Positions 1 through 64,000 of a stretch of DNA of 64,000 bases are shown piece by piece. The notes beneath the pieces are model-generated. The model was not told where the DNA came from. It saw nothing but the letters and a program-made list of their open reading frames with translations, and ran no database searches. A program made the position numbers and the translations under genes. Source of the DNA: Bactericera cockerelli. Taxonomy: Eukaryota; Arthropoda; Insecta; Hemiptera; Triozidae. Each line of letters opens with the position of its first letter. The stretch's first letter is position 1. The stretch lies in contig CM044955.1 of the NCBI GenBank assembly GCA_024516035.1, positions 13,864,079-13,928,078 of the forward strand. The letters run 5' to 3'.

Positions 1-450
1 AGCCAACCGTTACGCCACCACTTTCACTAGAGTGTTTTACAATGGGACCTCCACATTGGGACACGGCGAATATGGCACACGGATTTGGTATTGTACAATT
101 CGATATGAATAATATTCTGTTCAGGAGATATAGTTTTGTTGGCACACTTGAAGAAATGCTCGAGTAATATTTGGTATTGTGATTGCGATTCTATTGGTGG
201 CAATCGTGGCACGTTCTTGGGACGTGCTGACTGTGGGCTGGGTGACTAGTGGGTCACCAGGTAATTAGAACGTGCGTGCCTCCTGGACCCACCTGAGCTG
301 TGCGAGCATGTGGGAAACCTAAGTACAGTCGTACCTGGAGGAACAGGCATTCAAGGGAGCGGCATTATTTTCCTGCTTGAGATCTCCTGCTTAATTACTT
401 ACTTTACTTTCGTGTCCATGAGTTGAGTGTTTGTCATGGAAGTGGAAAGA

Positions 451-660
451 TAATAATAATAACGATAATAATATCGCCTTATTTTTACCGCCCGATTAGG
501 ACTATTGAGTCCCATTACTTCAGAAATAAGCCCAAGACGTATTATTATGTGGTGAAAATCTCAAATGGGAGGATAACTTGTCATGTCCCGGCATGGTTTT
601 GAACCCGAGACTCCTGGATTACCAGTCAGACGCCTTGACTACTGAGTTACCGGGACAGAC
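451..660 (-). repeat. SINE family B copy, tRNA-derived
   Basis: The minus strand reads as a tRNA-like head (CCCGGTAACTCAGT...), then the family tail with ATTTGAGATTTTCACCACAT and a terminal ATTATTATT run. The B-box region is diverged. Head and tail match the cleaner copies at 14962 and 19454. Confidence 0.75.
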
Positions 661-974
661 CGATAGATATTACGTACCACTACTAGTATTAAACTCTTTA
701 TTGAAATTTATTTACATAAATCACAATGGGCGGGATTATTGCCTGAGGCAATCTCTACCATCCAACCCATGATCTTGCACCACTTAGACGTCTAGAAGTC
801 ATGTTCTGGGCTCCTTTCGTGTGCTATGTTTAGAGTAAGTGTAGTTTTTTTTTTTAAATGTAGTTGTGCCCCGGAACCGCTTTCGCATTACTTCAGGGCA
901 CAAGAGTAAGTGTAGTGGTTTGTGTTATTTACAAATCATTCATTTTGATAGATTTTTAATCTATAATGTCCGAG

Positions 975-1090
975 TTGAATTTCCAGCAGTAATTCCAAGA
1001 CATTATTATGTGGTCAAAATCTCATATGGGAAGAAGACTTGTCATATCTTGGCTGGGTTTTGAACCTGCGACCTGTGAATTACCGGCTAC
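975..1090 (-). repeat. SINE family B fragment
   Basis: This is an old, diverged piece of the family B tail (AAGACATTATTATGTGGTC) plus part of the tRNA-like head on the minus strand. Confidence 0.5.
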
Positions 1091-1422
1091 CGTGACTGAC
1101 AAATATGCTAATCCAAGTATCAGTAGAATTGTGTTGAATCCATCGGAGACTTTTTAAATCATAATTTCATGAAAGTAATCTACAAACACAAAGTAACTTG
1201 CTCATCAGACGAACTTCCATGATTACAACTGACACCACCTAATGACCCATTGATCATATAGAATTATCTTTCTTGCTTATAATCATCGAATGTTTCATCT
1301 AAGTCTGTCTTGAGATGATCATAACTTGCAGTGCTGGACCATTGGGCTATCTGTGGTGCCATTTGCAAAATTCGCACTATCATTAAATAGAAATACGTTT
1401 CTTAATGACTACTCTGTTGTTG

Positions 1423-1580
1423 AGACAATTCTTTTTCTTCTTCCATTTCGTCTTTTTCTTTTTCCACTTCTTATTTTTCTTCTTCCACTTCTTATTTTTC
1501 TTCTTCCACTTCTTCTTTTTCTTCTTCCACTTCTTCTTCCACTTCGTATTTTTCTTCTCCACTTCTTCTTTTTCTTCTCT
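1423..1580. repeat. Pyrimidine-rich simple repeat
   Basis: An imperfect array of TTCTTCCACTTC-type units on the plus strand. It keeps several frames open, which yields low-complexity Phe/Leu peptides that should not be taken for a gene. Confidence 0.85.
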
Positions 1581-3710
1581 AATAATAGTCTTGTTCCTTG
1601 GCTATTTACAAATAGAAGTATTTAATGATAGCCTGTATAACTCTACGTAGTCTGGGGAACGTCTGGCCTAGCCTCCCCCCTCAGCCTTGCATTATCCACC
1701 TCGCTGGACCATGACCGGTCACGCTTCGAAGTCTTCTCGGTTGAATTTTTGTTTGACAAACATACCAACCAGATCTATTTTTTAACCGGAATTGACCATT
1801 TGGGAGCAATACTAGCAAAGAGGAGAGAAATTCTGTGAGAAGTTGTGGATTTCTCAAGCTACAAAAAAACCCATTGGTGCAAGATCTTTTTTTTTTTTTT
1901 TTTGTATTTATACACCTTGCACCAATTGGTGCAAGAAAAAAAAGAGAAAAGAGTTCTTTTTTTTCTTTCTTTTTAATGAGTGTTTCACAGCCTTTTTTTT
2001 TATTTCGTAGCTATGAAACATCTGGTTGCAAGAAATATATTTATAGAAAAATAATGACTAAAGAGATTTGATGGCATTCTCAAAAAAATACTTAAGATGG
2101 AAAAAAGCAAATTATCATTAACATAAATGAATATTAAATTGAAGAATAAAAACTATTTGAGAGTCATCCGTTTCAAAACAGTCGAGTACCAGTGCTTAAA
2201 GTGTTGATTATACACAGAGATTCATTTGGCATAATATACTGTTGATGTGGGAGATTGCACAAGGTCTGAGAGAATCATAATCAGTATCTCAATGAAAGGT
2301 TGCGCCACAGTTCAAACCATCTCGCCAGTAGAGAGTCCTCTGTTCAGAACCCGAGTAGTGCAACCATAATTGTCTGCAACATTCAAATTGTACATTTTTT
2401 TCATGTCATGTAATGAGTAAGCAGCATGAAGTTTCAAGTGTAGTGATAGTTGAAGAACCTCGTTTGTATGTTAATTTATTTGTAGTGTTGTAGTTGAAGG
2501 GAAAATGTGTTGGGATTGTCTTTCCAATGTGTGTGTCTGATGTTACGGGTACATGTTCAGGCAAGTGAGTTTGTTCTCGATTTATGCATCTCATCAAAAC
2601 TTGACGGTTTAGTGCTACTTATGTAGAGTTGAAATACATTAATTTTACACTCGGTAAAATGTTATTCCGCGGAAATCATATACAATACACATCCTACACT
2701 GGAAGTAGTAGCTGGTTTGAACAATACTGCAAAATTTTAAAATGAAAAAGTGAATCCTTTCTTTAAACTGAAGCTTGAGACTTGAGACCCTCAAAACGAA
2801 GTGAAGGTTACACCGTGAATAGCACCAACAACAGATCTAACAGCGTTAGAAAAATGCATTTTATTATTATTCACATCTAGTTGGTACCTTCAAAGCTACG
2901 TGAAGAATGAAAAATCCACCATGGGTCATTTTGTCTTTAAATCTTGTACAAATGACCATCGACTCATCCGTGGTAAATCTGGAATCGCCGTGAAATCTAT
3001 CGCTTCTATATCACCGTTTCTTCCCAATGCCGAAAGCTGAACTTAAACACAAAGATTTTTGTATATATCTAGAGTAAATGTGTAAAATCGGAAAAAATTA
3101 AAAAAAGCCACAGACGTAAATTTTCTGCTGTGACTCAGTGCCAGATAAGCAAATACAAATGAACTGAATTTATGATTATAGCATTATTTTATTTATTACC
3201 TATGATTAGATGCATCCTAAAATGTTGAACTATCACTTTGTGGTATGAGGGTTTGTGGATCTACAATTTATAGTCCATGTAATACAAGAGGTTCAAATAC
3301 ACAAAAGTAATCATTGCAAAAAGTGACACACTCTTACCAAAGAAGGATATGATTTTGTGGTAAACTCGTAAAGCATTACAACAAAATTTACTTCTAATTG
3401 ATGAACCTTCTGGTGTGTCTTTATAAGACTCTATGTAGAAACTTTCAAAATAGAACAATGTACAAATTGTGAAGTGTTTACGGTTGATGGCGTTTCGTTT
3501 TAATAATTTTGCCCTTTTAAAGTCAAAACTCATATTTTGTGCAATTTGGAATTCATCTTCCTTAACTGTACTCAAACTGATTCTGTGATAATATGTACAT
3601 TAGGAATGTCTGTTTCTTCAAACGCGACAGTAAATTTGAGACTAGAATGAATAAGATGGTAAAATTGTCTGTTTAATAATGTCTCTTCATATGTATTTAA
3701 TCTTATCTTT

Positions 3711-4904
3711 TCATTTCTTCTTGCCCGCGGGCGCTGGTGGTGCCACGTCGGCTGCCAGGTATTGAACATCCCTGGTGAACCTCTCCTTGATCTGCTTCAC
3801 ACTCTTGGGCACTCGCACCTCCATCTGCACACTCGCGTTCACATTCTTCCTCGCGTTCCTCTTGGTGACAGAGATGGCATACACGTCTGCAGCCTCGTCA
3901 GCAGGCTGTCCAGTCAGAGGGCCTTTGGATGATGTTGGTTTGAATTTAGGAATCGGAGTCATTTGAATAGCCGCGTTATCCGGGGGTGGTGCTCGGCCTG
4001 TTTTCATTTCATAAGTTATCCCCTTGTTGTTGCTATCAAGGTTTTTGCTATTATTATCTTGTTTTGTTCTATTGTCTTGATTCTGTGGCACATTTTGGTT
4101 CGTGTTGAATGTCATAGGACCTTTCCCTATACGTATTGTGCCGGGTTGCACTATTTCTTTAACGTCTTTTCCGGTCTGGTCCGGGGCAGCTTTATTGACA
4201 TTGACTTTAAGACCTATGTCTGGAGATTGCGCTGTCAGTTGCTTAAATTCATTGTCGGGTATATTTGAACTATCAAGAAGAGTCTGGAACATATTGTCCT
4301 CGTCGTCGTCATCATCCACAACATCTTTCCGGTCGAAGCATTTGTCGAATATGTTGCTTTTGTTTCCCAGGACATCTTGCATGGCGGTCACTATACATTG
4401 GCCAAAAGCTTTCAGTCGAATATACACATTCAATGTTCCTATAATGGATCCTGTATCCATGTCGATGATTTCTAATTGATCCGACAGTAATTTTATGGCG
4501 GGACATTCTTTGTTGGTCGCAGGATCCACTTTTGACAGTAGGGTTGCAAATGTGCGCGCTATATTAAGATTAGTGAACCCTATCTGCTCCATGATGGGTA
4601 GGAGATCCTCTGGTAGTGAAGTTTTCATGACTTTAATGTGGATCATAAACGATTTTTGTAAGTCTTTCGACTGTTCTGGTGGAATCGGTATCAAGAGATG
4701 TTTCCCCTTGTTGAATGTCTCATCTCTAGTTGTGCAGTTATCACAGAAGTCATTCTCGTCTATTTCTATTGTTGGATAGTTCAAAACTTTCGCTCGTACA
4801 GTAAGCACACCGTTTGGATTGTAGTCTTCGAAATTTTCATTGAACTCGACATTGCCAAATTGAATTTCCATGGAAATGATTTGAGCTGCTTCGGGTTTGC
4901 CCAT
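3711..4904 (-). CDS. Uncharacterised intronless 397-residue acidic protein
   Basis: A single uninterrupted frame starts at ATG (4902-4904, minus strand) and ends at a stop near 3711. I do not recognise the family. The first ~185 residues look folded, with mixed hydrophobic strands (for example VLTVRAKVLNYPTIEI and IIGTLNVYIRLKAFGQCIV) that would suit a C2-like beta sandwich; that is inference only. A DDDDDED acidic cluster follows at about residue 198. A long Asn/Gln/Pro/Lys-rich tail comes next, and the C terminus is basic (PAPAGKKK). There is no signal peptide or membrane segment. Composition and length argue for a real gene, and the lack of introns contrasts with its intron-rich neighbours, so a retrogene is possible. 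No operon-like context or clear promoter was seen. Confidence 0.75.
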   Translation of the reverse strand: MGKPEAAQIISMEIQFGNVEFNENFEDYNPNGVLTVRAKVLNYPTIEIDENDFCDNCTTRDETFNKGKHLLIPIPPEQSKDLQKSFMIHIKVMKTSLPEDLLPIMEQIGFTNLNIARTFATLLSKVDPATNKECPAIKLLSDQLEIIDMDTGSIIGTLNVYIRLKAFGQCIVTAMQDVLGNKSNIFDKCFDRKDVVDDDDDEDNMFQTLLDSSNIPDNEFKQLTAQSPDIGLKVNVNKAAPDQTGKDVKEIVQPGTIRIGKGPMTFNTNQNVPQNQDNRTKQDNNSKNLDSNNKGITYEMKTGRAPPPDNAAIQMTPIPKFKPTSSKGPLTGQPADEAADVYAISVTKRNARKNVNASVQMEVRVPKSVKQIKERFTRDVQYLAADVAPPAPAGKKK

Positions 4905-6659
4905 GTTGCTTGGAAGTGATTTTAATCCTATTCTATTAGCTTCTATTTTGTGAATTTTAAAAGTGGACTTGAATTTTTTGTTTAATTTGTTGCACTTGTT
5001 TTTTAATATATCTCATTTGAAAGTGGTTCATATTTGTTTTGTACAATTTTGTTACTAAGTAAGATTGGTAACAATTTTTTTTATAAAATTGGACAAGCAC
5101 GTGTTGTGGCTAGACTATTTTTTTTTTTTAATTTTGTCGTTTTTATGTTGCTATTAATAATATTAGGAGCTTCTCAATTGGGCTAAGACATATTTGCATC
5201 ATAGGTACTGATCTCTGCACTAACTCCTGAGACCGTAGGCATCATCTACCAAACGGCATTCGTAGTTCGTAGAACTCTAGTCTAAACTAATCACTTTTTA
5301 GAAATAGTCATAGAACAGACATGGCTGGAGGCACTCTTGTAAATTCAGTCAAATCAATGAAAACGTGATCGAAGACACGGAAAATCAATTTGGCAGTCTA
5401 ACTTCAACACCCAGAACTTCCAACTCTTGAGCACCCTGAAATCAAATAGGTTTCCAAATCTTAATATTAAATTCTCATGTTATTCATTCACTGATCGCTG
5501 CGCTGTATGAGCAATAGCATGTATGTATCTCTGGAATGGTATTACCTACAAGTGTTTCATATTATGAGGACATTATATATGAACATACATAGCTGAAATT
5601 TAGTTAAAAGATTCCCCTTGTGGTCTCGAAACAATGCAATCGTTTTTTTTTTTTAGTTTTTTTTGTAGGTGATCTTACTTTGCTTTCAACTGCAAAGGAT
5701 ACATCAAAACAGGGGTTTTACTCTTCATTGACTTCTTCTCACATTAACCTCACCCAGTCTGGTTTAGGCAGGAGGAGCCATCAAGTCCTCACCTCACTGG
5801 ACGTTGCTTCAGCGATCTTACGAGAAGTTGTGTATCCAACGTGCTATCGACGCTGACTAAGTGACCGTACTGTTGGAATCAGAGCCTCTGACAGGTGTAA
5901 TTCAATTAATACAACTGTGTCCATGTGCATTAGCCAAGATGTGATGCCATTGATTAATTCCTATGGTAATTTATTTGCATGCTCATATATGTTGTGCACT
6001 TATACTCGAACATGGTTTTATATTAATCATATGTTGTATTTTCAATTTTGACTGATTGACTGTTATCTCATCGGTTTGGTTTGAAACGAAATATCCACTG
6101 CCTGAGGTTAGCAGGTATTTCTCGGTACTAATACATCTGGTGTGTCTGGCCTAACTGATTAATGATGTCAATGAATTTTGAATAGGTACTTATACTCTAG
6201 TACTAAAAAATACTGACAGCTATCGAAGAGCTACTCAATTTCCAATTTTTCAAATACGCTCGCCGGAAGGTCTCAGGTTCAATGCTTCATATAAAAGGTC
6301 AACAATAATATCTTGGTAAATAAGAAGACGAAATTTGATCGAACATGTTCAATAATAATAAAAAAAAATTACACTTTATAATTAGACATATTATATACAA
6401 AACAGATAATTACTAATTAATATACAATGTAAGAGAAGAAAAAAATAAAGAAAAAAAAAAAAATATATACGTAATATTTGTCCTAACTGTAGGGCGGGGT
6501 TAATGCCTTTGGCAATCTCTTCCACCCAACCCTTTTTTTCAGTCAGTCCCTAGAAGAAAATGCAGTTGCCACCTGTAAATAAGAACACGAAGGGATGAGT
6601 AGCGACCACTAGTTGTCACTAATTCAAGTCAAACGAAAATAAAATGAGACATTTACAAT

Positions 6660-6866
6660 AATAATACTCCTAAGTGGAAGGTAACCACCAGGCGAGGTTA
6701 ATGCTCAAAGCATTTTTTTCCACGTAACCCTCAGTTTTATCATTATCTAGTCACATTTCCGAAAAATGAGGAAAAAATCGAGCACAGAGTAGGATTCGAA
6801 CCAACGGACCCCTTAACTACCTGGATTACCAGACTAGCGCATTTACCACTTGACTGCCCGTGCACA
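6660..6866 (-). repeat. SINE family A copy, tRNA-derived
   Basis: The minus strand reads GTGCACGGGCAGTCAAGTGG, then a B-box-like GGTTCGAATCC, and ends with the tail GGTGGTTACCTTCCACT. The middle of the tail is diverged. Confidence 0.8.
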
Positions 6867-7094
6867 TAGTGGGATCCGATCCACAGATCACGGATCCTTG
6901 CGCTAGATCCGTAACCACATTGACTACCAATGTGGTTAAGGACGACGTCCGTCCATCAGATAAAGATAGATGGATTTCACGCCTGGTATCTTTGATATCC
7001 TCCCTCGCTCGGTCAATTTTATTTTTATCTGAGATCCTGTATTTTATTGTTATCTGAAATCCTGTATGATAGATTAGTCATTATTAAAACCACA

Positions 7095-7180
7095 TTTTAG
7101 CAGATAAGATCCAATGGATTTCGAACCCGTAACCTCCGGATTACCAGACCGACACCTTGACCACTGAGATACCGGGACTA
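7095..7180 (-). repeat. SINE tRNA-like head (family B type)
   Basis: Only the head is clear: GTCCCGGTATCTCAGTGGTC, then GGTTCGAAATCC on the minus strand. No recognisable tail is attached. Confidence 0.55.
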
Positions 7181-8099
7181 ACTGTATGTTTGAAGTTGTA
7201 GTAATCGGAAACCTCAAAAGCATTCAAACCCACACAGTCGTAAATCGTTTCCATTCCTGAGAAATTAAATCCTCCACATAAAATTAAATAAAATAACTGC
7301 AATTAATACAAAGGATCATGGAAATCGTAATCTATCTGATATCCAGTAATACTTACACAAGGATATCCTATCACTGAAATCCAGTAATGTCGATATCCAG
7401 TAAACTCACACAAGGATAATCCTACCACTGAAAACCGGGAAATGAGCAATAAAGTGTTTAATTGATCTTGTAATGATCGTATCATCATAAAATTAAACTG
7501 GATACGTGCAATATGAAACTGTTTAATTGTTATCAATTAGGGTCTATGTAATCCAATGCAGTCCAAAGAATTGAAGCAAGATGATTTCTGTTCATATAAT
7601 AATGGGTTTCATCCCGTTGATTTGTAATTACACTAAAAACATTAATAGACCCTCCAGTGGAAGGTAACCACTAGCTAGAAGATTAGATATTATCTAAACT
7701 TGAATATGTGAAAGACACTCACTTGTTGACCTACTCATCAGTGATTACTAGAAGACACTGGGTAATAACAACACAGCTAAAATTTTGCATCAAGGTTCCT
7801 ATTAGCGTTCAATCAGAAAAAAAAGATCTGAAGATCTGTTGTTCGATGTCAGTAGGATTTTGAAACATATGATTCTACTAAGGTAACGGAAAAAATACCT
7901 TATGATGTGTATCAGGTACCTATCATGCATAGCTTAAATATTATTATTAATCTTCGCAAATCCCGCATGAATGACCAATTCACGAAAAAAAAATTCGAAA
8001 CTTTAGTCCGTATTTCCAGACTTAAAGACTGTACTTTCCCTCAACAAAAAATATTACAAAAAACTTCCTACATTTTATACACGGTCAAGAACTAGGTGT

Positions 8100-8775
8100 G
8101 GCCGGACCTTCAGCGGCAAGCTGTTTGCGCCAACAGCTGCTTAGTGTTCCATAATGGCTGCCTAGTGGGAGCTGTCCCATTACAATCAATGTTTCATATT
8201 GGCTGTCTAGGTGTACATAAGTTATTACAAAGACAAAAGCCGGACATTCAACGGTAAGTTGTTTGCGCCAACAGCTGCTTAGTGTTCCATACTGGCTGCT
8301 TAGAGGGCGCTGTTCCATTATAAGCAATGGTACATATGGGCTGCTATTAGTAAGTTGTTTGCGCCAACAGCTGGTTAGTGTTCCATATTGCTTAGAAGGC
8401 GCTGTCACATTACAAGCAATGATTTATATTGGCTGCCTAGTGGAGTGGGAGCTGTCCCATTATAAGCAATGGTTCAAATTGGCTGCTTTATGGTTGTGGG
8501 CTCTGTTACATCTCAAGAAATAGGTCATATGGAGGCTACTTTGAGGGCGCTGTCCCATTATAAGCTATGTTTCATATTGGCTGCTTTGAGGGCGCTGTCC
8601 CATTATAAGCAATGGTTCATATTGGCTGCCTAGTGGTTGTGAGCGCTGTTCTATCTCAAGGAATAGATCATATAGAGGCTGCTTTGAGGGTGCTGTCCCG
8701 TTTGAAGCAATAGGTCATATTGATTGCCTAGTGGCTGCTGCCCCGTTAAAGTCAACGGTTTCATATTGCCTACGC
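8100..8775 (+). repeat. Diverged tandem array, unit about 43 bp
   Basis: Repeating pieces such as GGCGCTGTCCCATTATAAGC and AATGGTTCATATTGGCTGC recur with a period near 43 bp. At the left end they are interleaved with a longer unit containing GTTTGCGCCAACAGCTG, three copies near 8125, 8262 and 8355. No protein or mobile-element terminus was recognised. Confidence 0.8.
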
Positions 8776-9012
8776 AGTCAAGCTAGAGGACAATAGCCCT
8801 GAGAGTGTCAACTATACCAGAGGCAATAACTGACCTATGTCTGGCTGTCATGGCAATACGCATTGAACAAACAATGGGACAGTTATAACCCTAATGATGT
8901 TTACCCAACATCTCCAGGCAAACAGCTGCGGGGCAATCCTCATTAGTGAGTCATTAGGTACCCGCACATCACCCAAGATTCGTGAGGTTCTTAATGAGAA
9001 TCTCCTTGGAGC

Positions 9013-9075
9013 AGCGTTTCCCAAACTGAAGTCCGTGGTCCCTCTAAGGGCCCGCGACGACCCCCTGGGAGTGGT
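9013..9075 (+). mobile_element. Possible hAT terminus fragment
   Basis: CAGCGTTTCCCAAACTG followed by a GC-rich stretch resembles the ends of many hAT elements. No partner inverted repeat or target duplication was found, so this is only a fragment call. The rest of 8780-9940 shows nothing recognisable. Confidence 0.35.
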
Positions 9076-9947
9076 CATTGGGTATAGTAAAGGGGCCGCG
9101 GTGCTGTTGTTATAAATTCACCTAGGTGAATAAAATTAATCCTATTAAAAGAAGAATAAGAAATAATGAAAGAAAGAAAAAAGCTGGGCAGCGGCCTGAA
9201 ATAATTAAAATTAAAATAAAAAAAAAATACTCTTGGAGCCAAAATGGATTTTTGACAACCCCTAAAACTAACACTGGCTGTATGGCATGGCCTTGCCTCC
9301 CAATGCCAAAAAAAAAAAATCTTTATTTTGACAACAGCTTAACGGCAAAACTATTAGCACAATGTCTTTTATTATGACAAGAACCTAAGGGCAGAGGTAA
9401 ATTTTAAAGCGTCATGCACCACTATAGTAGGTATAATTAGGCTAAACATTAATGCTTCGCTGACGATAGGAATTGCAAAATATACTTAGATGAAATGGCA
9501 AAATCCTAAAATGGATTTTGATTGATATTTTAATGAATTTGGAAGATGGGATGGTGAAATTTGGTACTTATAATTGGCTCTACAGGCAATTTATATTCGA
9601 TAGGTGATAACAAAATATTGGTGTGGGATTTTTTTGATCGTCTTGCAATGACCCAGCACCTAAAGGGGTAGTATTACTATTACTAGTGTTGTGTTTCTTC
9701 CCACCCAAGAGAAATATTCCGTAAGATGACTTTGCTACAATGCAGACCGTCATCGTCAATTGATAAGTTAATGTTGTAATACGAACGATCGACACGACGC
9801 GACGGTAGTAAAATTAATAATAATATTTTCTTTTTCTTTTAGTTATTTTCAGACATTTCTAATAAAAAATACCTGCTCAAGTTTTTGTAATAGAAAGTCG
9901 TGTGATGTTTACTGTTCACACCAGTTTATCTTTTTAAATATCTTTAA

Positions 9948-10185
9948 CTGATCTCAGTAGCTTTATCGACAAAACGGCGGACTTGTGATATGGAGGTCGG
10001 CGGTTCAAATCCCGGTTTCAGCGCAGATTTAGTTAAGTGAGTTTGAGTGATATCACGAAAGTGATTTTTTTTAAGTACCTGGGGTGTGGGATTTTTACCC
10101 ACTAAAAACCTATCCTCAAAAGACGTATGAGATCCCGGAACCGTGTGATACATTACTTCGTGATGTGATTAACACAAGAATCTTT
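9948..10185 (+). repeat. SINE family C copy
   Basis: The tRNA-like head reads GATCTCAGTAGCTTTATCG, with a B box GGTTCAAATCC, then TTTCAGCGCAGATTTAG and the GATATCACGAAAGTGAT tail. The tail is longer than in other copies, so a second repeat piece may be inserted. Confidence 0.75.
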
Positions 10186-10204
10186 AACTCTATTAATGAT
10201 TGTC

Positions 10205-10540
10205 TCACTGTGGGACGTTAAACATTAAACAGAGATATGGTACCAGTTGTGTCAGGCCATAGGACAATAACGTCACAAACATGAATTATTGACATCCCTA
10301 GCAGGGTCATCGTTTGGAAGGGCATTCGTCCTAAAATGTGGATCTATAGGAGTCCCAGATTCAAGCAAACTGAACTGAAAGGGGTTGAACAATGCCAATC
10401 CCATGACTGTAGGTTTGGGAAAAGGCAAAGTGAAAGAAGAAGAAGGAGGAAAGAACAACCAACCTCAACTATGTGGAAGAGGTTGGACGATGCCGACCTC
10501 AACTAAATTTGGGAAAAGGCAAACTAAAAGAAGAAGATAT
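10205..10540 (+). repeat. Interspersed repeat shared with 60945-61125
   Basis: The segment GTTGAACAATGCC...GGTTTGGGAAAAGGC and the preceding CAGGCCATAGGACAATAAC match a second copy near 60945-61125. Related GGTTGAACA pieces occur near 21022 and 56735. It looks like the 3' part of a retroposon family. Confidence 0.6.
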
Positions 10541-10950
10541 ATCGTTCGCTCTTCTTGGCTCGAAGAATAAATTTATAAAAAAAAGAACAGAATAACTAAT
10601 GAATCTAATGATGTATTGCATTACATTGATGTCCCAGATTCTGAAGAGCTTCCAAGCTCTTCAGATATACACAACTAATCACCTGATTAATTAGGTACCT
10701 AGATGCCAAGTGAACAAGATGATCTAGATATGGTAATTTTTACCAGACTACATAATAGAAGCCAACCATTCCTGGTTTTTGACTAGCTGAGAGCTTACTA
10801 AGAGAATGGAGGATAGAGTTCCGTTGTGGCAACGCTTATTAGTATAATATTCCTATATATCTAATACAACTTCTCACTTTTCTTTTTATACTGATTATAC
10901 TGATAAAAAAGCGAAACTTCGAAATTTTCGACGCATATTTACTACTAGGT

Positions 10951-11161
10951 GCACTAGTAGTGAAGTGGTTAAGGCGCTAGTCTGCTGTCTGGTAATCCAG
11001 GTAGCGTATAGTCAAATCCCACCCAGTGCATGAATTTTCCTTCATTCATTTGAGTTTGTGACCACATAATAATGAGACTCTGAGGGTTAGGTGGTAGAAA
11101 ATGCTTTGAGCATTAACCTCGCCTGGTGGTTACCTTCCACTAAAGAGTGTTACTATTATTA
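10951..11161 (+). repeat. SINE family A copy
   Basis: The head is GCACTAGTAGTGAAGTGG and ends CCCACCCAGTGCATG. The tail reads GGTGGTTACCTTCCACTAAA with ATT repeats. A small internal duplication (CTGCTGTCTGG) lengthens the head. Confidence 0.85.
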
Positions 11162-11292
11162 TGTGACTAGTTGATTAACTATACCATGTGTGTAAATTGC
11201 ACCTGTAAGAATCAACCCCATGATTTCAAGTTCAGGGATAGGAGAACTCTATTCTCTCATCCCTCAAGGTTGGGGACCCAAATGTTCAATAC

Positions 11293-11503
11293 AAATGAAT
11301 AATAATAATATATTGCCTTATTTATACTGCCCAATTAGGACTATTAAGTCCCATTATTCTAGCAGGGAGCAGAGTATTATTATGTGGTAAAAATCCCAAA
11401 TGGGAGGATAACTTGTCATGTCCCGGCTGGGTTTCGAACCTGCGACCTCTGGAACCTCTGGATTTACAGAGTGCCGCTTTTAACACTGAGCTAGCGGGAC
11501 AAA
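11293..11503 (-). repeat. SINE family B copy
   Basis: On the minus strand: GTCCCGCTAGCTCAGTG, then GGTTCGAAACCCAGCCGGGA, and a tail ending in an ATTATTATT run near 11293. Confidence 0.85.
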
Positions 11504-12641
11504 TGAAGGTACATTCGTATATAGCTGGTAACTAACCGAACGTTATTTTTCACTGGCCACTAACCACTAACTACTCTTTTTTAATCAACAGCTCTAGCTC
11601 GAGTAGTTTGAAAAAATCTGAATTAATTCTAAATAGTGAGAAAAAAACATAGCATTATCTGGTTTGGTTGGTATACATCGCAAAAAACACCCACTTAAAA
11701 AAATACTTCTTAGGTATATATACTGCTTTTAAGAAGGAGAAGAAGAAAAGACCATGATTAGTCAATATTGAACCAATATGCCATTCAAACCTTGACCTAA
11801 AGAAGAGAACCCTTTTTTTATACCATTACAAACGAAATGTGCAATTTTTTTTAATGCAGAAAGAACTCGTACATTGCTGTGGCCGTTTTTTTTCAACGTA
11901 TATTTTTAAGTGTTGAAAAAACTTCTCTTTGAATTTGGTTCTCTTAATGACATAGTTATCAGTTAGCTTGAGTACTGTGTAGATCAGTAACCATTACTCC
12001 ATTATTGGAACTTTATTCTTTGAAAAACAACTGACGTACTCTTGAATTTAACTAGGAGATGGAATTTATGGGATGGCAGAAAACTATTAGATTATATTTG
12101 TTGTTTGATATTAGAAAATTTGGTTGGTACAATGTAAATACCTACATTATATTGATTTTTTAACAGCCTAATTATTTTTATTTTATTTTATTTATTTAAT
12201 ACAAGACAAGTAAATGGTTAAAATATAATTATATAACAATGACAGTTTACGTAATTCATAATATTTTCAACTGAACTTATGCTGGTTTCTTTTGGCTGTC
12301 GTCATCCCACACTAAGGGCCACCACACCTATGAAGTATATGGTCCTTGTGTCGTGGGAGTATGGTCCTTGTGTCCTGCGTTAAAATGAAAAATCTTTTGT
12401 TGTTCACACGAGAATGTGTAAATCACAATATCACAATCCTGGTGTTCGCAATTTCTCCAACTCTGTAATAGGAACTGAGGATCCCTGCCCCTGGGGGGAG
12501 GGGGGGGGGCAAAGCACAGCACCAGATTATTGGTTTCTAGCACGCGGAGGTAGACGGGGCACTGGGCACAGCTGGGAGTTTCCTAGTCTCAACTACTCTA
12601 GGACGATTGACTAATTTTTTGCCGTACACGAACCAACGGTC
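11504..12641. other. AT-rich intergenic stretch, nothing recognised
   Basis: No gene, repeat terminus or RNA gene was recognised. There are homopolymer runs and a G-rich tract near 12490-12510. Confidence 0.5.
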
Positions 12642-12862
12642 TCAATAATAATAATAATAATCTTTAATGGAAGGTAACCACCAGGCGAGGTTGCTAAAAG
12701 CATTTTCTACCGCTTAACACTCGGAGTCTTATTATTATGTGGTCCTATGTATTCTCAAATAAAAGAGGAAAAATTCATGCATTGGGTGAGATCCGAACCA
12801 ACGGATCCCTGCGCTACCTGGATTACCAGACTAGCGTCTGAACCACTTGACTACCAGTGCAT
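12642..12862 (-). repeat. SINE family A copy
   Basis: On the minus strand: GCACTGGTAGTCAAGTGG, a B-box region, and a tail with GGTGGTTACCTTCCATT. It ends 80 bp before the first visible ABCG exon. Confidence 0.85.
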
Positions 12863-12942
12863 GGTCTTCATTAACGCCTAATCGATCGAGCTACTGATGA
12901 GGTCACTGAAAAGTAATTCATTGTCCTGTTTTTTTGTTTCAG

Positions 12943-15900
12943 GTTCCAAGATCATCCTGCGAAGTGTGAGCGGTCTCTTCAAGTCGGGAGAGCTAACAGC
13001 CATCCTGGGTCCATCCGGGGCGGGCAAGAGCACCCTCCTCAATGTTCTCGCCGGGTACAAGTAAGTCACGGGGGGGGGTTCAAGTAAGTCGCGGGGCGGG
13101 GTTTGAATCCGTCGTGGTCAGAGTTTTTGTTATTTTATTTTTATTTATTGGAATTTTACTTTAATAAACAATTTACCAACGACAATGAGGATACTTTAAT
13201 AAACAATCTGTTTAAATGAGGATACTTGTATCTCGAAGTATTTATTTTACTAAGCGTGACCAATAAACGCTAGAGTCAAGTTTGATTCAATACATGGAAA
13301 AGGTCAACGAAATTATTCGATTGTTATTGTGCAATACAATATTTATCAATTATTCAAATCTCTTTGAACAATCGGCGAGCTACTCTGTATTATCGCATTT
13401 GAACGTGACCATTGGACCCTCGAACATTTCGTCAGTAACACTAATATCTCACAAGTCACTGTAATTGGTATTCGTCAGTAGTCAGTGAGTACCTCTAGTG
13501 TTCTCATCTCTATACATATGTATACAGGGTCCGCCAAAAAAAAGGAGCCACTCGAAATATCTAGAGAACGGATTATTATTATTTTATTTTTTTAATTTTT
13601 TACACGTGTATCATTATATCGAGGGGGGAACCTTTTTTGTAATTAAAAATTATTATTGATCTTTATTATTATTTTTTTGTACATACATACTTCTAAGTTT
13701 TTTTTTTAATTATTGTTATTAATTCTTTGTTGATGATTGTTTTGTAAAAAGAAATAAAGCGCAAATAAATAAATAAACCTTTTCTACTGGGGTTTGATTT
13801 TTTATCATTACCAAGGGGGGGTCAACTTTGGAATCTTAAATAGAACCACCCTATTTGTAATGTATTTCTGAAAAGTAGTTGATGACTTTTCTCAAACCTA
13901 AAAACTTGTCTTAAAATACTTTTAATGTCAACTACTTTTCAGGAATGTATTACAAATAGGGTGGTTCCATTTAAGATTCCAAAGTTGACCCCCCTGAGGC
14001 CGAACCTGGTAATGATAAAAAACCAAACCCAGTAGAAAAGGTTTACCCCTCGATATAATGGTGTTGTAGCATTTAAAAAAAGATAATCCGGTCTCTAGAT
14101 TTTTTGAGTGGCTCCTTTTTTTTGGCGGACCCTGTATATAAAACTCATAAGTGACTATAGGTAAGTGACTATTTTTTGATTATTATCTTTATTTACTTTG
14201 CGCGCCGATGACAAGATAACATAATATTATCTATCCAACACTAAGGTCGTCACGTCACAGTAGTAAATAAAAAAAATACTTATACAACTGATTTAATAAT
14301 AATTATTATGATAGTAGTATTAGCAATGGTAAATCATCGTTCTTCTGACAGAAGATTTGCATCTTTAACCCGCCTAAATATTTACTTTCCCAGTATGTAT
14401 GGATGGATGGTTTATTTGTGGGTAGTGCCGCATCACCAAGAGTCTCCTTCACTTTTCGAATTCCATTACATTAATTTCTTTACCCTCTGGTAATGTCGCC
14501 ACTAGTAGTTACTCATACAAGTAACTACTCATTTTTTTCTCACGAGGTATGGGTTTACCCCGGACATTCAAGTACAGAGCAGAAAATTTTGAACCCAGGC
14601 CACCGTTCGTGCAAGACTAGTGTTCTACCAACTTGGCCACGATGATTACTTCAGTATTTATTATTAATTTATTATTATTAGCTACAAACATTAACCTGAC
14701 CCAGCCTGTGTAGGGCCGAAAATGCCAGCCTCACGTGTTTGGAGGGAACATAATTTTCTTCAAGAAGTCCGCTCCAACCGAGGATCGAACTCGGGATCTG
14801 GACTACAGCCGTAGTCTCAACCGTCAACGCACGGTTTTATTATTTATTTTATTTGATTGTGTGACTACATAGTTATAGCAATAGCAATAATAAATCATTT
14901 GTTTTATTTATCTTTTCTTTTTTGTATACAGAGGACTCATCCTAAGCCATTTTTATTTGTCTGTCCCGGTAGCTCAGTGGTAAAGGCGGCACTCTGTGAA
15001 TCCAGAGATTCCAGTGGTCGCGGGTTCGAAACCCAACCGGGACATGATAAGTTATCCTACCATTTGGGATTTTTACCCCATCATAATACGTCTTGGGCTC
15101 ACTGCAGGAATAATGGGTCTTAAAAGTCCTCATCGGGCAGTATAAATAAGACGATATTATTATTATTATTTATTTTAATTGATTGTGTGACTACATAGTT
15201 ATAGCAATGATGGTCACCAGGCGTGGCCGGTGCTAAGGAGCTGCGGAACTGCAGCACCCCCAGACAAAAAAGAGAGGATTTTCTCAAGTCCTAACTCGTA
15301 CACAATGAAAATTATCACACCTTTCTAGAATATTCATACATAATTATTATGATTGGCATGGTAAACAAACTCGAAACATAGTTTCAGTTATCTATAGATA
15401 TTGAAAGAGCGACTCTATAAATCCTATTTTAGTCCGGTTTATGTGGCAGCACCCCCCAAAGCATTTTTCCAGCGGCCGCGCCTGATGGTCACTTATAATA
15501 ATAAATCATTCGTTTTATTTTTCATTTCTTTTCTTTTTTGTATACAGAGGACTCATCCTAAGCCATTTTTATTTGTCTGTCCGGTAGCTCAGTGGTAAAG
15601 GCGGCACTCTGTGAATCCAGATATTCCAGTGGTCGCGGGTTCGAAACCCAACCGGGACATGACGAGTTATCCTCCCATTTGGGATTTTTACCACATAATA
15701 ATACGTCTGAGCTTACTGCTGGAATAATGGGACTTTCATAGTCCTAATCGGGCAGTATAAATAAGGCGATATTATTATTATTATTACATAGTTATAGCAA
15801 TGATGGTCACTTATAATAATAATAAATCATTTGTCTTATTTTTCATTTCTTTTCTTTTTTGTATACGGAGGACTCATCCTAAGCCATTTGTATTTGGCTT

Positions 15901-16430
15901 CTATACTATTGTTGTATTTTATGTACCAATAATGTGAATAATATTGTTTATGTAATGTATCTGTAAAAACAAAATAAAACCCCAAAAAGGGAGGCCCGAG
16001 CTCTGTACAGAGTGTCAGAGGGCTTATTATTATTATATTATCATACCGACCTCAATAGCTTGGTCGATAAGGCGGCGGACTTGTAACCTGGAGGTCGGTG
16101 GTTCAAGTCCCGGATTCAGCGTAGATTTAGTAAAGCGAGTTTGAGTAGTTGTGATATCACGAAAGTGATTAACACAAATATGATAACTTTTTTTTATTAT
16201 ATTATCATTGTTGTTCCTTGTTCCAGGGTGGGCAACGCCTCGGGCCAGATCCTGATCAACAGTCAGCCCCAGGACATCAGGCAGTTCCGCAAGCTCTCCC
16301 GCTACATCATGCAGGAGGATCTGCTGCAGCCAGGGGTCACGGTGCTGGAGTCCATGATGATAGCTGCCCACCTCAAGCTGGGGAGCAGCCAGACCAAGGA
16401 GCAGAAACTGCAGACTGTGAGTATGAGAGA

Positions 16431-16467
<37 letters not shown>

Positions 16468-16537
16468 AGACCAAGGAGCAGAAACTGCAGACTGTGAGTA
16501 TGAGAGAGAGGGAGAGAGAGAGAGAAAGAGAGAGAGG

Positions 16538-16602
<65 letters not shown>

Positions 16603-16652
16603 CCAGACCAAGGAGCAGAAACTGCAGACTGTGAGTATGAGAGAGAGGGAAG

Positions 16653-16684
<32 letters not shown>

Positions 16685-16733
16685 AGAGAGCAGACCAAGG
16701 AGCAGAAACTGCAGACTGTGAGTATGAGAGAGG

Positions 16734-16772
<39 letters not shown>

Positions 16773-16815
16773 AGACCAAGGAGCAGAAACTGCAGACTGT
16801 GAGTATGAGAGAGAG

Positions 16816-16850
<35 letters not shown>

Positions 16851-17022
16851 TTGATTGATTGATAAATTTCATATATTTTTTACAATAAATTAATCTTATA
16901 CTACCACCTAAGCTAATAAAATAACTTCTGAGATGGTAAGCTCTCTTCTACTACTTACATAGATCTAAAGCTTAAAAAATGACATAATTATATAGATAGA
17001 AAATAAGGTATGTATGAATGTA

Positions 17023-17054
<32 letters not shown>

Positions 17055-20000
17055 AGAGAGCCAGTTCAAGGCCAAGAAACTGCAGACTGTGAGTATGAGA
17101 GAGAGAGAGAGAGAGGAGAGAGAAAAGCCCGGAAACTGTAGACTGTGAGAGAGACAGAGAGAGCCAGACTAAGGCCCGGAAACTGTATACTGTGAGCAAT
17201 GTGATCATGAGAGAGAGGGGAAGAGCCAGACTCTGCAGACTGTGAGTATGAGAGAATTGAGAGAGAGGGAGAGAGCCAGACTAAGGCCCAGAAACTGCAG
17301 ACTGTGAGTATGAGAGAGAGGGAGAGAGCCAGACTAAGGCCCAGAAACTGCAGACTGTGAGTATGAGAGAGAGGGAGAGAGCCAGACTAAGGCCCAGAAA
17401 CTGCAGACTGTGAGTATGAGAGAGAGGGAGAGAGCAAGGCCCAGAAATTGTAGACTGTGATTATGTGAGAGAGACAGAGAGAAAAGCCCAGAAACTGTAG
17501 ACTGTGATTATAAGAAGAACATTCTATATGGGCCGAGATCACCAAACTAGCGCCTTAATGGCTTGTAAAGGAAAAGTACAAGTCCTCATGATGGTTGATC
17601 GCACATAGAAAGATGTGGGTCAGGACGAGCCAATTTTGAAATAAAAATGGCTGGAGACCATCATTCCACCCCCACAAGCTGTAGCCAGCACTACAACAAC
17701 AACCAGCGCCTTAACCACTAATTGGTTTAATTCCCCATTTCTATTTCAGGTAAACGAAATCCTGGCCATGCTGCGACTTCAGAAGTGTAAGCGGACCCTA
17801 TCATCCCGCCTCTCAGGAGGAGAGAAGAAGCGACTGTCCATCGCTCTGGAACTAGTGGACAATCCCCCTGTCATCTTCCTCGACGAACCTACCACGTGAG
17901 TCTAGCTTAACACTTTCAGCGCCAGGTGATACATGAAAGTATCACCTGGCTCTGCGCTATTATGCGCTAGTATGAACATGGTTCTACTTCAAAGTATCAC
18001 CCACAGAGTCTTCTATAAGACGCTGGTGATACTTGTGAGTAACACTTTCTCTATGTTTAACATGAGAAATGTGTTGCTCTGGCCTAGCAGTATCCAAGAA
18101 CATTAAAAATTCCAAATTGAAGGTGATACTTAAAAGTATCACTTGGCGTAGACATGAAATCTCTTCCCCAGCCCAGTGATACTTTGAAGTATCACCACAT
18201 CAAAATCACGCCTGGCCTAAGAATGAAAATAGTCGAAAATACAGTTGGCGGTGAAAGTGTTAAGTTAAACTAAACCTGGCCATGCCTCGAGTTTAGAAGT
18301 CGGACCTTATCGTCCCGCCTCTCAGTACGAGTGAAGATCAGGAGTGACTGCCCGTGCCCATAGCTGTGGGACTGACTAAGAAGGCGGCCACAACGAGGAC
18401 TCTGGCCTATACCCTACAGTCCCTACACCCTAGACCAGGGGTCGGTAATTAAATCCTGTTAGGGTCCAGATTAAAATGAGAAAAATCTCCGCGGTCCGGA
18501 TTAATAAGAACCATCAGTCTTTTGGAACTTTCGCACACCAAAACTTTTCTGTCGATAAAATCTCTTTGCACATTTTTAGGACTACTTCTTCTTGCAAATC
18601 AATTTTTTTTTTTTTTTTAAGAAAGAGAAAAAAATATTATTTTTCGAACCTAAAATTTTGTTCGCGGGCCGGACAAATGAGCTTCGCGGTCCGCTAATTG
18701 CCGACCGAGGCCCTAGACCCTCGACCCCGACCCTGGTACCTACAGCTTGACTAAGGGTAAATGATCAATGGTCAATCACGTGAGTTTAGCCCTCGTTCCC
18801 AGTGGCGGTCTGTTATTGATCCAAACACTCCCTAAAACGTACAACAGTACTGACAATGGTGGAGAGTTTTTATAAATCGATCCGTTATATAGATGGAAAC
18901 GTTTCGAGATATGTAATAATAATAACATTCTTTAGTGGAAGGTAACCACCAGGCAAGGTTTATGCTTATAAAGCCTTTTCTTCACAAACTCAAATTAATG
19001 AGTGAAAATTCATGCACTGAATTACCAGACTAGTGTGTCAACCACTTGATTACCAGCTAAGTGCATGGTATATCAGTATCAGTATAAACAGAAAAGTGAC
19101 AAGTTGTATTAGATGTACATGAATATCAGAACATATGTACATATGTAATACATATAATTTTTTAAACAATACAAACTATTAACTCAAACCCATCTCCCCC
19201 CAGAGGCCTGGATGATCTGTCCAGCTCCCAGTGCGTGTCTCTCCTGGGCATGCTGGCCAGTGGTGGCCGCACCGTGATCTGCTCCATCCACACCCCTAGT
19301 GCCCGTCTGTTCGCACAGTTCTCCCACGTCTACCTAGTGGCGGAGGGTCAGTGCATGTTCGCGGGGGTGGGCCAGGACGTGGTCCCGTTCCTCGCCTCGC
19401 TCAACCTCCACTGCCCGCGCCACTACAACCCCGCCGATTTCAGTAAGTATATAATATAATAATAATATCGCCTTATTTATACTGCCCGATTAGGACTATT
19501 AAAGTCCCATTATTCCAGCAGTAAGCCCAAGACATATTACTATGTGGTAAAAATCCCAATTGGGAGGATAACATGTCATGTCCCGGCTGGGTTTCGAACC
19601 CACGACCTCTGGAGTCTTTGGATTCACAGAGTGCTGCCTTTACCACTGAGCTACCGGGACAGACCGGGACAGTATAGTATAGTATTGCTTTATTTAGACT
19701 GTCGGCTCGAGACAAGAAGTCCCATTACGCTAACAGTTTAATATAGCACCTCTTTATTTATTGTAAATTTTTACATGATTTACATGAAGTAATTGCACGC
19801 ATGGTTCGATCTCCAGCGGGGGAGGATTTTTTCCAGCTCTGCACTTGGATGTTCGCGGTCTCCGCTCATACCTCGTGAGGAAAAATGAGTGGTTGCTTTA
19901 ATATGGGCATCGACCAATGGCGGAATTATAGGCAAAAATAAGATCATAGGATATTAAGGAGCGTGATAGCGCTCTGACCCGCCAAGTCAAATAGTTCGCG

Positions 20001-23000
20001 CATTATTAAAGATACGTAAAGTCCTAATTTCTGTGATATTATAACACAAAGAAACACATTTGTTTTATTTAGTAAGTAATCTTTCCGCCCACAACCCAGG
20101 CTATGTTAGGTTATTGTGAGTAGCTGGTACGTTTCCCAGCTAATATACCAAATCAGGACGTTAAACCAAATAGAATCAACTGGTAACAATAGATCTCATT
20201 AAGTCGCAGTATTAATTGTAAGGAGTTTCCTCTGCAACACTATAACCAGGTCAGATAATATTTATTCAGATAATGCTGTTATTTGAATAAATAAAATTTA
20301 TAATATTAATATCGCCTTATTTATACTGCCCGATTAGGACTTTTAAGTACCATTATTGTACGAGTAAGCCCAATATGTATTATTATGTTGTAAAAATCCC
20401 TAATGAGAGGATAACTTGTCATGTCCCGGCCGGGTTTCGAACCCGCGACCTCTGGATTCACAGAGTGCCGCCTTTACCACTGAGCTACCGGGACAGACAA
20501 TTTAGTGTGTATTTCTTTTCTCTCTGCTTCCAGTGATAGAAGTCTCTAGCGGGGAGTACGGCAACTTCAACGAAAAGATGATGCTGAGCATCGACAACGG
20601 TAGAATATACAGGTGGAACAAACAGCTACCCCAGTCCCAGCAGAATTCAGGTCAGTACCTTTGACATCAGTCCCGGTCCAACCCAGGCTGGGTGAGGTGT
20701 GCGATTTCCAGCGAGTCAGCAAAACCCTGATAAATACTAGATATATATTTTTTTTTGCTTTCTATAAAGTGGCAATGGCTGAGTTCGATAGCCCCGGTTG
20801 GAGCAGATTTTTTACACAGAAAATTCTGTTCCCTCCGTACATGTGAGGCTTTCATTTCCAGCCCTACACAGGCTGGGTGAGGTTAATGTGGGTAGCTGGT
20901 ACGATTCCCAGCGTATGGAGGGTGATACCCCAGTCCCGATCCAGGACGTTAAATTAAATAGAATCGTTGGCGTTAGGAAGCGCATCCAAAACATGTGCCA
21001 AAACCAACCAGCCTCAACCATGAGGTTGAACATCGTCGACCCTTCTCAAGCGAGATAAGATAGAGTAAAAAGAAAAAGAAAGTAATAACTATACTTAAGT
21101 TCCAAAACAAAAGTAGGTATTTTCTTCTCAGCAGACTCAAAATATTTTTCGTAGTACCAATTTATCTTCTGTATCGCAATTCCAGACAAGGACCGCCTGA
21201 TCAAGAGACCCTCCCAGTACGCGGCGGTACACAAGACAGTATACGACTTCGATTCCTCCGCCTGGACACAGTTTAGTGTTCTCTTCTCCAGAATGATGCT
21301 CCAGCACTATAGAGATATCGTAAGTTCGAACAAAAGTTCTGCAAAAAATCGTAAATTAGAACAAAGGTTCTGTAAAAAATCGTTAGTTCGAACAAAAGTT
21401 CTGCAAAAAATCGTAAGTTCTGTAATTAAAAAGGAAAATCGAAATCTTCCCCAAAATGCCTGAGTTTATAGCCTGTTTTATTATCTGTATGATTTGTTTC
21501 CGAAAAGTACACTAGTACTTCATGGGAACATAAAAATGTATATGTAAAAGATAAAGAAATAAAGATCATTATTGTTTTTATTTTGTGTTATTTAATGGTA
21601 ATTTGTTTGTTCCTTGTAAATTGTTCATGTACCGTAAATATACAATACCTAACGGTGTTATTATTGTTATTATTTCAGAAAGTGATCCTGGTGAAGTGTC
21701 TCATCATTCTCTTCATGACGCTGGCATCTGCAGGGATGTTCCTCAATATGGGCCAGGACGGGTCCAAAACTCTCTTCATGTTCGGCTTCTGTTTCATCTG
21801 TGTCATCATATTCATGTACATCCCCATGTTGCCTGCTCTCCTCTATTGTAAGTACAACAACTAGGTAACAATGTTCTTAGCCCATACAACACATTTGCAC
21901 AAGAACTAGATATAGGGATAAATAGACTGACATATATTAATACTATACATACAATATACAAAGAGTAGCACCCCCAGCACGATTACTGATCATTAATATT
22001 ATTATTTTTTTATTATTTTTATATTATTTTTTAAACATAGATATATATTTATATTATTTTTCCCCTTAGTAAATTTTCATGTAATTGCATCATAAATGAT
22101 GCGTTTGAAAATAATAATAATAATAAAAAAAAATGTTCATGTACATCCCCATGTTGCCTGCTCTCCTCTATTGTAAGTACAACTTCTACAGAGAATTTAA
22201 CCTTTCGCACTCGAAAGCATGTGTAAAAGGACAAACAAGAAACCTCCTACAACTCGTCGCAAAAAAAAGTTCGACCTCAGATAAGGTTGATGTCATGTCT
22301 CACATGACAAGAGTACAACTGCACATAAGTTCGATGTCATGTCTGAGATCACACAACACTGCTTTTTGTGTTTAATGATTTCTTTAGATTAGTTGTGATA
22401 TCACGAAAGTGATTAACACTAATATGATAAACAATGTTTTTAAACTTTTTTATATCTGTTGATATCATTATTAGGTATGTATCTTCTTCTTCAAAAAATA
22501 AATAAAAAATACGTTTATATTTTTCAGTTCCCCAAGAAGTGAAGCTACTGAAAAGGGAGTACTTCAACCGCTGGTATGGCCTGCGCCCCTACTACATGGC
22601 TTTCACGCTATCCAGGTTCCCTCTTCTGGTGAGAAACTTACTAAAGTTTCCAACTTTTTTAATAATATTTCAATTTAGTGAAAAGTAATCAGGTCAAGTT
22701 AATGCTCAGAGCATTTTCTACCACCTAACACTCAGAGTCTTATCATTATGTGGTCACGTAATCAAATTAATGTGGAAAAATTTATGCAGTGGTTGGAATT
22801 CGAACCAACAGATCAATGCTCCACCTGTATTACCAGAATAGAGCGTTAACCACTTGAATACCAGTGCACATTAAATTTATACTCTGTACTTCATAAGAAA
22901 AATCTAGGGGGGATCTTTTTACAAAAGATGATCAGGAAGAAGGCAAATGTTGAAAATAAATCACAACAATAACAGCAAATCTCATTTTAGTAAAATGATC

Positions 23001-26000
23001 TTACAACAAAGATAAACGAAGATCCTTCACTTAGACTTTTAAATGAATAAATGTGTTCTTAGTGTTATTATATCACACTTATAGTGGGTAGCACAGAATT
23101 ATATAACATTTTTCTGTATCATATCTTTTTTCGCCAATAATTCCGTCACTGGTTTAACCATTAATCCAATGTTAAGATAAGCCAGACTCTCCTTCAACTC
23201 GGGCTATAGTGCGCTGTGATTGGTTGAAACTCCGACTTAAGGGGGTGTCTGGCTTAGCTTAACTTTAATCCTGTTTCATAATGTGGCCCTAAATAATAAT
23301 AATAAGATTCCTTATTTGACATTAAAGTAATAAATAACAATAAATGTAAAAAGGGCGTGATTATTGCCTATGGCAAACTTTACCATCTGTCTGTCCCGGT
23401 AGCTCAGTGGTTCGAAACCCGGCCGGGACATGACATTTTATCCTCCCGTTTGGGATTTTTACCACATAATAATATGTCTTGGGCTTACTGCTGGAATAAT
23501 GTGACTTTAATAGTCCCATTATTCCAGAAATAAGGCGATATTATTATTACCATCCAACCCATCTCCTCACAACCATATTTCTACTGATCCACTCAGTTCC
23601 TCCTGGGTTTGATCTACATCGGTGTGGCCTACACCCTGACTGGAATGCCCATGGAATGAATGACCCACGATCCTCAAGTTATCTTATACTGTATATTAAT
23701 ACTACTGTAATAATAATAATTCCGTGTCCGTGAGTTAGGTATTGATACCTAAATCACGGTGGTGAGAGAATTATATGGACGCCCGGATCCAATGTCTAGG
23801 CTCCTTTCATGTTCATTGATTCTGTTTGGTTTTAACGTCCTGACTTGAGGTAGACGGGACGGGGGTTTTTACTCTCCATTCGCTGGGAATCGTACCAGCT
23901 ACCCACATTAACCTCACCCAGCCTGGGTAGGGCCGGAAATGCCAGCCTCACATATACGGAGGGAACAGAATTTTCTGTGTGAAAAATCTGCTCCGACCGG
24001 GAATCGAACTCAGGATCTCTGGACTTCGGGCAGTAGTCACAACCGTTACGCCACGGAGGCTGGAATACTACTGTGGTACACACCTTCACTAAATCCCCTT
24101 ATAAACTTGTTTCTAGTTCCTCCTGGGTTTGATCTACATCGTGGTGGCTTACACCCTGACTGGAAATCCTCAAGTTGTCTTATACTGTATATTAATACTA
24201 CTGTGGTACAGTGGTACACACCTTCACAATACTCCTCATAACCTTGTTTCCAGTTCCTCCTGGGTTTGATCTACATCGTGGTGGCCTACACCCTGACTGG
24301 AATGCCCATGGAATGGACCCGGATCCTCAAGTTCTCTGCCATCTGCTATCTGGTGGGCCTCACCTCGGAGAGCCTAGGCTTTGCCATCTCCTCTCAGCTG
24401 AATGTGGTGGTGAGTTGCAGCTTTCTATGAACTTTTAACGTAATGGGACTCCCTGTATATGTATATTATTTTTCTATATATTATTTTTACTTTTGTAAAT
24501 TTTCATGTAATTGCATCATAAATTTAAAAATAATAATTTAAAAAAAAAAAATTGTGAGCGTTAATTTTTTTTTTTTTAGAGAAGGGGAAAATTTGCATTA
24601 AACACCGACCGGCGGCGTAGGTAAGTTCCTGTGAGCCAGCAAGAAGGTTTTGTACCGTCTAAAAACCCCTTCATTTATCCGTTCTTTTTTCATTTATGCC
24701 CTGGAACCGCCGTGTGCTCCGTGTGGCATTACTTCAGGGGTATGTGAGCGTAATGGGACTCCCTTTCTTAAGCCGACAGTCTAAACAAAGTACTACTATT
24801 ATTAATGTAAAAAATATCATATTTGTGTTAATCACCACAATCGTGATATCACAGTTACTCAAACTAGCTTTACTAAATCTTTGCTAAACTCTGGACTCGA
24901 ACCACTGACCTCCATTTTACAAGTCCGCCGCCTAATCTATCGAGCTACTGAGGTCGGTTAGTCCCATTTACTCTGATTCATCTTAGAAATTCAAATGCAA
25001 GCAGAACTACCTCATTTCTAGTTGTAAATGTTTTTTTTTTTTTTTTTTTTTTCTACCACAAAATGTTGTTTTTTTTCTCAGAACTCTGTGTTCATGGGTC
25101 CGGCCTTGTCAGTCCCATTCATGCTGTTGGCTATCTACGGCCTAGGCACCGGGTCCAACCACATCCCGCCTCTCATACGGCTAGGCATGTATGGCTCTTA
25201 CCTGCGCTATGGACTAGAAGGTAAGTATTTGAAATTCGAACATTTTAAACTACTAATTTCAAATAAAATATTTCATTGAGATCTTCTGAGACTGGACATG
25301 CGCCCACAGTGCTTGCGGCGTTTTCCTTCTGTATCTCAATGCTGATTCTCTGATATAAGTACCGTCCAGACATCTTCAGTATACCTTGTAACGCAAATTC
25401 TTCGTAGAAAATTATCAATTGCACGCATAAAAAAAAAAAAAAAAAAAAATATGAGTGATTCATAGTTGAAATTTTATGAGCGGTTTTTTATATTAGAAAA
25501 AGAGAGAAAAAAAGACGAAGATAAACCAGCTTGGTCATAAAAATAATGAAACTCAACTGACGGTGGTGCAGTGGTGTTACACCACTGGTGCACTAATGGC
25601 AAGGAGCAATGCGCAGGTTCAAAACCTACTGGATCCATGGAATGTAAACTCTTGGATTTAAGATGTGTTTGTTCACTTCTACACATTGTACCACACACTT
25701 GTATTTAAAATAACCACGACGTAGGCAAGTTATTATTTTCAAGAACAAAAGTAAAAATCACACCTCTTTATTTTGTACTCTGTGACCTGGGCCATCTAGT
25801 AACAATGTTCATGTACATCCCCATGTTGCCAGCTCTCCTCTATTGTAAGTATGTACAACGTCCACAGGGAAATAATTTAACCTTTTGCACTCGAAAGCAT
25901 GTGTGAGATGACAAGTGCTGAAGCGTGAGGCCATGGCGGCTCTACCAAGAGTTTTACTATTCCTTGTCTCTATCACAGGTATTGTCCTGGCGCTCTACGA

Positions 26001-26259
26001 GGACCGCGCCCCAATGGAGTGTCCCGAGAGTGAAGTGTTCTGTGACCTGCGCCACCCCTCGCTGCTGCTAGAGCGGGTAGCCATGGAGGACTGCAACTAC
26101 TGGGTGGACGTGGCGGCTCTGCTGGTCATCATGATGCTCTTCAAGGTGGTGACTTTCTTCAACCTCAAGAGGCGGCTGACGCCCAGCACCTCACGAGGGG
26201 CCCTGGGCTACGTCGGGAGACTCATCAAGGCGCACTTCAGTCTGACAAAGGGCTATTAG
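12943..26259 (+). CDS. ABCG-family half-transporter, 5' exon(s) not found
   Basis: Eleven exons with GT-AG borders and consistent phases: 12943-13060, 16227-16416, 17750-17895, 19204-19442, 20534-20650, 21186-21319, 21679-21847, 22528-22628, 24254-24409, 25082-25220, 25979-26259 (stop TAG). Together they encode about 595 residues. The order is the ABCG one, ATPase first: Walker [10 protein letters not shown] (exon 1), signature [12 protein letters not shown] and Walker [13 protein letters not shown] (exon 3), H-loop CSIHTPS (exon 4). Six hydrophobic segments follow, beginning at [11 protein letters not shown] and ending at [16 protein letters not shown]. The Cys-bearing loop before the last segment and its general form resemble ABCG1/ABCG4-type sterol/lipid transporters; the substrate is inference. 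The protein should dimerise in a membrane. Exon 1 begins in phase 1 inside the fold, so at least one upstream exon is missing. No frameshift or stop was seen. Several exon edges are tandemly duplicated. Confidence 0.93.
13056..13103 (+). repeat. Tandem duplication of the first ABCG donor site
   Basis: GGGTACAA|GTAAGTCACGGGG at the exon end is followed by GGGTTCAA|GTAAGTCGCGGGG, a 23-24 bp head-to-tail copy. It carries a second complete GTAAGT donor at 13084. Confidence 0.8.
13525..14134. mobile_element. TA-flanked foldback element (mariner-type MITE)
   Basis: The ends are CAGGGTCCGCCAAAAAAAAG and its reverse complement, each flanked by TA. The inverted homology extends inward over much of the element (the two arms share, for example, CTATTTGTAATGTATT and its complement). 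The left arm carries an extra AT-rich insertion at about 13640-13775. No transposase remains. TA duplication and end sequence suit a Tc1/mariner-type non-autonomous element. Confidence 0.85.
14522..14648 (-). repeat. SINE family E copy
   Basis: On the minus strand the tRNA-like head includes GTGGCCAAGTTGGTAGAACA and GGCCTGGGTTC. It is followed by the family tail with CTCTGTACTTGAATG and ATACCTCGTGAGAAAAA. Confidence 0.65.
14683..14836 (-). repeat. SINE family D fragment
   Basis: On the minus strand: a tRNA-like head with GAGTTCGATCC, then CTTCTTGAAGAAAATTATG and the CAGGTTAATGTTTG core. It is diverged from the fuller copy at 23712. Confidence 0.65.
14962..15175 (+). repeat. SINE family B copy, well preserved
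   Basis: A-box region TAGCTCAGTGGTAAAGG and B box GGTTCGAAACCC give a clear tRNA-like head. The tail is GGGATTTTTACC...AATCGGGCAGTATAAATAAG and ends in ATT repeats. Confidence 0.9.
15218..15484. mobile_element. hAT-type MITE, copy 1 (8-bp duplication)
   Basis: It begins CAGGCGTGGCCGG and ends CGGCCGCGCCTG. ATGGTCAC is duplicated at 15210-15217 and 15485-15492. An 8-bp duplication with CAG...CTG ends is the hAT signature. There is no coding capacity. The second copy is at 60174. Confidence 0.92.
15580..15785 (+). repeat. SINE family B copy
   Basis: Near-identical to the copy at 14962, with one base lost in the CCCGG start and a slightly shorter tail. It is part of the segment triplication. 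Confidence 0.9.
16045..16207 (+). repeat. SINE family C copy
   Basis: Head ACCGACCTCAATAGCTTGG, B box GGTTCAAGTCCC, tail GATATCACGAAAGTGATTAA and a T-rich end. It stops about 20 bp before the exon 2 acceptor of the ABCG gene. Confidence 0.9.
16404..17512 (+). repeat. Array of duplicated exon end plus 5' splice site (ABCG exon 2)
   Basis: The exon ends ...CAGAAACTGCAGACT|GTGAGTATGAGAG. That junction, preceded by GCCAGACCAAGGAG, recurs about 13 more times in the following intron. Copies lie near 16466, 16600, 16690, 16770, 17062, 17127, 17162, 17225, 17273, 17327, 17383, 17434 and 17482, separated by GA runs. Most keep a full GTGAGTATG donor; the last two have GTGATTATG. Proximal copies say ACCAAGGAGCAG as the exon does, distal ones ACTAAGGCCCAG, so the array grew in at least two phases. 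AT-rich sequence (16851-17020) splits it. Confidence 0.93.
17555..17700 (+). repeat. Interspersed repeat, empty-site relative of 28905-29975
   Basis: ATGGTTGATCGCACATAGAA...GGAGACCATCATTCCACCCC matches the sequence either side of the Mutator-like element at 29001. This copy is not interrupted. Confidence 0.75.
17911..18259. mobile_element. piggyBac-type MITE with internal hairpins
   Basis: TTAA flanks both ends (17907-17910, 18260-18263). The termini are CACTTTCAGCGCC and GGCGGTGAAAGTG. Inside, GTGATACTT...AAGTATCAC inverted motifs recur about five times. It lies 15 bp downstream of an ABCG donor site. It has no coding capacity. Confidence 0.88.
18921..19068 (-). repeat. SINE family A copy, internally shortened
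   Basis: The tail (GGTGGTTACCTTCCACTAAA on the minus strand) is intact. The head has lost its B-box region. Confidence 0.75.
19454..19662 (-). repeat. SINE family B copy
   Basis: On the minus strand: GTCCCGGTAGCTCAGTGG, GGTTCGAAACCCAGCCGGG, then the full tail to an ATT run. It begins 11 bp after an ABCG exon donor. Confidence 0.9.
19790..20075 (+). repeat. SINE family E copy
   Basis: GGTTCGATCTCCAGC, then CTGCACTTGGATGTTCGCGG, ATACCTCGTGAGGAAAAATG, and the tail with CACAAAGAAACACATTTG. The 5' part of the head is missing. Confidence 0.75.
20304..20496 (-). repeat. SINE family B copy
   Basis: Complete on the minus strand, from GTCCCGGTAGCTCAGTGG to the ATATTAATATT end. It stops about 35 bp upstream of the ABCG acceptor at 20533. 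Confidence 0.9.
20781..20976 (+). repeat. SINE family D copy
   Basis: It contains GAGTTCGATAGCCCC, GAAAATTCTGTTCCCTCCG, CAGGCTGGGTGAGGTTAATG and GGACGTTAAATTAAATAG. Part of the same family (CCCAGGCTGGGTGAGG) also lies at 20680-20715. Confidence 0.8.
21317..21425 (+). repeat. 31-bp tandem repeat of a 5' splice site (ABCG exon 6)
   Basis: The exon ends ...GATATC|GTAAGTTCGAAC. The 31-bp block from ATCGTAAG recurs exactly every 31 bp at 21348, 21379 and 21410, with cores GTAAAT, GTTAGT and GTAAGT. The fourth core is again a good donor. Confidence 0.9.
22137..22230 (+). repeat. Partial copy of ABCG exon 7 end plus donor
   Basis: TTCATGTACATCCCCATGTT...CTCTATT|GTAAGTACAAC repeats the last 37 bp of exon 7 (ending 21847) and its donor. 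It has no acceptor of its own nearby. Confidence 0.9.
22665..22869 (-). repeat. SINE family A copy, diverged
   Basis: On the minus strand: GTGCACTGGTATTCAAGTGG and GGTTCGAATTCC. The distal tail is degraded. Confidence 0.75.
23130..23290. mobile_element. Relative of the MITE at 28655
   Basis: TAATCCTGTTTCATAATGTGG and GTGCGCTGTGATTGGTTG match the other element's end and interior (in reverse). The left terminus is unclear, so only a fragment is called. Confidence 0.55.
23390..23547 (+). repeat. SINE family B copy with internal deletion
   Basis: TGTCCCGGTAGCTCAGTGG runs directly into TTCGAAACCCGGCCGGGAC. The middle of the tRNA-like head is lost. The tail is intact. Confidence 0.85.
23597..24253 (+). 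repeat. Two decoy copies of the ABCG exon 9 acceptor side
   Basis: TTCCTCCTGGGTTTGATCTA, the true exon start at 24254, also occurs at 23597 and 24117, each after an AG. Each copy runs into TCCTCAAGTT, which is exon sequence from further in, then into TATACTGTATATTAATACTA. So about 140 bp was duplicated with an internal deletion. The first copy reads into an in-frame TGA; the second is 137 bp from the true start and therefore out of frame. A family D SINE splits the first copy. Confidence 0.92.
23712..24064 (-). repeat. SINE family D copy, full length
   Basis: The minus-strand head is GCCTCCGTGGCGTAACGG with B box GAGTTCGATTCCC. The body has CAGAAAATTCTGTTCCC and AACGTCC, ending CACGGACACGGAATTATTATT. 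AATACTACTGT is repeated on both sides, which marks the insertion. Confidence 0.9.
24803..24959 (-). repeat. SINE family C copy
   Basis: On the minus strand: CCGACCTCAGTAGCTCGATA, GGTTCGAGTCC, and the GTGATATCACGATTGTGGTT tail. Confidence 0.85.
25808..25915 (+). repeat. Second stray copy of ABCG exon 7 end plus donor
   Basis: The same exon end and GTAAGTATG donor as at 22137 recur here, followed by TTTGCACTCGAAAGCATGTG as in that copy. It lies 4 kb downstream of the source exon and just before the last exon. Confidence 0.88.
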
Positions 26260-26725
26260 GACTCATCAAGGCGCACTTCAGTCTGACCAAGGGCTATTAC
26301 GACTCATCAAGGCGCACTTCAGTCTGACCAAGGGCTATTAGGACCAAGCATTGGACTCATCAAGGCGCACTTTAGTCTGACCAAGGGCTATTAGGACTCA
26401 TCAAGGCGCACTTCAGTCTGACCAAGGGCTATTAGGACCAAGCATTGAGGATATTAGGACCAAGCATTGAGGCTATTAGGACCAAGCATTGAGGCTATTA
26501 GGACCAAGCATTGAGGCTATTAGGACCAAGCATTGAGGCTATTAGGACCAAGCATTGAGGCTATTAGGACCAAGCATTGAGGCTATTAGGACCAAGCATT
26601 GAGGCTATTAGGGCCAAGCATTGAGGCTATTAGGGCCAAGCATTGAGGCTATTAGGGCCAAGCATTGTACTCATCAAGGCGCACTTCAGTCTGACCAAGG
26701 GCTATTAGGACCAAGCATTGGTATT
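26217..26725 (+). repeat. Tandem copies of the ABCG coding end and stop codon
   Basis: The coding end GACTCATCAAGGCGCACTTC...GGCTATTAG is repeated in the 3' flank near 26260, 26302, 26354, 26395 and 26669. A shorter 22-bp unit, GAGGCTATTAGGACCAAGC plus ATT, fills 26443-26668 with about ten copies. Each unit keeps the CTATTAG that contains the stop. Confidence 0.93.
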
Positions 26726-26825
26726 CGATGTGACTCTGTAATAAAAACAATCCATCTCATGGATCCGTGGATCGGATCACATCCAATGCTTGGATTTTTG
26801 CTTCTTTATTTTAGTATGTGACCAT

Positions 26826-26907
26826 GACCACGTGTTAGTAAAACTCTAAAGTGGTAGGAAATGCTTTGAGCGTTAACCTCGCCTGGTGGTTACCCTCTAA
26901 GAGTATA
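26826..26907 (+). repeat. SINE family A tail fragment
   Basis: Only the 3' part remains: AATGCTTTGAGCGTTAACCT, CGCCTGGTGGTTACC. Confidence 0.7.
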
Positions 26908-27689
26908 ATTTATAATTACAGTCGTGATTGCGAGTATAAAATGTCGTTCACTCCAAGAAGTTTAACATAGCAACTTATTTATATAGATCTAAAGTGAGCC
27001 ACTACTTCACTCAGCCACAGTGACTATTAAGTGGCGGCATTAGAAAAAACCAATGAGGTATTTGGGTTTTGTCATAAGGAGTCAAGTATTACTGTACTAC
27101 CCACTGAATTTGTGACATAATATAAATGAATAACGTAGATACATAAGTATTTTATGATCCACCATTAACCATAGCCTCGGATGTGTTATTGCCCCAGAAT
27201 TGAGTGCCACATTATTTAAACAATAACCAGATTGTATAATGATTCAGCTTTAGTGTAAATATATAAAGAAATGCGAGAAAAAATTACACTGATTCGATGT
27301 TTCGAGATCTAGATTTGAGGAAGAAAATAATTAGCTTTTAAAAAGCTATGCATGAAAATAATTAGATATTTAATTTGTCTGAAAGACATACTGTATCTCC
27401 ATTTACGTAAATTCTAGCTTTAATTTATCAAATACATGAACATTGAACACTAAGAAAATTGTAAATAATTTGTATAAACATGTGTTATGATTAAGTATAA
27501 AAATATATAGTACTTATTGTTAATAGGAAATTATACCAAGTGTAGTTATTTTCTAATTTATAGTGTCTTAAGTGACTTTACTAGTATGTTTTTATAATAA
27601 AAATCTAAACGAGTCTTTAAAAAACGAGAGTTCATCAAATCTTAACACATCATAATAATTGTAAGAACTTGTGTTCCTATTATATCTCA
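26908..27689. other. AT-rich spacer between ABCG and CPPED1 ends
   Basis: No gene or repeat terminus is seen. The two genes converge here, so 3' UTR of the ABCG transcript is likely at the left edge. Several AATAAA-like strings occur but none stands out. Confidence 0.5.
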
Positions 27690-28251
27690 TTCAAGGTATA
27701 GTACTCAGTGATATCATCTAGCACCACACTGCATCATATCTCATAGTACTCATCAGTGATATCATCTAGCACCACCCTGCATCATATCTCATAGTACTCA
27801 TCAGTGATACCATCTAGCACCACCCTGTATCATATCTCATAGTACTCTTCAGTAATATCATCTAGCACCACCCTGTATCATATCTCATAGTACTCATCAG
27901 TGATATCATCTAGCACCACCCTGCATCATATCTCATAGTACTCATCAGTGATATCATCTAGCACCACCCTGTATCATATCTCATAGTACTCATCAGTAAT
28001 ATCATCTAGCACCACCCTGCATCATAGCTCATAGTACTCATCAGTGATATCATCTAGCACCACCCTGTATCATATCTCATAGTACTCATCAGTGATATCA
28101 TCTAGCACCACCCTGTATCATATCTCATTGTACTCATCAGTGATATCATCTAGCACCACCCTGTATCATATCTCATAGTACTCATCAGTGATATCATCTA
28201 GCACCACCCTGTATCATATCTCATAGTACTCATCAGTGATATCATCTCGCA
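27690..28251. repeat. 48-bp tandem array derived from the CPPED1 coding end
   Basis: About 11-12 units, phased at exactly 48 bp (for example 27731 and 27779), containing CTCATAGTACTCATCAGTGA and CACCACCCTG. Each lacks 9 bp found in the adjoining 57-bp units, so this block appears to be a deletion derivative that then spread. Confidence 0.92.
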
Positions 28252-28498
28252 TGACATGGACCACCCTGTATCATATCTCATAGTACTCATCAGTGATATC
28301 ATCTCGCGTGACATGGACCACCCTGTATCATATCTCATAGTACTCATCAGTGATATCATCTCGCGTGACATGGACCACCCTGTATCATATCTCATAGTAC
28401 TCATCAGTGATATCATCTCGCGTGACATGGACCACCCTGTATCATATCTCATAGTACTCATCAGTGATATCATCTCGCGTGACATGGACCACCCTGTA
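28252..28498. repeat. 57-bp tandem array overlapping the CPPED1 stop
   Basis: Four to five units at exactly 57 bp (28261 to 28318 and on). The gene-proximal unit is the coding end itself. On the minus strand each unit re-encodes [13 protein letters not shown] and its TGA. Because 57 is a multiple of three, another minus frame stays open as a 19-residue repeat; I do not regard that as a protein. Confidence 0.92.
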
Positions 28499-31400
28499 GC
28501 CCGACTTGTCCTGACCTATCTGCTGTCCTATAGCAGAGGTGACCACTAGCCGCATATCCTTGTACTGGACCTGGACATTCCTGTGGAGATGGCCGCAGTA
28601 GATGTGTCTCACCCCTGAGAATGGAAACAAATACGGAGAGATGAAATACGCATAGGTCTGAATTATGAAACAGGATTGAATTTTATCTAAGTGGACAAAA
28701 TTCCTTAACACGCCCTCTAGTGGGGATTTCAACCAATCACAGCGCAGTTAGTCAGCTCATAGTGTCCTCTGAGATTAAATCTAATCCTGTTTCATAATTC
28801 AGCCCATAGTTTCGCTAGAGCACTATAATCAGAGAACAGACTAGACAACCCTGACGAGCAGGGCTAGCTTGCAGTTCCCCAAGGGTTTAACTGATGCTTA
28901 TAAAGAAAAAGTTCTCACGATAGTTGATCGCGCATAAAAATATGTGCTTCAGAACGAGCCAACTTTTCAACTAAAGTTGGATAGAGACCATCATTCCCCC
29001 GGATCCGACACAAGGGCCGAATGGTGCAATAGTTTTTGCGGGATCTATTGGGCTGCGCTCAAGTGGTAATAAAGTCAACTAAAGATAAAATAATTGTTTT
29101 GTTTCTTTTTTCTTTAACTGAAAACTGAAAAGAACTGAATTCTGAAATCACTGATCATCTTTGTGAAATTTATTTGCTTTCCTCAACTTTCCTGGGTTTT
29201 TGAGTTTTATCCTTATATCAGAGAACCATCGACATGTATACCAACAGAAGTAAAAAAAAAACAATTTTTTTTCATCATAAATTTTTACATCGTATTTTTT
29301 ACGTATTTTGTCCGTTTTATTCTTTCACATATAAAAGACGAATGATTATTGTCAATTGGAATTTGATGCGTAAGTCATTTTTGGTAAGAGGATTTTTTTG
29401 TTAAGAAGAATTTTGTAGTTATATAGGGCTAGGTATAGTTAACGAGGTGAAATTGCACGATAGATCACTGACTTCAGTTTGTTGGGTAGGATGGTTGGGT
29501 GAGGGGCTTAGGTTAGGTTGAAATTAGTGCAGGGTTAGACCGGGTCGCTGCGCGACCCGGCCTAACCACCTGCACTAATTTCAACCTAACCTAAGCCCCT
29601 CACCCAAGCTATCCTAGCCGGCTAACGAAACACAACATTTAGACTGACAACCGTTTGTTGGGTAGGATGGTTGGGTGAGGGGCTTAGGTTAGGTTGAAAT
29701 TAGTGCAGGTGGTTAGGCCGTCTAACCCTGCATAATAGTTTATCACAAAAGCGAAAATAAATAATAAAAAAAACGTCCTGGGTAGGGATCGAACCCGCGG
29801 ACGTCTAAGCATCATGACGCATGGAGGCCATGGATCATTCCTGAAAACTACGCCAGCGCTGCAGTGGAACTTTTATGCAACATAATTATCACAGATCCCG
29901 CAAAAACTATTGCACCATTCGGCCCTTGTGTCGGATCCTCATTCCCCCCAGCTCTAGACAATGTAGCTACAACATGCGTTGGGTAAAGTTTAATAATATC
30001 AATAATTTATGAACTGCCCAATTTCAGCAAAACAAGTCATCCATAAGCGAGTAATCGTCGAAAAGCCAAAAATCGACGAAATGAAATACTAAATTCAGGC
30101 AATACTGAAGTTTAGCAATTTAGAGCATAGAACAGATTTGGATTGAAACTTGGTAAATTTATCTAAAACATGGCGGTATCTAAAACATAGGATATAACGC
30201 CTATAGTTTAGGTCGGCCCTTCTGATCAAAAAATAAAAAAGGAAACCATCGGGGGCGGACAATAATGAACTGAGTTCCAGAATGACCTTGAAATGGAACA
30301 ACCTTGTACTAAAATGGCCTTGAAATGGAACGACCTTGAAATTGAACATCCTTTACCTATAATGCCGTTGAGATTGAACAACCTTGAACTAGAATGACCT
30401 TTAAATAAAACGACCTTTTATAACTCTAACTCCTCACCTGCGCTGTAGAGTTTCTCCAACACACGCTCTCTCTCCCCCTCTCAATGTTAAAATATCCCTC
30501 CTCCTCCCCCACCTCCTCCACAAACCAGGGGATGTGCTGGAACACCACAATCCTCGCCCCTCCCCTCTCCTGGGCGAGCACCTGTCCAGCCACTGGTCCT
30601 GGGTGTGATAGAGCTCGGGTATGTGGGTGTGATCCTTGTAGTACTGAGAGTTGAGTACGAGGAACAGCACACCCCCACAGTGGAACGAGAAGTAATCGGA
30701 GCCGTAGCTGTCCCGATACCTGCAAGGATATACCTAGTAAGTTAGGTGAGTATTGGGTGTGAACTTTGTAGAACTGACAGTTGAGTTCAAAAACTGGTGT
30801 GAACATCTGTTTCTATTACATACCTATTAGGTATATCTTATAGGTATGTATTTTTTTACTTTCCTCATTTTATAGAAAGAAGAACAGTTTTTTTCAGAGA
30901 GGAGGTAACTTTTATAACCAATTCAAAGCGAAGTGTGGGGCTTATGAGCGGAAATCTGTGTCCAATACTCAGTAATATCCTCCTCTGCCTCTCCTAAAAC
31001 TAATGTACCCCGAATATTGTCGAAGTAAAATACAGAAAGTTATCATATTTGTGTCATTCACTTTGGTGATATTGCAACTACTCAAACTAGCTTTACTAAA
31101 TCTACTCTGAAACCGAGACTTGAACCACCGATCTCCAGGTTACAAGTCCGCTGCCTTATCAATGAATCTATACTGAGCTCGGTCAAATAATAATAATATC
31201 GCCTTGTCTGTACTGCCCGATTAGGACTATTAAAAACCCATTAATCCAGCAGTAAGCCCAAGACATATTATTATGTGGTCAAAATCCCAAATGGGAGTAT
31301 AACTTGTCATGTCCCGGCTGGGTTTCGAACCCACGACCTCTAGAATCTCTGGATTCACAGAGTGCCGTTTTTACCACTGAGCTACCGGGACAGAAATACA

Positions 31401-33939
31401 GCACAGAAAAGAACATTAGGAAACTTTGGATCATGATGATACCATAGCGTGTAGAATTAAGAAGTGTGGAAACCACCCCCGCCGGCCTGCATCGTGGTGT
31501 CCTCAGCGCTAGTATCGCAAAGTAGTCTCCTCTATTCGTCCCTCACCCGTATCAAATGTAAACATAAATATATCAAAATGTAAACATAAACATATATTAT
31601 ATAGACCACGAGAAATATTCTACTCCTTTGCGATGGTGTCGCGCTATGTGGCGTTTCCTAGCAACTGGGGTTCGTTTCCACACTTCTTAAATCTACACAC
31701 TATCTATGATGATACTTTGCGGCTTATTAGTACAGAAGAGTGTGTGTGCATGCAGCAGCTTTTGAAAAGGAAAGATACGTATGAACCTACAATTGGACGG
31801 ACTCCTTGGTCGGTGCGTTTCCCACATCGTGATTTCCACAGACGCAAATCAGCTTTATTCCCGGTCCAACTGGGAAAATATTCTCTTGAAATCGGAGATC
31901 TGTCGATTTTTGACGTCAATGTCCGCCTCTGAAAGATTTCAAAGATGAAAATATTAAAAGAGATCTCGGTTCATTGCGCGTCGAAAGTTTGACGCTTTTC
32001 CTTGTACCCTTGTGATTTAAATAATGTTAAAAAGTTTTTTTTTAAACTCCAATTGGAAGGCAAACCACCCGAAGAAAACTGTAGATTACTGAGGTACAGG
32101 ATAAGGATGAGCTGGATGAGTTTCAGAATTTTGTTATAAAAATCCGCCGGCGTTGTTCACCAAATTTCTCGGATCACTGAAGATAAGTAAACTCTAGCGA
32201 GGTCAGGAATTTGTGGGTGACCAACCCGGGTTTTGGCTATGGTTTTAATGTGGCAGATGGTTTGTGTGATTCCACCGAATCACACAAACCATGTGGGTAA
32301 AACTCCCGTCTTTTTAACATCCAGGTCATTCAAAACGGCAGTGTGAAACTGGATGTTAATAATAACACTTGGGTAGAACCCGTAAATTTGTATATAAAAA
32401 ACACTCTTTAGTCGAAGGTAACCACCAGGCGAGGGTAATGTTCAAAACATTTTCTACCACCTAACCCTCAGAATCTTATTATTATGTGGTCACAAACTCA
32501 AATTAATGAGGAAAAATTCATGCACTAGGTGGGACTGGAACCAACGGATCCCAACGCTACCTGGATTACCAGACTAGCGCGTTAACCAGTTGACTACCAG
32601 TGCACAGCATGTTAACTACATTAAGCAACAAAAAAAGAAGATTCCTCTAAATCTCTGTTCCGATTTTCAAGTTGATAATTCTCTATGAGTGAAGTAGGTA
32701 TAGTCACCGTGGCCGAGTGGAGTAGCGCGCTGACTTGCACGAAGGGTAACCTGGGTTCAATCCCCAGCAGCGCAGAATTTGCTCTGTACGTGGATGTCTG
32801 CGGTCATACATACCTCGTGAAGAAAAATAAGTTGGTAATAATTAGGATAGAAACCACTGGCGGTATTTTAAAAAGGAATTAAAGATATTGCAATATGATG
32901 AAATTTGGATTTTCATAGTCCTGAGTTACCCACTTCAGTTGTGACATAATAACACAATGGAACTACAGTAACGCGCTAGTCTGGTGATCCAAGTAGCGTA
33001 GGGATCCATTGGTTTGAATCCCACTCAGTGCAAGAATTTTCTCTCATTCATTTGAGTTTGTGACCACATAATAATAAGACTCTGAGGATGAGGTGGTAGA
33101 AAATGCTTTGAGCATTAACTTCGCCTGGTTACCTTCCACTAAAGAGTGTTATTATTATTATTATATATCACTCTGGCTTTGTCTTTTATAAGTTTTAGAA
33201 TAAGTGTAAAGAAGTCGATTCAACGTACCTGGAAATTTGTCCGTCAGATCCCCACACACAACAAAGAACCTTGGGCGAGGTGACATGCCATTTAGAGTAG
33301 AAACCAGTTTGGTGGAGAGCTTTATCTCCTCTTCCCAGGTGGCCGGCTGATCAGGTCGAAGAAATACTGATATCAAACCAAACTGGGAATCAGCACCCAC
33401 TACAAAACTGAAGTCTCCCTTCCAGTCTTTCTCTTTTATCTAAGGAGAAACAGAAATGATGTTTCAGTTGTGTCTATGGTGAAAAGAAGATATAGATAAT
33501 GGCACGTTGAATAAACCAGTTCTTGAGATTCGCCTCAGTTAAGTTACATCCAGCTAGTTTTGGACTTAATGGGTGACTGCTCAAATTTCAAACCTCGTAA
33601 TGCAGACCCTGTCAAAGCTAACCGAGGTTTTGTGAATACGGTGGTTTCTGATTTTTCAGGAATTACAGCGTCAACCCAATGTCTTCAAAGATTTTAATTT
33701 CATTTTTTTTTTCAATTACCTAGGTAGATAGTATTTGCACTTCAACAAATCACTTGAACTTAAATGTGAGTAACTGTGTGGTTTGTCCATCAATAGCTAG
33801 TACCACTTGAACTTCCACAACCTATCTACTTAGATGCAATTATGTTCCAAAACAAATATGTAATATGATTTGGATTAATTACCTGAATCAAAAGCCAGGG
33901 TCTCTGTGCCTTTAGTATAAATTGCCCATTCAAAATCAT
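28442..33939 (-). CDS. CPPED1: CPPED1-type calcineurin-like metallophosphatase, three frameshifts
   Basis: Five exons on the minus strand: 33883-33939 (ATG), 33229-33439, 31791-31928, 30438-30719, 28442-28614 (TGA). Allowing for the breaks it predicts about 287 residues, against 314 for the human protein as I recall it. The metal motifs appear in family order: [26 protein letters not shown] and CGHLHRN. The family is a cytosolic Ser/Thr phosphatase. Single-base losses break exon 3 (near the C run at 31860) and exon 4 twice (near 30582 and the C run at 30475). Splice sites and motifs are otherwise intact and phases agree once the breaks are allowed for. It may be a young pseudogene or carry assembly errors. 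The ATG at 33939 follows a possible acceptor, so an upstream 5' exon is possible. Confidence 0.88.
28655..28805. mobile_element. Short MITE, Harbinger-like at best
   Basis: GGTCTGAATTATGAAACAGG at the left faces its near-perfect complement ending CATAATTCAGCCC. ATA flanks both sides. A 3-bp duplication would fit PIF/Harbinger, but that assignment is weak. It lies in CPPED1 intron 4. Confidence 0.7.
29001..29938. mobile_element. Mutator-like non-autonomous element (10-bp duplication)
   Basis: The 46-bp inverted termini (29001-29046, 29893-29938) begin GGATCCGACACAAGGGCCGA and match almost perfectly. TCATTCCCCC is duplicated at 28991-29000 and 29939-29948. The flanks together match the uninterrupted repeat at 17555-17700. 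Inside are a foldback (29455-29740) and a SINE-like head near 29776-29865 on the minus strand. Long termini with a 9-11 bp duplication suit Mutator-like elements. No transposase is present. Confidence 0.88.
29455..29740. repeat. Three-armed foldback sequence
   Basis: GGGCTTAGGTTAGGTTGAAA occurs at about 29497, inverted at about 29580, and again directly at about 29677. Between the first two arms sits the palindrome CCGGGTCGCTGCGCGACCCGG, here given as positions 29538-29561. A strong hairpin is expected. Confidence 0.85.
30240..30425. repeat. Degenerate tandem repeat beside CPPED1 exon 4
   Basis: Blocks such as TGACCTTGAAATGGAACAAC recur loosely every 20-40 bp up to the exon 4 donor. I could not derive them from the exon, so this is kept apart from the exon-edge arrays. 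Confidence 0.6.
31031..31184 (-). repeat. SINE family C copy
   Basis: On the minus strand: CCGAGCTCAGTATAGATTC, GGTTCAAGTCTCGG, and the tail ending in ATGATAACTTTC. Confidence 0.85.
31186..31393 (-). repeat. SINE family B copy
   Basis: Directly abuts the family C copy. GTCCCGGTAGCTCAGTGG to AGGCGATATTATTATT is complete on the minus strand. Confidence 0.88.
32250..32292. repeat. Perfect 16-bp hairpin
   Basis: ATGGTTTGTGTGATTC and its exact complement are separated by CACC. It lies in CPPED1 intron 2. Nothing else suggests a gene, so a foldback relic is as likely as a functional RNA. Confidence 0.7.
32405..32606 (-). repeat. SINE family A copy
   Basis: On the minus strand: GTGCACTGGTAGTCAACTGG, GGTTCCAGTCCC, tail GGTGGTTACCTTCGACTAAA. 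Confidence 0.85.
32700..32955 (+). repeat. SINE family E copy, head intact
   Basis: Head CACCGTGGCCGAGTGGAGTA with B box GGGTTCAATCCCC. The tail has GGATGTCTGCGGTCATACA, CCTCGTGAAGAAAAAT and ends near GTGACATAATAACACAA. Confidence 0.82.
32960..33166 (+). repeat. SINE family A copy, 5' truncated
   Basis: It starts inside the head (ACGCGCTAGTCTGGTGATCC), keeps GGTTTGAATCCC, and has a full tail to the ATT run. Confidence 0.82.
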
Positions 33940-35022
33940 TTTCTGTAAGAGACAAAAGAAAATTGAAAAGATGAAAAACTTTCTATGGATTTCTTTTATC
34001 ACAAAATATTGTTTGAAAATTTATAGAGGCTCTTGCCCCACCACAAATAATTCATTCTTTCTTTTAACAGATTTCAAGCTATTCTTAAACAAGTACTTCA
34101 CTTTTTAAGGTTTACTTTTCCATGATTTATAAAGGCTCAATGTTAAAATGATTAAATAATTTATTCTTAAGGGTTTCCTTGCTTTACACAGTATCCCTTC
34201 TATCTTCTCATCTATAATATATCAAATAAAAAGACATTTCAGTAAATTAGTAAATAATATGTACAGACAAAATTTTATTTCAATTTAATAAAATATTGGA
34301 AATGCAATTACAAGTTTTCATACATAAAATTAAAACAATAATTCTTTATTCTTATAAATGGCCAATTATCTAGCTGACATTGTTTCTTAACCACTTTAAA
34401 CATTAAATTTAACTGAAAGCATTGGTCAAATCTCATCAAAACTAATGGGCTTGTGGATTAAAGTATGAAACCAAACCTATGGGGCTGGAAGAACCTGACA
34501 GGAGAATTCTAATAGATAAAGTTCAAAGTGTTAAAACCAATCAATAATTATGGATTTATGTGATTGAGTTACACAAGATATGATTGCAAATGGAAGTTTA
34601 TCCTACTTTAGATTAAATGGTACAATTTAATATGTCCTAAAAATTTGATTCCAATCATACTATTGTATTTCTCATTGAAAAATACATAATACAAAAATCA
34701 CTTTATTCCTCTACTGGGAAGATATGCCAGCCATGTATAGAAAAGTTGATGTAAAATATTATGGAACAACTAGTAAGTAGAAATACTGAATACATGACAT
34801 GACATACTGTATACATTAATATTCCCATTTTTGCCAGTTATGTACATACACCATATTTTAAGGGGTAAACTCTGAGATCTATATGATTAGGTGTGAGAAA
34901 CCAAGATAACATTGAAAAAATATTTTGAACAGAGTTTGGAACAATGTGAATTCAACAAAGAAAAAGAATACACACAGGTTCAGCTGTAGTTATCCCATTT
35001 CATGGAAACACCTCCAAACACA
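33940..35022. other. Spacer between CPPED1 and RPA3
   Basis: AT-rich, with no gene or repeat recognised. It should contain the 3' UTR of RPA3 and any 5' UTR of CPPED1. Confidence 0.5.
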
Positions 35023-35370
35023 TTATCTCCATGGGTTTGGTATGGACTCAACAATGCTTACTGCCTGATTATATGTCTCCAAATCAAATTTATCAGAAGG
35101 TACTTGGAAGTACTCATCACATTCAATGCCATGTTTGCCTCGGCTGGTGCCAATCACCATGAGAATTCCGCTGACTTGATCAGTGAGTACATTGGCCAGG
35201 GTACAGTTAACAACAAGGTCATCTGGAGCCTGGATGCTGAATGATCTACCATCAGGAGATGACCGGATAAATCTTCCCATTAAACTGATGGGCTGATCTG
35301 TGTATTTGATCAGCATTGAACCATTTACTGCATATCTCAATGAGACACCTTCCTGTATATCACCCGGCAT
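35023..35370 (-). CDS. RPA3: Replication protein A 14-kDa subunit
   Basis: One exon, 115 residues, ATG at 35368-35370. It matches the RPA3 pattern along its length: NGSMLIKYTDQPISLMGRF near the N terminus is the first strands of the OB fold, and the C-terminal helix FDLETYNQAVSIVESIP is the part that packs into the RPA trimer core. The length is close to the usual ~120. RPA3 is the small structural subunit of the single-stranded-DNA-binding trimer used in nuclear replication and repair. The N terminus is slightly short and the C-terminal extension seen in vertebrates is absent. A hAT-type element sits 360 bp upstream. The lack of introns is worth noting but the frame is undamaged. Confidence 0.92.
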   Translation of the reverse strand: MPGDIQEGVSLRYAVNGSMLIKYTDQPISLMGRFIRSSPDGRSFSIQAPDDLVVNCTLANVLTDQVSGILMVIGTSRGKHGIECDEYFQVPSDKFDLETYNQAVSIVESIPNPWR

Positions 35371-35731
35371 GTTTTTTCACTTGATAATTAAGAATCAAAC
35401 TTGATAGGGAAGTTATGCTCAGTTCTCTTGAAAACTGCTGAATAATGAAATTGAAACTTTGAAAGAACTGTTTGAAAATTGAATCTCAAATGCAGGGAAG
35501 AAAAAATAGTTTTTAAAATAAAATTCGGCTTTTGTTGTGTCGAGATTATTTTGATTATTTGTTATCAAACTTTCCCGCTTGCCGCCAGTTTTTAAAAGCA
35601 GCGTTGCCAGATCAAATACCTCATGGAGGTTTTGCACTGTGGCCTTCTTTGCAAAAATTGATAATGAGGTTGATTCAACTTGTAAAATAAAGTTTATGTA
35701 CGTTCTTTAGCGATACGTATGTATAGAGTAG

Positions 35732-36416
35732 CAGTGTTGCCAACCGTAGGGATAAATCCCTACATGTAGGGATTTTTCCTGCATTTTTGATGATGTAGGG
35801 ATGTAGGGACGGATATTTTGAAAATGCCCTAAACGTAGGGATTTTTGGGAAAATTGATTGACACATTGACACATTGCCATATCTAGTCTATAAGAAAGAC
35901 ACAGAACCTATATCTTCACAGCAACATTAAAACTAACCAGTCAGTAATCGTGATCAAGCCTACGAGTTAGGCGAAACTTAAGTCGGTGAGTAAAAATTTA
36001 ATTTAAAAGAATCCTAGTTTTATATAATATTACAATACATAATATTACAATACTTACTGAAAATTGATTGATAAATAGATATTAGTCTAAAAAACAGTCA
36101 AAGTACCTATGTACTCTGTCAATCCTGTCTAAAAAATAATAATAATACCTAATTCAACTTGATAAATTGTACCTTTTATATTTTTTTCTTATCTTATTTT
36201 CCTCTTTCCCCTCTATTTAGTGATGTGGAACAAAAAAAAAGGTAAATACTATATTATTATAGCAAATAATATATTTATATATTAATAATAATGCATCAAA
36301 TGTGAGACCTAAAAATGTAGGGATATTTTCCTAAAAGTAGGGATTTTTTTTTGCTTCTGGTAGGGATTTTTTTTGCTTCTGGTAGGGATTTTCTCAAAAA
36401 CCAGTTGGCAACACTG
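35732..36416. mobile_element. hAT-type non-autonomous element, 685 bp
   Basis: The termini are CAGTGTTGCCAAC and GTTGGCAACACTG. TAGAGTAG is duplicated at 35724-35731 and 36417-36424. Both subterminal regions carry repeated GTAGGGATTTTT motifs (about four on the left, five on the right), which could bind transposase. The interior is AT-rich with no transposase. Confidence 0.92.
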
Positions 36417-36424
36417 TAGAGTAG

Positions 36425-36984
36425 GTACTTGCTATATTTTCTTTGAAAACGTCAATTCATTACATTATTATCAAAATTGGTATTCTTAACATAGATACAT
36501 AATTATACCACAAAAATAGTATGCTAAAACTATTCAATAAAACACGTTAAATATTAATATTTATTAGATAATAATGAATTTATGACAACTCTATAAAATT
36601 ATAAATTTTCAAACAAATTTAATACTTACGGGCCATATCTATTCGCGATCGATAGGTAATTTTTCTAGCCCCAGATATTTTTTTTTACTGGTCTCACTAG
36701 AATCGCAACTCGTAACTTATTCTTATACAATAGCGCGTTACTATCGTTACTGACAACATAATCATTGTTTACTGATCACTGATGTGGAGTTGACCACTTT
36801 TGCTTTAGCCCAGTGGAAATAGTTAAGCTAGTGACCTGAAACAAAAAATCGGGTACCTAGTGCTTGATTTTTCGATATTATTGGTGGTGAGAATCCAGAC
36901 TTGAGATACTTCCAGAAATTTGCACACAAAAAAACCGCGAATTTGATGATCGATACTGGCACTTTTCGGGAGCCAGTTGTCGAT
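36425..36984. other. AT-rich stretch, nothing recognised
   Basis: No gene, RNA or repeat end is apparent. Confidence 0.5.
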
Positions 36985-37225
36985 TCAACGTCGATGGCAC
37001 GTTCAATAGGTACATCAATTCTCGTTCTGTCACTTAAGTTAAGCAACGTCCAACGAGGTAAAGACTTCGTGTGACCAAAATGACCATTCAAATTCGAACT
37101 CTCGTGATGCTGGCTATTCCCCGGGGCCCGTCGGGCTGGTTTGTGAGTTTCCAGCGAATGAAAGGTAATAATATTCCCGTTGTAATATTATGACCATGCA
37201 GTTGAAAGCGACGTAAAAAAATTAA
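36985..37225 (+). repeat. 5S rRNA-derived SINE, older copy
   Basis: AAGTTAAGCAACGTCCAACG is a 5S rRNA-like core. The tail TTTGTGAGTTTCCAGCGAAT, then GTTGAAAGCGACGT, is shared with the clearer copy at 54028. Confidence 0.75.
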
Positions 37226-37765
37226 TTCTATTAACAATCTACGCATCTTCTTAACATTTTTATATAAAAACAAAATATATTTAAGATGCATTGTTAGAAG
37301 TTATAGGCAAAAACCCTAAAGGAGTGCAAAAAAAGTATCAAATTTCGGGTGTATTTGGCTTCTACTGAGACTGCAAAGTGTTTCTGAAAGTTGCAAATCC
37401 GGATTCTTGCCACTGGTAGAGGTTCTGAGAACACACATCAAAAATGAGGCATTATTTATTTTTATTTCTTGCTGAAGCATAATAAAATTATGTTTTATTT
37501 TACTGGGCTATTTGTCTCATATTTATTTGGAGCTTATCATTATCAAAGGTAGAGAACTCCTCTCTCTATTATACCTACTCTTACAGCAGTCAAATTCCAG
37601 TGCCAGTCATGAACTGTGTGAGGTACTTATTTCATGCATAAAATAGGTAGCGCATTGATTTTTCTTATCTCTTATCATTTATCACAGCCTGTTGGTACGA
37701 ACAATATAATACATAGACCAGTGCAAGTATCTGTAGTCAGAAATCTATCTTATTATTATTTACCT

Positions 37766-39823
37766 GGGTGATTCTCCAAAAAACGTACCTTTTCGATATG
37801 AAAATTGAAAATGACATAAATTACTAGAAATAAAAAAATAAAAATACTGGGTCATTCTAATTTCACTATGGAACCTAACGGTACCAACGGTTTTTCATAT
37901 TTTCCTTTTTAACTGTGAATTTGGGGATTTTTTTAAAACGGCTGCCTACGGGAAATTACTTGGTTGTCTACGGAAATGACGTTTTTTACGGAATACCAGT
38001 AAATATTCTTCTGAATAACTTTTTAAACAATCTAATAGTTTTTCAGATTACTAATTTTTAGATTAGTCTTCTATCAATGATACCTAGAATTATTATACTT
38101 GTAGCTATCCATAAAAAATGTCAATTTTTTTCCATTGATTTTTTTCCACCTACCAACTGCAAAAAATAACAGAACCAAATGAAACTAACTAACAATTTTT
38201 TTCATGTGCAATGGGCCAAAAAACATTAGGTCATTTTGTAAAAATAAATGTTCAAACATAAAATAAAAATGAAACACTTCAAAATTCAAGGTCAAATTAT
38301 AGGTAATTGAATTGAAACGGATAATTTCTAAATTTAAAGTTTACGGTTTTTTTAACCATTAAAAACAGCTTATTTGACTCCTCTGGGTCAGAATCTTCAT
38401 CATAATTCGACCATCATCACTTGATTCTTCATCTTTTCTATCATCACTTGATTCTTCATCTTTTCTATCATCACATGACTCTTCATCTTTTCTATCATCA
38501 CTTGATTCTTCATATTTCTATCATCACTTGACTCTTCATCTTTTCTATCATCACTTGACTCTTCATCTTTTCTATCATCACTTGACTCTTCATCTTTTCT
38601 ATCATCAGGTGACTCTTCATCTTTTCTATCATCACTTGATTCTTGATCTTTTCTATCATCACTTGACTCTTCATCTTTTCTATTATCACTTGATTCTTCA
38701 TCTTTTCTATCATCACTGGACTCTTCATTCTTTCTATCATCACTTGACTCTTCATCTTTTCAATCAAAAATGGATTTCAATTAAGGGGATGGGTTGATGA
38801 CTGTGGTTTTCTCTTCCACCCAACCCAATGTAGTGTATCAGTTTATCATTACTGGATCAGTTTTTTTTTTTTTTTTTTACACTTTATTAATAGGACATAT
38901 TATACACAATACAATAAATTACAAATTAAAATACACAATACAAAAGAAGATAAAAAAAAATTTATACATAATATATGTCCTAACTAGAGGGCGGGGTTAT
39001 TGCCTTAGGCAATCTCTTCCACACAAAGTTCTGTAGGCAACCCATTATTCCCGTAGGCAACACATGTCTACGGAAATGATGCCTACGGGAATGATGAATT
39101 TATAGTTTTGGATTAAAAAGCACTCATTTTCACACATATAAAATTTCAAAAACAACATTTCTATTAATTGTACACAAAAAGGAATTAAAAAAGATATATA
39201 TTTTTTTTAATGCATATAATTATTATTTAAAAAAAACTGTCTACTGAAATGATTTTGAATCTTACGTCAGCATAGATCTTACCCTATACGATTCTATATC
39301 TCAACTAATTTTGAAGAACCCCAAATTATCAAATTTAAAACAAGTAAATTAGATGTCCGCACAATGTTTTGATATGACAAAGAGGAGAAAGATGCACTCT
39401 AGTGCATTTTTTTAAAACTGTTTTAGTTTGCCTACGGATATGACGAAAAAAAACCAGACTCATTTATTTAGATCTAATAAAGTATTGAAAATAAAATTAC
39501 AAAAATAAAAGGAGGATAAAAGAGTTGTCGCCATATCTTTGTCAAAGTATTAACGATAAGTTTTTTGTGAAATTGTTGCAAATAACTGAATAATTCAAGG
39601 CTTAATAAGAATTTTTGAACGAGTTACAGTCTACGGAAATGATTTTAATGGTATAATGTATTTCTTTTTTAATAATCTGCGATTTATTAAAAAATGTGTT
39701 TTATCAGAAATAGTTTAGACTATTACTATCTTCATTATTGCGAATAATTGAACTTTTTAAAGTTAAGCGTTGACGGGATAGTTGCGAGTTACATGAAAAG
39801 GTACGTTTTTTGGAGAATCACCC
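37766..39823. mobile_element. 2.06-kb terminal-inverted-repeat element, ACCT duplication
   Basis: The ends match for 29 bp, beginning GGGTGATTCTCCAAAAAACG. ACCT flanks both sides (37762-37765, 39824-39827). The motif CTACGGAAATGA and its variants recur at least six times inside, on both halves (for example near 37965, 39060, 39425, 39630). A 27-bp tandem array and a poly-T plus GAGGGCGGGGTTATTGCC tail segment lie within. There is no transposase frame. A 4-bp duplication is seen in Sola- or Ginger-type elements, but I cannot assign the superfamily. Confidence 0.82.
38400..38770. repeat. 27-bp minisatellite inside the TIR element
   Basis: About 13 units built on TCATCACTTGACTCTTCATC plus TTTTCTA. 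As 27 is a multiple of three, frames stay open on both strands and give 9-residue peptide repeats. I see no start context or neighbour to support a protein. Confidence 0.9.
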
Positions 39824-39828
39824 ACCTA

Positions 39829-39985
39829 CGTCGTTTTCAACTAGATGATCATACTATTATTACGACGCGGTTTTACCTTCCATTCTCTTCAAGCTCACAA
39901 GCTATTCTAATTAACCTCACCCACCCTGATTGGGCAGGGCCCGAGGGTTTGAATTTGAACATTCAGCGAGCCATCGACCGAGCTT
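39829..39985 (-). repeat. Tail fragment of the 5S-derived SINE
   Basis: On the minus strand it reads AGCTTGTGAGCTTGAAGAGA...GTTGAAAACGACG, matching the tails at 36985 and 54028. The 5S-like part is missing. Confidence 0.6.
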
Positions 39986-39989
39986 ATTT

Positions 39990-41200
39990 ATTTTATTTAA
40001 AACTACCCGCGTTGTGGCCTGTTGTTACCTATTACAATAAATCATTTGTGTAGTTAGGTTGATATAAGAAAGACTACACAAAAAAAGTATAGTTCCAAAA
40101 ATGAAAAAGGTCATCTGTTTAAAAAAAATAAAAATCTTTTTTGTTCTATTATAGGACAAAAAATCTTTTTAGAACAAAGTTTTTTGTGCAGAATCCAGCT
40201 TGAAAGAAAAAGGTTCATATCATCATAGCGTGGCGTTCATCGTGAGCGATGGTAGCGAGAGAGTGGAGGAATGACTCAATCACTTCTACCACTGTCTTTA
40301 CAAGGAGGCTAATAATTGACAAGGGCCCCCAGAACCAATAAAGCCAGCGCTGGTCTACTCCCTGTTTATAGCCCCCCCCCCAAAATACAGTTTAATTTAA
40401 AAAAAATTCTAGTTACAGATCCATTAGGACGGCGAGTTTTCAGGGAGTCTGTTGGCCAATCTGTTGTGGCCCCCCCCCATTAGAGGACTGTTTCACGCAG
40501 GATAGGTACGCGTACACTGCTGAAACGAATCTGCCAAATCGCTCTTTAAACCATCTAAAATAAAATTCCTGCATTGGCCGTGACCTTATCTCTACATGAG
40601 CCAGACACGGACTTGCAGACGCATCCCGACCCGGCCATCAGAGCCCCCTATCCTTTTTAATTCCGGCACTGGATTAGTTCCTTAGTTTCGATTCCTTCCC
40701 TATGTACAGAACAGCGCTAGTAGTCAAAATTCAAAGTAATAACGTTTCAATCGGTGGATTCAGAAACTTTTTTTTGAATTTGATAAGTTTGCTATTTCCT
40801 ATTTTAATTTTGATTATCATAATTCACAATCTTTCAATGATAATTTTCACATTTCATGGGTTGGCTTTTGTAAGAACCTGAACGACAAATTAAATAAAAA
40901 CACATTTTACACATTGATAACCAAGCATAATTATATTCATGTTTAAAACATTACTTACAATTTCCTACAGTAAACATTTAAAACAAATTAAATAGGTATT
41001 CTTTTAAACAATTTTGGTTTCTTTCAACAATCCTAACTATGGCTATAATACTCACAATTCGATAAATTTTATCAGGTACTGCACAAAACTTGGAACTTAA
41101 AGTATGAAAGTGACAGAAAGTTCTAGTAGCAGTTACATTTTCATTTTGTCCATTAACTCATGAGAAATAGCAATCAGAAGTTCATTGAGTCTCTTGCTTT
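39990..41200. other. Intergenic stretch, nothing recognised
   Basis: AT-rich, with C runs near 40370 and 40470. No gene or repeat terminus is supported. Confidence 0.5.
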
Positions 41201-41211
41201 TTCAGTTTTTC

Positions 41212-41762
41212 CTCCCAAACCCAACCATCCCTTCACTAAAGTTGATCACCTTATCATAGGGCCCCAAATTGGTCAATTTCTCACAAGCTACAAGACTTCT
41301 CTTTCCAGACCCACAGCTCAGGACTACTGTATGACTTTGGTTGGGTTTAGAAACCTTATATTCCCTTCAAACTCATTAGGTTGTAACTGAAAGGCTTGTT
41401 TTACTTCTCCAAGTGGTATGTTGACACTGTTGGGTATCTGTCCGGTCTCCTGTAGTTCTTTGGGTTTTTCTTACATCAATGATATAGGTGTTGTTTTTCA
41501 GGTGTTGCTCAAAGTCATACAACTGAATGTGAGGGTGTTCAATGAAGAGTTGAAAATTGTGGAGGTATGGGATGATGTTTTTGTGGTCCATTGTGAACAT
41601 GGGATAGCTCTGGTTTGAAGCAATAATTGCTTGATGAACAAAATCTTTTGTATGCATGAAACACATCTCACTTGCAGGTGTGAAAGAACCATTTTGACAC
41701 TTGCTTCAATGTAAACTTCCCTGTATTGCACAGAACTGTTGACCTTCAAGAAATAAATTCTA
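41212..41762 (-). pseudogene. Rhodanese-domain locus broken by three frameshifts
   Basis: Minus-strand reading across three frames gives a rhodanese-like (sulfurtransferase) domain. In order it shows YIIDVRK at the first strand, ELQETGQIPNSVNIPLGEV, the catalytic-loop region CGSGKRS (Cys codon at 41313-41315), and LGPYDKVINFSEGMVG before a stop at 41212-41214. About 80 residues precede the domain (from about 41762, after a possible acceptor). The small single-domain Hsp67B2/TSTD1 group is the closest form I know. Breaks lie near the A/T runs at 41692 and 41465 and near 41330. No introns are needed, so a decayed retrocopy is possible, but so are base-call errors. It runs divergently from AVL9. 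Confidence 0.72.
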
Positions 41763-42307
41763 CTGCAAGTGCTGAAACCGCATATAATTATTATAATTAT
41801 AAGAACTGTAACAGTGGAATTTATTAAGATTAGTAGTTATATGTAATTATAATCTTATGAACTATGTTCGCCCATTATAATACGTACTGGAAGTGGTTGT
41901 TGTTTGTTCTTACTTATCAATTTTTTCTCTTTAACATTTTGATGTCATTTTCGATCACCGGTGAGAATAAAACTCGACCGGAAACTTTTGTTTACAATTT
42001 GCGCTATCAGAAAAGTAATCAACGGAAAGAGCGCAGAAAAGAAACTTTTCCTCAATTTCCTCAGGAAAATCTCTGGGATTGATCTCATTTTCCGAAGAAG
42101 GATTCTAGTTGTTCTCTCCGATCGATAGTGACCCTTCCTTAGCAAAAGTTCCAGATTGTCAGGAATAGTTGAGTCATAAAAAATATGAAAAACAACAGTT
42201 GTTCTTGCGAATACCCTTTCACTGCTGCTGTGGGCTGATCTAATAAGATAATATTATATGTGATAATTTGTTATCCTAATCTTATCTTGGACGGACTTAT
42301 CTTCAAA
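41763..42307. other. Divergent spacer upstream of AVL9
   Basis: This should hold the AVL9 promoter and any 5' end of the rhodanese locus. No TATA box or initiator stands out. Confidence 0.4.
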
Positions 42308-45300
42308 ATGTCTAACACAGAAGAAAATATAATTCTTCACGTTTTGGTAGTTGGATTTCATCACAAAAAAGGCTGTCAGGTTAGTAATTTTTCTCTTAAT
42401 ATTCAATGTTTGCAAAATTGGCATTATCTTGGGTAATATGTAACAAGATTAGAGGATCCTTGTCCAACTGTCATGGATTGTCCATACTCAAAATGTTATC
42501 CCTAGATATTAATTTTCCTAATTACTTGTTAGCAAATATAGTCACTTAGTATACAAATATTTGTGTGTACAATTACCTAGATCAGTAGTAAAATCCTGGG
42601 TTTGAACCCCAGAGCTGTCAAAAACTGTAATCATAATACAAAAACAGTTATTGTTAAAGGAAACCTTCTGGTGTGATTGTGTTGACTCAGCACCTAAACC
42701 GAAAGTACTTTGTCACTTACCCACCAATAGAGTGGCATAGTACAGGATGGGTACACTTCAACACATATCACAAGTGTTTTAAATACTCAAATGAATTGAT
42801 CCACCAAATGAGCCCAGTAGATGTGTATATTTATTTTCAAACAAAAACAAGTTTCAATCAAGAAGAAAGGGGATTAAAAGGAAATGCCTCAATTTCATCC
42901 AAGTACAGAGCAGAAAAAATCCTGCCTTGCTGGGGATCAAACCCAGAGCACCATGTATGCAATGCCTAGCAAGCTAACTCATTTGGCCATGGTGACTACA
43001 AAAATACAATATTAAACAAACTAACTCAATGTACTTGAATTTCAGTTGTAATTTATTTGTTTTCAGGTGGAGTATGCTTTTCCTCCTTTGACTGAAGGAT
43101 CCAGTCCAGACAGTAATGAATGTCCGCCTGGCTGGAAATACCTCCCCACCTTGGCTTTACCAGATGGCTCCCATAACTTTGAAGAAGACACAGTCTACTT
43201 TCATCTACCCAGTTTGACTGACAGGAAGAAAACTGTATTTGGAATATCCTGTTTCAGACAAATCCCTGTAGAGGTATAATTACTATGTGAAGTTTCATCC
43301 AGACTAGATTTTAGGTTTTAAAAAATGACTGTATTTGATATAAATTATGGTATTGTGCATTCATACTAATATTATGGGTGTGGAAAATTAATAAAAGCAA
43401 AGGTTAAAACCTGGATAGGTATCTGTAGCATAAGAAAATGTACAGTAGTAGTGCTTACCATGTTTGTTCCAGGAGTTCTTCCTATTTTGTCTCTGATTAC
43501 TAACAAACTTGAAAATATCTTACAAATTTCAGAAACTAAAAAATCAGACTGCAGATTTGACAAGGAACACAGTTCAGAAGTCAGTGTGTGTGCTGAGCAC
43601 AGTACCATTGTATGGTCATGTTCAAGTGAAGATGGCCCTCATAACCCACGCCTACTTTGAGGAGGGGGACTTCAGCAAAGTGTCCCTCCTAGAGGACACC
43701 TACCATAATTTGAATAACTGTCTTTCACAAATTGAAGATTTCAGTAATGCACCCCAGTTGTTTGTTGGTGAGTCTAAAGGAGTATATAATTTTAGAATGG
43801 TTCACTGTAGTCCTGTTTGAGAAATGTTCCTTAGCTCAGAGCATTTTTCTTTTTTATAATTAAGGTGCAATGTCTTTATCTCCAGAATTTCTGTCTGCCA
43901 AGAAGAAGAAGAAGAAAAAAAACCCCAACACAATTAAAGAAAGTCTGTTTATGAGGAGAGTATGCTTGGAAATCCTTTCCTAACCAACATTTAACACTGA
44001 TTAATTTTAAACCAAATAATTTAACTTTTATTTTTTCTTCCAGGTCTTTCAGCCCGAGAATTCATTCTCAAGTTCCGCCACAAAGCTCTCTTATTGTTCA
44101 AACTTCTGCTCCTGGAGAGGAAGTGTGTGTTCTATTGCTCCCCTGTCAAACCATTGTGTTCCACAATTCTTACTCTACTTTCTCTGCATCCCAGTATGAT
44201 TGAGACGGGGCTTATTAAGTCAACTACTATTAGGTAAAATGAAGTTTCTTCTTTTTTGTTTATGTTTAAATTCACGACATAATGTTTAAGCTCAAAGTGC
44301 TTTTTAGCCATTTTTAGATTTTTTTTATATATTTCATAGTATTGTAATCGGAATAATGGATAGACGCAATAGGCTTTGTTTCGACTGAACTTGTGAGGGA
44401 GGGCGACCAGGGGCGGGCTGACGTCAAGAGGTGTTCACTAGAGATCGGTGAGCGAGACTCCTCAGAGCGATGGTGTGACTCGGGAGTACTAACTGACTTG
44501 TCCCTCTTTTCTTAGGTTTATATACGAGTGTTTATCGATGGTACATTCCACATTCCTTGATAGACTTGCTCCTATGATCTGATTATTGTATTATCAGATC
44601 ATATGAGTTATCTTCAGATTAAGTGGTTCATGTGTCATGTTTTGGCAAGGTGTCACTGTTATCTTCCATAGTCTTTATCTGAAGCCTATGGAATTTCTTA
44701 CACTGATGTTATTCGCGGATGGCAGTGTTACTGTCCCTATGACACCTCCCCAAGTAACGCGAGCTTTGCCCCTAAAGCGACCTGACCGACCTCCTCACTT
44801 TGTCTCTATATTTATTGTTTACATTTTAGTTAATCTACATACATGGGTTTAATATAATGAACATTATTATACATGGTAATTTAAATTTTATAGGTGCAGG
44901 TGGGCCCTAGTCCGTCCTTTCTCTGCTTGTCGGTGTCTGTCGTGTTGTTGCTGCCGCTGGTGCTGTGTCGGAGCAGCTTGTTTCGTCTGGAGGTGTGTGC
45001 GTGTGTGTTTCTCGGAGGGTCACCCTTGCTTGTAATTTTCTGTGACGTTTTCTCGGTGTTTTTGTCTTAACTTCTGGTGGGCTGTGTCCATTGCGGTGCG
45101 GTTATTCTGTTGGGATTCGCCTGAAATTCTGCAGGCGAGGGGTTCCGTTGTTCCCTCCCGTGTTCTTTTTTGTATTTCTCGGTGTTTCTTCCCTATGAGT
45201 CATGGCTTTTGTCTGGAATTGGTTGGGTGTTCCGGTGGATTTTAGGCTAAATGTTGTTGAGCCGGAGTCAGATGTTATAGTTGATGTGGCCAATGGGTGG

Positions 45301-48300
45301 AAGTGGGGTTTGACTGCCGGGCCGGTTGGTGGTGTTGGTGTTGTTTCGCCGCAACGGGTTGTTATTGTCGTTGTTGCTTGTGCTGTATGGTGCCAGATGG
45401 GAGTTGGTCTTCTCGTTCCTTCACTAGTGTTTTTCGTGAGTAGGGTGACCATCTTACACACTACCTCCATCCGTTCATGTGCTCTGCTGTCCTTCTTGTT
45501 CTTACTGTATGAGTTGTAATTGCTTTTCCGTGACTCGTACAGGCGGTGGTGGGGCTGGGGATTGTTGTTGCTTTGTAGTATTTGGACTAGGGCTTCCATT
45601 TTCTGTATAATCAACAATTATAAAGATAACATGAGAACAAAAATTATATTGTTTTGTCCAACTAAATATAAGCAGTATAGGCATATTATAAATTGTGAAC
45701 AATGTATTATTTTATAGGTATCTTTTGTGGTGCATAATATTTTGTAAATCTTAGGTATTATACATCTTAAATAATATAAATCTTAACTGTGGTGCATAAT
45801 ATATTGTAAATCTTAGATATTATAAATCTTAATTATTATAAATATTATAAATCTTAACTGTGGTGCATAATATTATAAATCTTAATTAGTGTTTACCTGG
45901 TATATATATATCCATAATTTTTATAAATAAGGTATTGAAAAACATTATTAGCTATACGGTATTTTAAAAATTGTATCAATTACGTACTATGTACTGCAAA
46001 CTCTACCTATAATATAACATTCGGGTTTAGATAACATATAACATAAGATTCAAGTATAATATTCAAGTTTACATAAATATATTTTTTCTATCTCACTGTA
46101 CCTGATTTAAATTAGATACTTCTTAATACGTTTTTTTTTTCTTAGGGATTGTCTGACAATTATCTTTTTTGTAAAAGCTCTTCTTGTCTCGCGAAATACT
46201 TTATTCGCTGGTCCATGCATTCGATCCTTTCGTTAATTCGTATTCACACATTCGTTCTGTCACATGCATACTTTGTGTTCCCGGGCCCTGGGAAGCACTG
46301 GAGAATTTACTGAAACCATTCATTCTAGTTAATAAGGATACATTCATACTTTAGGAAGTGTGTCTGAAGGAAGGTTTAAAATGGGGGAAGTCGTTACTGC
46401 GTTCAAACGTTGACCAGTTTTAGAGTTTCTTTCGGACAAGAAAAGTTCAGATTTATATTCCATGAGCCTAAGGTATGGGTTAGGGTTCCCAGTGTTTGTT
46501 TGTTGTTTCGGGCGCCAGGGCTGTTAGCCCGGTATCGGGGGCCAACCCCGATTATGAACCTGTATATATACTTACCGTTATTCTCTAGAGTTGTCTTCGT
46601 AGAATGGCTTTAATCTTTCTATGTGAACTACATCTTTAAAGTTTTTCTTACTACTAAGTTTGCCTTCAACTTCGTAGTTCACATCTGATACCACTCTTGT
46701 GATTGTCAGTGGCCCGTAGTATTTCGGGTCTAACTTGTCCGTTCGGCCTACTTTTCTTGCCGGGTTGTACAACATAACCTTGTCTTGTACTTTGAACTTG
46801 GTGTCGGATCTTTTCTTGTCGAAATATTGTTTAATCGTTTTTTGTGCTGATTCTAGATTACTCGCGGCTTTTTCTCGCCATTCTTTTATCTTAGTGATTC
46901 TTTTATCTTGTGTTTCTGGGTCAGTGTTGGACAGTGCTACGTCTAAGGGAAGTGTGCCTTGTCGTTGGGGCCTCTTTGTTGAATAATAGCTCCAATTCCA
47001 TAGTCTGATGCGTCGATGACCAATTCTCTTTTCCGGGCAGGATTGAAGTGGCGTAGAACTGGTGCTGTAAGGAGCTTTTCCTTTATGAGTTGGAATTCTT
47101 TTTCGTGCTCCGTTTTCCACTGGAACTTGGCATTCTTCTTCGTGAGTTCCTGTAGGTTTTTGGTTAGTTGTGCGTACTGTGGAATAAACATTCGGTAATA
47201 ATTAGATAGTCCTAACCAACTTCGAACTTGTTTGACTGTTTTTGGTCTGTGGAAGAGCTTAACGCTTCTTAGCTTTTCTTCGTCGGGAGCTATGCCTTCT
47301 GCTGAGACCATATGTCCCAATACTTTGATTAAGTTCTTTCCGAACATACATTTTTCTGGTTTAACTTTTAGATTTACCTCTCTTAATCTCTGAAACACTT
47401 TTCTTAGGCTAATTAGGTGAGATTCAAAATCTGAATCTGCCACTAGCCAGTCGTCTACGTACACTAACACGGTGTTCCATAAGAGTCCTTTGACTGCGTC
47501 GTACATCGCCTTTTGACATATACTAGGGCTAGATTTCAGGCCGAAAGGGAGTACGTTATATTCGTGCAGCGCGTTACTGGTGGCAAAAGCTGTCTTATGT
47601 TTGTCTTCCTCTGCTAATGGAATTTGCCAGAAACAATTTTTCAAATCTAAACACGTGAAAAATTTAGCTCCATTCAGGTGGTTTAAGAAGTCGTCTGTTC
47701 TCGGCATCGGAAATTTGTAGTCGGTTACCTTTTTGTTCAGCAATCTGTAATCAACGCAAAATCTGGGATCCTTGTTAGACTTTTTAACCAATACTACGGG
47801 TGCTGAATATGGGGATTGAGATTCTCTTATGACTCCAGCTGTTAACATTTTGTTGACATGGCTCTCGATTAATTCCCTTTCTTTATGTGCTGTTCTATAT
47901 GGAGGACGCGCCACTGGTATGTCGTCCTCGAGTAAAATTCTGGCCGGGGGTACTCTGGCGTTCCCCGCTGGAATTTCATGTTCTGCGGAAAAAATATCTA
48001 CATACTCGGTTAATAATTTCTTAAGTTGTAATCTTTGTGTCTTATTAAGGTTATCTGCTATGTTGAACTTGATTGTGCTATTCACCTTATTGTTTACACT
48101 TGTATTATGGTCTAGTTCAGATGATACTAACAAAGTATTACTGTATATCCTATTGTTCTGAGTATAGATATCGGCGGTAACCTTGCGATAATCCTGAGTG
48201 TATACTATTTTATTGTTATGATAAATAATGCTGACTTTGTATTTTACTAGAAAGTCTGTGCCAAGGACAATGCAAGGTGTGAAATTTCTGATTACGTAGA

Positions 48301-51300
48301 AATCTTGAATAAGATAGTCTGAATTTTTATCAATGAAAAACTTTAATCTCGCGATACCTGACACGGTCATTTTTTCGTTGTTTGCTGCAATGACTTTCCT
48401 TATATTACAGTTTCGAACATTTTTGGGGTTAACCAAACTTTGATCGATGATTGAAATTGTACTCCCAGAGTCTAGAATAGCCCTGTGAGTGTTGTCGCCT
48501 TCGAATATTTTAATGGTAGTTAGGCCTGTTGGTTTTGGTCCGACCAGGCTGTAGCTGGGGGATTTAAGGTACTTCGTGGCTCGTTTACCCCTCCTTGATG
48601 AGCCACGACCCCGTTTCCCGAACGTTTTGTTGTTTGACCAAAGTTTTTTCTAGTTCTACAAAATCTTGCTAAGTGTCCTATTTTATGACAGTTAAAACAT
48701 GTAGGTCGACCGTCTCCAGTTCGACCATTATCCCTGTACCTGGGTTGAAATGGGCGTTTCTGTGAATAATTCGATTCTAAATTTTTAAGTCTCTCTAGGA
48801 TTTCGTCCTGTCGGTTTTTGTCATAGTTATTTTGTTTATTATGATTTATGAAGTTACATTGATTAAGTTCTACCTCTGTATTTCGAATGTCGACCATTCG
48901 GTTTACCCCGTTTATTTTCTTGATATTGTCTATCACTTGAACTAAAGTGTCGTCACCTCTTAACATGACTGTTTTCAGCATATCTAGGGGTAAGCCATCC
49001 AGTAGAAATTCTTTAATTCTATCGGACGGCATAAGCGGATCTATTTTTGAACATAAGGTTAAAATGTCCTGGATATATGCCATTGTTGGTTCATCGTCTG
49101 TTTTGAATTTCCTACTTTTAAGTTTTATTAATAAAATCCGTTTTTCTATATCTTCTTCGAAAGCTGTTTTGATCAATGTTACTACGTCTTCCCAAGTATG
49201 GTGTTCTTTAATGTTATAATTGTACCAGTCCGACGCAGGTCCCTCGAGGTAACATGGAAGAACTGTTTTTCTAATGTTTCCAACCCACCCGTTTACTTGA
49301 CACGCTAACCTGTATTTTTCAAGAAAATCGCTAATATTTTCACCGAATTTAGCTGAAAATGTAATTGGTTTTAACGTGGGAGTTTTCGGTTTTAAAATTG
49401 GGTCTTGGTGTACTATGTTTTGTGTTACTGGGCATGTTATACTTGCTGGACCTGAACATGACGTACTCTGTTCTGTTAGGTGGCGAGTGTTATCCAGGCT
49501 CACTAGTGGTGCTGTGTTTGATGACTGTGCAGTGGTGGTCGTTGATGTGGGAGTAGTTGTTATGTTTAAAAAAACTTTTTGTATTTAGGGTTTCTCGGTA
49601 GCTTATGTATTTTTGTAAAAGTTCTTTGAATCTGTCTGAAAGTGATTTAAGCAATATCTTCTGTTCTTGCGAACATTCCGGAAATTTACTTATTCGAGAT
49701 TTGTAATGTAAGTATCTCGTCTCGATTTGTCTGTAATTTGTTGATCCGTCAGCGAGTCCTTCAAAGAGTGTATTCAAATTATCTAGTCCCCTTTCTATTC
49801 TTTCTAACTCCGCCTCCAAATTTGGTAGTTGTTCTGGGGCCAACTGGGCGACCTCTTTGTTTTTATTTTTACTGAGCATTCGACGAAGGTCGTCGAGTTT
49901 TTCTGTGCCTTTTAGGGTTTCCCCTCTTAAAGCTAGCTCGTATTGTACCTCTTCCATGGTTAGTGTATAAATATCGAAAATTAGTTTAGCCATTTTAAAT
50001 TATTGTTAATAAAACGAAAAGTCAACAAATTCAGTCTTCTAGTCTATAGGCAGGGGTCACAACGTTATGTCAACAAAAATCTAGTTTGTCTATAAAATCA
50101 CTATGAAAACTAACGTGTACTTACCTAATAGATGAAGGATTCTGGGTTCTGTAATCGGAATAAGGGATAGACGCAATAGGCTTTGTTTCGACTGAACTTG
50201 TGAGGGAGGGCGACCAGGGGCGGGCTGACGTCAAGAGGTGTTCACTAGAGATCGGTGAGCGAGACTCCTCAGAGCGATGGTGTGACTCGGGAGTACTAAC
50301 TGACTTGTCCCTCTTTTCTTAGGTTTATATACGAGTGTTTATCGATGGTACATTCCACATTCCTTGATAGACTTGCTCCTATGATCTGATTATTGTATTA
50401 TCAGATCATATGAGTTATCTTCAGATTAAGTGGTTCATGTGTCATGTTTTGGCAAGGTGTCACTGTTATCTTCCATAGTCTTTATCTGAAGCCTATGGAA
50501 TTTCTTACACTGATGTTATTCGCGGATGGCAGTGTTACTGTCCCTATGACAGTATCTAAAAAATTATGGGAAATAAATACCTACTTTCTTTATTTATTAA
50601 GATGTTTGAATTGCTCATTTGTGTCCTGAAATGACTTTATTTAAAGAACTATGGCTCTTTGCATAGTTGAAATGGAGCTAAAAACTATGTCTATTAAGGC
50701 TGCTTGGTGTTATTTTACTGGGTTTTCCACTAAAACCTGTGGGAGTGTGGGTTGTAGAACCAGGATGGGAAATAATGGTTTAAAGAGCTTGAGGATACTC
50801 TAATAGAACAAACAACTGAGAAAAGAGTTGCATAAGATTTATTTCACTTAAAATTAATATAAAAAAATACTTTCTTTAATTGTACATGTAACTATTTATT
50901 TTTTCTCATGAGGTATTGTGGACCCCTCCAGATATAGGGCAGAAAAAATCCTACACTGCTGGCGATCGAACCCAGGTCACAGTGTGTGCAGGCCTTGTAC
51001 AATGCACTACTCTGTCACAGTTACTACTTATTTCAAACTAAGTCAAATCGAATTAGGTGCTTTAATGGGAGCAGCGACCAGTGATAGAATTATGGGCAAA
51101 ATCAAGGAAAAGAATATTCAAGGAAAAGAAAAAGTCCTATTATTCTGCGCTACCCACTAAAATGTTTCTATAATAACACAAAGAAACACATTTATTTATT
51201 TATTAATAATAAATTAATATTAAAAACATAAAAAATTAAAAAATAAATTAAAACCTTTCCAATGTGGGATTTGAACCCATTAGTAATAGATTAACCATTC

Positions 51301-54300
51301 TTAAATATCAATTTAATTAAAATCGCGCTCTCTAATATTCACTCTAGTAAAAAAGACAAAAGATGCATACATGAACTATCAAATAATAATTCCGTGTCCG
51401 TGGGATAGGTGTTGATACCTAAAATTTAGGTATCATTGATTTAATTGATTTAATAAAAAAGAAAAATTGATTTAATCACAGTGGTGAGAGTATTATATGG
51501 ACGCCCAAATCTAATGTCTAGGCTCCTTTCATGTCCATTGATTCTATTTGGTTTTGACGTCCTGACTTGAGGTAGACAGGACGGTGGTTTTACCCTCCAT
51601 TCGCTGGGAATCATACCAGCTACCCACATTAACCTCACCCAGCCTGGGTAGGGCCGGAATTGCCAGCCTCCCATGTTCGGAGGGAACAGAATTTTCTGTG
51701 CAAAAAGTCTGCTCCTACCGGGAATCGAACTCAGGACTACGGGCAGTAGTCACAACCGTTACGCCATGGAGGCTGGCAAATATCAAATAAAATTAATATA
51801 CATATTTATGGTTTAAAAAAATAGAAGCTCTATCCTCTTTCCTAAATAGATTGACCCTGAACTCTCTCAAGGTTTATATTGTAGAAAAAAGTAAGCATCT
51901 GTTAGTGCAAGACCTAAATTATAATTAGTCATACCAATGTGCATTTTGTGCGTTGATAACAGGCCAAACAAACATTCTGCTTGAATTTCAACCTGGGAGG
52001 ATCACTGTGGGGATTTTCAGTGTGTCATGACTCATTTGTTCTGTTTGTATGAGTAGATATGTAGCTATTGTAAGTACAGGCACTAATCTATTCATTTTGT
52101 ATTAATAATTATTGGGATATGTTTGTTAAAAAAAAAATCAATGTAGGTTAAACATGTGGGTGTTATAACAAACTGTCAATCAGAAATATACGCCCACTTT
52201 ATATTTGATTGTAATTTTTTTAGAATGTTCTCCCACATGTTTGAACTTATTTTACACACAAAATGAGGATCTTATCTTTTCTAAATAGATAAAATCCATT
52301 TACATTAATACATTCACAATCAACAGAACTCCGAAAAGGCTAGACCACATGACTCCCAATTTGGCACAGTGTGTCCTTTTGGTATTTAGGTGGTTTTTTT
52401 AAACTTTTTTAAAAAAATTCCAAATAGCATGCAAGACACGGCGAAAAAAAACGCGCGTCGACAAAGTGCCGGGTTTTATCTAGTTATATGTATAAAATTC
52501 GGAACTAAGAAATAAAAAAATCCTTGTCCACGCCAAGTGATTTTAACCAGAATTTTCCGATCTTGTTAGATCACTTATTAAATCGGCCATTTGAAACCAA
52601 GTCATCAAGACACAAACTAGGGTTCCTGGTTTTAGTAATTGGACATTTTAGGACAAACTGTAAAAAAAAAATCATATCATTCAAATTAAAAAAGTATTTT
52701 GGTACCTACCAAAACTTCTTTTCTGATTTAAACGTCAAATGAAATGTGATAATACATATTTTTTTTGTTTTTTGTTTAACCATTTGCAGTCGAGGAAAAA
52801 AAGAAAAAAAACAAACACCAACCCCAATAGGCATGAATTTTTTCCCCTACTAAAAAATGACTTATTTGTTTGTCTACCTCATTGTATGTAGACTTTGAAA
52901 GAAAAGTTACACTTTAGAGTATGCACTGGTAGTCAAGTGGTTAACGCGCTAGTCTGGTAATCCAGGTAGCATTGGGATCCGTTGGTTTGAATCCCACCCA
53001 GTGCACGAATTTTTCCTCATAAATTTGAGTTTGTGACCACATAACAATAAGACTCTGAGTGTTAGGTGGTAGAAAATGCTTTGAGCATTAACCTCGCCTG
53101 GTGGTTAATGCTCACCTTCCACTAAAGAGTATTATTATTATTGAGCTCTTGAGTATCTTTTTTGTAGGATAAACAGAGTGTTGTATTGTATTCTTGTATT
53201 GTACCTTCTTTCACAGACCTTCCCGACCTCTCTCCCCCATTCCCAACTACGCGGACAGCCCTGATGAGGACGCCAATGATCATTCTCTAGACTCCGGCGA
53301 CTCTAAGGATGGTGCGGCGAACACCAAGTACTCTAATGTAGATCTGGCTGAGGAGTCTACTCTCGCACAACATGGAACTGCAGGTAAACCTTACAAAAAA
53401 TAAGAATATAACTATTTTTTTTTACTTTCGTTATCCTATAGAAAGGAAAGTAATGGAATCACCCCAATTTTTCGATAGTCAGTTTTTCACATTTTTATTT
53501 TATTTTTTATTACGATTACGATGCAAAATTGTGTACTGTATAAAATTTGTTCACAAAAATACTAGCATCAGATTACATGCATAATTAAATAAAACAAAAT
53601 ACAGGGTAGTCAAGTGGTTTACGCACTAGTCTGGTAATCCAGGTAGCGTAGGGATCCGTTGGTTCGAATCCCACCCAGTGCATGAATTTTTCCTCATTAA
53701 TTTGAGTTTATGGCCACATAATAATAAGACTCTGAGGGTTAGGTGGTAGAAAATGCTTTGAGCATTAACCTCGCCTGGTGGTTATATTCTACTAAAGAGG
53801 GTTTTTATTATTATAGGGCAAAATACATAATAGAGAAGATTATACACAGATAATAAAACACAGTTAATAGGTATTTGGTGTTTCCAATCATGTCCCTCTA
53901 TTTTGTGAACTCGGAGTTTAGTATTGAGAGAGAAAAAGAATATTTGGAATGTAATATCAACTTACTAAAACTTTGAACTAAAAAAAAAACCAAATCGTTT
54001 GCAGAAATAATACATCATTTAGCCAGCCTTAATGGCCCGTTGAATACAACGAAAGTTCTGTTACTGTAGTGTCTGTAGTTAAGCAACATCCAGGTTAGGC
54101 CTTGGATGGGTCACCATTCCAAATCTATGCGAGGCTCCAATCAAGCTGTGTGAGGTTAATTTGAGAAGCTGGTTTTGTGAGTTTCCAGGAAATGGAGGGT
54201 ATAACGTATAACCCCTGTTGTGATATGACCGAATGCAGTTAAAAGCGACGATAAACGATAACTTTTAAAGAATAATGCTTTCTTTTTCATTTTAATTCTG

Positions 54301-57300
54301 ATCTAGTAAAGAGCACTTGATACAAAACTTTCTGAAACTAAAACTAGGCTTTGTTGATCAGGAGAAGTAACCTGACGGGGGAACTTGGTGTGTAGACATG
54401 GATTATTGTAGTACATGGTGCTCTGTGGTTGGCTATAAAATATTTTAAGCATTAAAACTATAAAAAGTTTTGACCTGTGAACCAGATGAAGCTTTTGTAC
54501 TATGATTATACCAAATAAAACCTTCAACTGAAGGTATTCTATAATATTTTTTCAAACATTAATCTCGCCTATTAGTTCTTTTCTACCAAAGTGAAGAAAG
54601 AAGAAAGTTATCATATTTGTGTTAATCACTTTTGTGATATCACAACTACTCAAACTCGCTTTACTATATCTACGCTGAAACTGGGACTTGAACCACCGAC
54701 CTCCGACCAGGTTACAAGTATGCCGCCTTATCGATCAAGCCACTGAGGTATAAAAAATATATATAAAAAATTCCCCCCCTTTCTACCCCTCCAGACGCCA
54801 CTGCCCTACCGTCTCTTCCCAGTGGTGGATTGGAACTGGACCAAGCGGACAGTGGTTCGGATCGGTTCACAGTCAAGGAGACGCCCACGGAAGACTTGGC
54901 GCCGAGTTTGGCCGATGATGCACGAAGCACGAGCTCGGGATCGGCTCTGTCACGTGACGTGAGCATGGACACGCTGGCGCACGCAGTGTGCAACCTGGAG
55001 TCGAACCTCAGTACTGTGGCAGCCATGGAGCCCGCCTGGTGTGGACTGCCGCTCAACATATTCGATAGCGTGAGTGCTCCTATCTAAAAAGTTAAAAAAA
55101 GTTATCATATTTGTGTTAATCACTTTCGTGATGTCACAACTACTCTAACTCGCTGTACTAAATCTACGCTGAAACCGGGACTTGAACCACCGACCTCCAG
55201 GTTACAAGTCCGCCGCCTTATCGATCAAGCTACTGAGGTCGGTTGAGTGCTCCTATCTATTACTGTATAAGCTAATCCTCTCACTGATTTTTTTAAGGGG
55301 TAATAATCAGTGGCGTAGCCAGGGGGGAGGTTCCCCCCCTGGCTACGCCCCCCCCCTACGCCACTGGTAATAATAATAATAATAATAATAGGTAATCTAA
55401 CAAGGGCAAAGCATAAATTAGTAAATAATAATAACCTTTAGTGGAAAGTAACCTACCACCTAACTTTCTAAATTGAACCACCGACCTCCGTTACAAGTAA
55501 TAATAATAAATCATTTGTTTTATTTTTCTTTCTTTTTTTGTGTTCAGAGGACCCATCCCATCCCAAGCCATTCTTATTTGGCTTTTAAGATGAGTATTGG
55601 GTGGAAGAGATTGCCACAGGCAATAACCCCGCCCTTTAGGTAGGACATTAACTTCATTCTCTTTTTTTTTCGTTCTTGTATCTTTGCTTAATCTTATTGT
55701 TTCTCTTTATAATTTCATTCTATTTTACTATATGTATATAGTTTTGTTCTACCTAATATAGCTTACTATAATATTAAAAGTGTTAGTGTTCTAAGAATCT
55801 GAAGGAAGATAAGTCCGCTGCCTTATCGATCAAGCTACTGAGGTCGGTTGTTGTTGTTGTTGTTGTTATTATTATTAGTTATTCATTAAACTATTATGTA
55901 TGTTCCAGGGCTACCTGTGTCTGCCCTACGTATCTCTGCCCTACATGGAATTGTTGACGGATCCCAACGTGAGAGGATATGTTGTGGGCGCCACCAATGT
56001 GCTGTTCAAGCAGAAGAAGAACATCGCTGAAGTCTTGGTCGAGGTTTGTTTGTGTTCATGTTAAGAAGAAGAAAAAAATGTAGCTACTGTCTACAAAAGA
56101 ATAGATGTACGTCACTTCTAGCCTAAAAAATTCCTTTAGTAGTGACTGTAGTGAGAAATAGAGCCGGAGTGTCTTACCATGAATTTTAAAACTATATACT
56201 CGTATGTTATTTTTAATAATAATAATAATTTCGCTTTATTTATACTGGCCGATTTGGACTATTAAGTCCCATTATTCCAGCAGTAAGCCCAAGACGTATT
56301 ATTATGTGGTAAAAATCCAAAATGGAAGGATAACTTGTCATATCTCAGCTGGGATTCGAACCCACGACGTATGGAATCTCTGGATTCACAGAGTGACGCC
56401 TATACTACTGAGCTACCGGAACAGACTGATCTGATCTATAAATCCATCTTATATTACAAAATGATTCGTGTGACTGTGTGTGTGTATGTTTAAAACGCTA
56501 TAACTCGAGAACTACAAGTCGGATTGATCTGAAATTTTGCAAGGACATTTTTTATTCGACCCATAACTATTCTGTCCCGGTAGCTCAGTGGTAAAGGCCG
56601 CGCTCTGTGAATCCAAAGATTCCAGAGGTCGTGGGTTCGAAACCCAGCCGGGACAAGACAAGTTATCCTCCCACTTGGGATTTTTACCACATAATAATAC
56701 CACATAATTTTCACAGAAAATTCAACCATAAGGTTGAACAACGTCGAGCCTGCTTGAGCGGGATAAGACAGAGTAAAAGAAGAAGAAGAAGAAAAAGAAT
56801 ACGTCTTGGGCTTAGTGCTGGAATAATGGGACTTAATAGCCCTAATCGGGCAGTATAAATAAGGCAATATTATTATTATTATAAATCCATTTTTATATAA
56901 ATATTTTTGAACTCAATGTGGTCTGATTCGCTTCTCCCGCCAGGTGGACACAGGCAAGATTGAAACCAACAATCTGGAGCTGAAGAAATGCCTCTACCTC
57001 TCCACCGAGGACCTGCGGTTCGCTGATTACATCGTGTGTCATGTGGTGGACGAGAGACACGATGTGTTCCTGGACGATGTGGGCTGGGAGGGGGGGGACG
57101 AGTGGATAAGAACCCAGTTCAAGATCTATATCCTCTCCCTGCTGCGAACCTCTCTCTTACCAGGTACAACCTTTATATTTTTTTTTATTATTATTTATTA
57201 CAATCTAAAATATTAATATTATTATTGCATCAATACACTTATATTCTATTCGCATAAAGTCTACATTATATTGAATAAGACTTCTCACTCATTATTTATT

Positions 57301-60300
57301 TATTTTTTTTACAAGAACTGACGGAATGTATTCCCATTTATTACAATATTATTAAAATAAAGATAATAAGAAAACGAAACCAGCTCATAATACAAGAGAA
57401 TCAATATCTCTTAGTATGAGCTGTGAAGCAGTATTATAATTAAACAATCTATTCGACACAGATAGGTACCTCGAAACATAAGTAAGTACTAAGTATACAA
57501 GTAAACATTATTACATTATTAGGTTTACGCCAAGTTATGTATTTATTCTTTTTATGTACCTTCATCTTCTTAATATATTTATTTATTGTACCTATCATGT
57601 GTATCAATTGATGCAAATAAATTACAAATTACATTGCTACTCGAATGTTAATATCACTGAGGTCATATAACATAGAGGGGACCCGATGTATCAAGATTTG
57701 CGTCCAGTAGGGACCATCAGGCACCATTATGTGGTAATATAAGATTTGGTATCTGACGTGAAAATTAAGGATGTTTAGATATCCGCCACTGCATGACGTA
57801 AACAAAAAATTCAAATAAGTTGAACCAATCAGAGGCCGGGATTTGTTGAAAGAGGGACCATCAGCTGTTCAAAGTTGGACGCATAAATTTGTTCAATTCG
57901 AGATAGGTAAGGTTCCCCTATTTAATATGATCTCAGTGGTTAATATACAGGGAGGGTGTTCTTAAGAAACATAGCGAACCTTTTAACTTCGCATACTAGA
58001 GCTCAAACGACCTCAGTACCTTGATCGATACTTGTAACCTGGAGGTCGGTGGTTCAAGCCACGCATTCAACGTAGATTTAGTAAAGCAAGTTTGATTTGT
58101 TGTGATAACACGAAAGTGCTCAGCACAAATATGATAACTTTTTTTTTAATAGAGCTCAAATTATAGAGCAAAGTTACCTCTATTTTAGCTCTAGTGTACG
58201 TGGTTAAGGAGTTCCCTATGTTTTTAGGGATACCTTTTATACAATCCTTTTACATTCATTCATAATCAACGAAGCTCCGGAACGGCTGAGCTATATCTAT
58301 TTCCATGCATTGAATGAAGCCTGTTGATATCTACGGCTGTGTTTTTGTCTTGCGGGAGCCGGATCACTTCAACGCGTCATTCATGACCGCATGGAAAGAC
58401 ACCTACTTCTATTCTATTCCTTATTACAGAGGGCTCGCGGGAGCTGGATCACTTCAACGCGTCATTCATGACCGCATGGAAAGACACCTACTTCTATTCT
58501 ATTCCTTATTACAGAGGGCTCACGGGAGCTGGATCACTTCAACGCGTCATTCATGACCGCATGGAAAGACTTCTATTTTCTATTCTATTCTATTCTACTA
58601 TTACAGAGGGCTCGCGGGAGTTGGATCACTTCAACGCGTCATTCATGACCGCATGGAAAGACACCTACCTCTATTCTATTCCTTATTACAGAGGGCTCGC
58701 GGGAGTTGGATCACTTCAACGCGTCATTCATGACCGCATGGAAAGTCACCTACTTCTATTCTATTCCTTATTACAGAGGGCTCGCGGGAGCTGGATCACT
58801 TCAACGCGTCATTCATGACCGCATGGAAAGACACCTACTTCTATTCTATTCCTTATTACAGAAGGCTCGCGGGAGCTGGATCACTTCAACGCGTCATTCA
58901 TGACCGCATGGAAAGACACCTACAATTACAAGACCTACTTCTATTCTATTCCTTATTACAGAGGGCTCGCGGGAGCTGGATCACTTCAACGCGTCATTCA
59001 TGACCGCATGGAAAGACACGTACAACTACAAGACCTGGCGATGCAGCAGCCACGAGGAAATATTCAACCTGAGCCCCGGCCACGTCTTCTCAGGACAACT
59101 GAGTGTTACCGACATGAAGCTACGCCTTACGCAGTGAGATATATTTTTTTAATTTATGCACCGCACTTATTCTTTAATTGAATAGGTGAGTAGAAGAACA
59201 TGCTAAATCGAAAATCGATTTTTTTAGCAGAGTAACATGCAATGTACTCTTTCTTATCATCTCGTTGAATATGAAGTAAAGACACCCCCTACAACTATGG
59301 CAAAAATATGTTAGAGTTGAGGAAACCTATAGCATCTACACTGTATAGCATGTAGACCTATAGCATGTAGATTCTACAGCATAGTAACGTAGTATTATTG
59401 CACTCCTGAAAAGTCAATTTTTGTCATAGCATGTTCTTCTACACACCAATGCAATTATTTTTATCGTTTATTTGAAAAGTACCAGCATGATAACGATTTT
59501 TTTTTTCAAACAACCTTATTATATTTTCATTTAACATACATACACATCCTTCATTTAATATTTAATTAAGCGCGCGATTAGATCAGTGGTTAAGCACTCG
59601 CTTGCCATGCGAAAGGTCCCTGGTTCGATCCCCCGTGCCGACAAAAATTTGTATTCTTAATTTGGTTACAATTGTTAGTAAGGGATACCTTCTGGTGCGC
59701 TCGTGTTGACCCAGCACCTAATTGGGAAGTATTGTGTCACTTCTCGCCCATCGGAGGGGAAGCATACTACGGGATGGGTAGGCTACAACACAGACCACTA
59801 GCATCTACAGTAGCTCCTGTTTCATGGCTACGAAATAAAAACAACTGTGAAACACTCATCTTTAAAAAAATAATAATTAATAGTTCCTGCAGTCCAATGT
59901 ACTTTTTTTCAATCCAATATTATCTTCTTTTTTTACTGTCTTATTTTAATTATAGAAAAAATTGAGAACATGAGAAATTATGCTATTGGAATTAACAATA
60001 AACATTATTATTTATTTAACGAACTTGTTTTTATTTATTTTATTTTTAATTTCAGCACCATGCAGAACACTGAGGGAGGACGCAAGCTGAACCAGGCTAT
60101 GATGAACACTGGCAAGACCCTGGTCACTACTAGCAAGGCTGTCGGTGAGAATCTTGTCTCCATCAGTACAGACCAGGCGCGGCCGGTGCTAAGGAGCTGC
60201 GGAGCTCTGGCACCCCCAGACAAAAAATAAAAAAGAGAGGATTTTCTCAAGTCGTACACAATACACAATAAAAATTATCACGCATTTCTAGAATAATTAA

Positions 60301-62025
60301 TGCATAATTATTATAATGGGCATGGTAACACAGACTTAAAACTCTTTAGATACTGAAAGAGGGACTATATTAATCCTATTTTAGTCCGGTGTGTAGCACC
60401 CCCAAAACATTTCCACACCGGCCGCGCCTGGTACAGACATAAGACAAAAACACAAATTGTTGGTGCCCTTAAGAGGGTCGCCGTTATAAAGGGCTTCCAG
60501 TATAATAGAAAAACCTGGATATAAGAAATCAAAATCCAGGTCATATTTATTATTAATAAGAATAATACCGGGTGTATATATGACAATTGCTTTAAAAATA
60601 AAATCCACAATGTTAGTAGATCTTAACATCCTGTTGAGAGGAGCATAATACGTGTAATTTGAGTCTCAAGATGTTACGTAGAATGTGTTGGCCCTCCTGA
60701 GTCTCCGCTGGCAATCTAAAGGAATGAGCCCCAACAAACCACTATTTACCTCTGTAGAAGGGAAAATGTCCTTCTTTTAAGAGAAACCTGGATATAAGAG
60801 AAAAAAATCAGGTCATATTTACCTCTGTAGAAGGGAAAATGTCCTTCTTATAAGAGAAACTTGGGTATAAGAGAAAAGAAATCTGATCCCTCGAGTTCTC
60901 TTCTTACATTCAGGTTTGAGTTTGACTGTTTGTTTTTAATCTTATCTCGTTGGGGGACGTTAAACAGATACGATACTAGCCTTGTCAGCCCATAAGACAA
61001 TAACACAAAACCGTTGGTGCCCTTAATAAGGTTGGTGGTAGGAAGGGCCTTCAGGCGTTGAAATGTGGAAGTCGAAGGAAGAGGTTGAACAATGCCGACC
61101 CCAAGTAGGTTTGGGAAAAGATTCTTATATTGTACATTGTACAATACTTTGTTTATCCTGTAAGAATGAGACTAGGAAGTCCTTCTACTGTCACAGTCTA
61201 AACAAAGGCTCATTTAACACATTGCGTGCCAGGCCAAATGCTGAACAATGCACTCGTATTCCACGACTGAAATGGTTTACTTTCCTTGAGGTCACGTATA
61301 TAGTCACACATATATGTGAAACGTGGCCTCACAGAAAACTATACTCTCTCACTCATATGTGAGACGTTTATTTTCTCACATTTATTATTTTATTTTTTAG
61401 ACGTTTATTTTTCAGTTTATTTTCTTCTTATTCTTTTATTTGTAGTAAGTTGTAACATCTCTATTGTTTTTTATACTCCAACTCAGTTTCTATTGTTTAT
61501 TTTGTATATTATGTACTCATGTATGTGCAATAATTGTAAATAAAAAAGGCAACTTGTTTGCGATTAAAGTTTAAAAAAATATGTGAGACGTGGCACGCAA
61601 TGTGTTAATAGTACCGACCTCAGTAGCTTGATCGATAAGGCAGTGGACTTGTAACCTGGAGGTCGGTGGTTCAAGTCCCGGTTTCAGCGTAAATTTAGTA
61701 AAGCGAGTTTGAGTAGTTGTGATATCACGAAAGTGATTAACACAAATATGATAACTTTAATAAAAAAAAATGTGTTAATAGTCTTACAAATTTCCATACT
61801 CTGACTTTGGTTCCAGGCGGTGCCATCGCGCAAGCCAAGGGCGCGGTGACCACCTGGTGGTCCAGCCTGACTGCTATTCAGGCGAATGGGGGGTTCGAGT
61901 CCGACATCCCGGAGTCGGATGAAACAGAAGAGAAACAGAGCGAGGAAACAGCCAGTGCAACACTTGCAACACCCACGGAGGAGAGAAGCTCTGGCGAGAA
62001 CTTCGCCAAAGTGGAACACGTCTAG
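42308..62025 (+). CDS. AVL9: AVL9 homologue (DENN-type secretory pathway protein)
   Basis: Eleven exons: 42308-42379, 43067-43273, 43533-43767, 44044-44233, 53217-53383, 54795-55069, 55909-56043, 56944-57163, 58962-59133, 60056-60144, 61817-62025. All have GT-AG borders, phases chain, and the sum is 1971 nt (656 residues plus TAG), close to the ~650 of the human protein. Landmarks: VVGFHHKKGCQVEY at the N terminus, NTVQKSVCVLS and ITHAYFEE (exon 3), FRHKALLLFKLLLLE (exon 4), GYLCLPY (exon 7), DDVGWEGGDEWIR (exon 8), TAWKDTYNY and SVTDMKLR (exon 9). Exons 5-6 encode an acidic Ser-rich linker. AVL9 is a DENN-fold protein linked to late secretory traffic in yeast and to cell migration in animals. 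Intron 4 carries a retrotransposon in antisense; the start of exon 9 is multiplied upstream. Confidence 0.96.
42590..42790 (+). repeat. SINE family F copy
   Basis: GGGTTTGAACCCCAG, then AACCTTCTGGTGTGATTGTG, TTGACTCAGCACCTAA and ACAGGATGGGTA. It is the diverged partner of the copy at 59567. Confidence 0.7.
42880..43000 (-). repeat. SINE family E copy
   Basis: On the minus strand: GTCACCATGGCCAAATGAGT, GGGTTTGATCCCCAGC, TTTTTTCTGCTCTGTACTTG. Confidence 0.7.
44343..44744 (-). repeat. 3' LTR (402 bp)
   Basis: On the minus strand it runs TGTCATAGGG...CCGATTACA. It is the same length as the other LTR, with one difference seen (ATAATGG versus ATAAGGG near the plus-strand start). Confidence 0.95.
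44517..44524 (-). promoter_or_regulatory. TATA box in 3' LTR
   Basis: TATATAAA on the minus strand. If active, it would fire toward lower coordinates, against AVL9. Confidence 0.6.
45102..45599 (-). CDS. Third ORF of the retrotransposon, unknown
   Basis: From ATG at 45597-45599 the frame encodes about 165 residues rich in Thr, Pro, Asn and His. It has no membrane segment or signal peptide, so it does not resemble an envelope protein. It lies between the integrase end and the 3' LTR. It could be an accessory frame or chance openness. From here to 46570 no other frame is convincing; 45720-45890 is an AT-rich repeat of GTGCATAATA...AAATCTTA units. Confidence 0.45.
   Translation of the reverse strand: MEALVQILQSNNNPQPHHRLYESRKSNYNSYSKNKKDSRAHERMEVVCKMVTLLTKNTSEGTRRPTPIWHHTAQATTTITTRCGETTPTPPTGPAVKPHFHPLATSTITSDSGSTTFSLKSTGTPNQFQTKAMTHREETPRNTKKNTGGNNGTPRLQNFRRIPTE
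46578..46990 (-). pseudogene. Integrase C-terminal remnant
   Basis: The readable part starts at about LPLDVAL, the segment that normally follows the catalytic core. It continues through a Lys-rich helix to GPLTITRVVSDVNYEVEG and HIERLKPFYED, the SH3-like C-terminal domain of Ty3/gypsy integrases. The zinc-binding domain and catalytic core are absent. The frame differs from that of the reverse transcriptase upstream. Confidence 0.88.
46943..48605 (-). CDS. Pol: protease and reverse transcriptase, truncated in RNase H
   Basis: The frame opens within the end of gag, in the -1 frame relative to it, which suits frameshift expression. Protease shows AILDSGSTISIID (catalytic DSG) near 48470. Reverse transcriptase shows FCVDYRLLN, LDLKNCFWQIPL, LPFGLKSSPS and the active site YVDDWLVA (YVDD). 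The connection domain LGLSNYYRMFIP follows. RNase H begins (LVIDASDYGIGAII) and then stops at the deletion junction after about 12 further residues. The 5' limit is approximate. RT looks intact, but without RNase H and integrase core it cannot complete the cycle alone. Confidence 0.9.
48520..49575 (-). CDS. Gag C-terminal part with CCHC zinc knuckle
   Basis: The frame runs on from the break near 49570 through a Thr-rich linker to a capsid-like region with LPCYLEGPASDWYNYN, then CFNCHKIGHLARFC, a CX2CX4HX4C nucleocapsid knuckle, and a Gly/Arg-rich end. It overlaps the pol frame by more than 80 nt. There is no ATG at the start, as expected if it is the continuation of the upstream gag frame. 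Confidence 0.88.
   Translation of the reverse strand, partial: VFLNITTTPTSTTTTAQSSNTAPLVSLDNTRHLTEQSTSCSGPASITCPVTQNIVHQDPILKPKTPTLKPITFSAKFGENISDFLEKYRLACQVNGWVGNIRKTVLPCYLEGPASDWYNYNIKEHHTWEDVVTLIKTAFEEDIEKRILLIKLKSRKFKTDDEPTMAYIQDILTLCSKIDPLMPSDRIKEFLLDGLPLDMLKTVMLRGDDTLVQVIDNIKKINGVNRMVDIRNTEVELNQCNFINHNKQNNYDKNRQDEILERLKNLESNYSQKRPFQPRYRDNGRTGDGRPTCFNCHKIGHLARFCRTRKNFGQTTKRSGNGVVAHQGGVNEPRSTLNPPATAWSDQNQQA
49490..49993 (-). CDS. Gag N-terminal part, cut off by a frameshift
   Basis: ATG at 49991-49993. The N terminus (FDIYTLTMEEVQYELALRGE) and following coiled-coil-like Leu/Glu/Lys stretch are of the kind found at the start of insect gypsy Gag proteins. After the run of seven T (49568-49574, minus strand) the frame degenerates and stops. 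The next frame continues as Gag. Confidence 0.8.
   Translation of the reverse strand: MAKLIFDIYTLTMEEVQYELALRGETLKGTEKLDDLRRMLSKNKNKEVAQLAPEQLPNLEAELERIERGLDNLNTLFEGLADGSTNYRQIETRYLHYKSRISKFPECSQEQKILLKSLSDRFKELLQKYISYRETLNTKSFFKHNNYSHINDHHCTVIKHSTTSEPG
50150..50551 (-). repeat. 5' LTR (402 bp)
   Basis: Upstream LTR in element orientation, with TG...CA ends. The pair is almost identical. A short inverted repeat (ATGATCTGA/TCAGATCAT) lies in the middle. Confidence 0.95.
50324..50331 (-). promoter_or_regulatory. TATA box in 5' LTR
   Basis: TATATAAA on the minus strand, about 220 bp into the LTR. This is the likely promoter of the element. Confidence 0.65.
50895..51190. repeat. SINE family E, head and tail in opposite orientation
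   Basis: 50895-51025 reads as a minus-strand head (GGGTTCGATCGCCAGC). 51050-51190 reads as a plus-strand tail (GGGAGCAGCGACCAGTG, ATAACACAAAGAAACACA). Two copies or an inversion would explain it. Confidence 0.65.
51379..51776 (-). repeat. SINE family D copy with short insertion
   Basis: The head GCCTCCATGGCGTAACGG and the full body match the copy at 23712. An extra AT-rich stretch of about 55 bp interrupts the region near 51425-51480. Confidence 0.85.
52924..53143 (+). repeat. SINE family A copy
   Basis: GCACTGGTAGTCAAGTGGTT, GGTTTGAATCCC, full tail. It lies 70 bp upstream of AVL9 exon 5. Confidence 0.9.
53604..53815 (+). repeat. SINE family A copy
   Basis: GGTAGTCAAGTGGTTTACGC, GGTTCGAATCCC, tail to ATTATTATA. 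The first bases of the head are missing. Confidence 0.88.
54028..54268 (+). repeat. 5S rRNA-derived SINE
   Basis: The first ~95 bp follow 5S rRNA: CCGTTGAATACAACG, AGTTAAGCAACATCC, GGTTAGGCCTTGGATGGGT. The rest is a family tail with TTTTGTGAGTTTCCAGGAAA and GTTAAAAGCGACG. 5S-headed SINEs (SINE3 class) use the internal 5S promoter. Confidence 0.85.
54596..54748 (-). repeat. SINE family C copy
   Basis: On the minus strand: CCTCAGTGGCTTGATCGATA, GGTTCAAGTCCC, GTGATATCACAAAAGTGATT. It ends 46 bp before AVL9 exon 6. Confidence 0.87.
55086..55243 (-). repeat. SINE family C copy
   Basis: Begins 17 bp after the exon 6 donor. ACCGACCTCAGTAGCTTGAT, GGTTCAAGTCCC and the GTGACATCACGAAAGTG tail are complete. 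A head fragment of the same family recurs at 55810-55850. Confidence 0.88.
55308..55366. mobile_element. 59-bp minimal hAT-type element
   Basis: CAGTGGCGTAGCCAGGGGGG faces a near-complement ending CCCTACGCCACTG. GTAATAAT is duplicated at 55300-55307 and 55367-55374. The element is little more than its two ends. Confidence 0.88.
56209..56425 (-). repeat. SINE family B copy
   Basis: Complete on the minus strand, from TTCCGGTAGCTCAGTAGTAT to the ATTATTATTATT run, with more substitutions than most. Confidence 0.85.
56574..56880 (+). repeat. SINE family B copy with an inserted tail
   Basis: The head and first tail half are intact. A foreign piece at about 56700-56800 contains GAAAATTCAACCATAAGGTT and GAGCGGGATAAGACAGAG, as seen near 21022. 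The family B tail then resumes with ACGTCTTGGGCTTAGTGCTG. Confidence 0.85.
57164..58340. other. AVL9 intron 8, left part
   Basis: AT-rich, with one family C SINE near 58007. No other feature was recognised. Confidence 0.5.
58007..58150 (+). repeat. SINE family C copy, head shortened
   Basis: ACGACCTCAGTACCTTGATC, then CTTGTAACCTGGAGGTCGG and the GATAACACGAAAGTGCT tail. About 15 bp of the head is lost. Confidence 0.8.
58345..59010 (+). repeat. Eight tandem copies of the AVL9 exon 9 start and acceptor
   Basis: GGATCACTTCAACGCGTCAT occurs eight times, and TTATTACAG or TATTACAG precedes the last seven. Possible acceptors therefore fall before 58430, 58515, 58607, 58692, 58777, 58862 and 58962. 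Spacing is 85 bp except 92 and 100 bp. Only 58962 continues into the full exon. The 85-bp unit is one more than a multiple of three. Reading from copies 2-6 reaches a TGA (frame ...TRHS); reading from copy 7 enters exon 9 in the wrong frame. So only the last acceptor makes the normal protein. Confidence 0.95.
59134..59566. other. AVL9 intron 9, left part
   Basis: Two short CTATAGCATGTAGA repeats near 59330-59380; otherwise nothing recognised. Confidence 0.5.
59567..59830 (+). repeat. SINE family F, tRNA-Gly-like head
   Basis: The head GCGCGATTAGATCAGTGG...CTTGCCATGCG...GGTTCGATCCCC resembles tRNA-Gly(GCC), but its acceptor ends do not pair, so it is not a working tRNA gene. The tail includes GATACCTTCTGGTGCGCTCG and GTTGACCCAGCACC. 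Confidence 0.8.
60174..60430. mobile_element. hAT-type MITE, copy 2 (8-bp duplication)
   Basis: Ends CAGGCGCGGCCGG and CCGGCCGCGCCTG. GTACAGAC is duplicated at 60166-60173 and 60431-60438. It is colinear with the copy at 15218 and sits 29 bp after an AVL9 donor. Confidence 0.93.
60945..61125 (+). repeat. Interspersed repeat shared with 10205-10540
   Basis: CCCATAAGACAATAACAC, GGTTGAACAATGCCGACC and GGTTTGGGAAAAG match the other copy. A related GACATAAGACAAAAACACAA piece occurs near 60435, beside repeats of GAAAATGTCCTTCTT (60765, 60835). Confidence 0.6.
61218..61604. mobile_element. piggyBac-type MITE
   Basis: TTAA flanks both ends (61214-61217, 61605-61608). The termini are CACATTGCGTGCCA and TGGCACGCAATGTG, a perfect 14-bp match. 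The interior is AT-rich with CACATATGTGAAACGTGG repeats. Confidence 0.92.
61613..61770 (+). repeat. SINE family C copy with clear target duplication
   Basis: TGTGTTAATAGT flanks it (61601-61612, 61771-61782). Because the left copy overlaps the end of the piggyBac MITE, this SINE landed after the MITE. This copy gives the cleanest family C boundaries. Confidence 0.95.
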
Positions 62026-62197
62026 ACGGTACAAGGGAGTTGGTCATGTTGATAGTATTGTTTTTGTAGCAACTTCATTGGATCTTGAGTCTTTCTTGCT
62101 TTAAAGACAGTCCAAGGACGCAGCTACTTCAGCAAGAAGGTTGAGAAAGTTGTGGGGAGAATTTTTCCTTAGTAGAGCATGATTGGGTGGATCAAAT

Positions 62198-62405
62198 GCA
62201 CTGGTAGTCATGTGGTTAAGGCGCTAGTCTGGTAATCCTGTTAGCGTAGGGATCCGTTGGTTCAAATCCCACCCAGTGCATGAATTTTTCTTCAGTAATT
62301 TGAATTTGTGACCACATAATAATAAGACTCTAAAAGTCAGGTGGTAGAAAATGCTTTGAGCATTAACCTCGCTTGGTGGTTGCCTTTCACTGAAGAGTGT
62401 TATTA
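62198..62405 (+). repeat. SINE family A copy
   Basis: GCACTGGTAGTCATGTGG, GGTTCAAATCCC and the full tail. It lies about 170 bp after the AVL9 stop, so it may be transcribed in the 3' UTR. Confidence 0.88.
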
Positions 62406-62969
62406 CGATTTAATGTTGCTTCAGTGAAATCCTTAGGACCGTAATTGATGCACTAGGAGTAAATCTCGAATGAAAATTTATTACTTCCCATGTTAGCTAC
62501 AGCAACAACTGTAGTCTAAAAAGTTGAATCATGTGAAGACTCTGGTCCTCTGCCATAGTAGTCCTGTGTAGTCCACAGAATTAGGTAGAAAGGTTTTGTG
62601 TTTTAAGCTGTTAGTGACTTAGGTTGTGCGAGAAGTATTGGTAGTTATTAAGCGTCTTGCATTAGGTATTTTTTTAAATATATAAAATTCACGATAGTGT
62701 AATTAATTTATTATTTATATATAACGAGCCTGGTCCCCACCAGGCTCTTTAATAGCTGGATAGTAATGAAATTATTGTTCATGACAATAATTTAATGAAA
62801 TATTTTGAACGTTTTTGTTTTCTTCTTTTTTTTAGGATACTACAGTCAGTCCAAATGGTTTGCCAGAACAGTATAATAATACCATTCTTCGAGAATGATT
62901 TGAAAAATATGCCATTTTCTTCAAGTTTAGATTGAGATTTTGATAAGCTGGTTCAAGTGGGGATTGATA

Positions 62970-63215
62970 TTTTTACAAGCAGTGGGTACCGCACTAGACT
63001 TGCACGCACGGTGACCTGAGTTCGAATCCCAGCAGAGTCAGAATTTTTCGTATCTCGTGATTAAAAATGAGTACTTATTTTGATGTGAGCAGCGACCAGT
63101 GGCGGTACTATAGGAAAATGATATAAGAGAATAGAGAAGAAACGGAAAAGTCCTATAATTCTGGGCTACCCGCTAAATTTGTGATATACATAATAACACA
63201 AAGAACACACATTTA
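62970..63215 (+). repeat. SINE family E copy
   Basis: Head region GACTTGCACGCACGGTGACC, GAGTTCGAATCCC. The tail has TCTCGTGATTAAAAATGAG, GAGCAGCGACCAGTGG and ends ACAAAGAACACACAT. Confidence 0.8.
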
Positions 63216-64000
63216 TTTATTATTTATAAAACTACTAAAATTACTGGTTTTTATATCTCTCTACCTGTCGACAATAATGTTTGTTAAAAACACCATTATG
63301 TGTATTAATAAATAATACAAGTTTTCCTTTTTTTTCTTCGTTTTATTATTTTTCAAGAAAAAATAATGAGTTCTGAAATGCAAGGTTTTGACCTCCCTGA
63401 TGTTGGCAGTATTTAATCTCTTACATTAACCATTTTAATGTAACCCTTTTGGTTCCTAATATTATTATCTTGTTTATTTTCACATTTTTAATCATCTGTC
63501 GTGTTTACTCATTAACTCATCTCTCATTCATTACATTATGTTTAAATATTTTTGTCTATAAGAAAAGATGTATTTTAATTCATATTTTTTTTAGTGACCT
63601 CATAAATTATTACTGTATTTTCCTTATTTATTAATTATGTTAAATACACTCTTGTTATGTATTTGCTTGTAAAGGCTATAAACTTTCTGTATTCTTAATA
63701 TAGTAGTCATGTTGGTCAATCAATCTCAAATTTGGCTTTGGCTCAACAATTCTTTCTCGTATATTTATTAGTAAAATATCTCTTCCAAAGAGAAAAGTGT
63801 CGTTTCCAAAACACTGACTTTGTCCCCCTTCTGAATTCCTGGAGAAATTTGTTCTACCCGGAACTGTTATGATATAAAATCTTGATTTATTTAATCAATA
63901 TTTTCCCCTGATTACAAAATCTATTGTTTCTATTGAAATTTATTTCTCTTATTTCCTGAATCCACCTCCAGCTTTCTGTCACATATTATAGATCTTATAC

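Follow-up and report, generated by a model that had tools for sequence, protein, structure and literature searches.

Eight local arrays of repeated sequence in the genes for an ABCG transporter, CPPED1, and AVL9 carry copies of the exon edge at which each one lies (four donors, two acceptors, and two stop codons; Table 1), confirming every edge that a first-pass annotation had picked out in the window, the whole 64,000-nucleotide stretch of psyllid DNA analysed here. Ordinary tandem duplication together with survivorship probably accounts for these arrays. By alignment, the units are unrelated, each holds its own exon edge, and the extra copies stand on the noncoding side; the edges are genuine, with GT-AG sites consistent with psyllid homologues. 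As in minisatellites, units of roughly 10 to 150 bp run head to tail (the ABCG exon 7 family is now dispersed), and they join exonic with flanking sequence, the exon 6 unit having only 3 exonic bases. A single mobile element or introner is ruled out, and the earlier reading of independent local duplications holds: no two arrays have common sequence at E <= 1e-3, in a self-comparison that might miss very short units and in which all 102 lines came from the trivial 1-64000 self-match. Part of one dispersed repeat in the window had 0 exact matches in the genome-contig and viral-contig collections.

The genes differ in how completely they could be modeled. The spliced AVL9 model equals protein P0241 (2.8-kb contig) at 654 of 656 residues and differs at 2. 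The ABCG protein is 85 to 86% identical to psyllid ABCG from Diaphorina and Cacopsylla, is related to human ABCG1, and ends in HFSLTKGY before the stop, in agreement with both psyllid homologues. An AATAAA or ATTAAA word at 26740 lies beyond its stop-codon array. The CPPED1 C-terminal end agrees with Cyamophila and Diaphorina, the Cacopsylla record having a different end; against homologues its frame has two to three breaks, and thus single-base errors are possible there, a pseudogene being the alternative. ABCG and CPPED1 are convergent, and two of the eight arrays lie on their facing ends. The first-pass annotation missed the exon 3 start duplicate of ABCG and a short copy of CPPED1 exon 4 sequence (30619-30656 repeated at 30750-30786 by self-BLAST).

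Table 1. Genes and edge-derived copies in the window
Feature	Position	Strand	Description	Basis
ABCG transporter gene	12943..26259	+	11 exons within window; N-terminal part not found	GT-AG sites, homologues
ABCG exon 1 donor duplication	13053..13103	+	23-bp tandem unit, 2.2 copies, across donor 13060	TRF, alignment
ABCG exon 2 donor (16416) array	16387..17515	+	functional copy and 13 copies, in GA-rich repeat	TRF, alignment
ABCG exon 3 start, decayed duplicate	17745-17828, copied at 18260-18337	+	78.6% over 84 columns	self-BLAST
ABCG exon 6 donor (21319) array	21317..21420	+	31-bp unit, 3.4 copies	TRF, alignment
ABCG exon 7 end and donor (21847)	21808..21858	+	copied at 22133-22183 and 25805-25851	
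Second ABCG exon 7 donor copy	22129..22234	+	AT-rich stretch precedes	self-BLAST, alignment
Third ABCG exon 7 donor copy	25801..25914	+	inside intron 10	self-BLAST, alignment
ABCG exon 9 acceptor copies	23594..24340	+	copies 23594 and 24115; functional 24254; tandem spacing 138 bp	self-BLAST, alignment
ABCG stop-codon (26259) array	26219..26720	+	3′ of coding end; 41-bp unit, 22-bp unit nested	TRF, alignment
CPPED1 gene	28442..33964	-	five exons found; 5′ end of first not set	tblastn with psyllid homologues
CPPED1 stop-codon (28442) array	27698..28498	-	proximal 57-bp and distal 48-bp units; 14 extra copies (one, 28135, hand-placed)	TRF, alignment
AVL9 gene	42308..62025	+	11 exons; coding sequence complete	
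AVL9 exon 9 acceptor array	58349..59036	+	seven copies upstream, the acceptor intact in six; functional 58962; spacing 85-100 bp	

Many of the copied splice sites are intact. At AVL9 exon 9, six upstream acceptors score 9.9 to 11.0, compared with 11.0 for the functional one, and five of these decoys equal it over 15 bases. P0241 nevertheless skips all six and uses only the last; given the agreement between the model and that protein, splicing goes to the final one in a series of seven acceptor copies of nearly equal quality. At ABCG exon 2, nine decoy donors match the functional 9-mer exactly, and at exon 1 the functional donor 13060 and a second donor at 13083 both read CAAGTAAGT and score 9.5 each. 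Only a single full-length reading is available at the two arrays that were followed through, since each of the six upstream AVL9 acceptors and all 15 decoy donors at ABCG exon 2 lead to an early stop.

It had been proposed that such duplication supplies new introns and alternative exons. Where this can be checked, nothing of the kind is seen. A new spliced intron, as in the Rogers model, does not describe AVL9, in which a single exon 8-9 joint fits P0241; in ABCG, the psyllid homologues align without insertion at the array-bearing joints.

In the reading that we hold probable, segments of 23 to about 140 bp were tandemly duplicated across an exon edge, and the resulting arrays then grew or decayed as other minisatellites do. 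One copy would remain attached to the exon body and be used by the spliceosome, through exon definition, or by the ribosome, as the first stop. Because the attached copy would be the one used, the extras would end up in the intron or past the stop at little cost; duplications within exons would mostly be purged by selection, so that survivors with exonic sequence would sit at edges. Exon definition may thus act as the chooser and selection as the filter. In keeping with such a filter, exon-interior positions outside the listed families have local repeats in only 3, 3, and 0 of 444 at three thresholds. The remark that each array starts at its functional copy is correct as geometry, since only one of the copies left by a duplication across an edge stays in contact with the rest of the exon, but it does not describe a mechanism. 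The local duplications probably arose through slippage or repair, perhaps by way of microhomology; short matches of 3 to 4 bp occur at five junctions (read by eye, without a null comparison). In two of five arrays, copies that lie farther from the functional one also differ more from it (rho 0.63, n = 13; rho 0.88, n = 14), the trend not being significant in the other three (AVL9, rho 0.44, n = 7; ABCG stop, 0.00, n = 5; exon 6, 0.50, n = 3).

Some arrays would have been broken up later. The two copies of the ABCG exon 7 end, 98% (22133-22183) and 96% (25805-25851) identical to their source by self-BLAST, are now 325 and 3997 bp from it; their junctions suggest that they arose in tandem. The ABCG exon 2 donor carries a record of more than one event. 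Thirteen of its 14 copies were located by pattern and one (17448) was placed by hand. At one codon, GAG is found in all five proximal copies, including the functional one, and GCC in 8 of 8 scored distal copies, of a total of nine, in a search that scored 13 of the 14 copies and left copy 17233 unmatched. The Diaphorina homologue has Ala at this codon. The distal copies retain a GCC since lost from the exon and seem to hold an older version of it; therefore, this edge probably went through two or more rounds of duplication.

That leaves the question of whether exon edges are favored beyond what survivorship can produce. Among 19 hand-listed repeat families, 8 are at edges compared with 0.81 expected, within a window picked for the pattern; families merely touching an exon number 8 compared with 2.25 expected (p = 0.0008). 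A survivorship filter only removes duplications, and therefore these excesses are not explained by it. With all 22 families, 10 are at edges (1.38 expected), in a list whose members and unit lengths were compiled by hand from TRF and self-BLAST, with SINE-like dispersed repeats omitted. The test of 19 leaves out the exon 3 duplicate, the CPPED1 exon 4 copy, which is an edge case only through its inferred unit, and a repeat at 29467. One nonedge family, at 45726, has on either side an arm of a 402-bp direct repeat that encloses a retroelement.

A process that makes exon borders mutational hot spots here, with breaks, stalled replication, or transcription-linked damage driving local copying at gene ends as well, would produce such an excess; it would also suit the probable recurrent rounds at the exon 2 donor and the paired arrays where ABCG and CPPED1 converge. 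We nonetheless regard it as unlikely. The excess depends on ABCG, in which six of the six counted tandem families are at edges; elsewhere the figure is 2 of 13 compared with 0.40 expected (p = 0.057), and AVL9, with 22 edges of its own, has one array. The window had been selected for showing the pattern, and the families were listed by hand, which leaves the genome-wide bias suggested in the first-pass annotation a conjecture. Position by position, at threshold 34, local repeats are found at 7 of 57 edges, 209 of 1646 nonexonic positions, and 30 of 476 exon-interior positions, no excess being seen (edge 13060 scores under the threshold). A difference appears only once edge-derived arrays are removed, with nonexonic counts of 92, 74, and 66 of 1518 at thresholds 34, 42, and 50 (p = 0.085, 0.024, and 0.014). 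The position-wise excess at edges is thus weak or null. A bolder form, to which we give slightly less credence still, has the birth of minisatellites in psyllids targeted to exon borders. Edges would then repeatedly shed copies of themselves to introns and 3′ UTRs, where these would persist as dated fossils of earlier exon sequence and as a constant reserve of splice sites from which new introns and exons could form.

The pile-up of arrays within ABCG is unusual. Three genes are involved, as had been claimed, but this one alone holds six of the eight arrays as well as the exon 3 duplicate. A special ABCG locus, in which duplications arise at a high local rate or altered expression is selected for, with no general rule for edges, would explain that concentration; we find it improbable. 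Within 12943-26259, TRF (score >=40) listed no further array whose unit reaches 20 bp, and without such nonedge arrays a plain high local rate fails to explain the position at edges. There is little reason to favor functional arrays, in which the extra copies, as decoy splice sites or repeated stop regions, would modulate splicing or use of the 3′ UTR. Perfect sites are indeed kept in many copies, as at ABCG exon 2 and AVL9 exon 9, but youth would also give perfect sites, distal copies decay in two arrays, and the decoys of both arrays tested all end in early stops. Least credible of all is an assembly artefact, for which the CPPED1 frame breaks might speak, given that substitutions and deletions distinguish the copies, other sequence interrupts two families, one set is codon-distinct, and both ABCG and AVL9 read in an unbroken frame over 22 exons.

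Tandem duplication across exon edges is of a kind already known, with close published precedents. IFI6 contains a minisatellite whose tandem units include several donor sites and are alternatively spliced. Human introns made from tandem arrays, with a splice site in each unit and alternative splicing, were reportedly described by Zhuo et al. in 2007. In the psyllid, by contrast, the copies are candidate splice sites. In the literature searched, we found no report of a duplication bias to exon edges nor, by title, of repeats in psyllid genes.

In human segmental duplications, internal tandem repeats with an average unit of 30 bp occur at exon-intron boundaries, with 27 intron modifications (De Grassi and Ciccarelli 2009, PMC2812944). 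Minisatellite units there too span exon-intron borders and change gene structure; those repeats differ from one recent paralogue to another and at times make new introns, while in the psyllid six occur in one gene and no new intron is seen. In potato RdRp, one tandem duplication over an intron-exon border (Ma et al. 2016, PMC4974935) takes in, as in AVL9, the acceptor and the beginning of the exon, its splicing signals coming from the parent border; the potato duplicate became a new spliced intron, whereas the AVL9 duplicates are skipped. Intron gain by tandem duplication in Drosophila, where many partial-exon duplications in fly populations are cited (Lehmann et al. 2010, PMC2891723), likewise involved local duplication of splice-site sequence. 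The fly cases are old and without a footprint in flanking DNA, in contrast to the fresh footprints in the psyllid.

Even as an ordinary process, these arrays provide natural tests of splice-site choice, in which identical donors or acceptors compete within one intron and production of the protein requires the exon-joined copy to win over identical competing sites. If the edge excess extended to the whole genome, a living lineage would offer a direct measure of how fast duplication yields candidate introns and alternative exons.

All eight of the exon-edge arrays described in the first-pass annotation were confirmed, being recovered by TRF and self-comparison with the edges seen in alignments. 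They comprise the donors of ABCG exons 1, 2, 6, and 7, the acceptors of ABCG exon 9 and AVL9 exon 9, and the stops of ABCG and CPPED1. Each unit includes its own exon edge, although the ABCG exon 6 unit has only 3 exonic bases. Two families, the ABCG exon 7 donor copies and the exon 9 acceptor copies, are no longer contiguous. Because the second and third exon 7 copies have a common left junction and share about 110 bp, they probably derive from a single earlier duplicate; directly before copy 2 lies an AT-rich stretch with an A-rich tail at its end, which suggests a later insertion.

The host gene models differ in condition. ABCG is 85% identical to the Diaphorina citri protein and 86% identical to that of Cacopsylla melanoneura, which identifies the window as psyllid DNA. 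The spliced AVL9 translation agrees with P0241, a protein on a 2764-bp contig, at all but 2 of 656 residues. Given that AVL9 spans 19.7 kb here, the short contig would most simply represent a spliced transcript from the same or a very close species. Both frames are clean, unlike that of CPPED1, which relative to psyllid homologues is broken in exon 3 and has one or two breaks in exon 4 (the second there being visible against one of three homologues), reflecting either a decaying gene or assembly base errors. The retroelement-like ORFs in AVL9 intron 4, presumably of the Gypsy type, are flanked by a 402-bp direct repeat; its two copies are 99.8% identical, and thus the insertion is probably recent.

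Features of the window, with positions relative to its start
Feature	Position	Strand	Observations
ABCG	12943-26259		11 exons; AG ahead of every exon, GT behind the first ten
SINE-like (tRNA-like) dispersed repeats	e.g., 14980-15100, 20410-20500, 31300-31400, 56570-56700	either	GGTAGCTCAGTGG box
ABCG exon 2 end, distal intronic copies	16396-17500		
ABCG exon 3 start, decayed copy	17745-18337		515 bp downstream, in intron 3; about 79% identity
ABCG exon 7 donor copies	22133, 25805		
ABCG exon 9 acceptor copies	23594, 24115		
CPPED1	33964-28442	minus	five exons, 5' end of the first not fixed; supported by Cyamophila, Cacopsylla, and Diaphorina homologues
Presumed RPA3 (replication protein A 14 kDa subunit)	35024-35376	minus	single ORF, judged from its translation
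27-bp array	38413-38766		13 copies (TRF); minus strand has an open frame of acidic repeats; away from all exons found
AVL9	42308-62025		11 exons
Retroelement-like ORFs	46578-49999, within 44343-50551	minus	AVL9 intron 4

It had been claimed that each array starts at the functional copy, the one joined to the exon body. This is a consequence of duplication geometry combined with survival of the protein. A tandem duplication across a donor gives the order exon body, edge, edge, in which the first edge alone adjoins the exon body; acceptors and stops show the mirror image. Of 444 exon-interior positions outside the array families, 3, 3, or 0 (three thresholds) scored as local repeats, as expected if duplications within exons are removed.

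The remaining copies often carry equally good splice sites, as scored with a weight matrix built from the 24 donors and 25 acceptors of the window itself. At ABCG exon 2, the functional donor 9-mer ACTGTGAGT recurs in nine further donors; at AVL9 exon 9, the functional acceptor has five matching acceptors upstream, with one more scoring 9.9 versus 11.0. All decoys tested in the two arrays (15 at ABCG exon 2, 6 at AVL9 exon 9) led to an early stop, the conserved protein being obtained from the exon-joined copy only, and P0241 shows that this acceptor is the one chosen in AVL9. Such a choice fits the principle of exon definition.

Copying probably recurred at ABCG exon 2. One codon of that array is GAG in all five proximal copies, including the functional exon, and GCC in all eight scorable copies of the nine distal ones. 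GCC encodes alanine, the residue in Diaphorina ABCG, and the distal copies are apparently a fossil of an older exon, the functional exon now having glutamate. Most simply, duplication would have occurred with the exon at GCC, followed by two exon substitutions and a further duplication. Copies lying farther from the functional one were also more divergent from it in this array (rho 0.63, p = 0.02, n = 13) and in that of the CPPED1 stop (rho 0.88, n = 14); the trend was not significant for AVL9 (rho 0.44, n = 7), exon 6 (0.50, n = 3), or the ABCG stop (0.00, n = 5). All these p values are too small, since the copies of one array are nonindependent.

Is there, then, a general bias toward exon edges? 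We compiled 22 local repeat families by hand and used 19, leaving out the 515-bp exon 3 duplicate, a repeat at 29467, and a weak copy derived from CPPED1 exon 4. In this one window, picked for its striking pattern and with p values uncorrected for that choice, 8 of 19 families overlapped edges versus 0.81 expected under random founder placement (0 of 200,000 draws gave 8 or more); 2.25 would be expected merely to touch an exon (p = 0.0008). A position-based test gave no excess (7/57 edges versus 209/1646 nonexonic positions); with edge-derived arrays taken out of the comparison, the latter became 92, 74, or 66 of 1518, depending on which of three thresholds was applied (p = 0.085, 0.024, and 0.014, respectively). 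The earlier interpretation stands in part: different families had no sequence in common at E <= 1e-3 in the window self-comparison (all 102 lines came from the trivial full-length self-match), but outside the ABCG region 2 of 13 families lay at edges, versus 0.40 expected (p = 0.057). ABCG is unusual, and the evidence in the window falls short of a general rule, a true bias toward edges being a less likely reading.

The arrays belong to the same kind as repeats at exon-intron boundaries in human segmental duplications (PMC2812944), a potato intron that arose from a border-spanning duplication (PMC4974935), and some Drosophila introns argued to stem from local duplication (PMC2891723). Unusual features here are how many arrays a single gene carries, the involvement of two stop codons, which lie where convergent genes end facing each other, and a codon that is apparently a fossil. 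Ordinary tandem duplication, with selection acting as a filter, is the most likely origin of the arrays.
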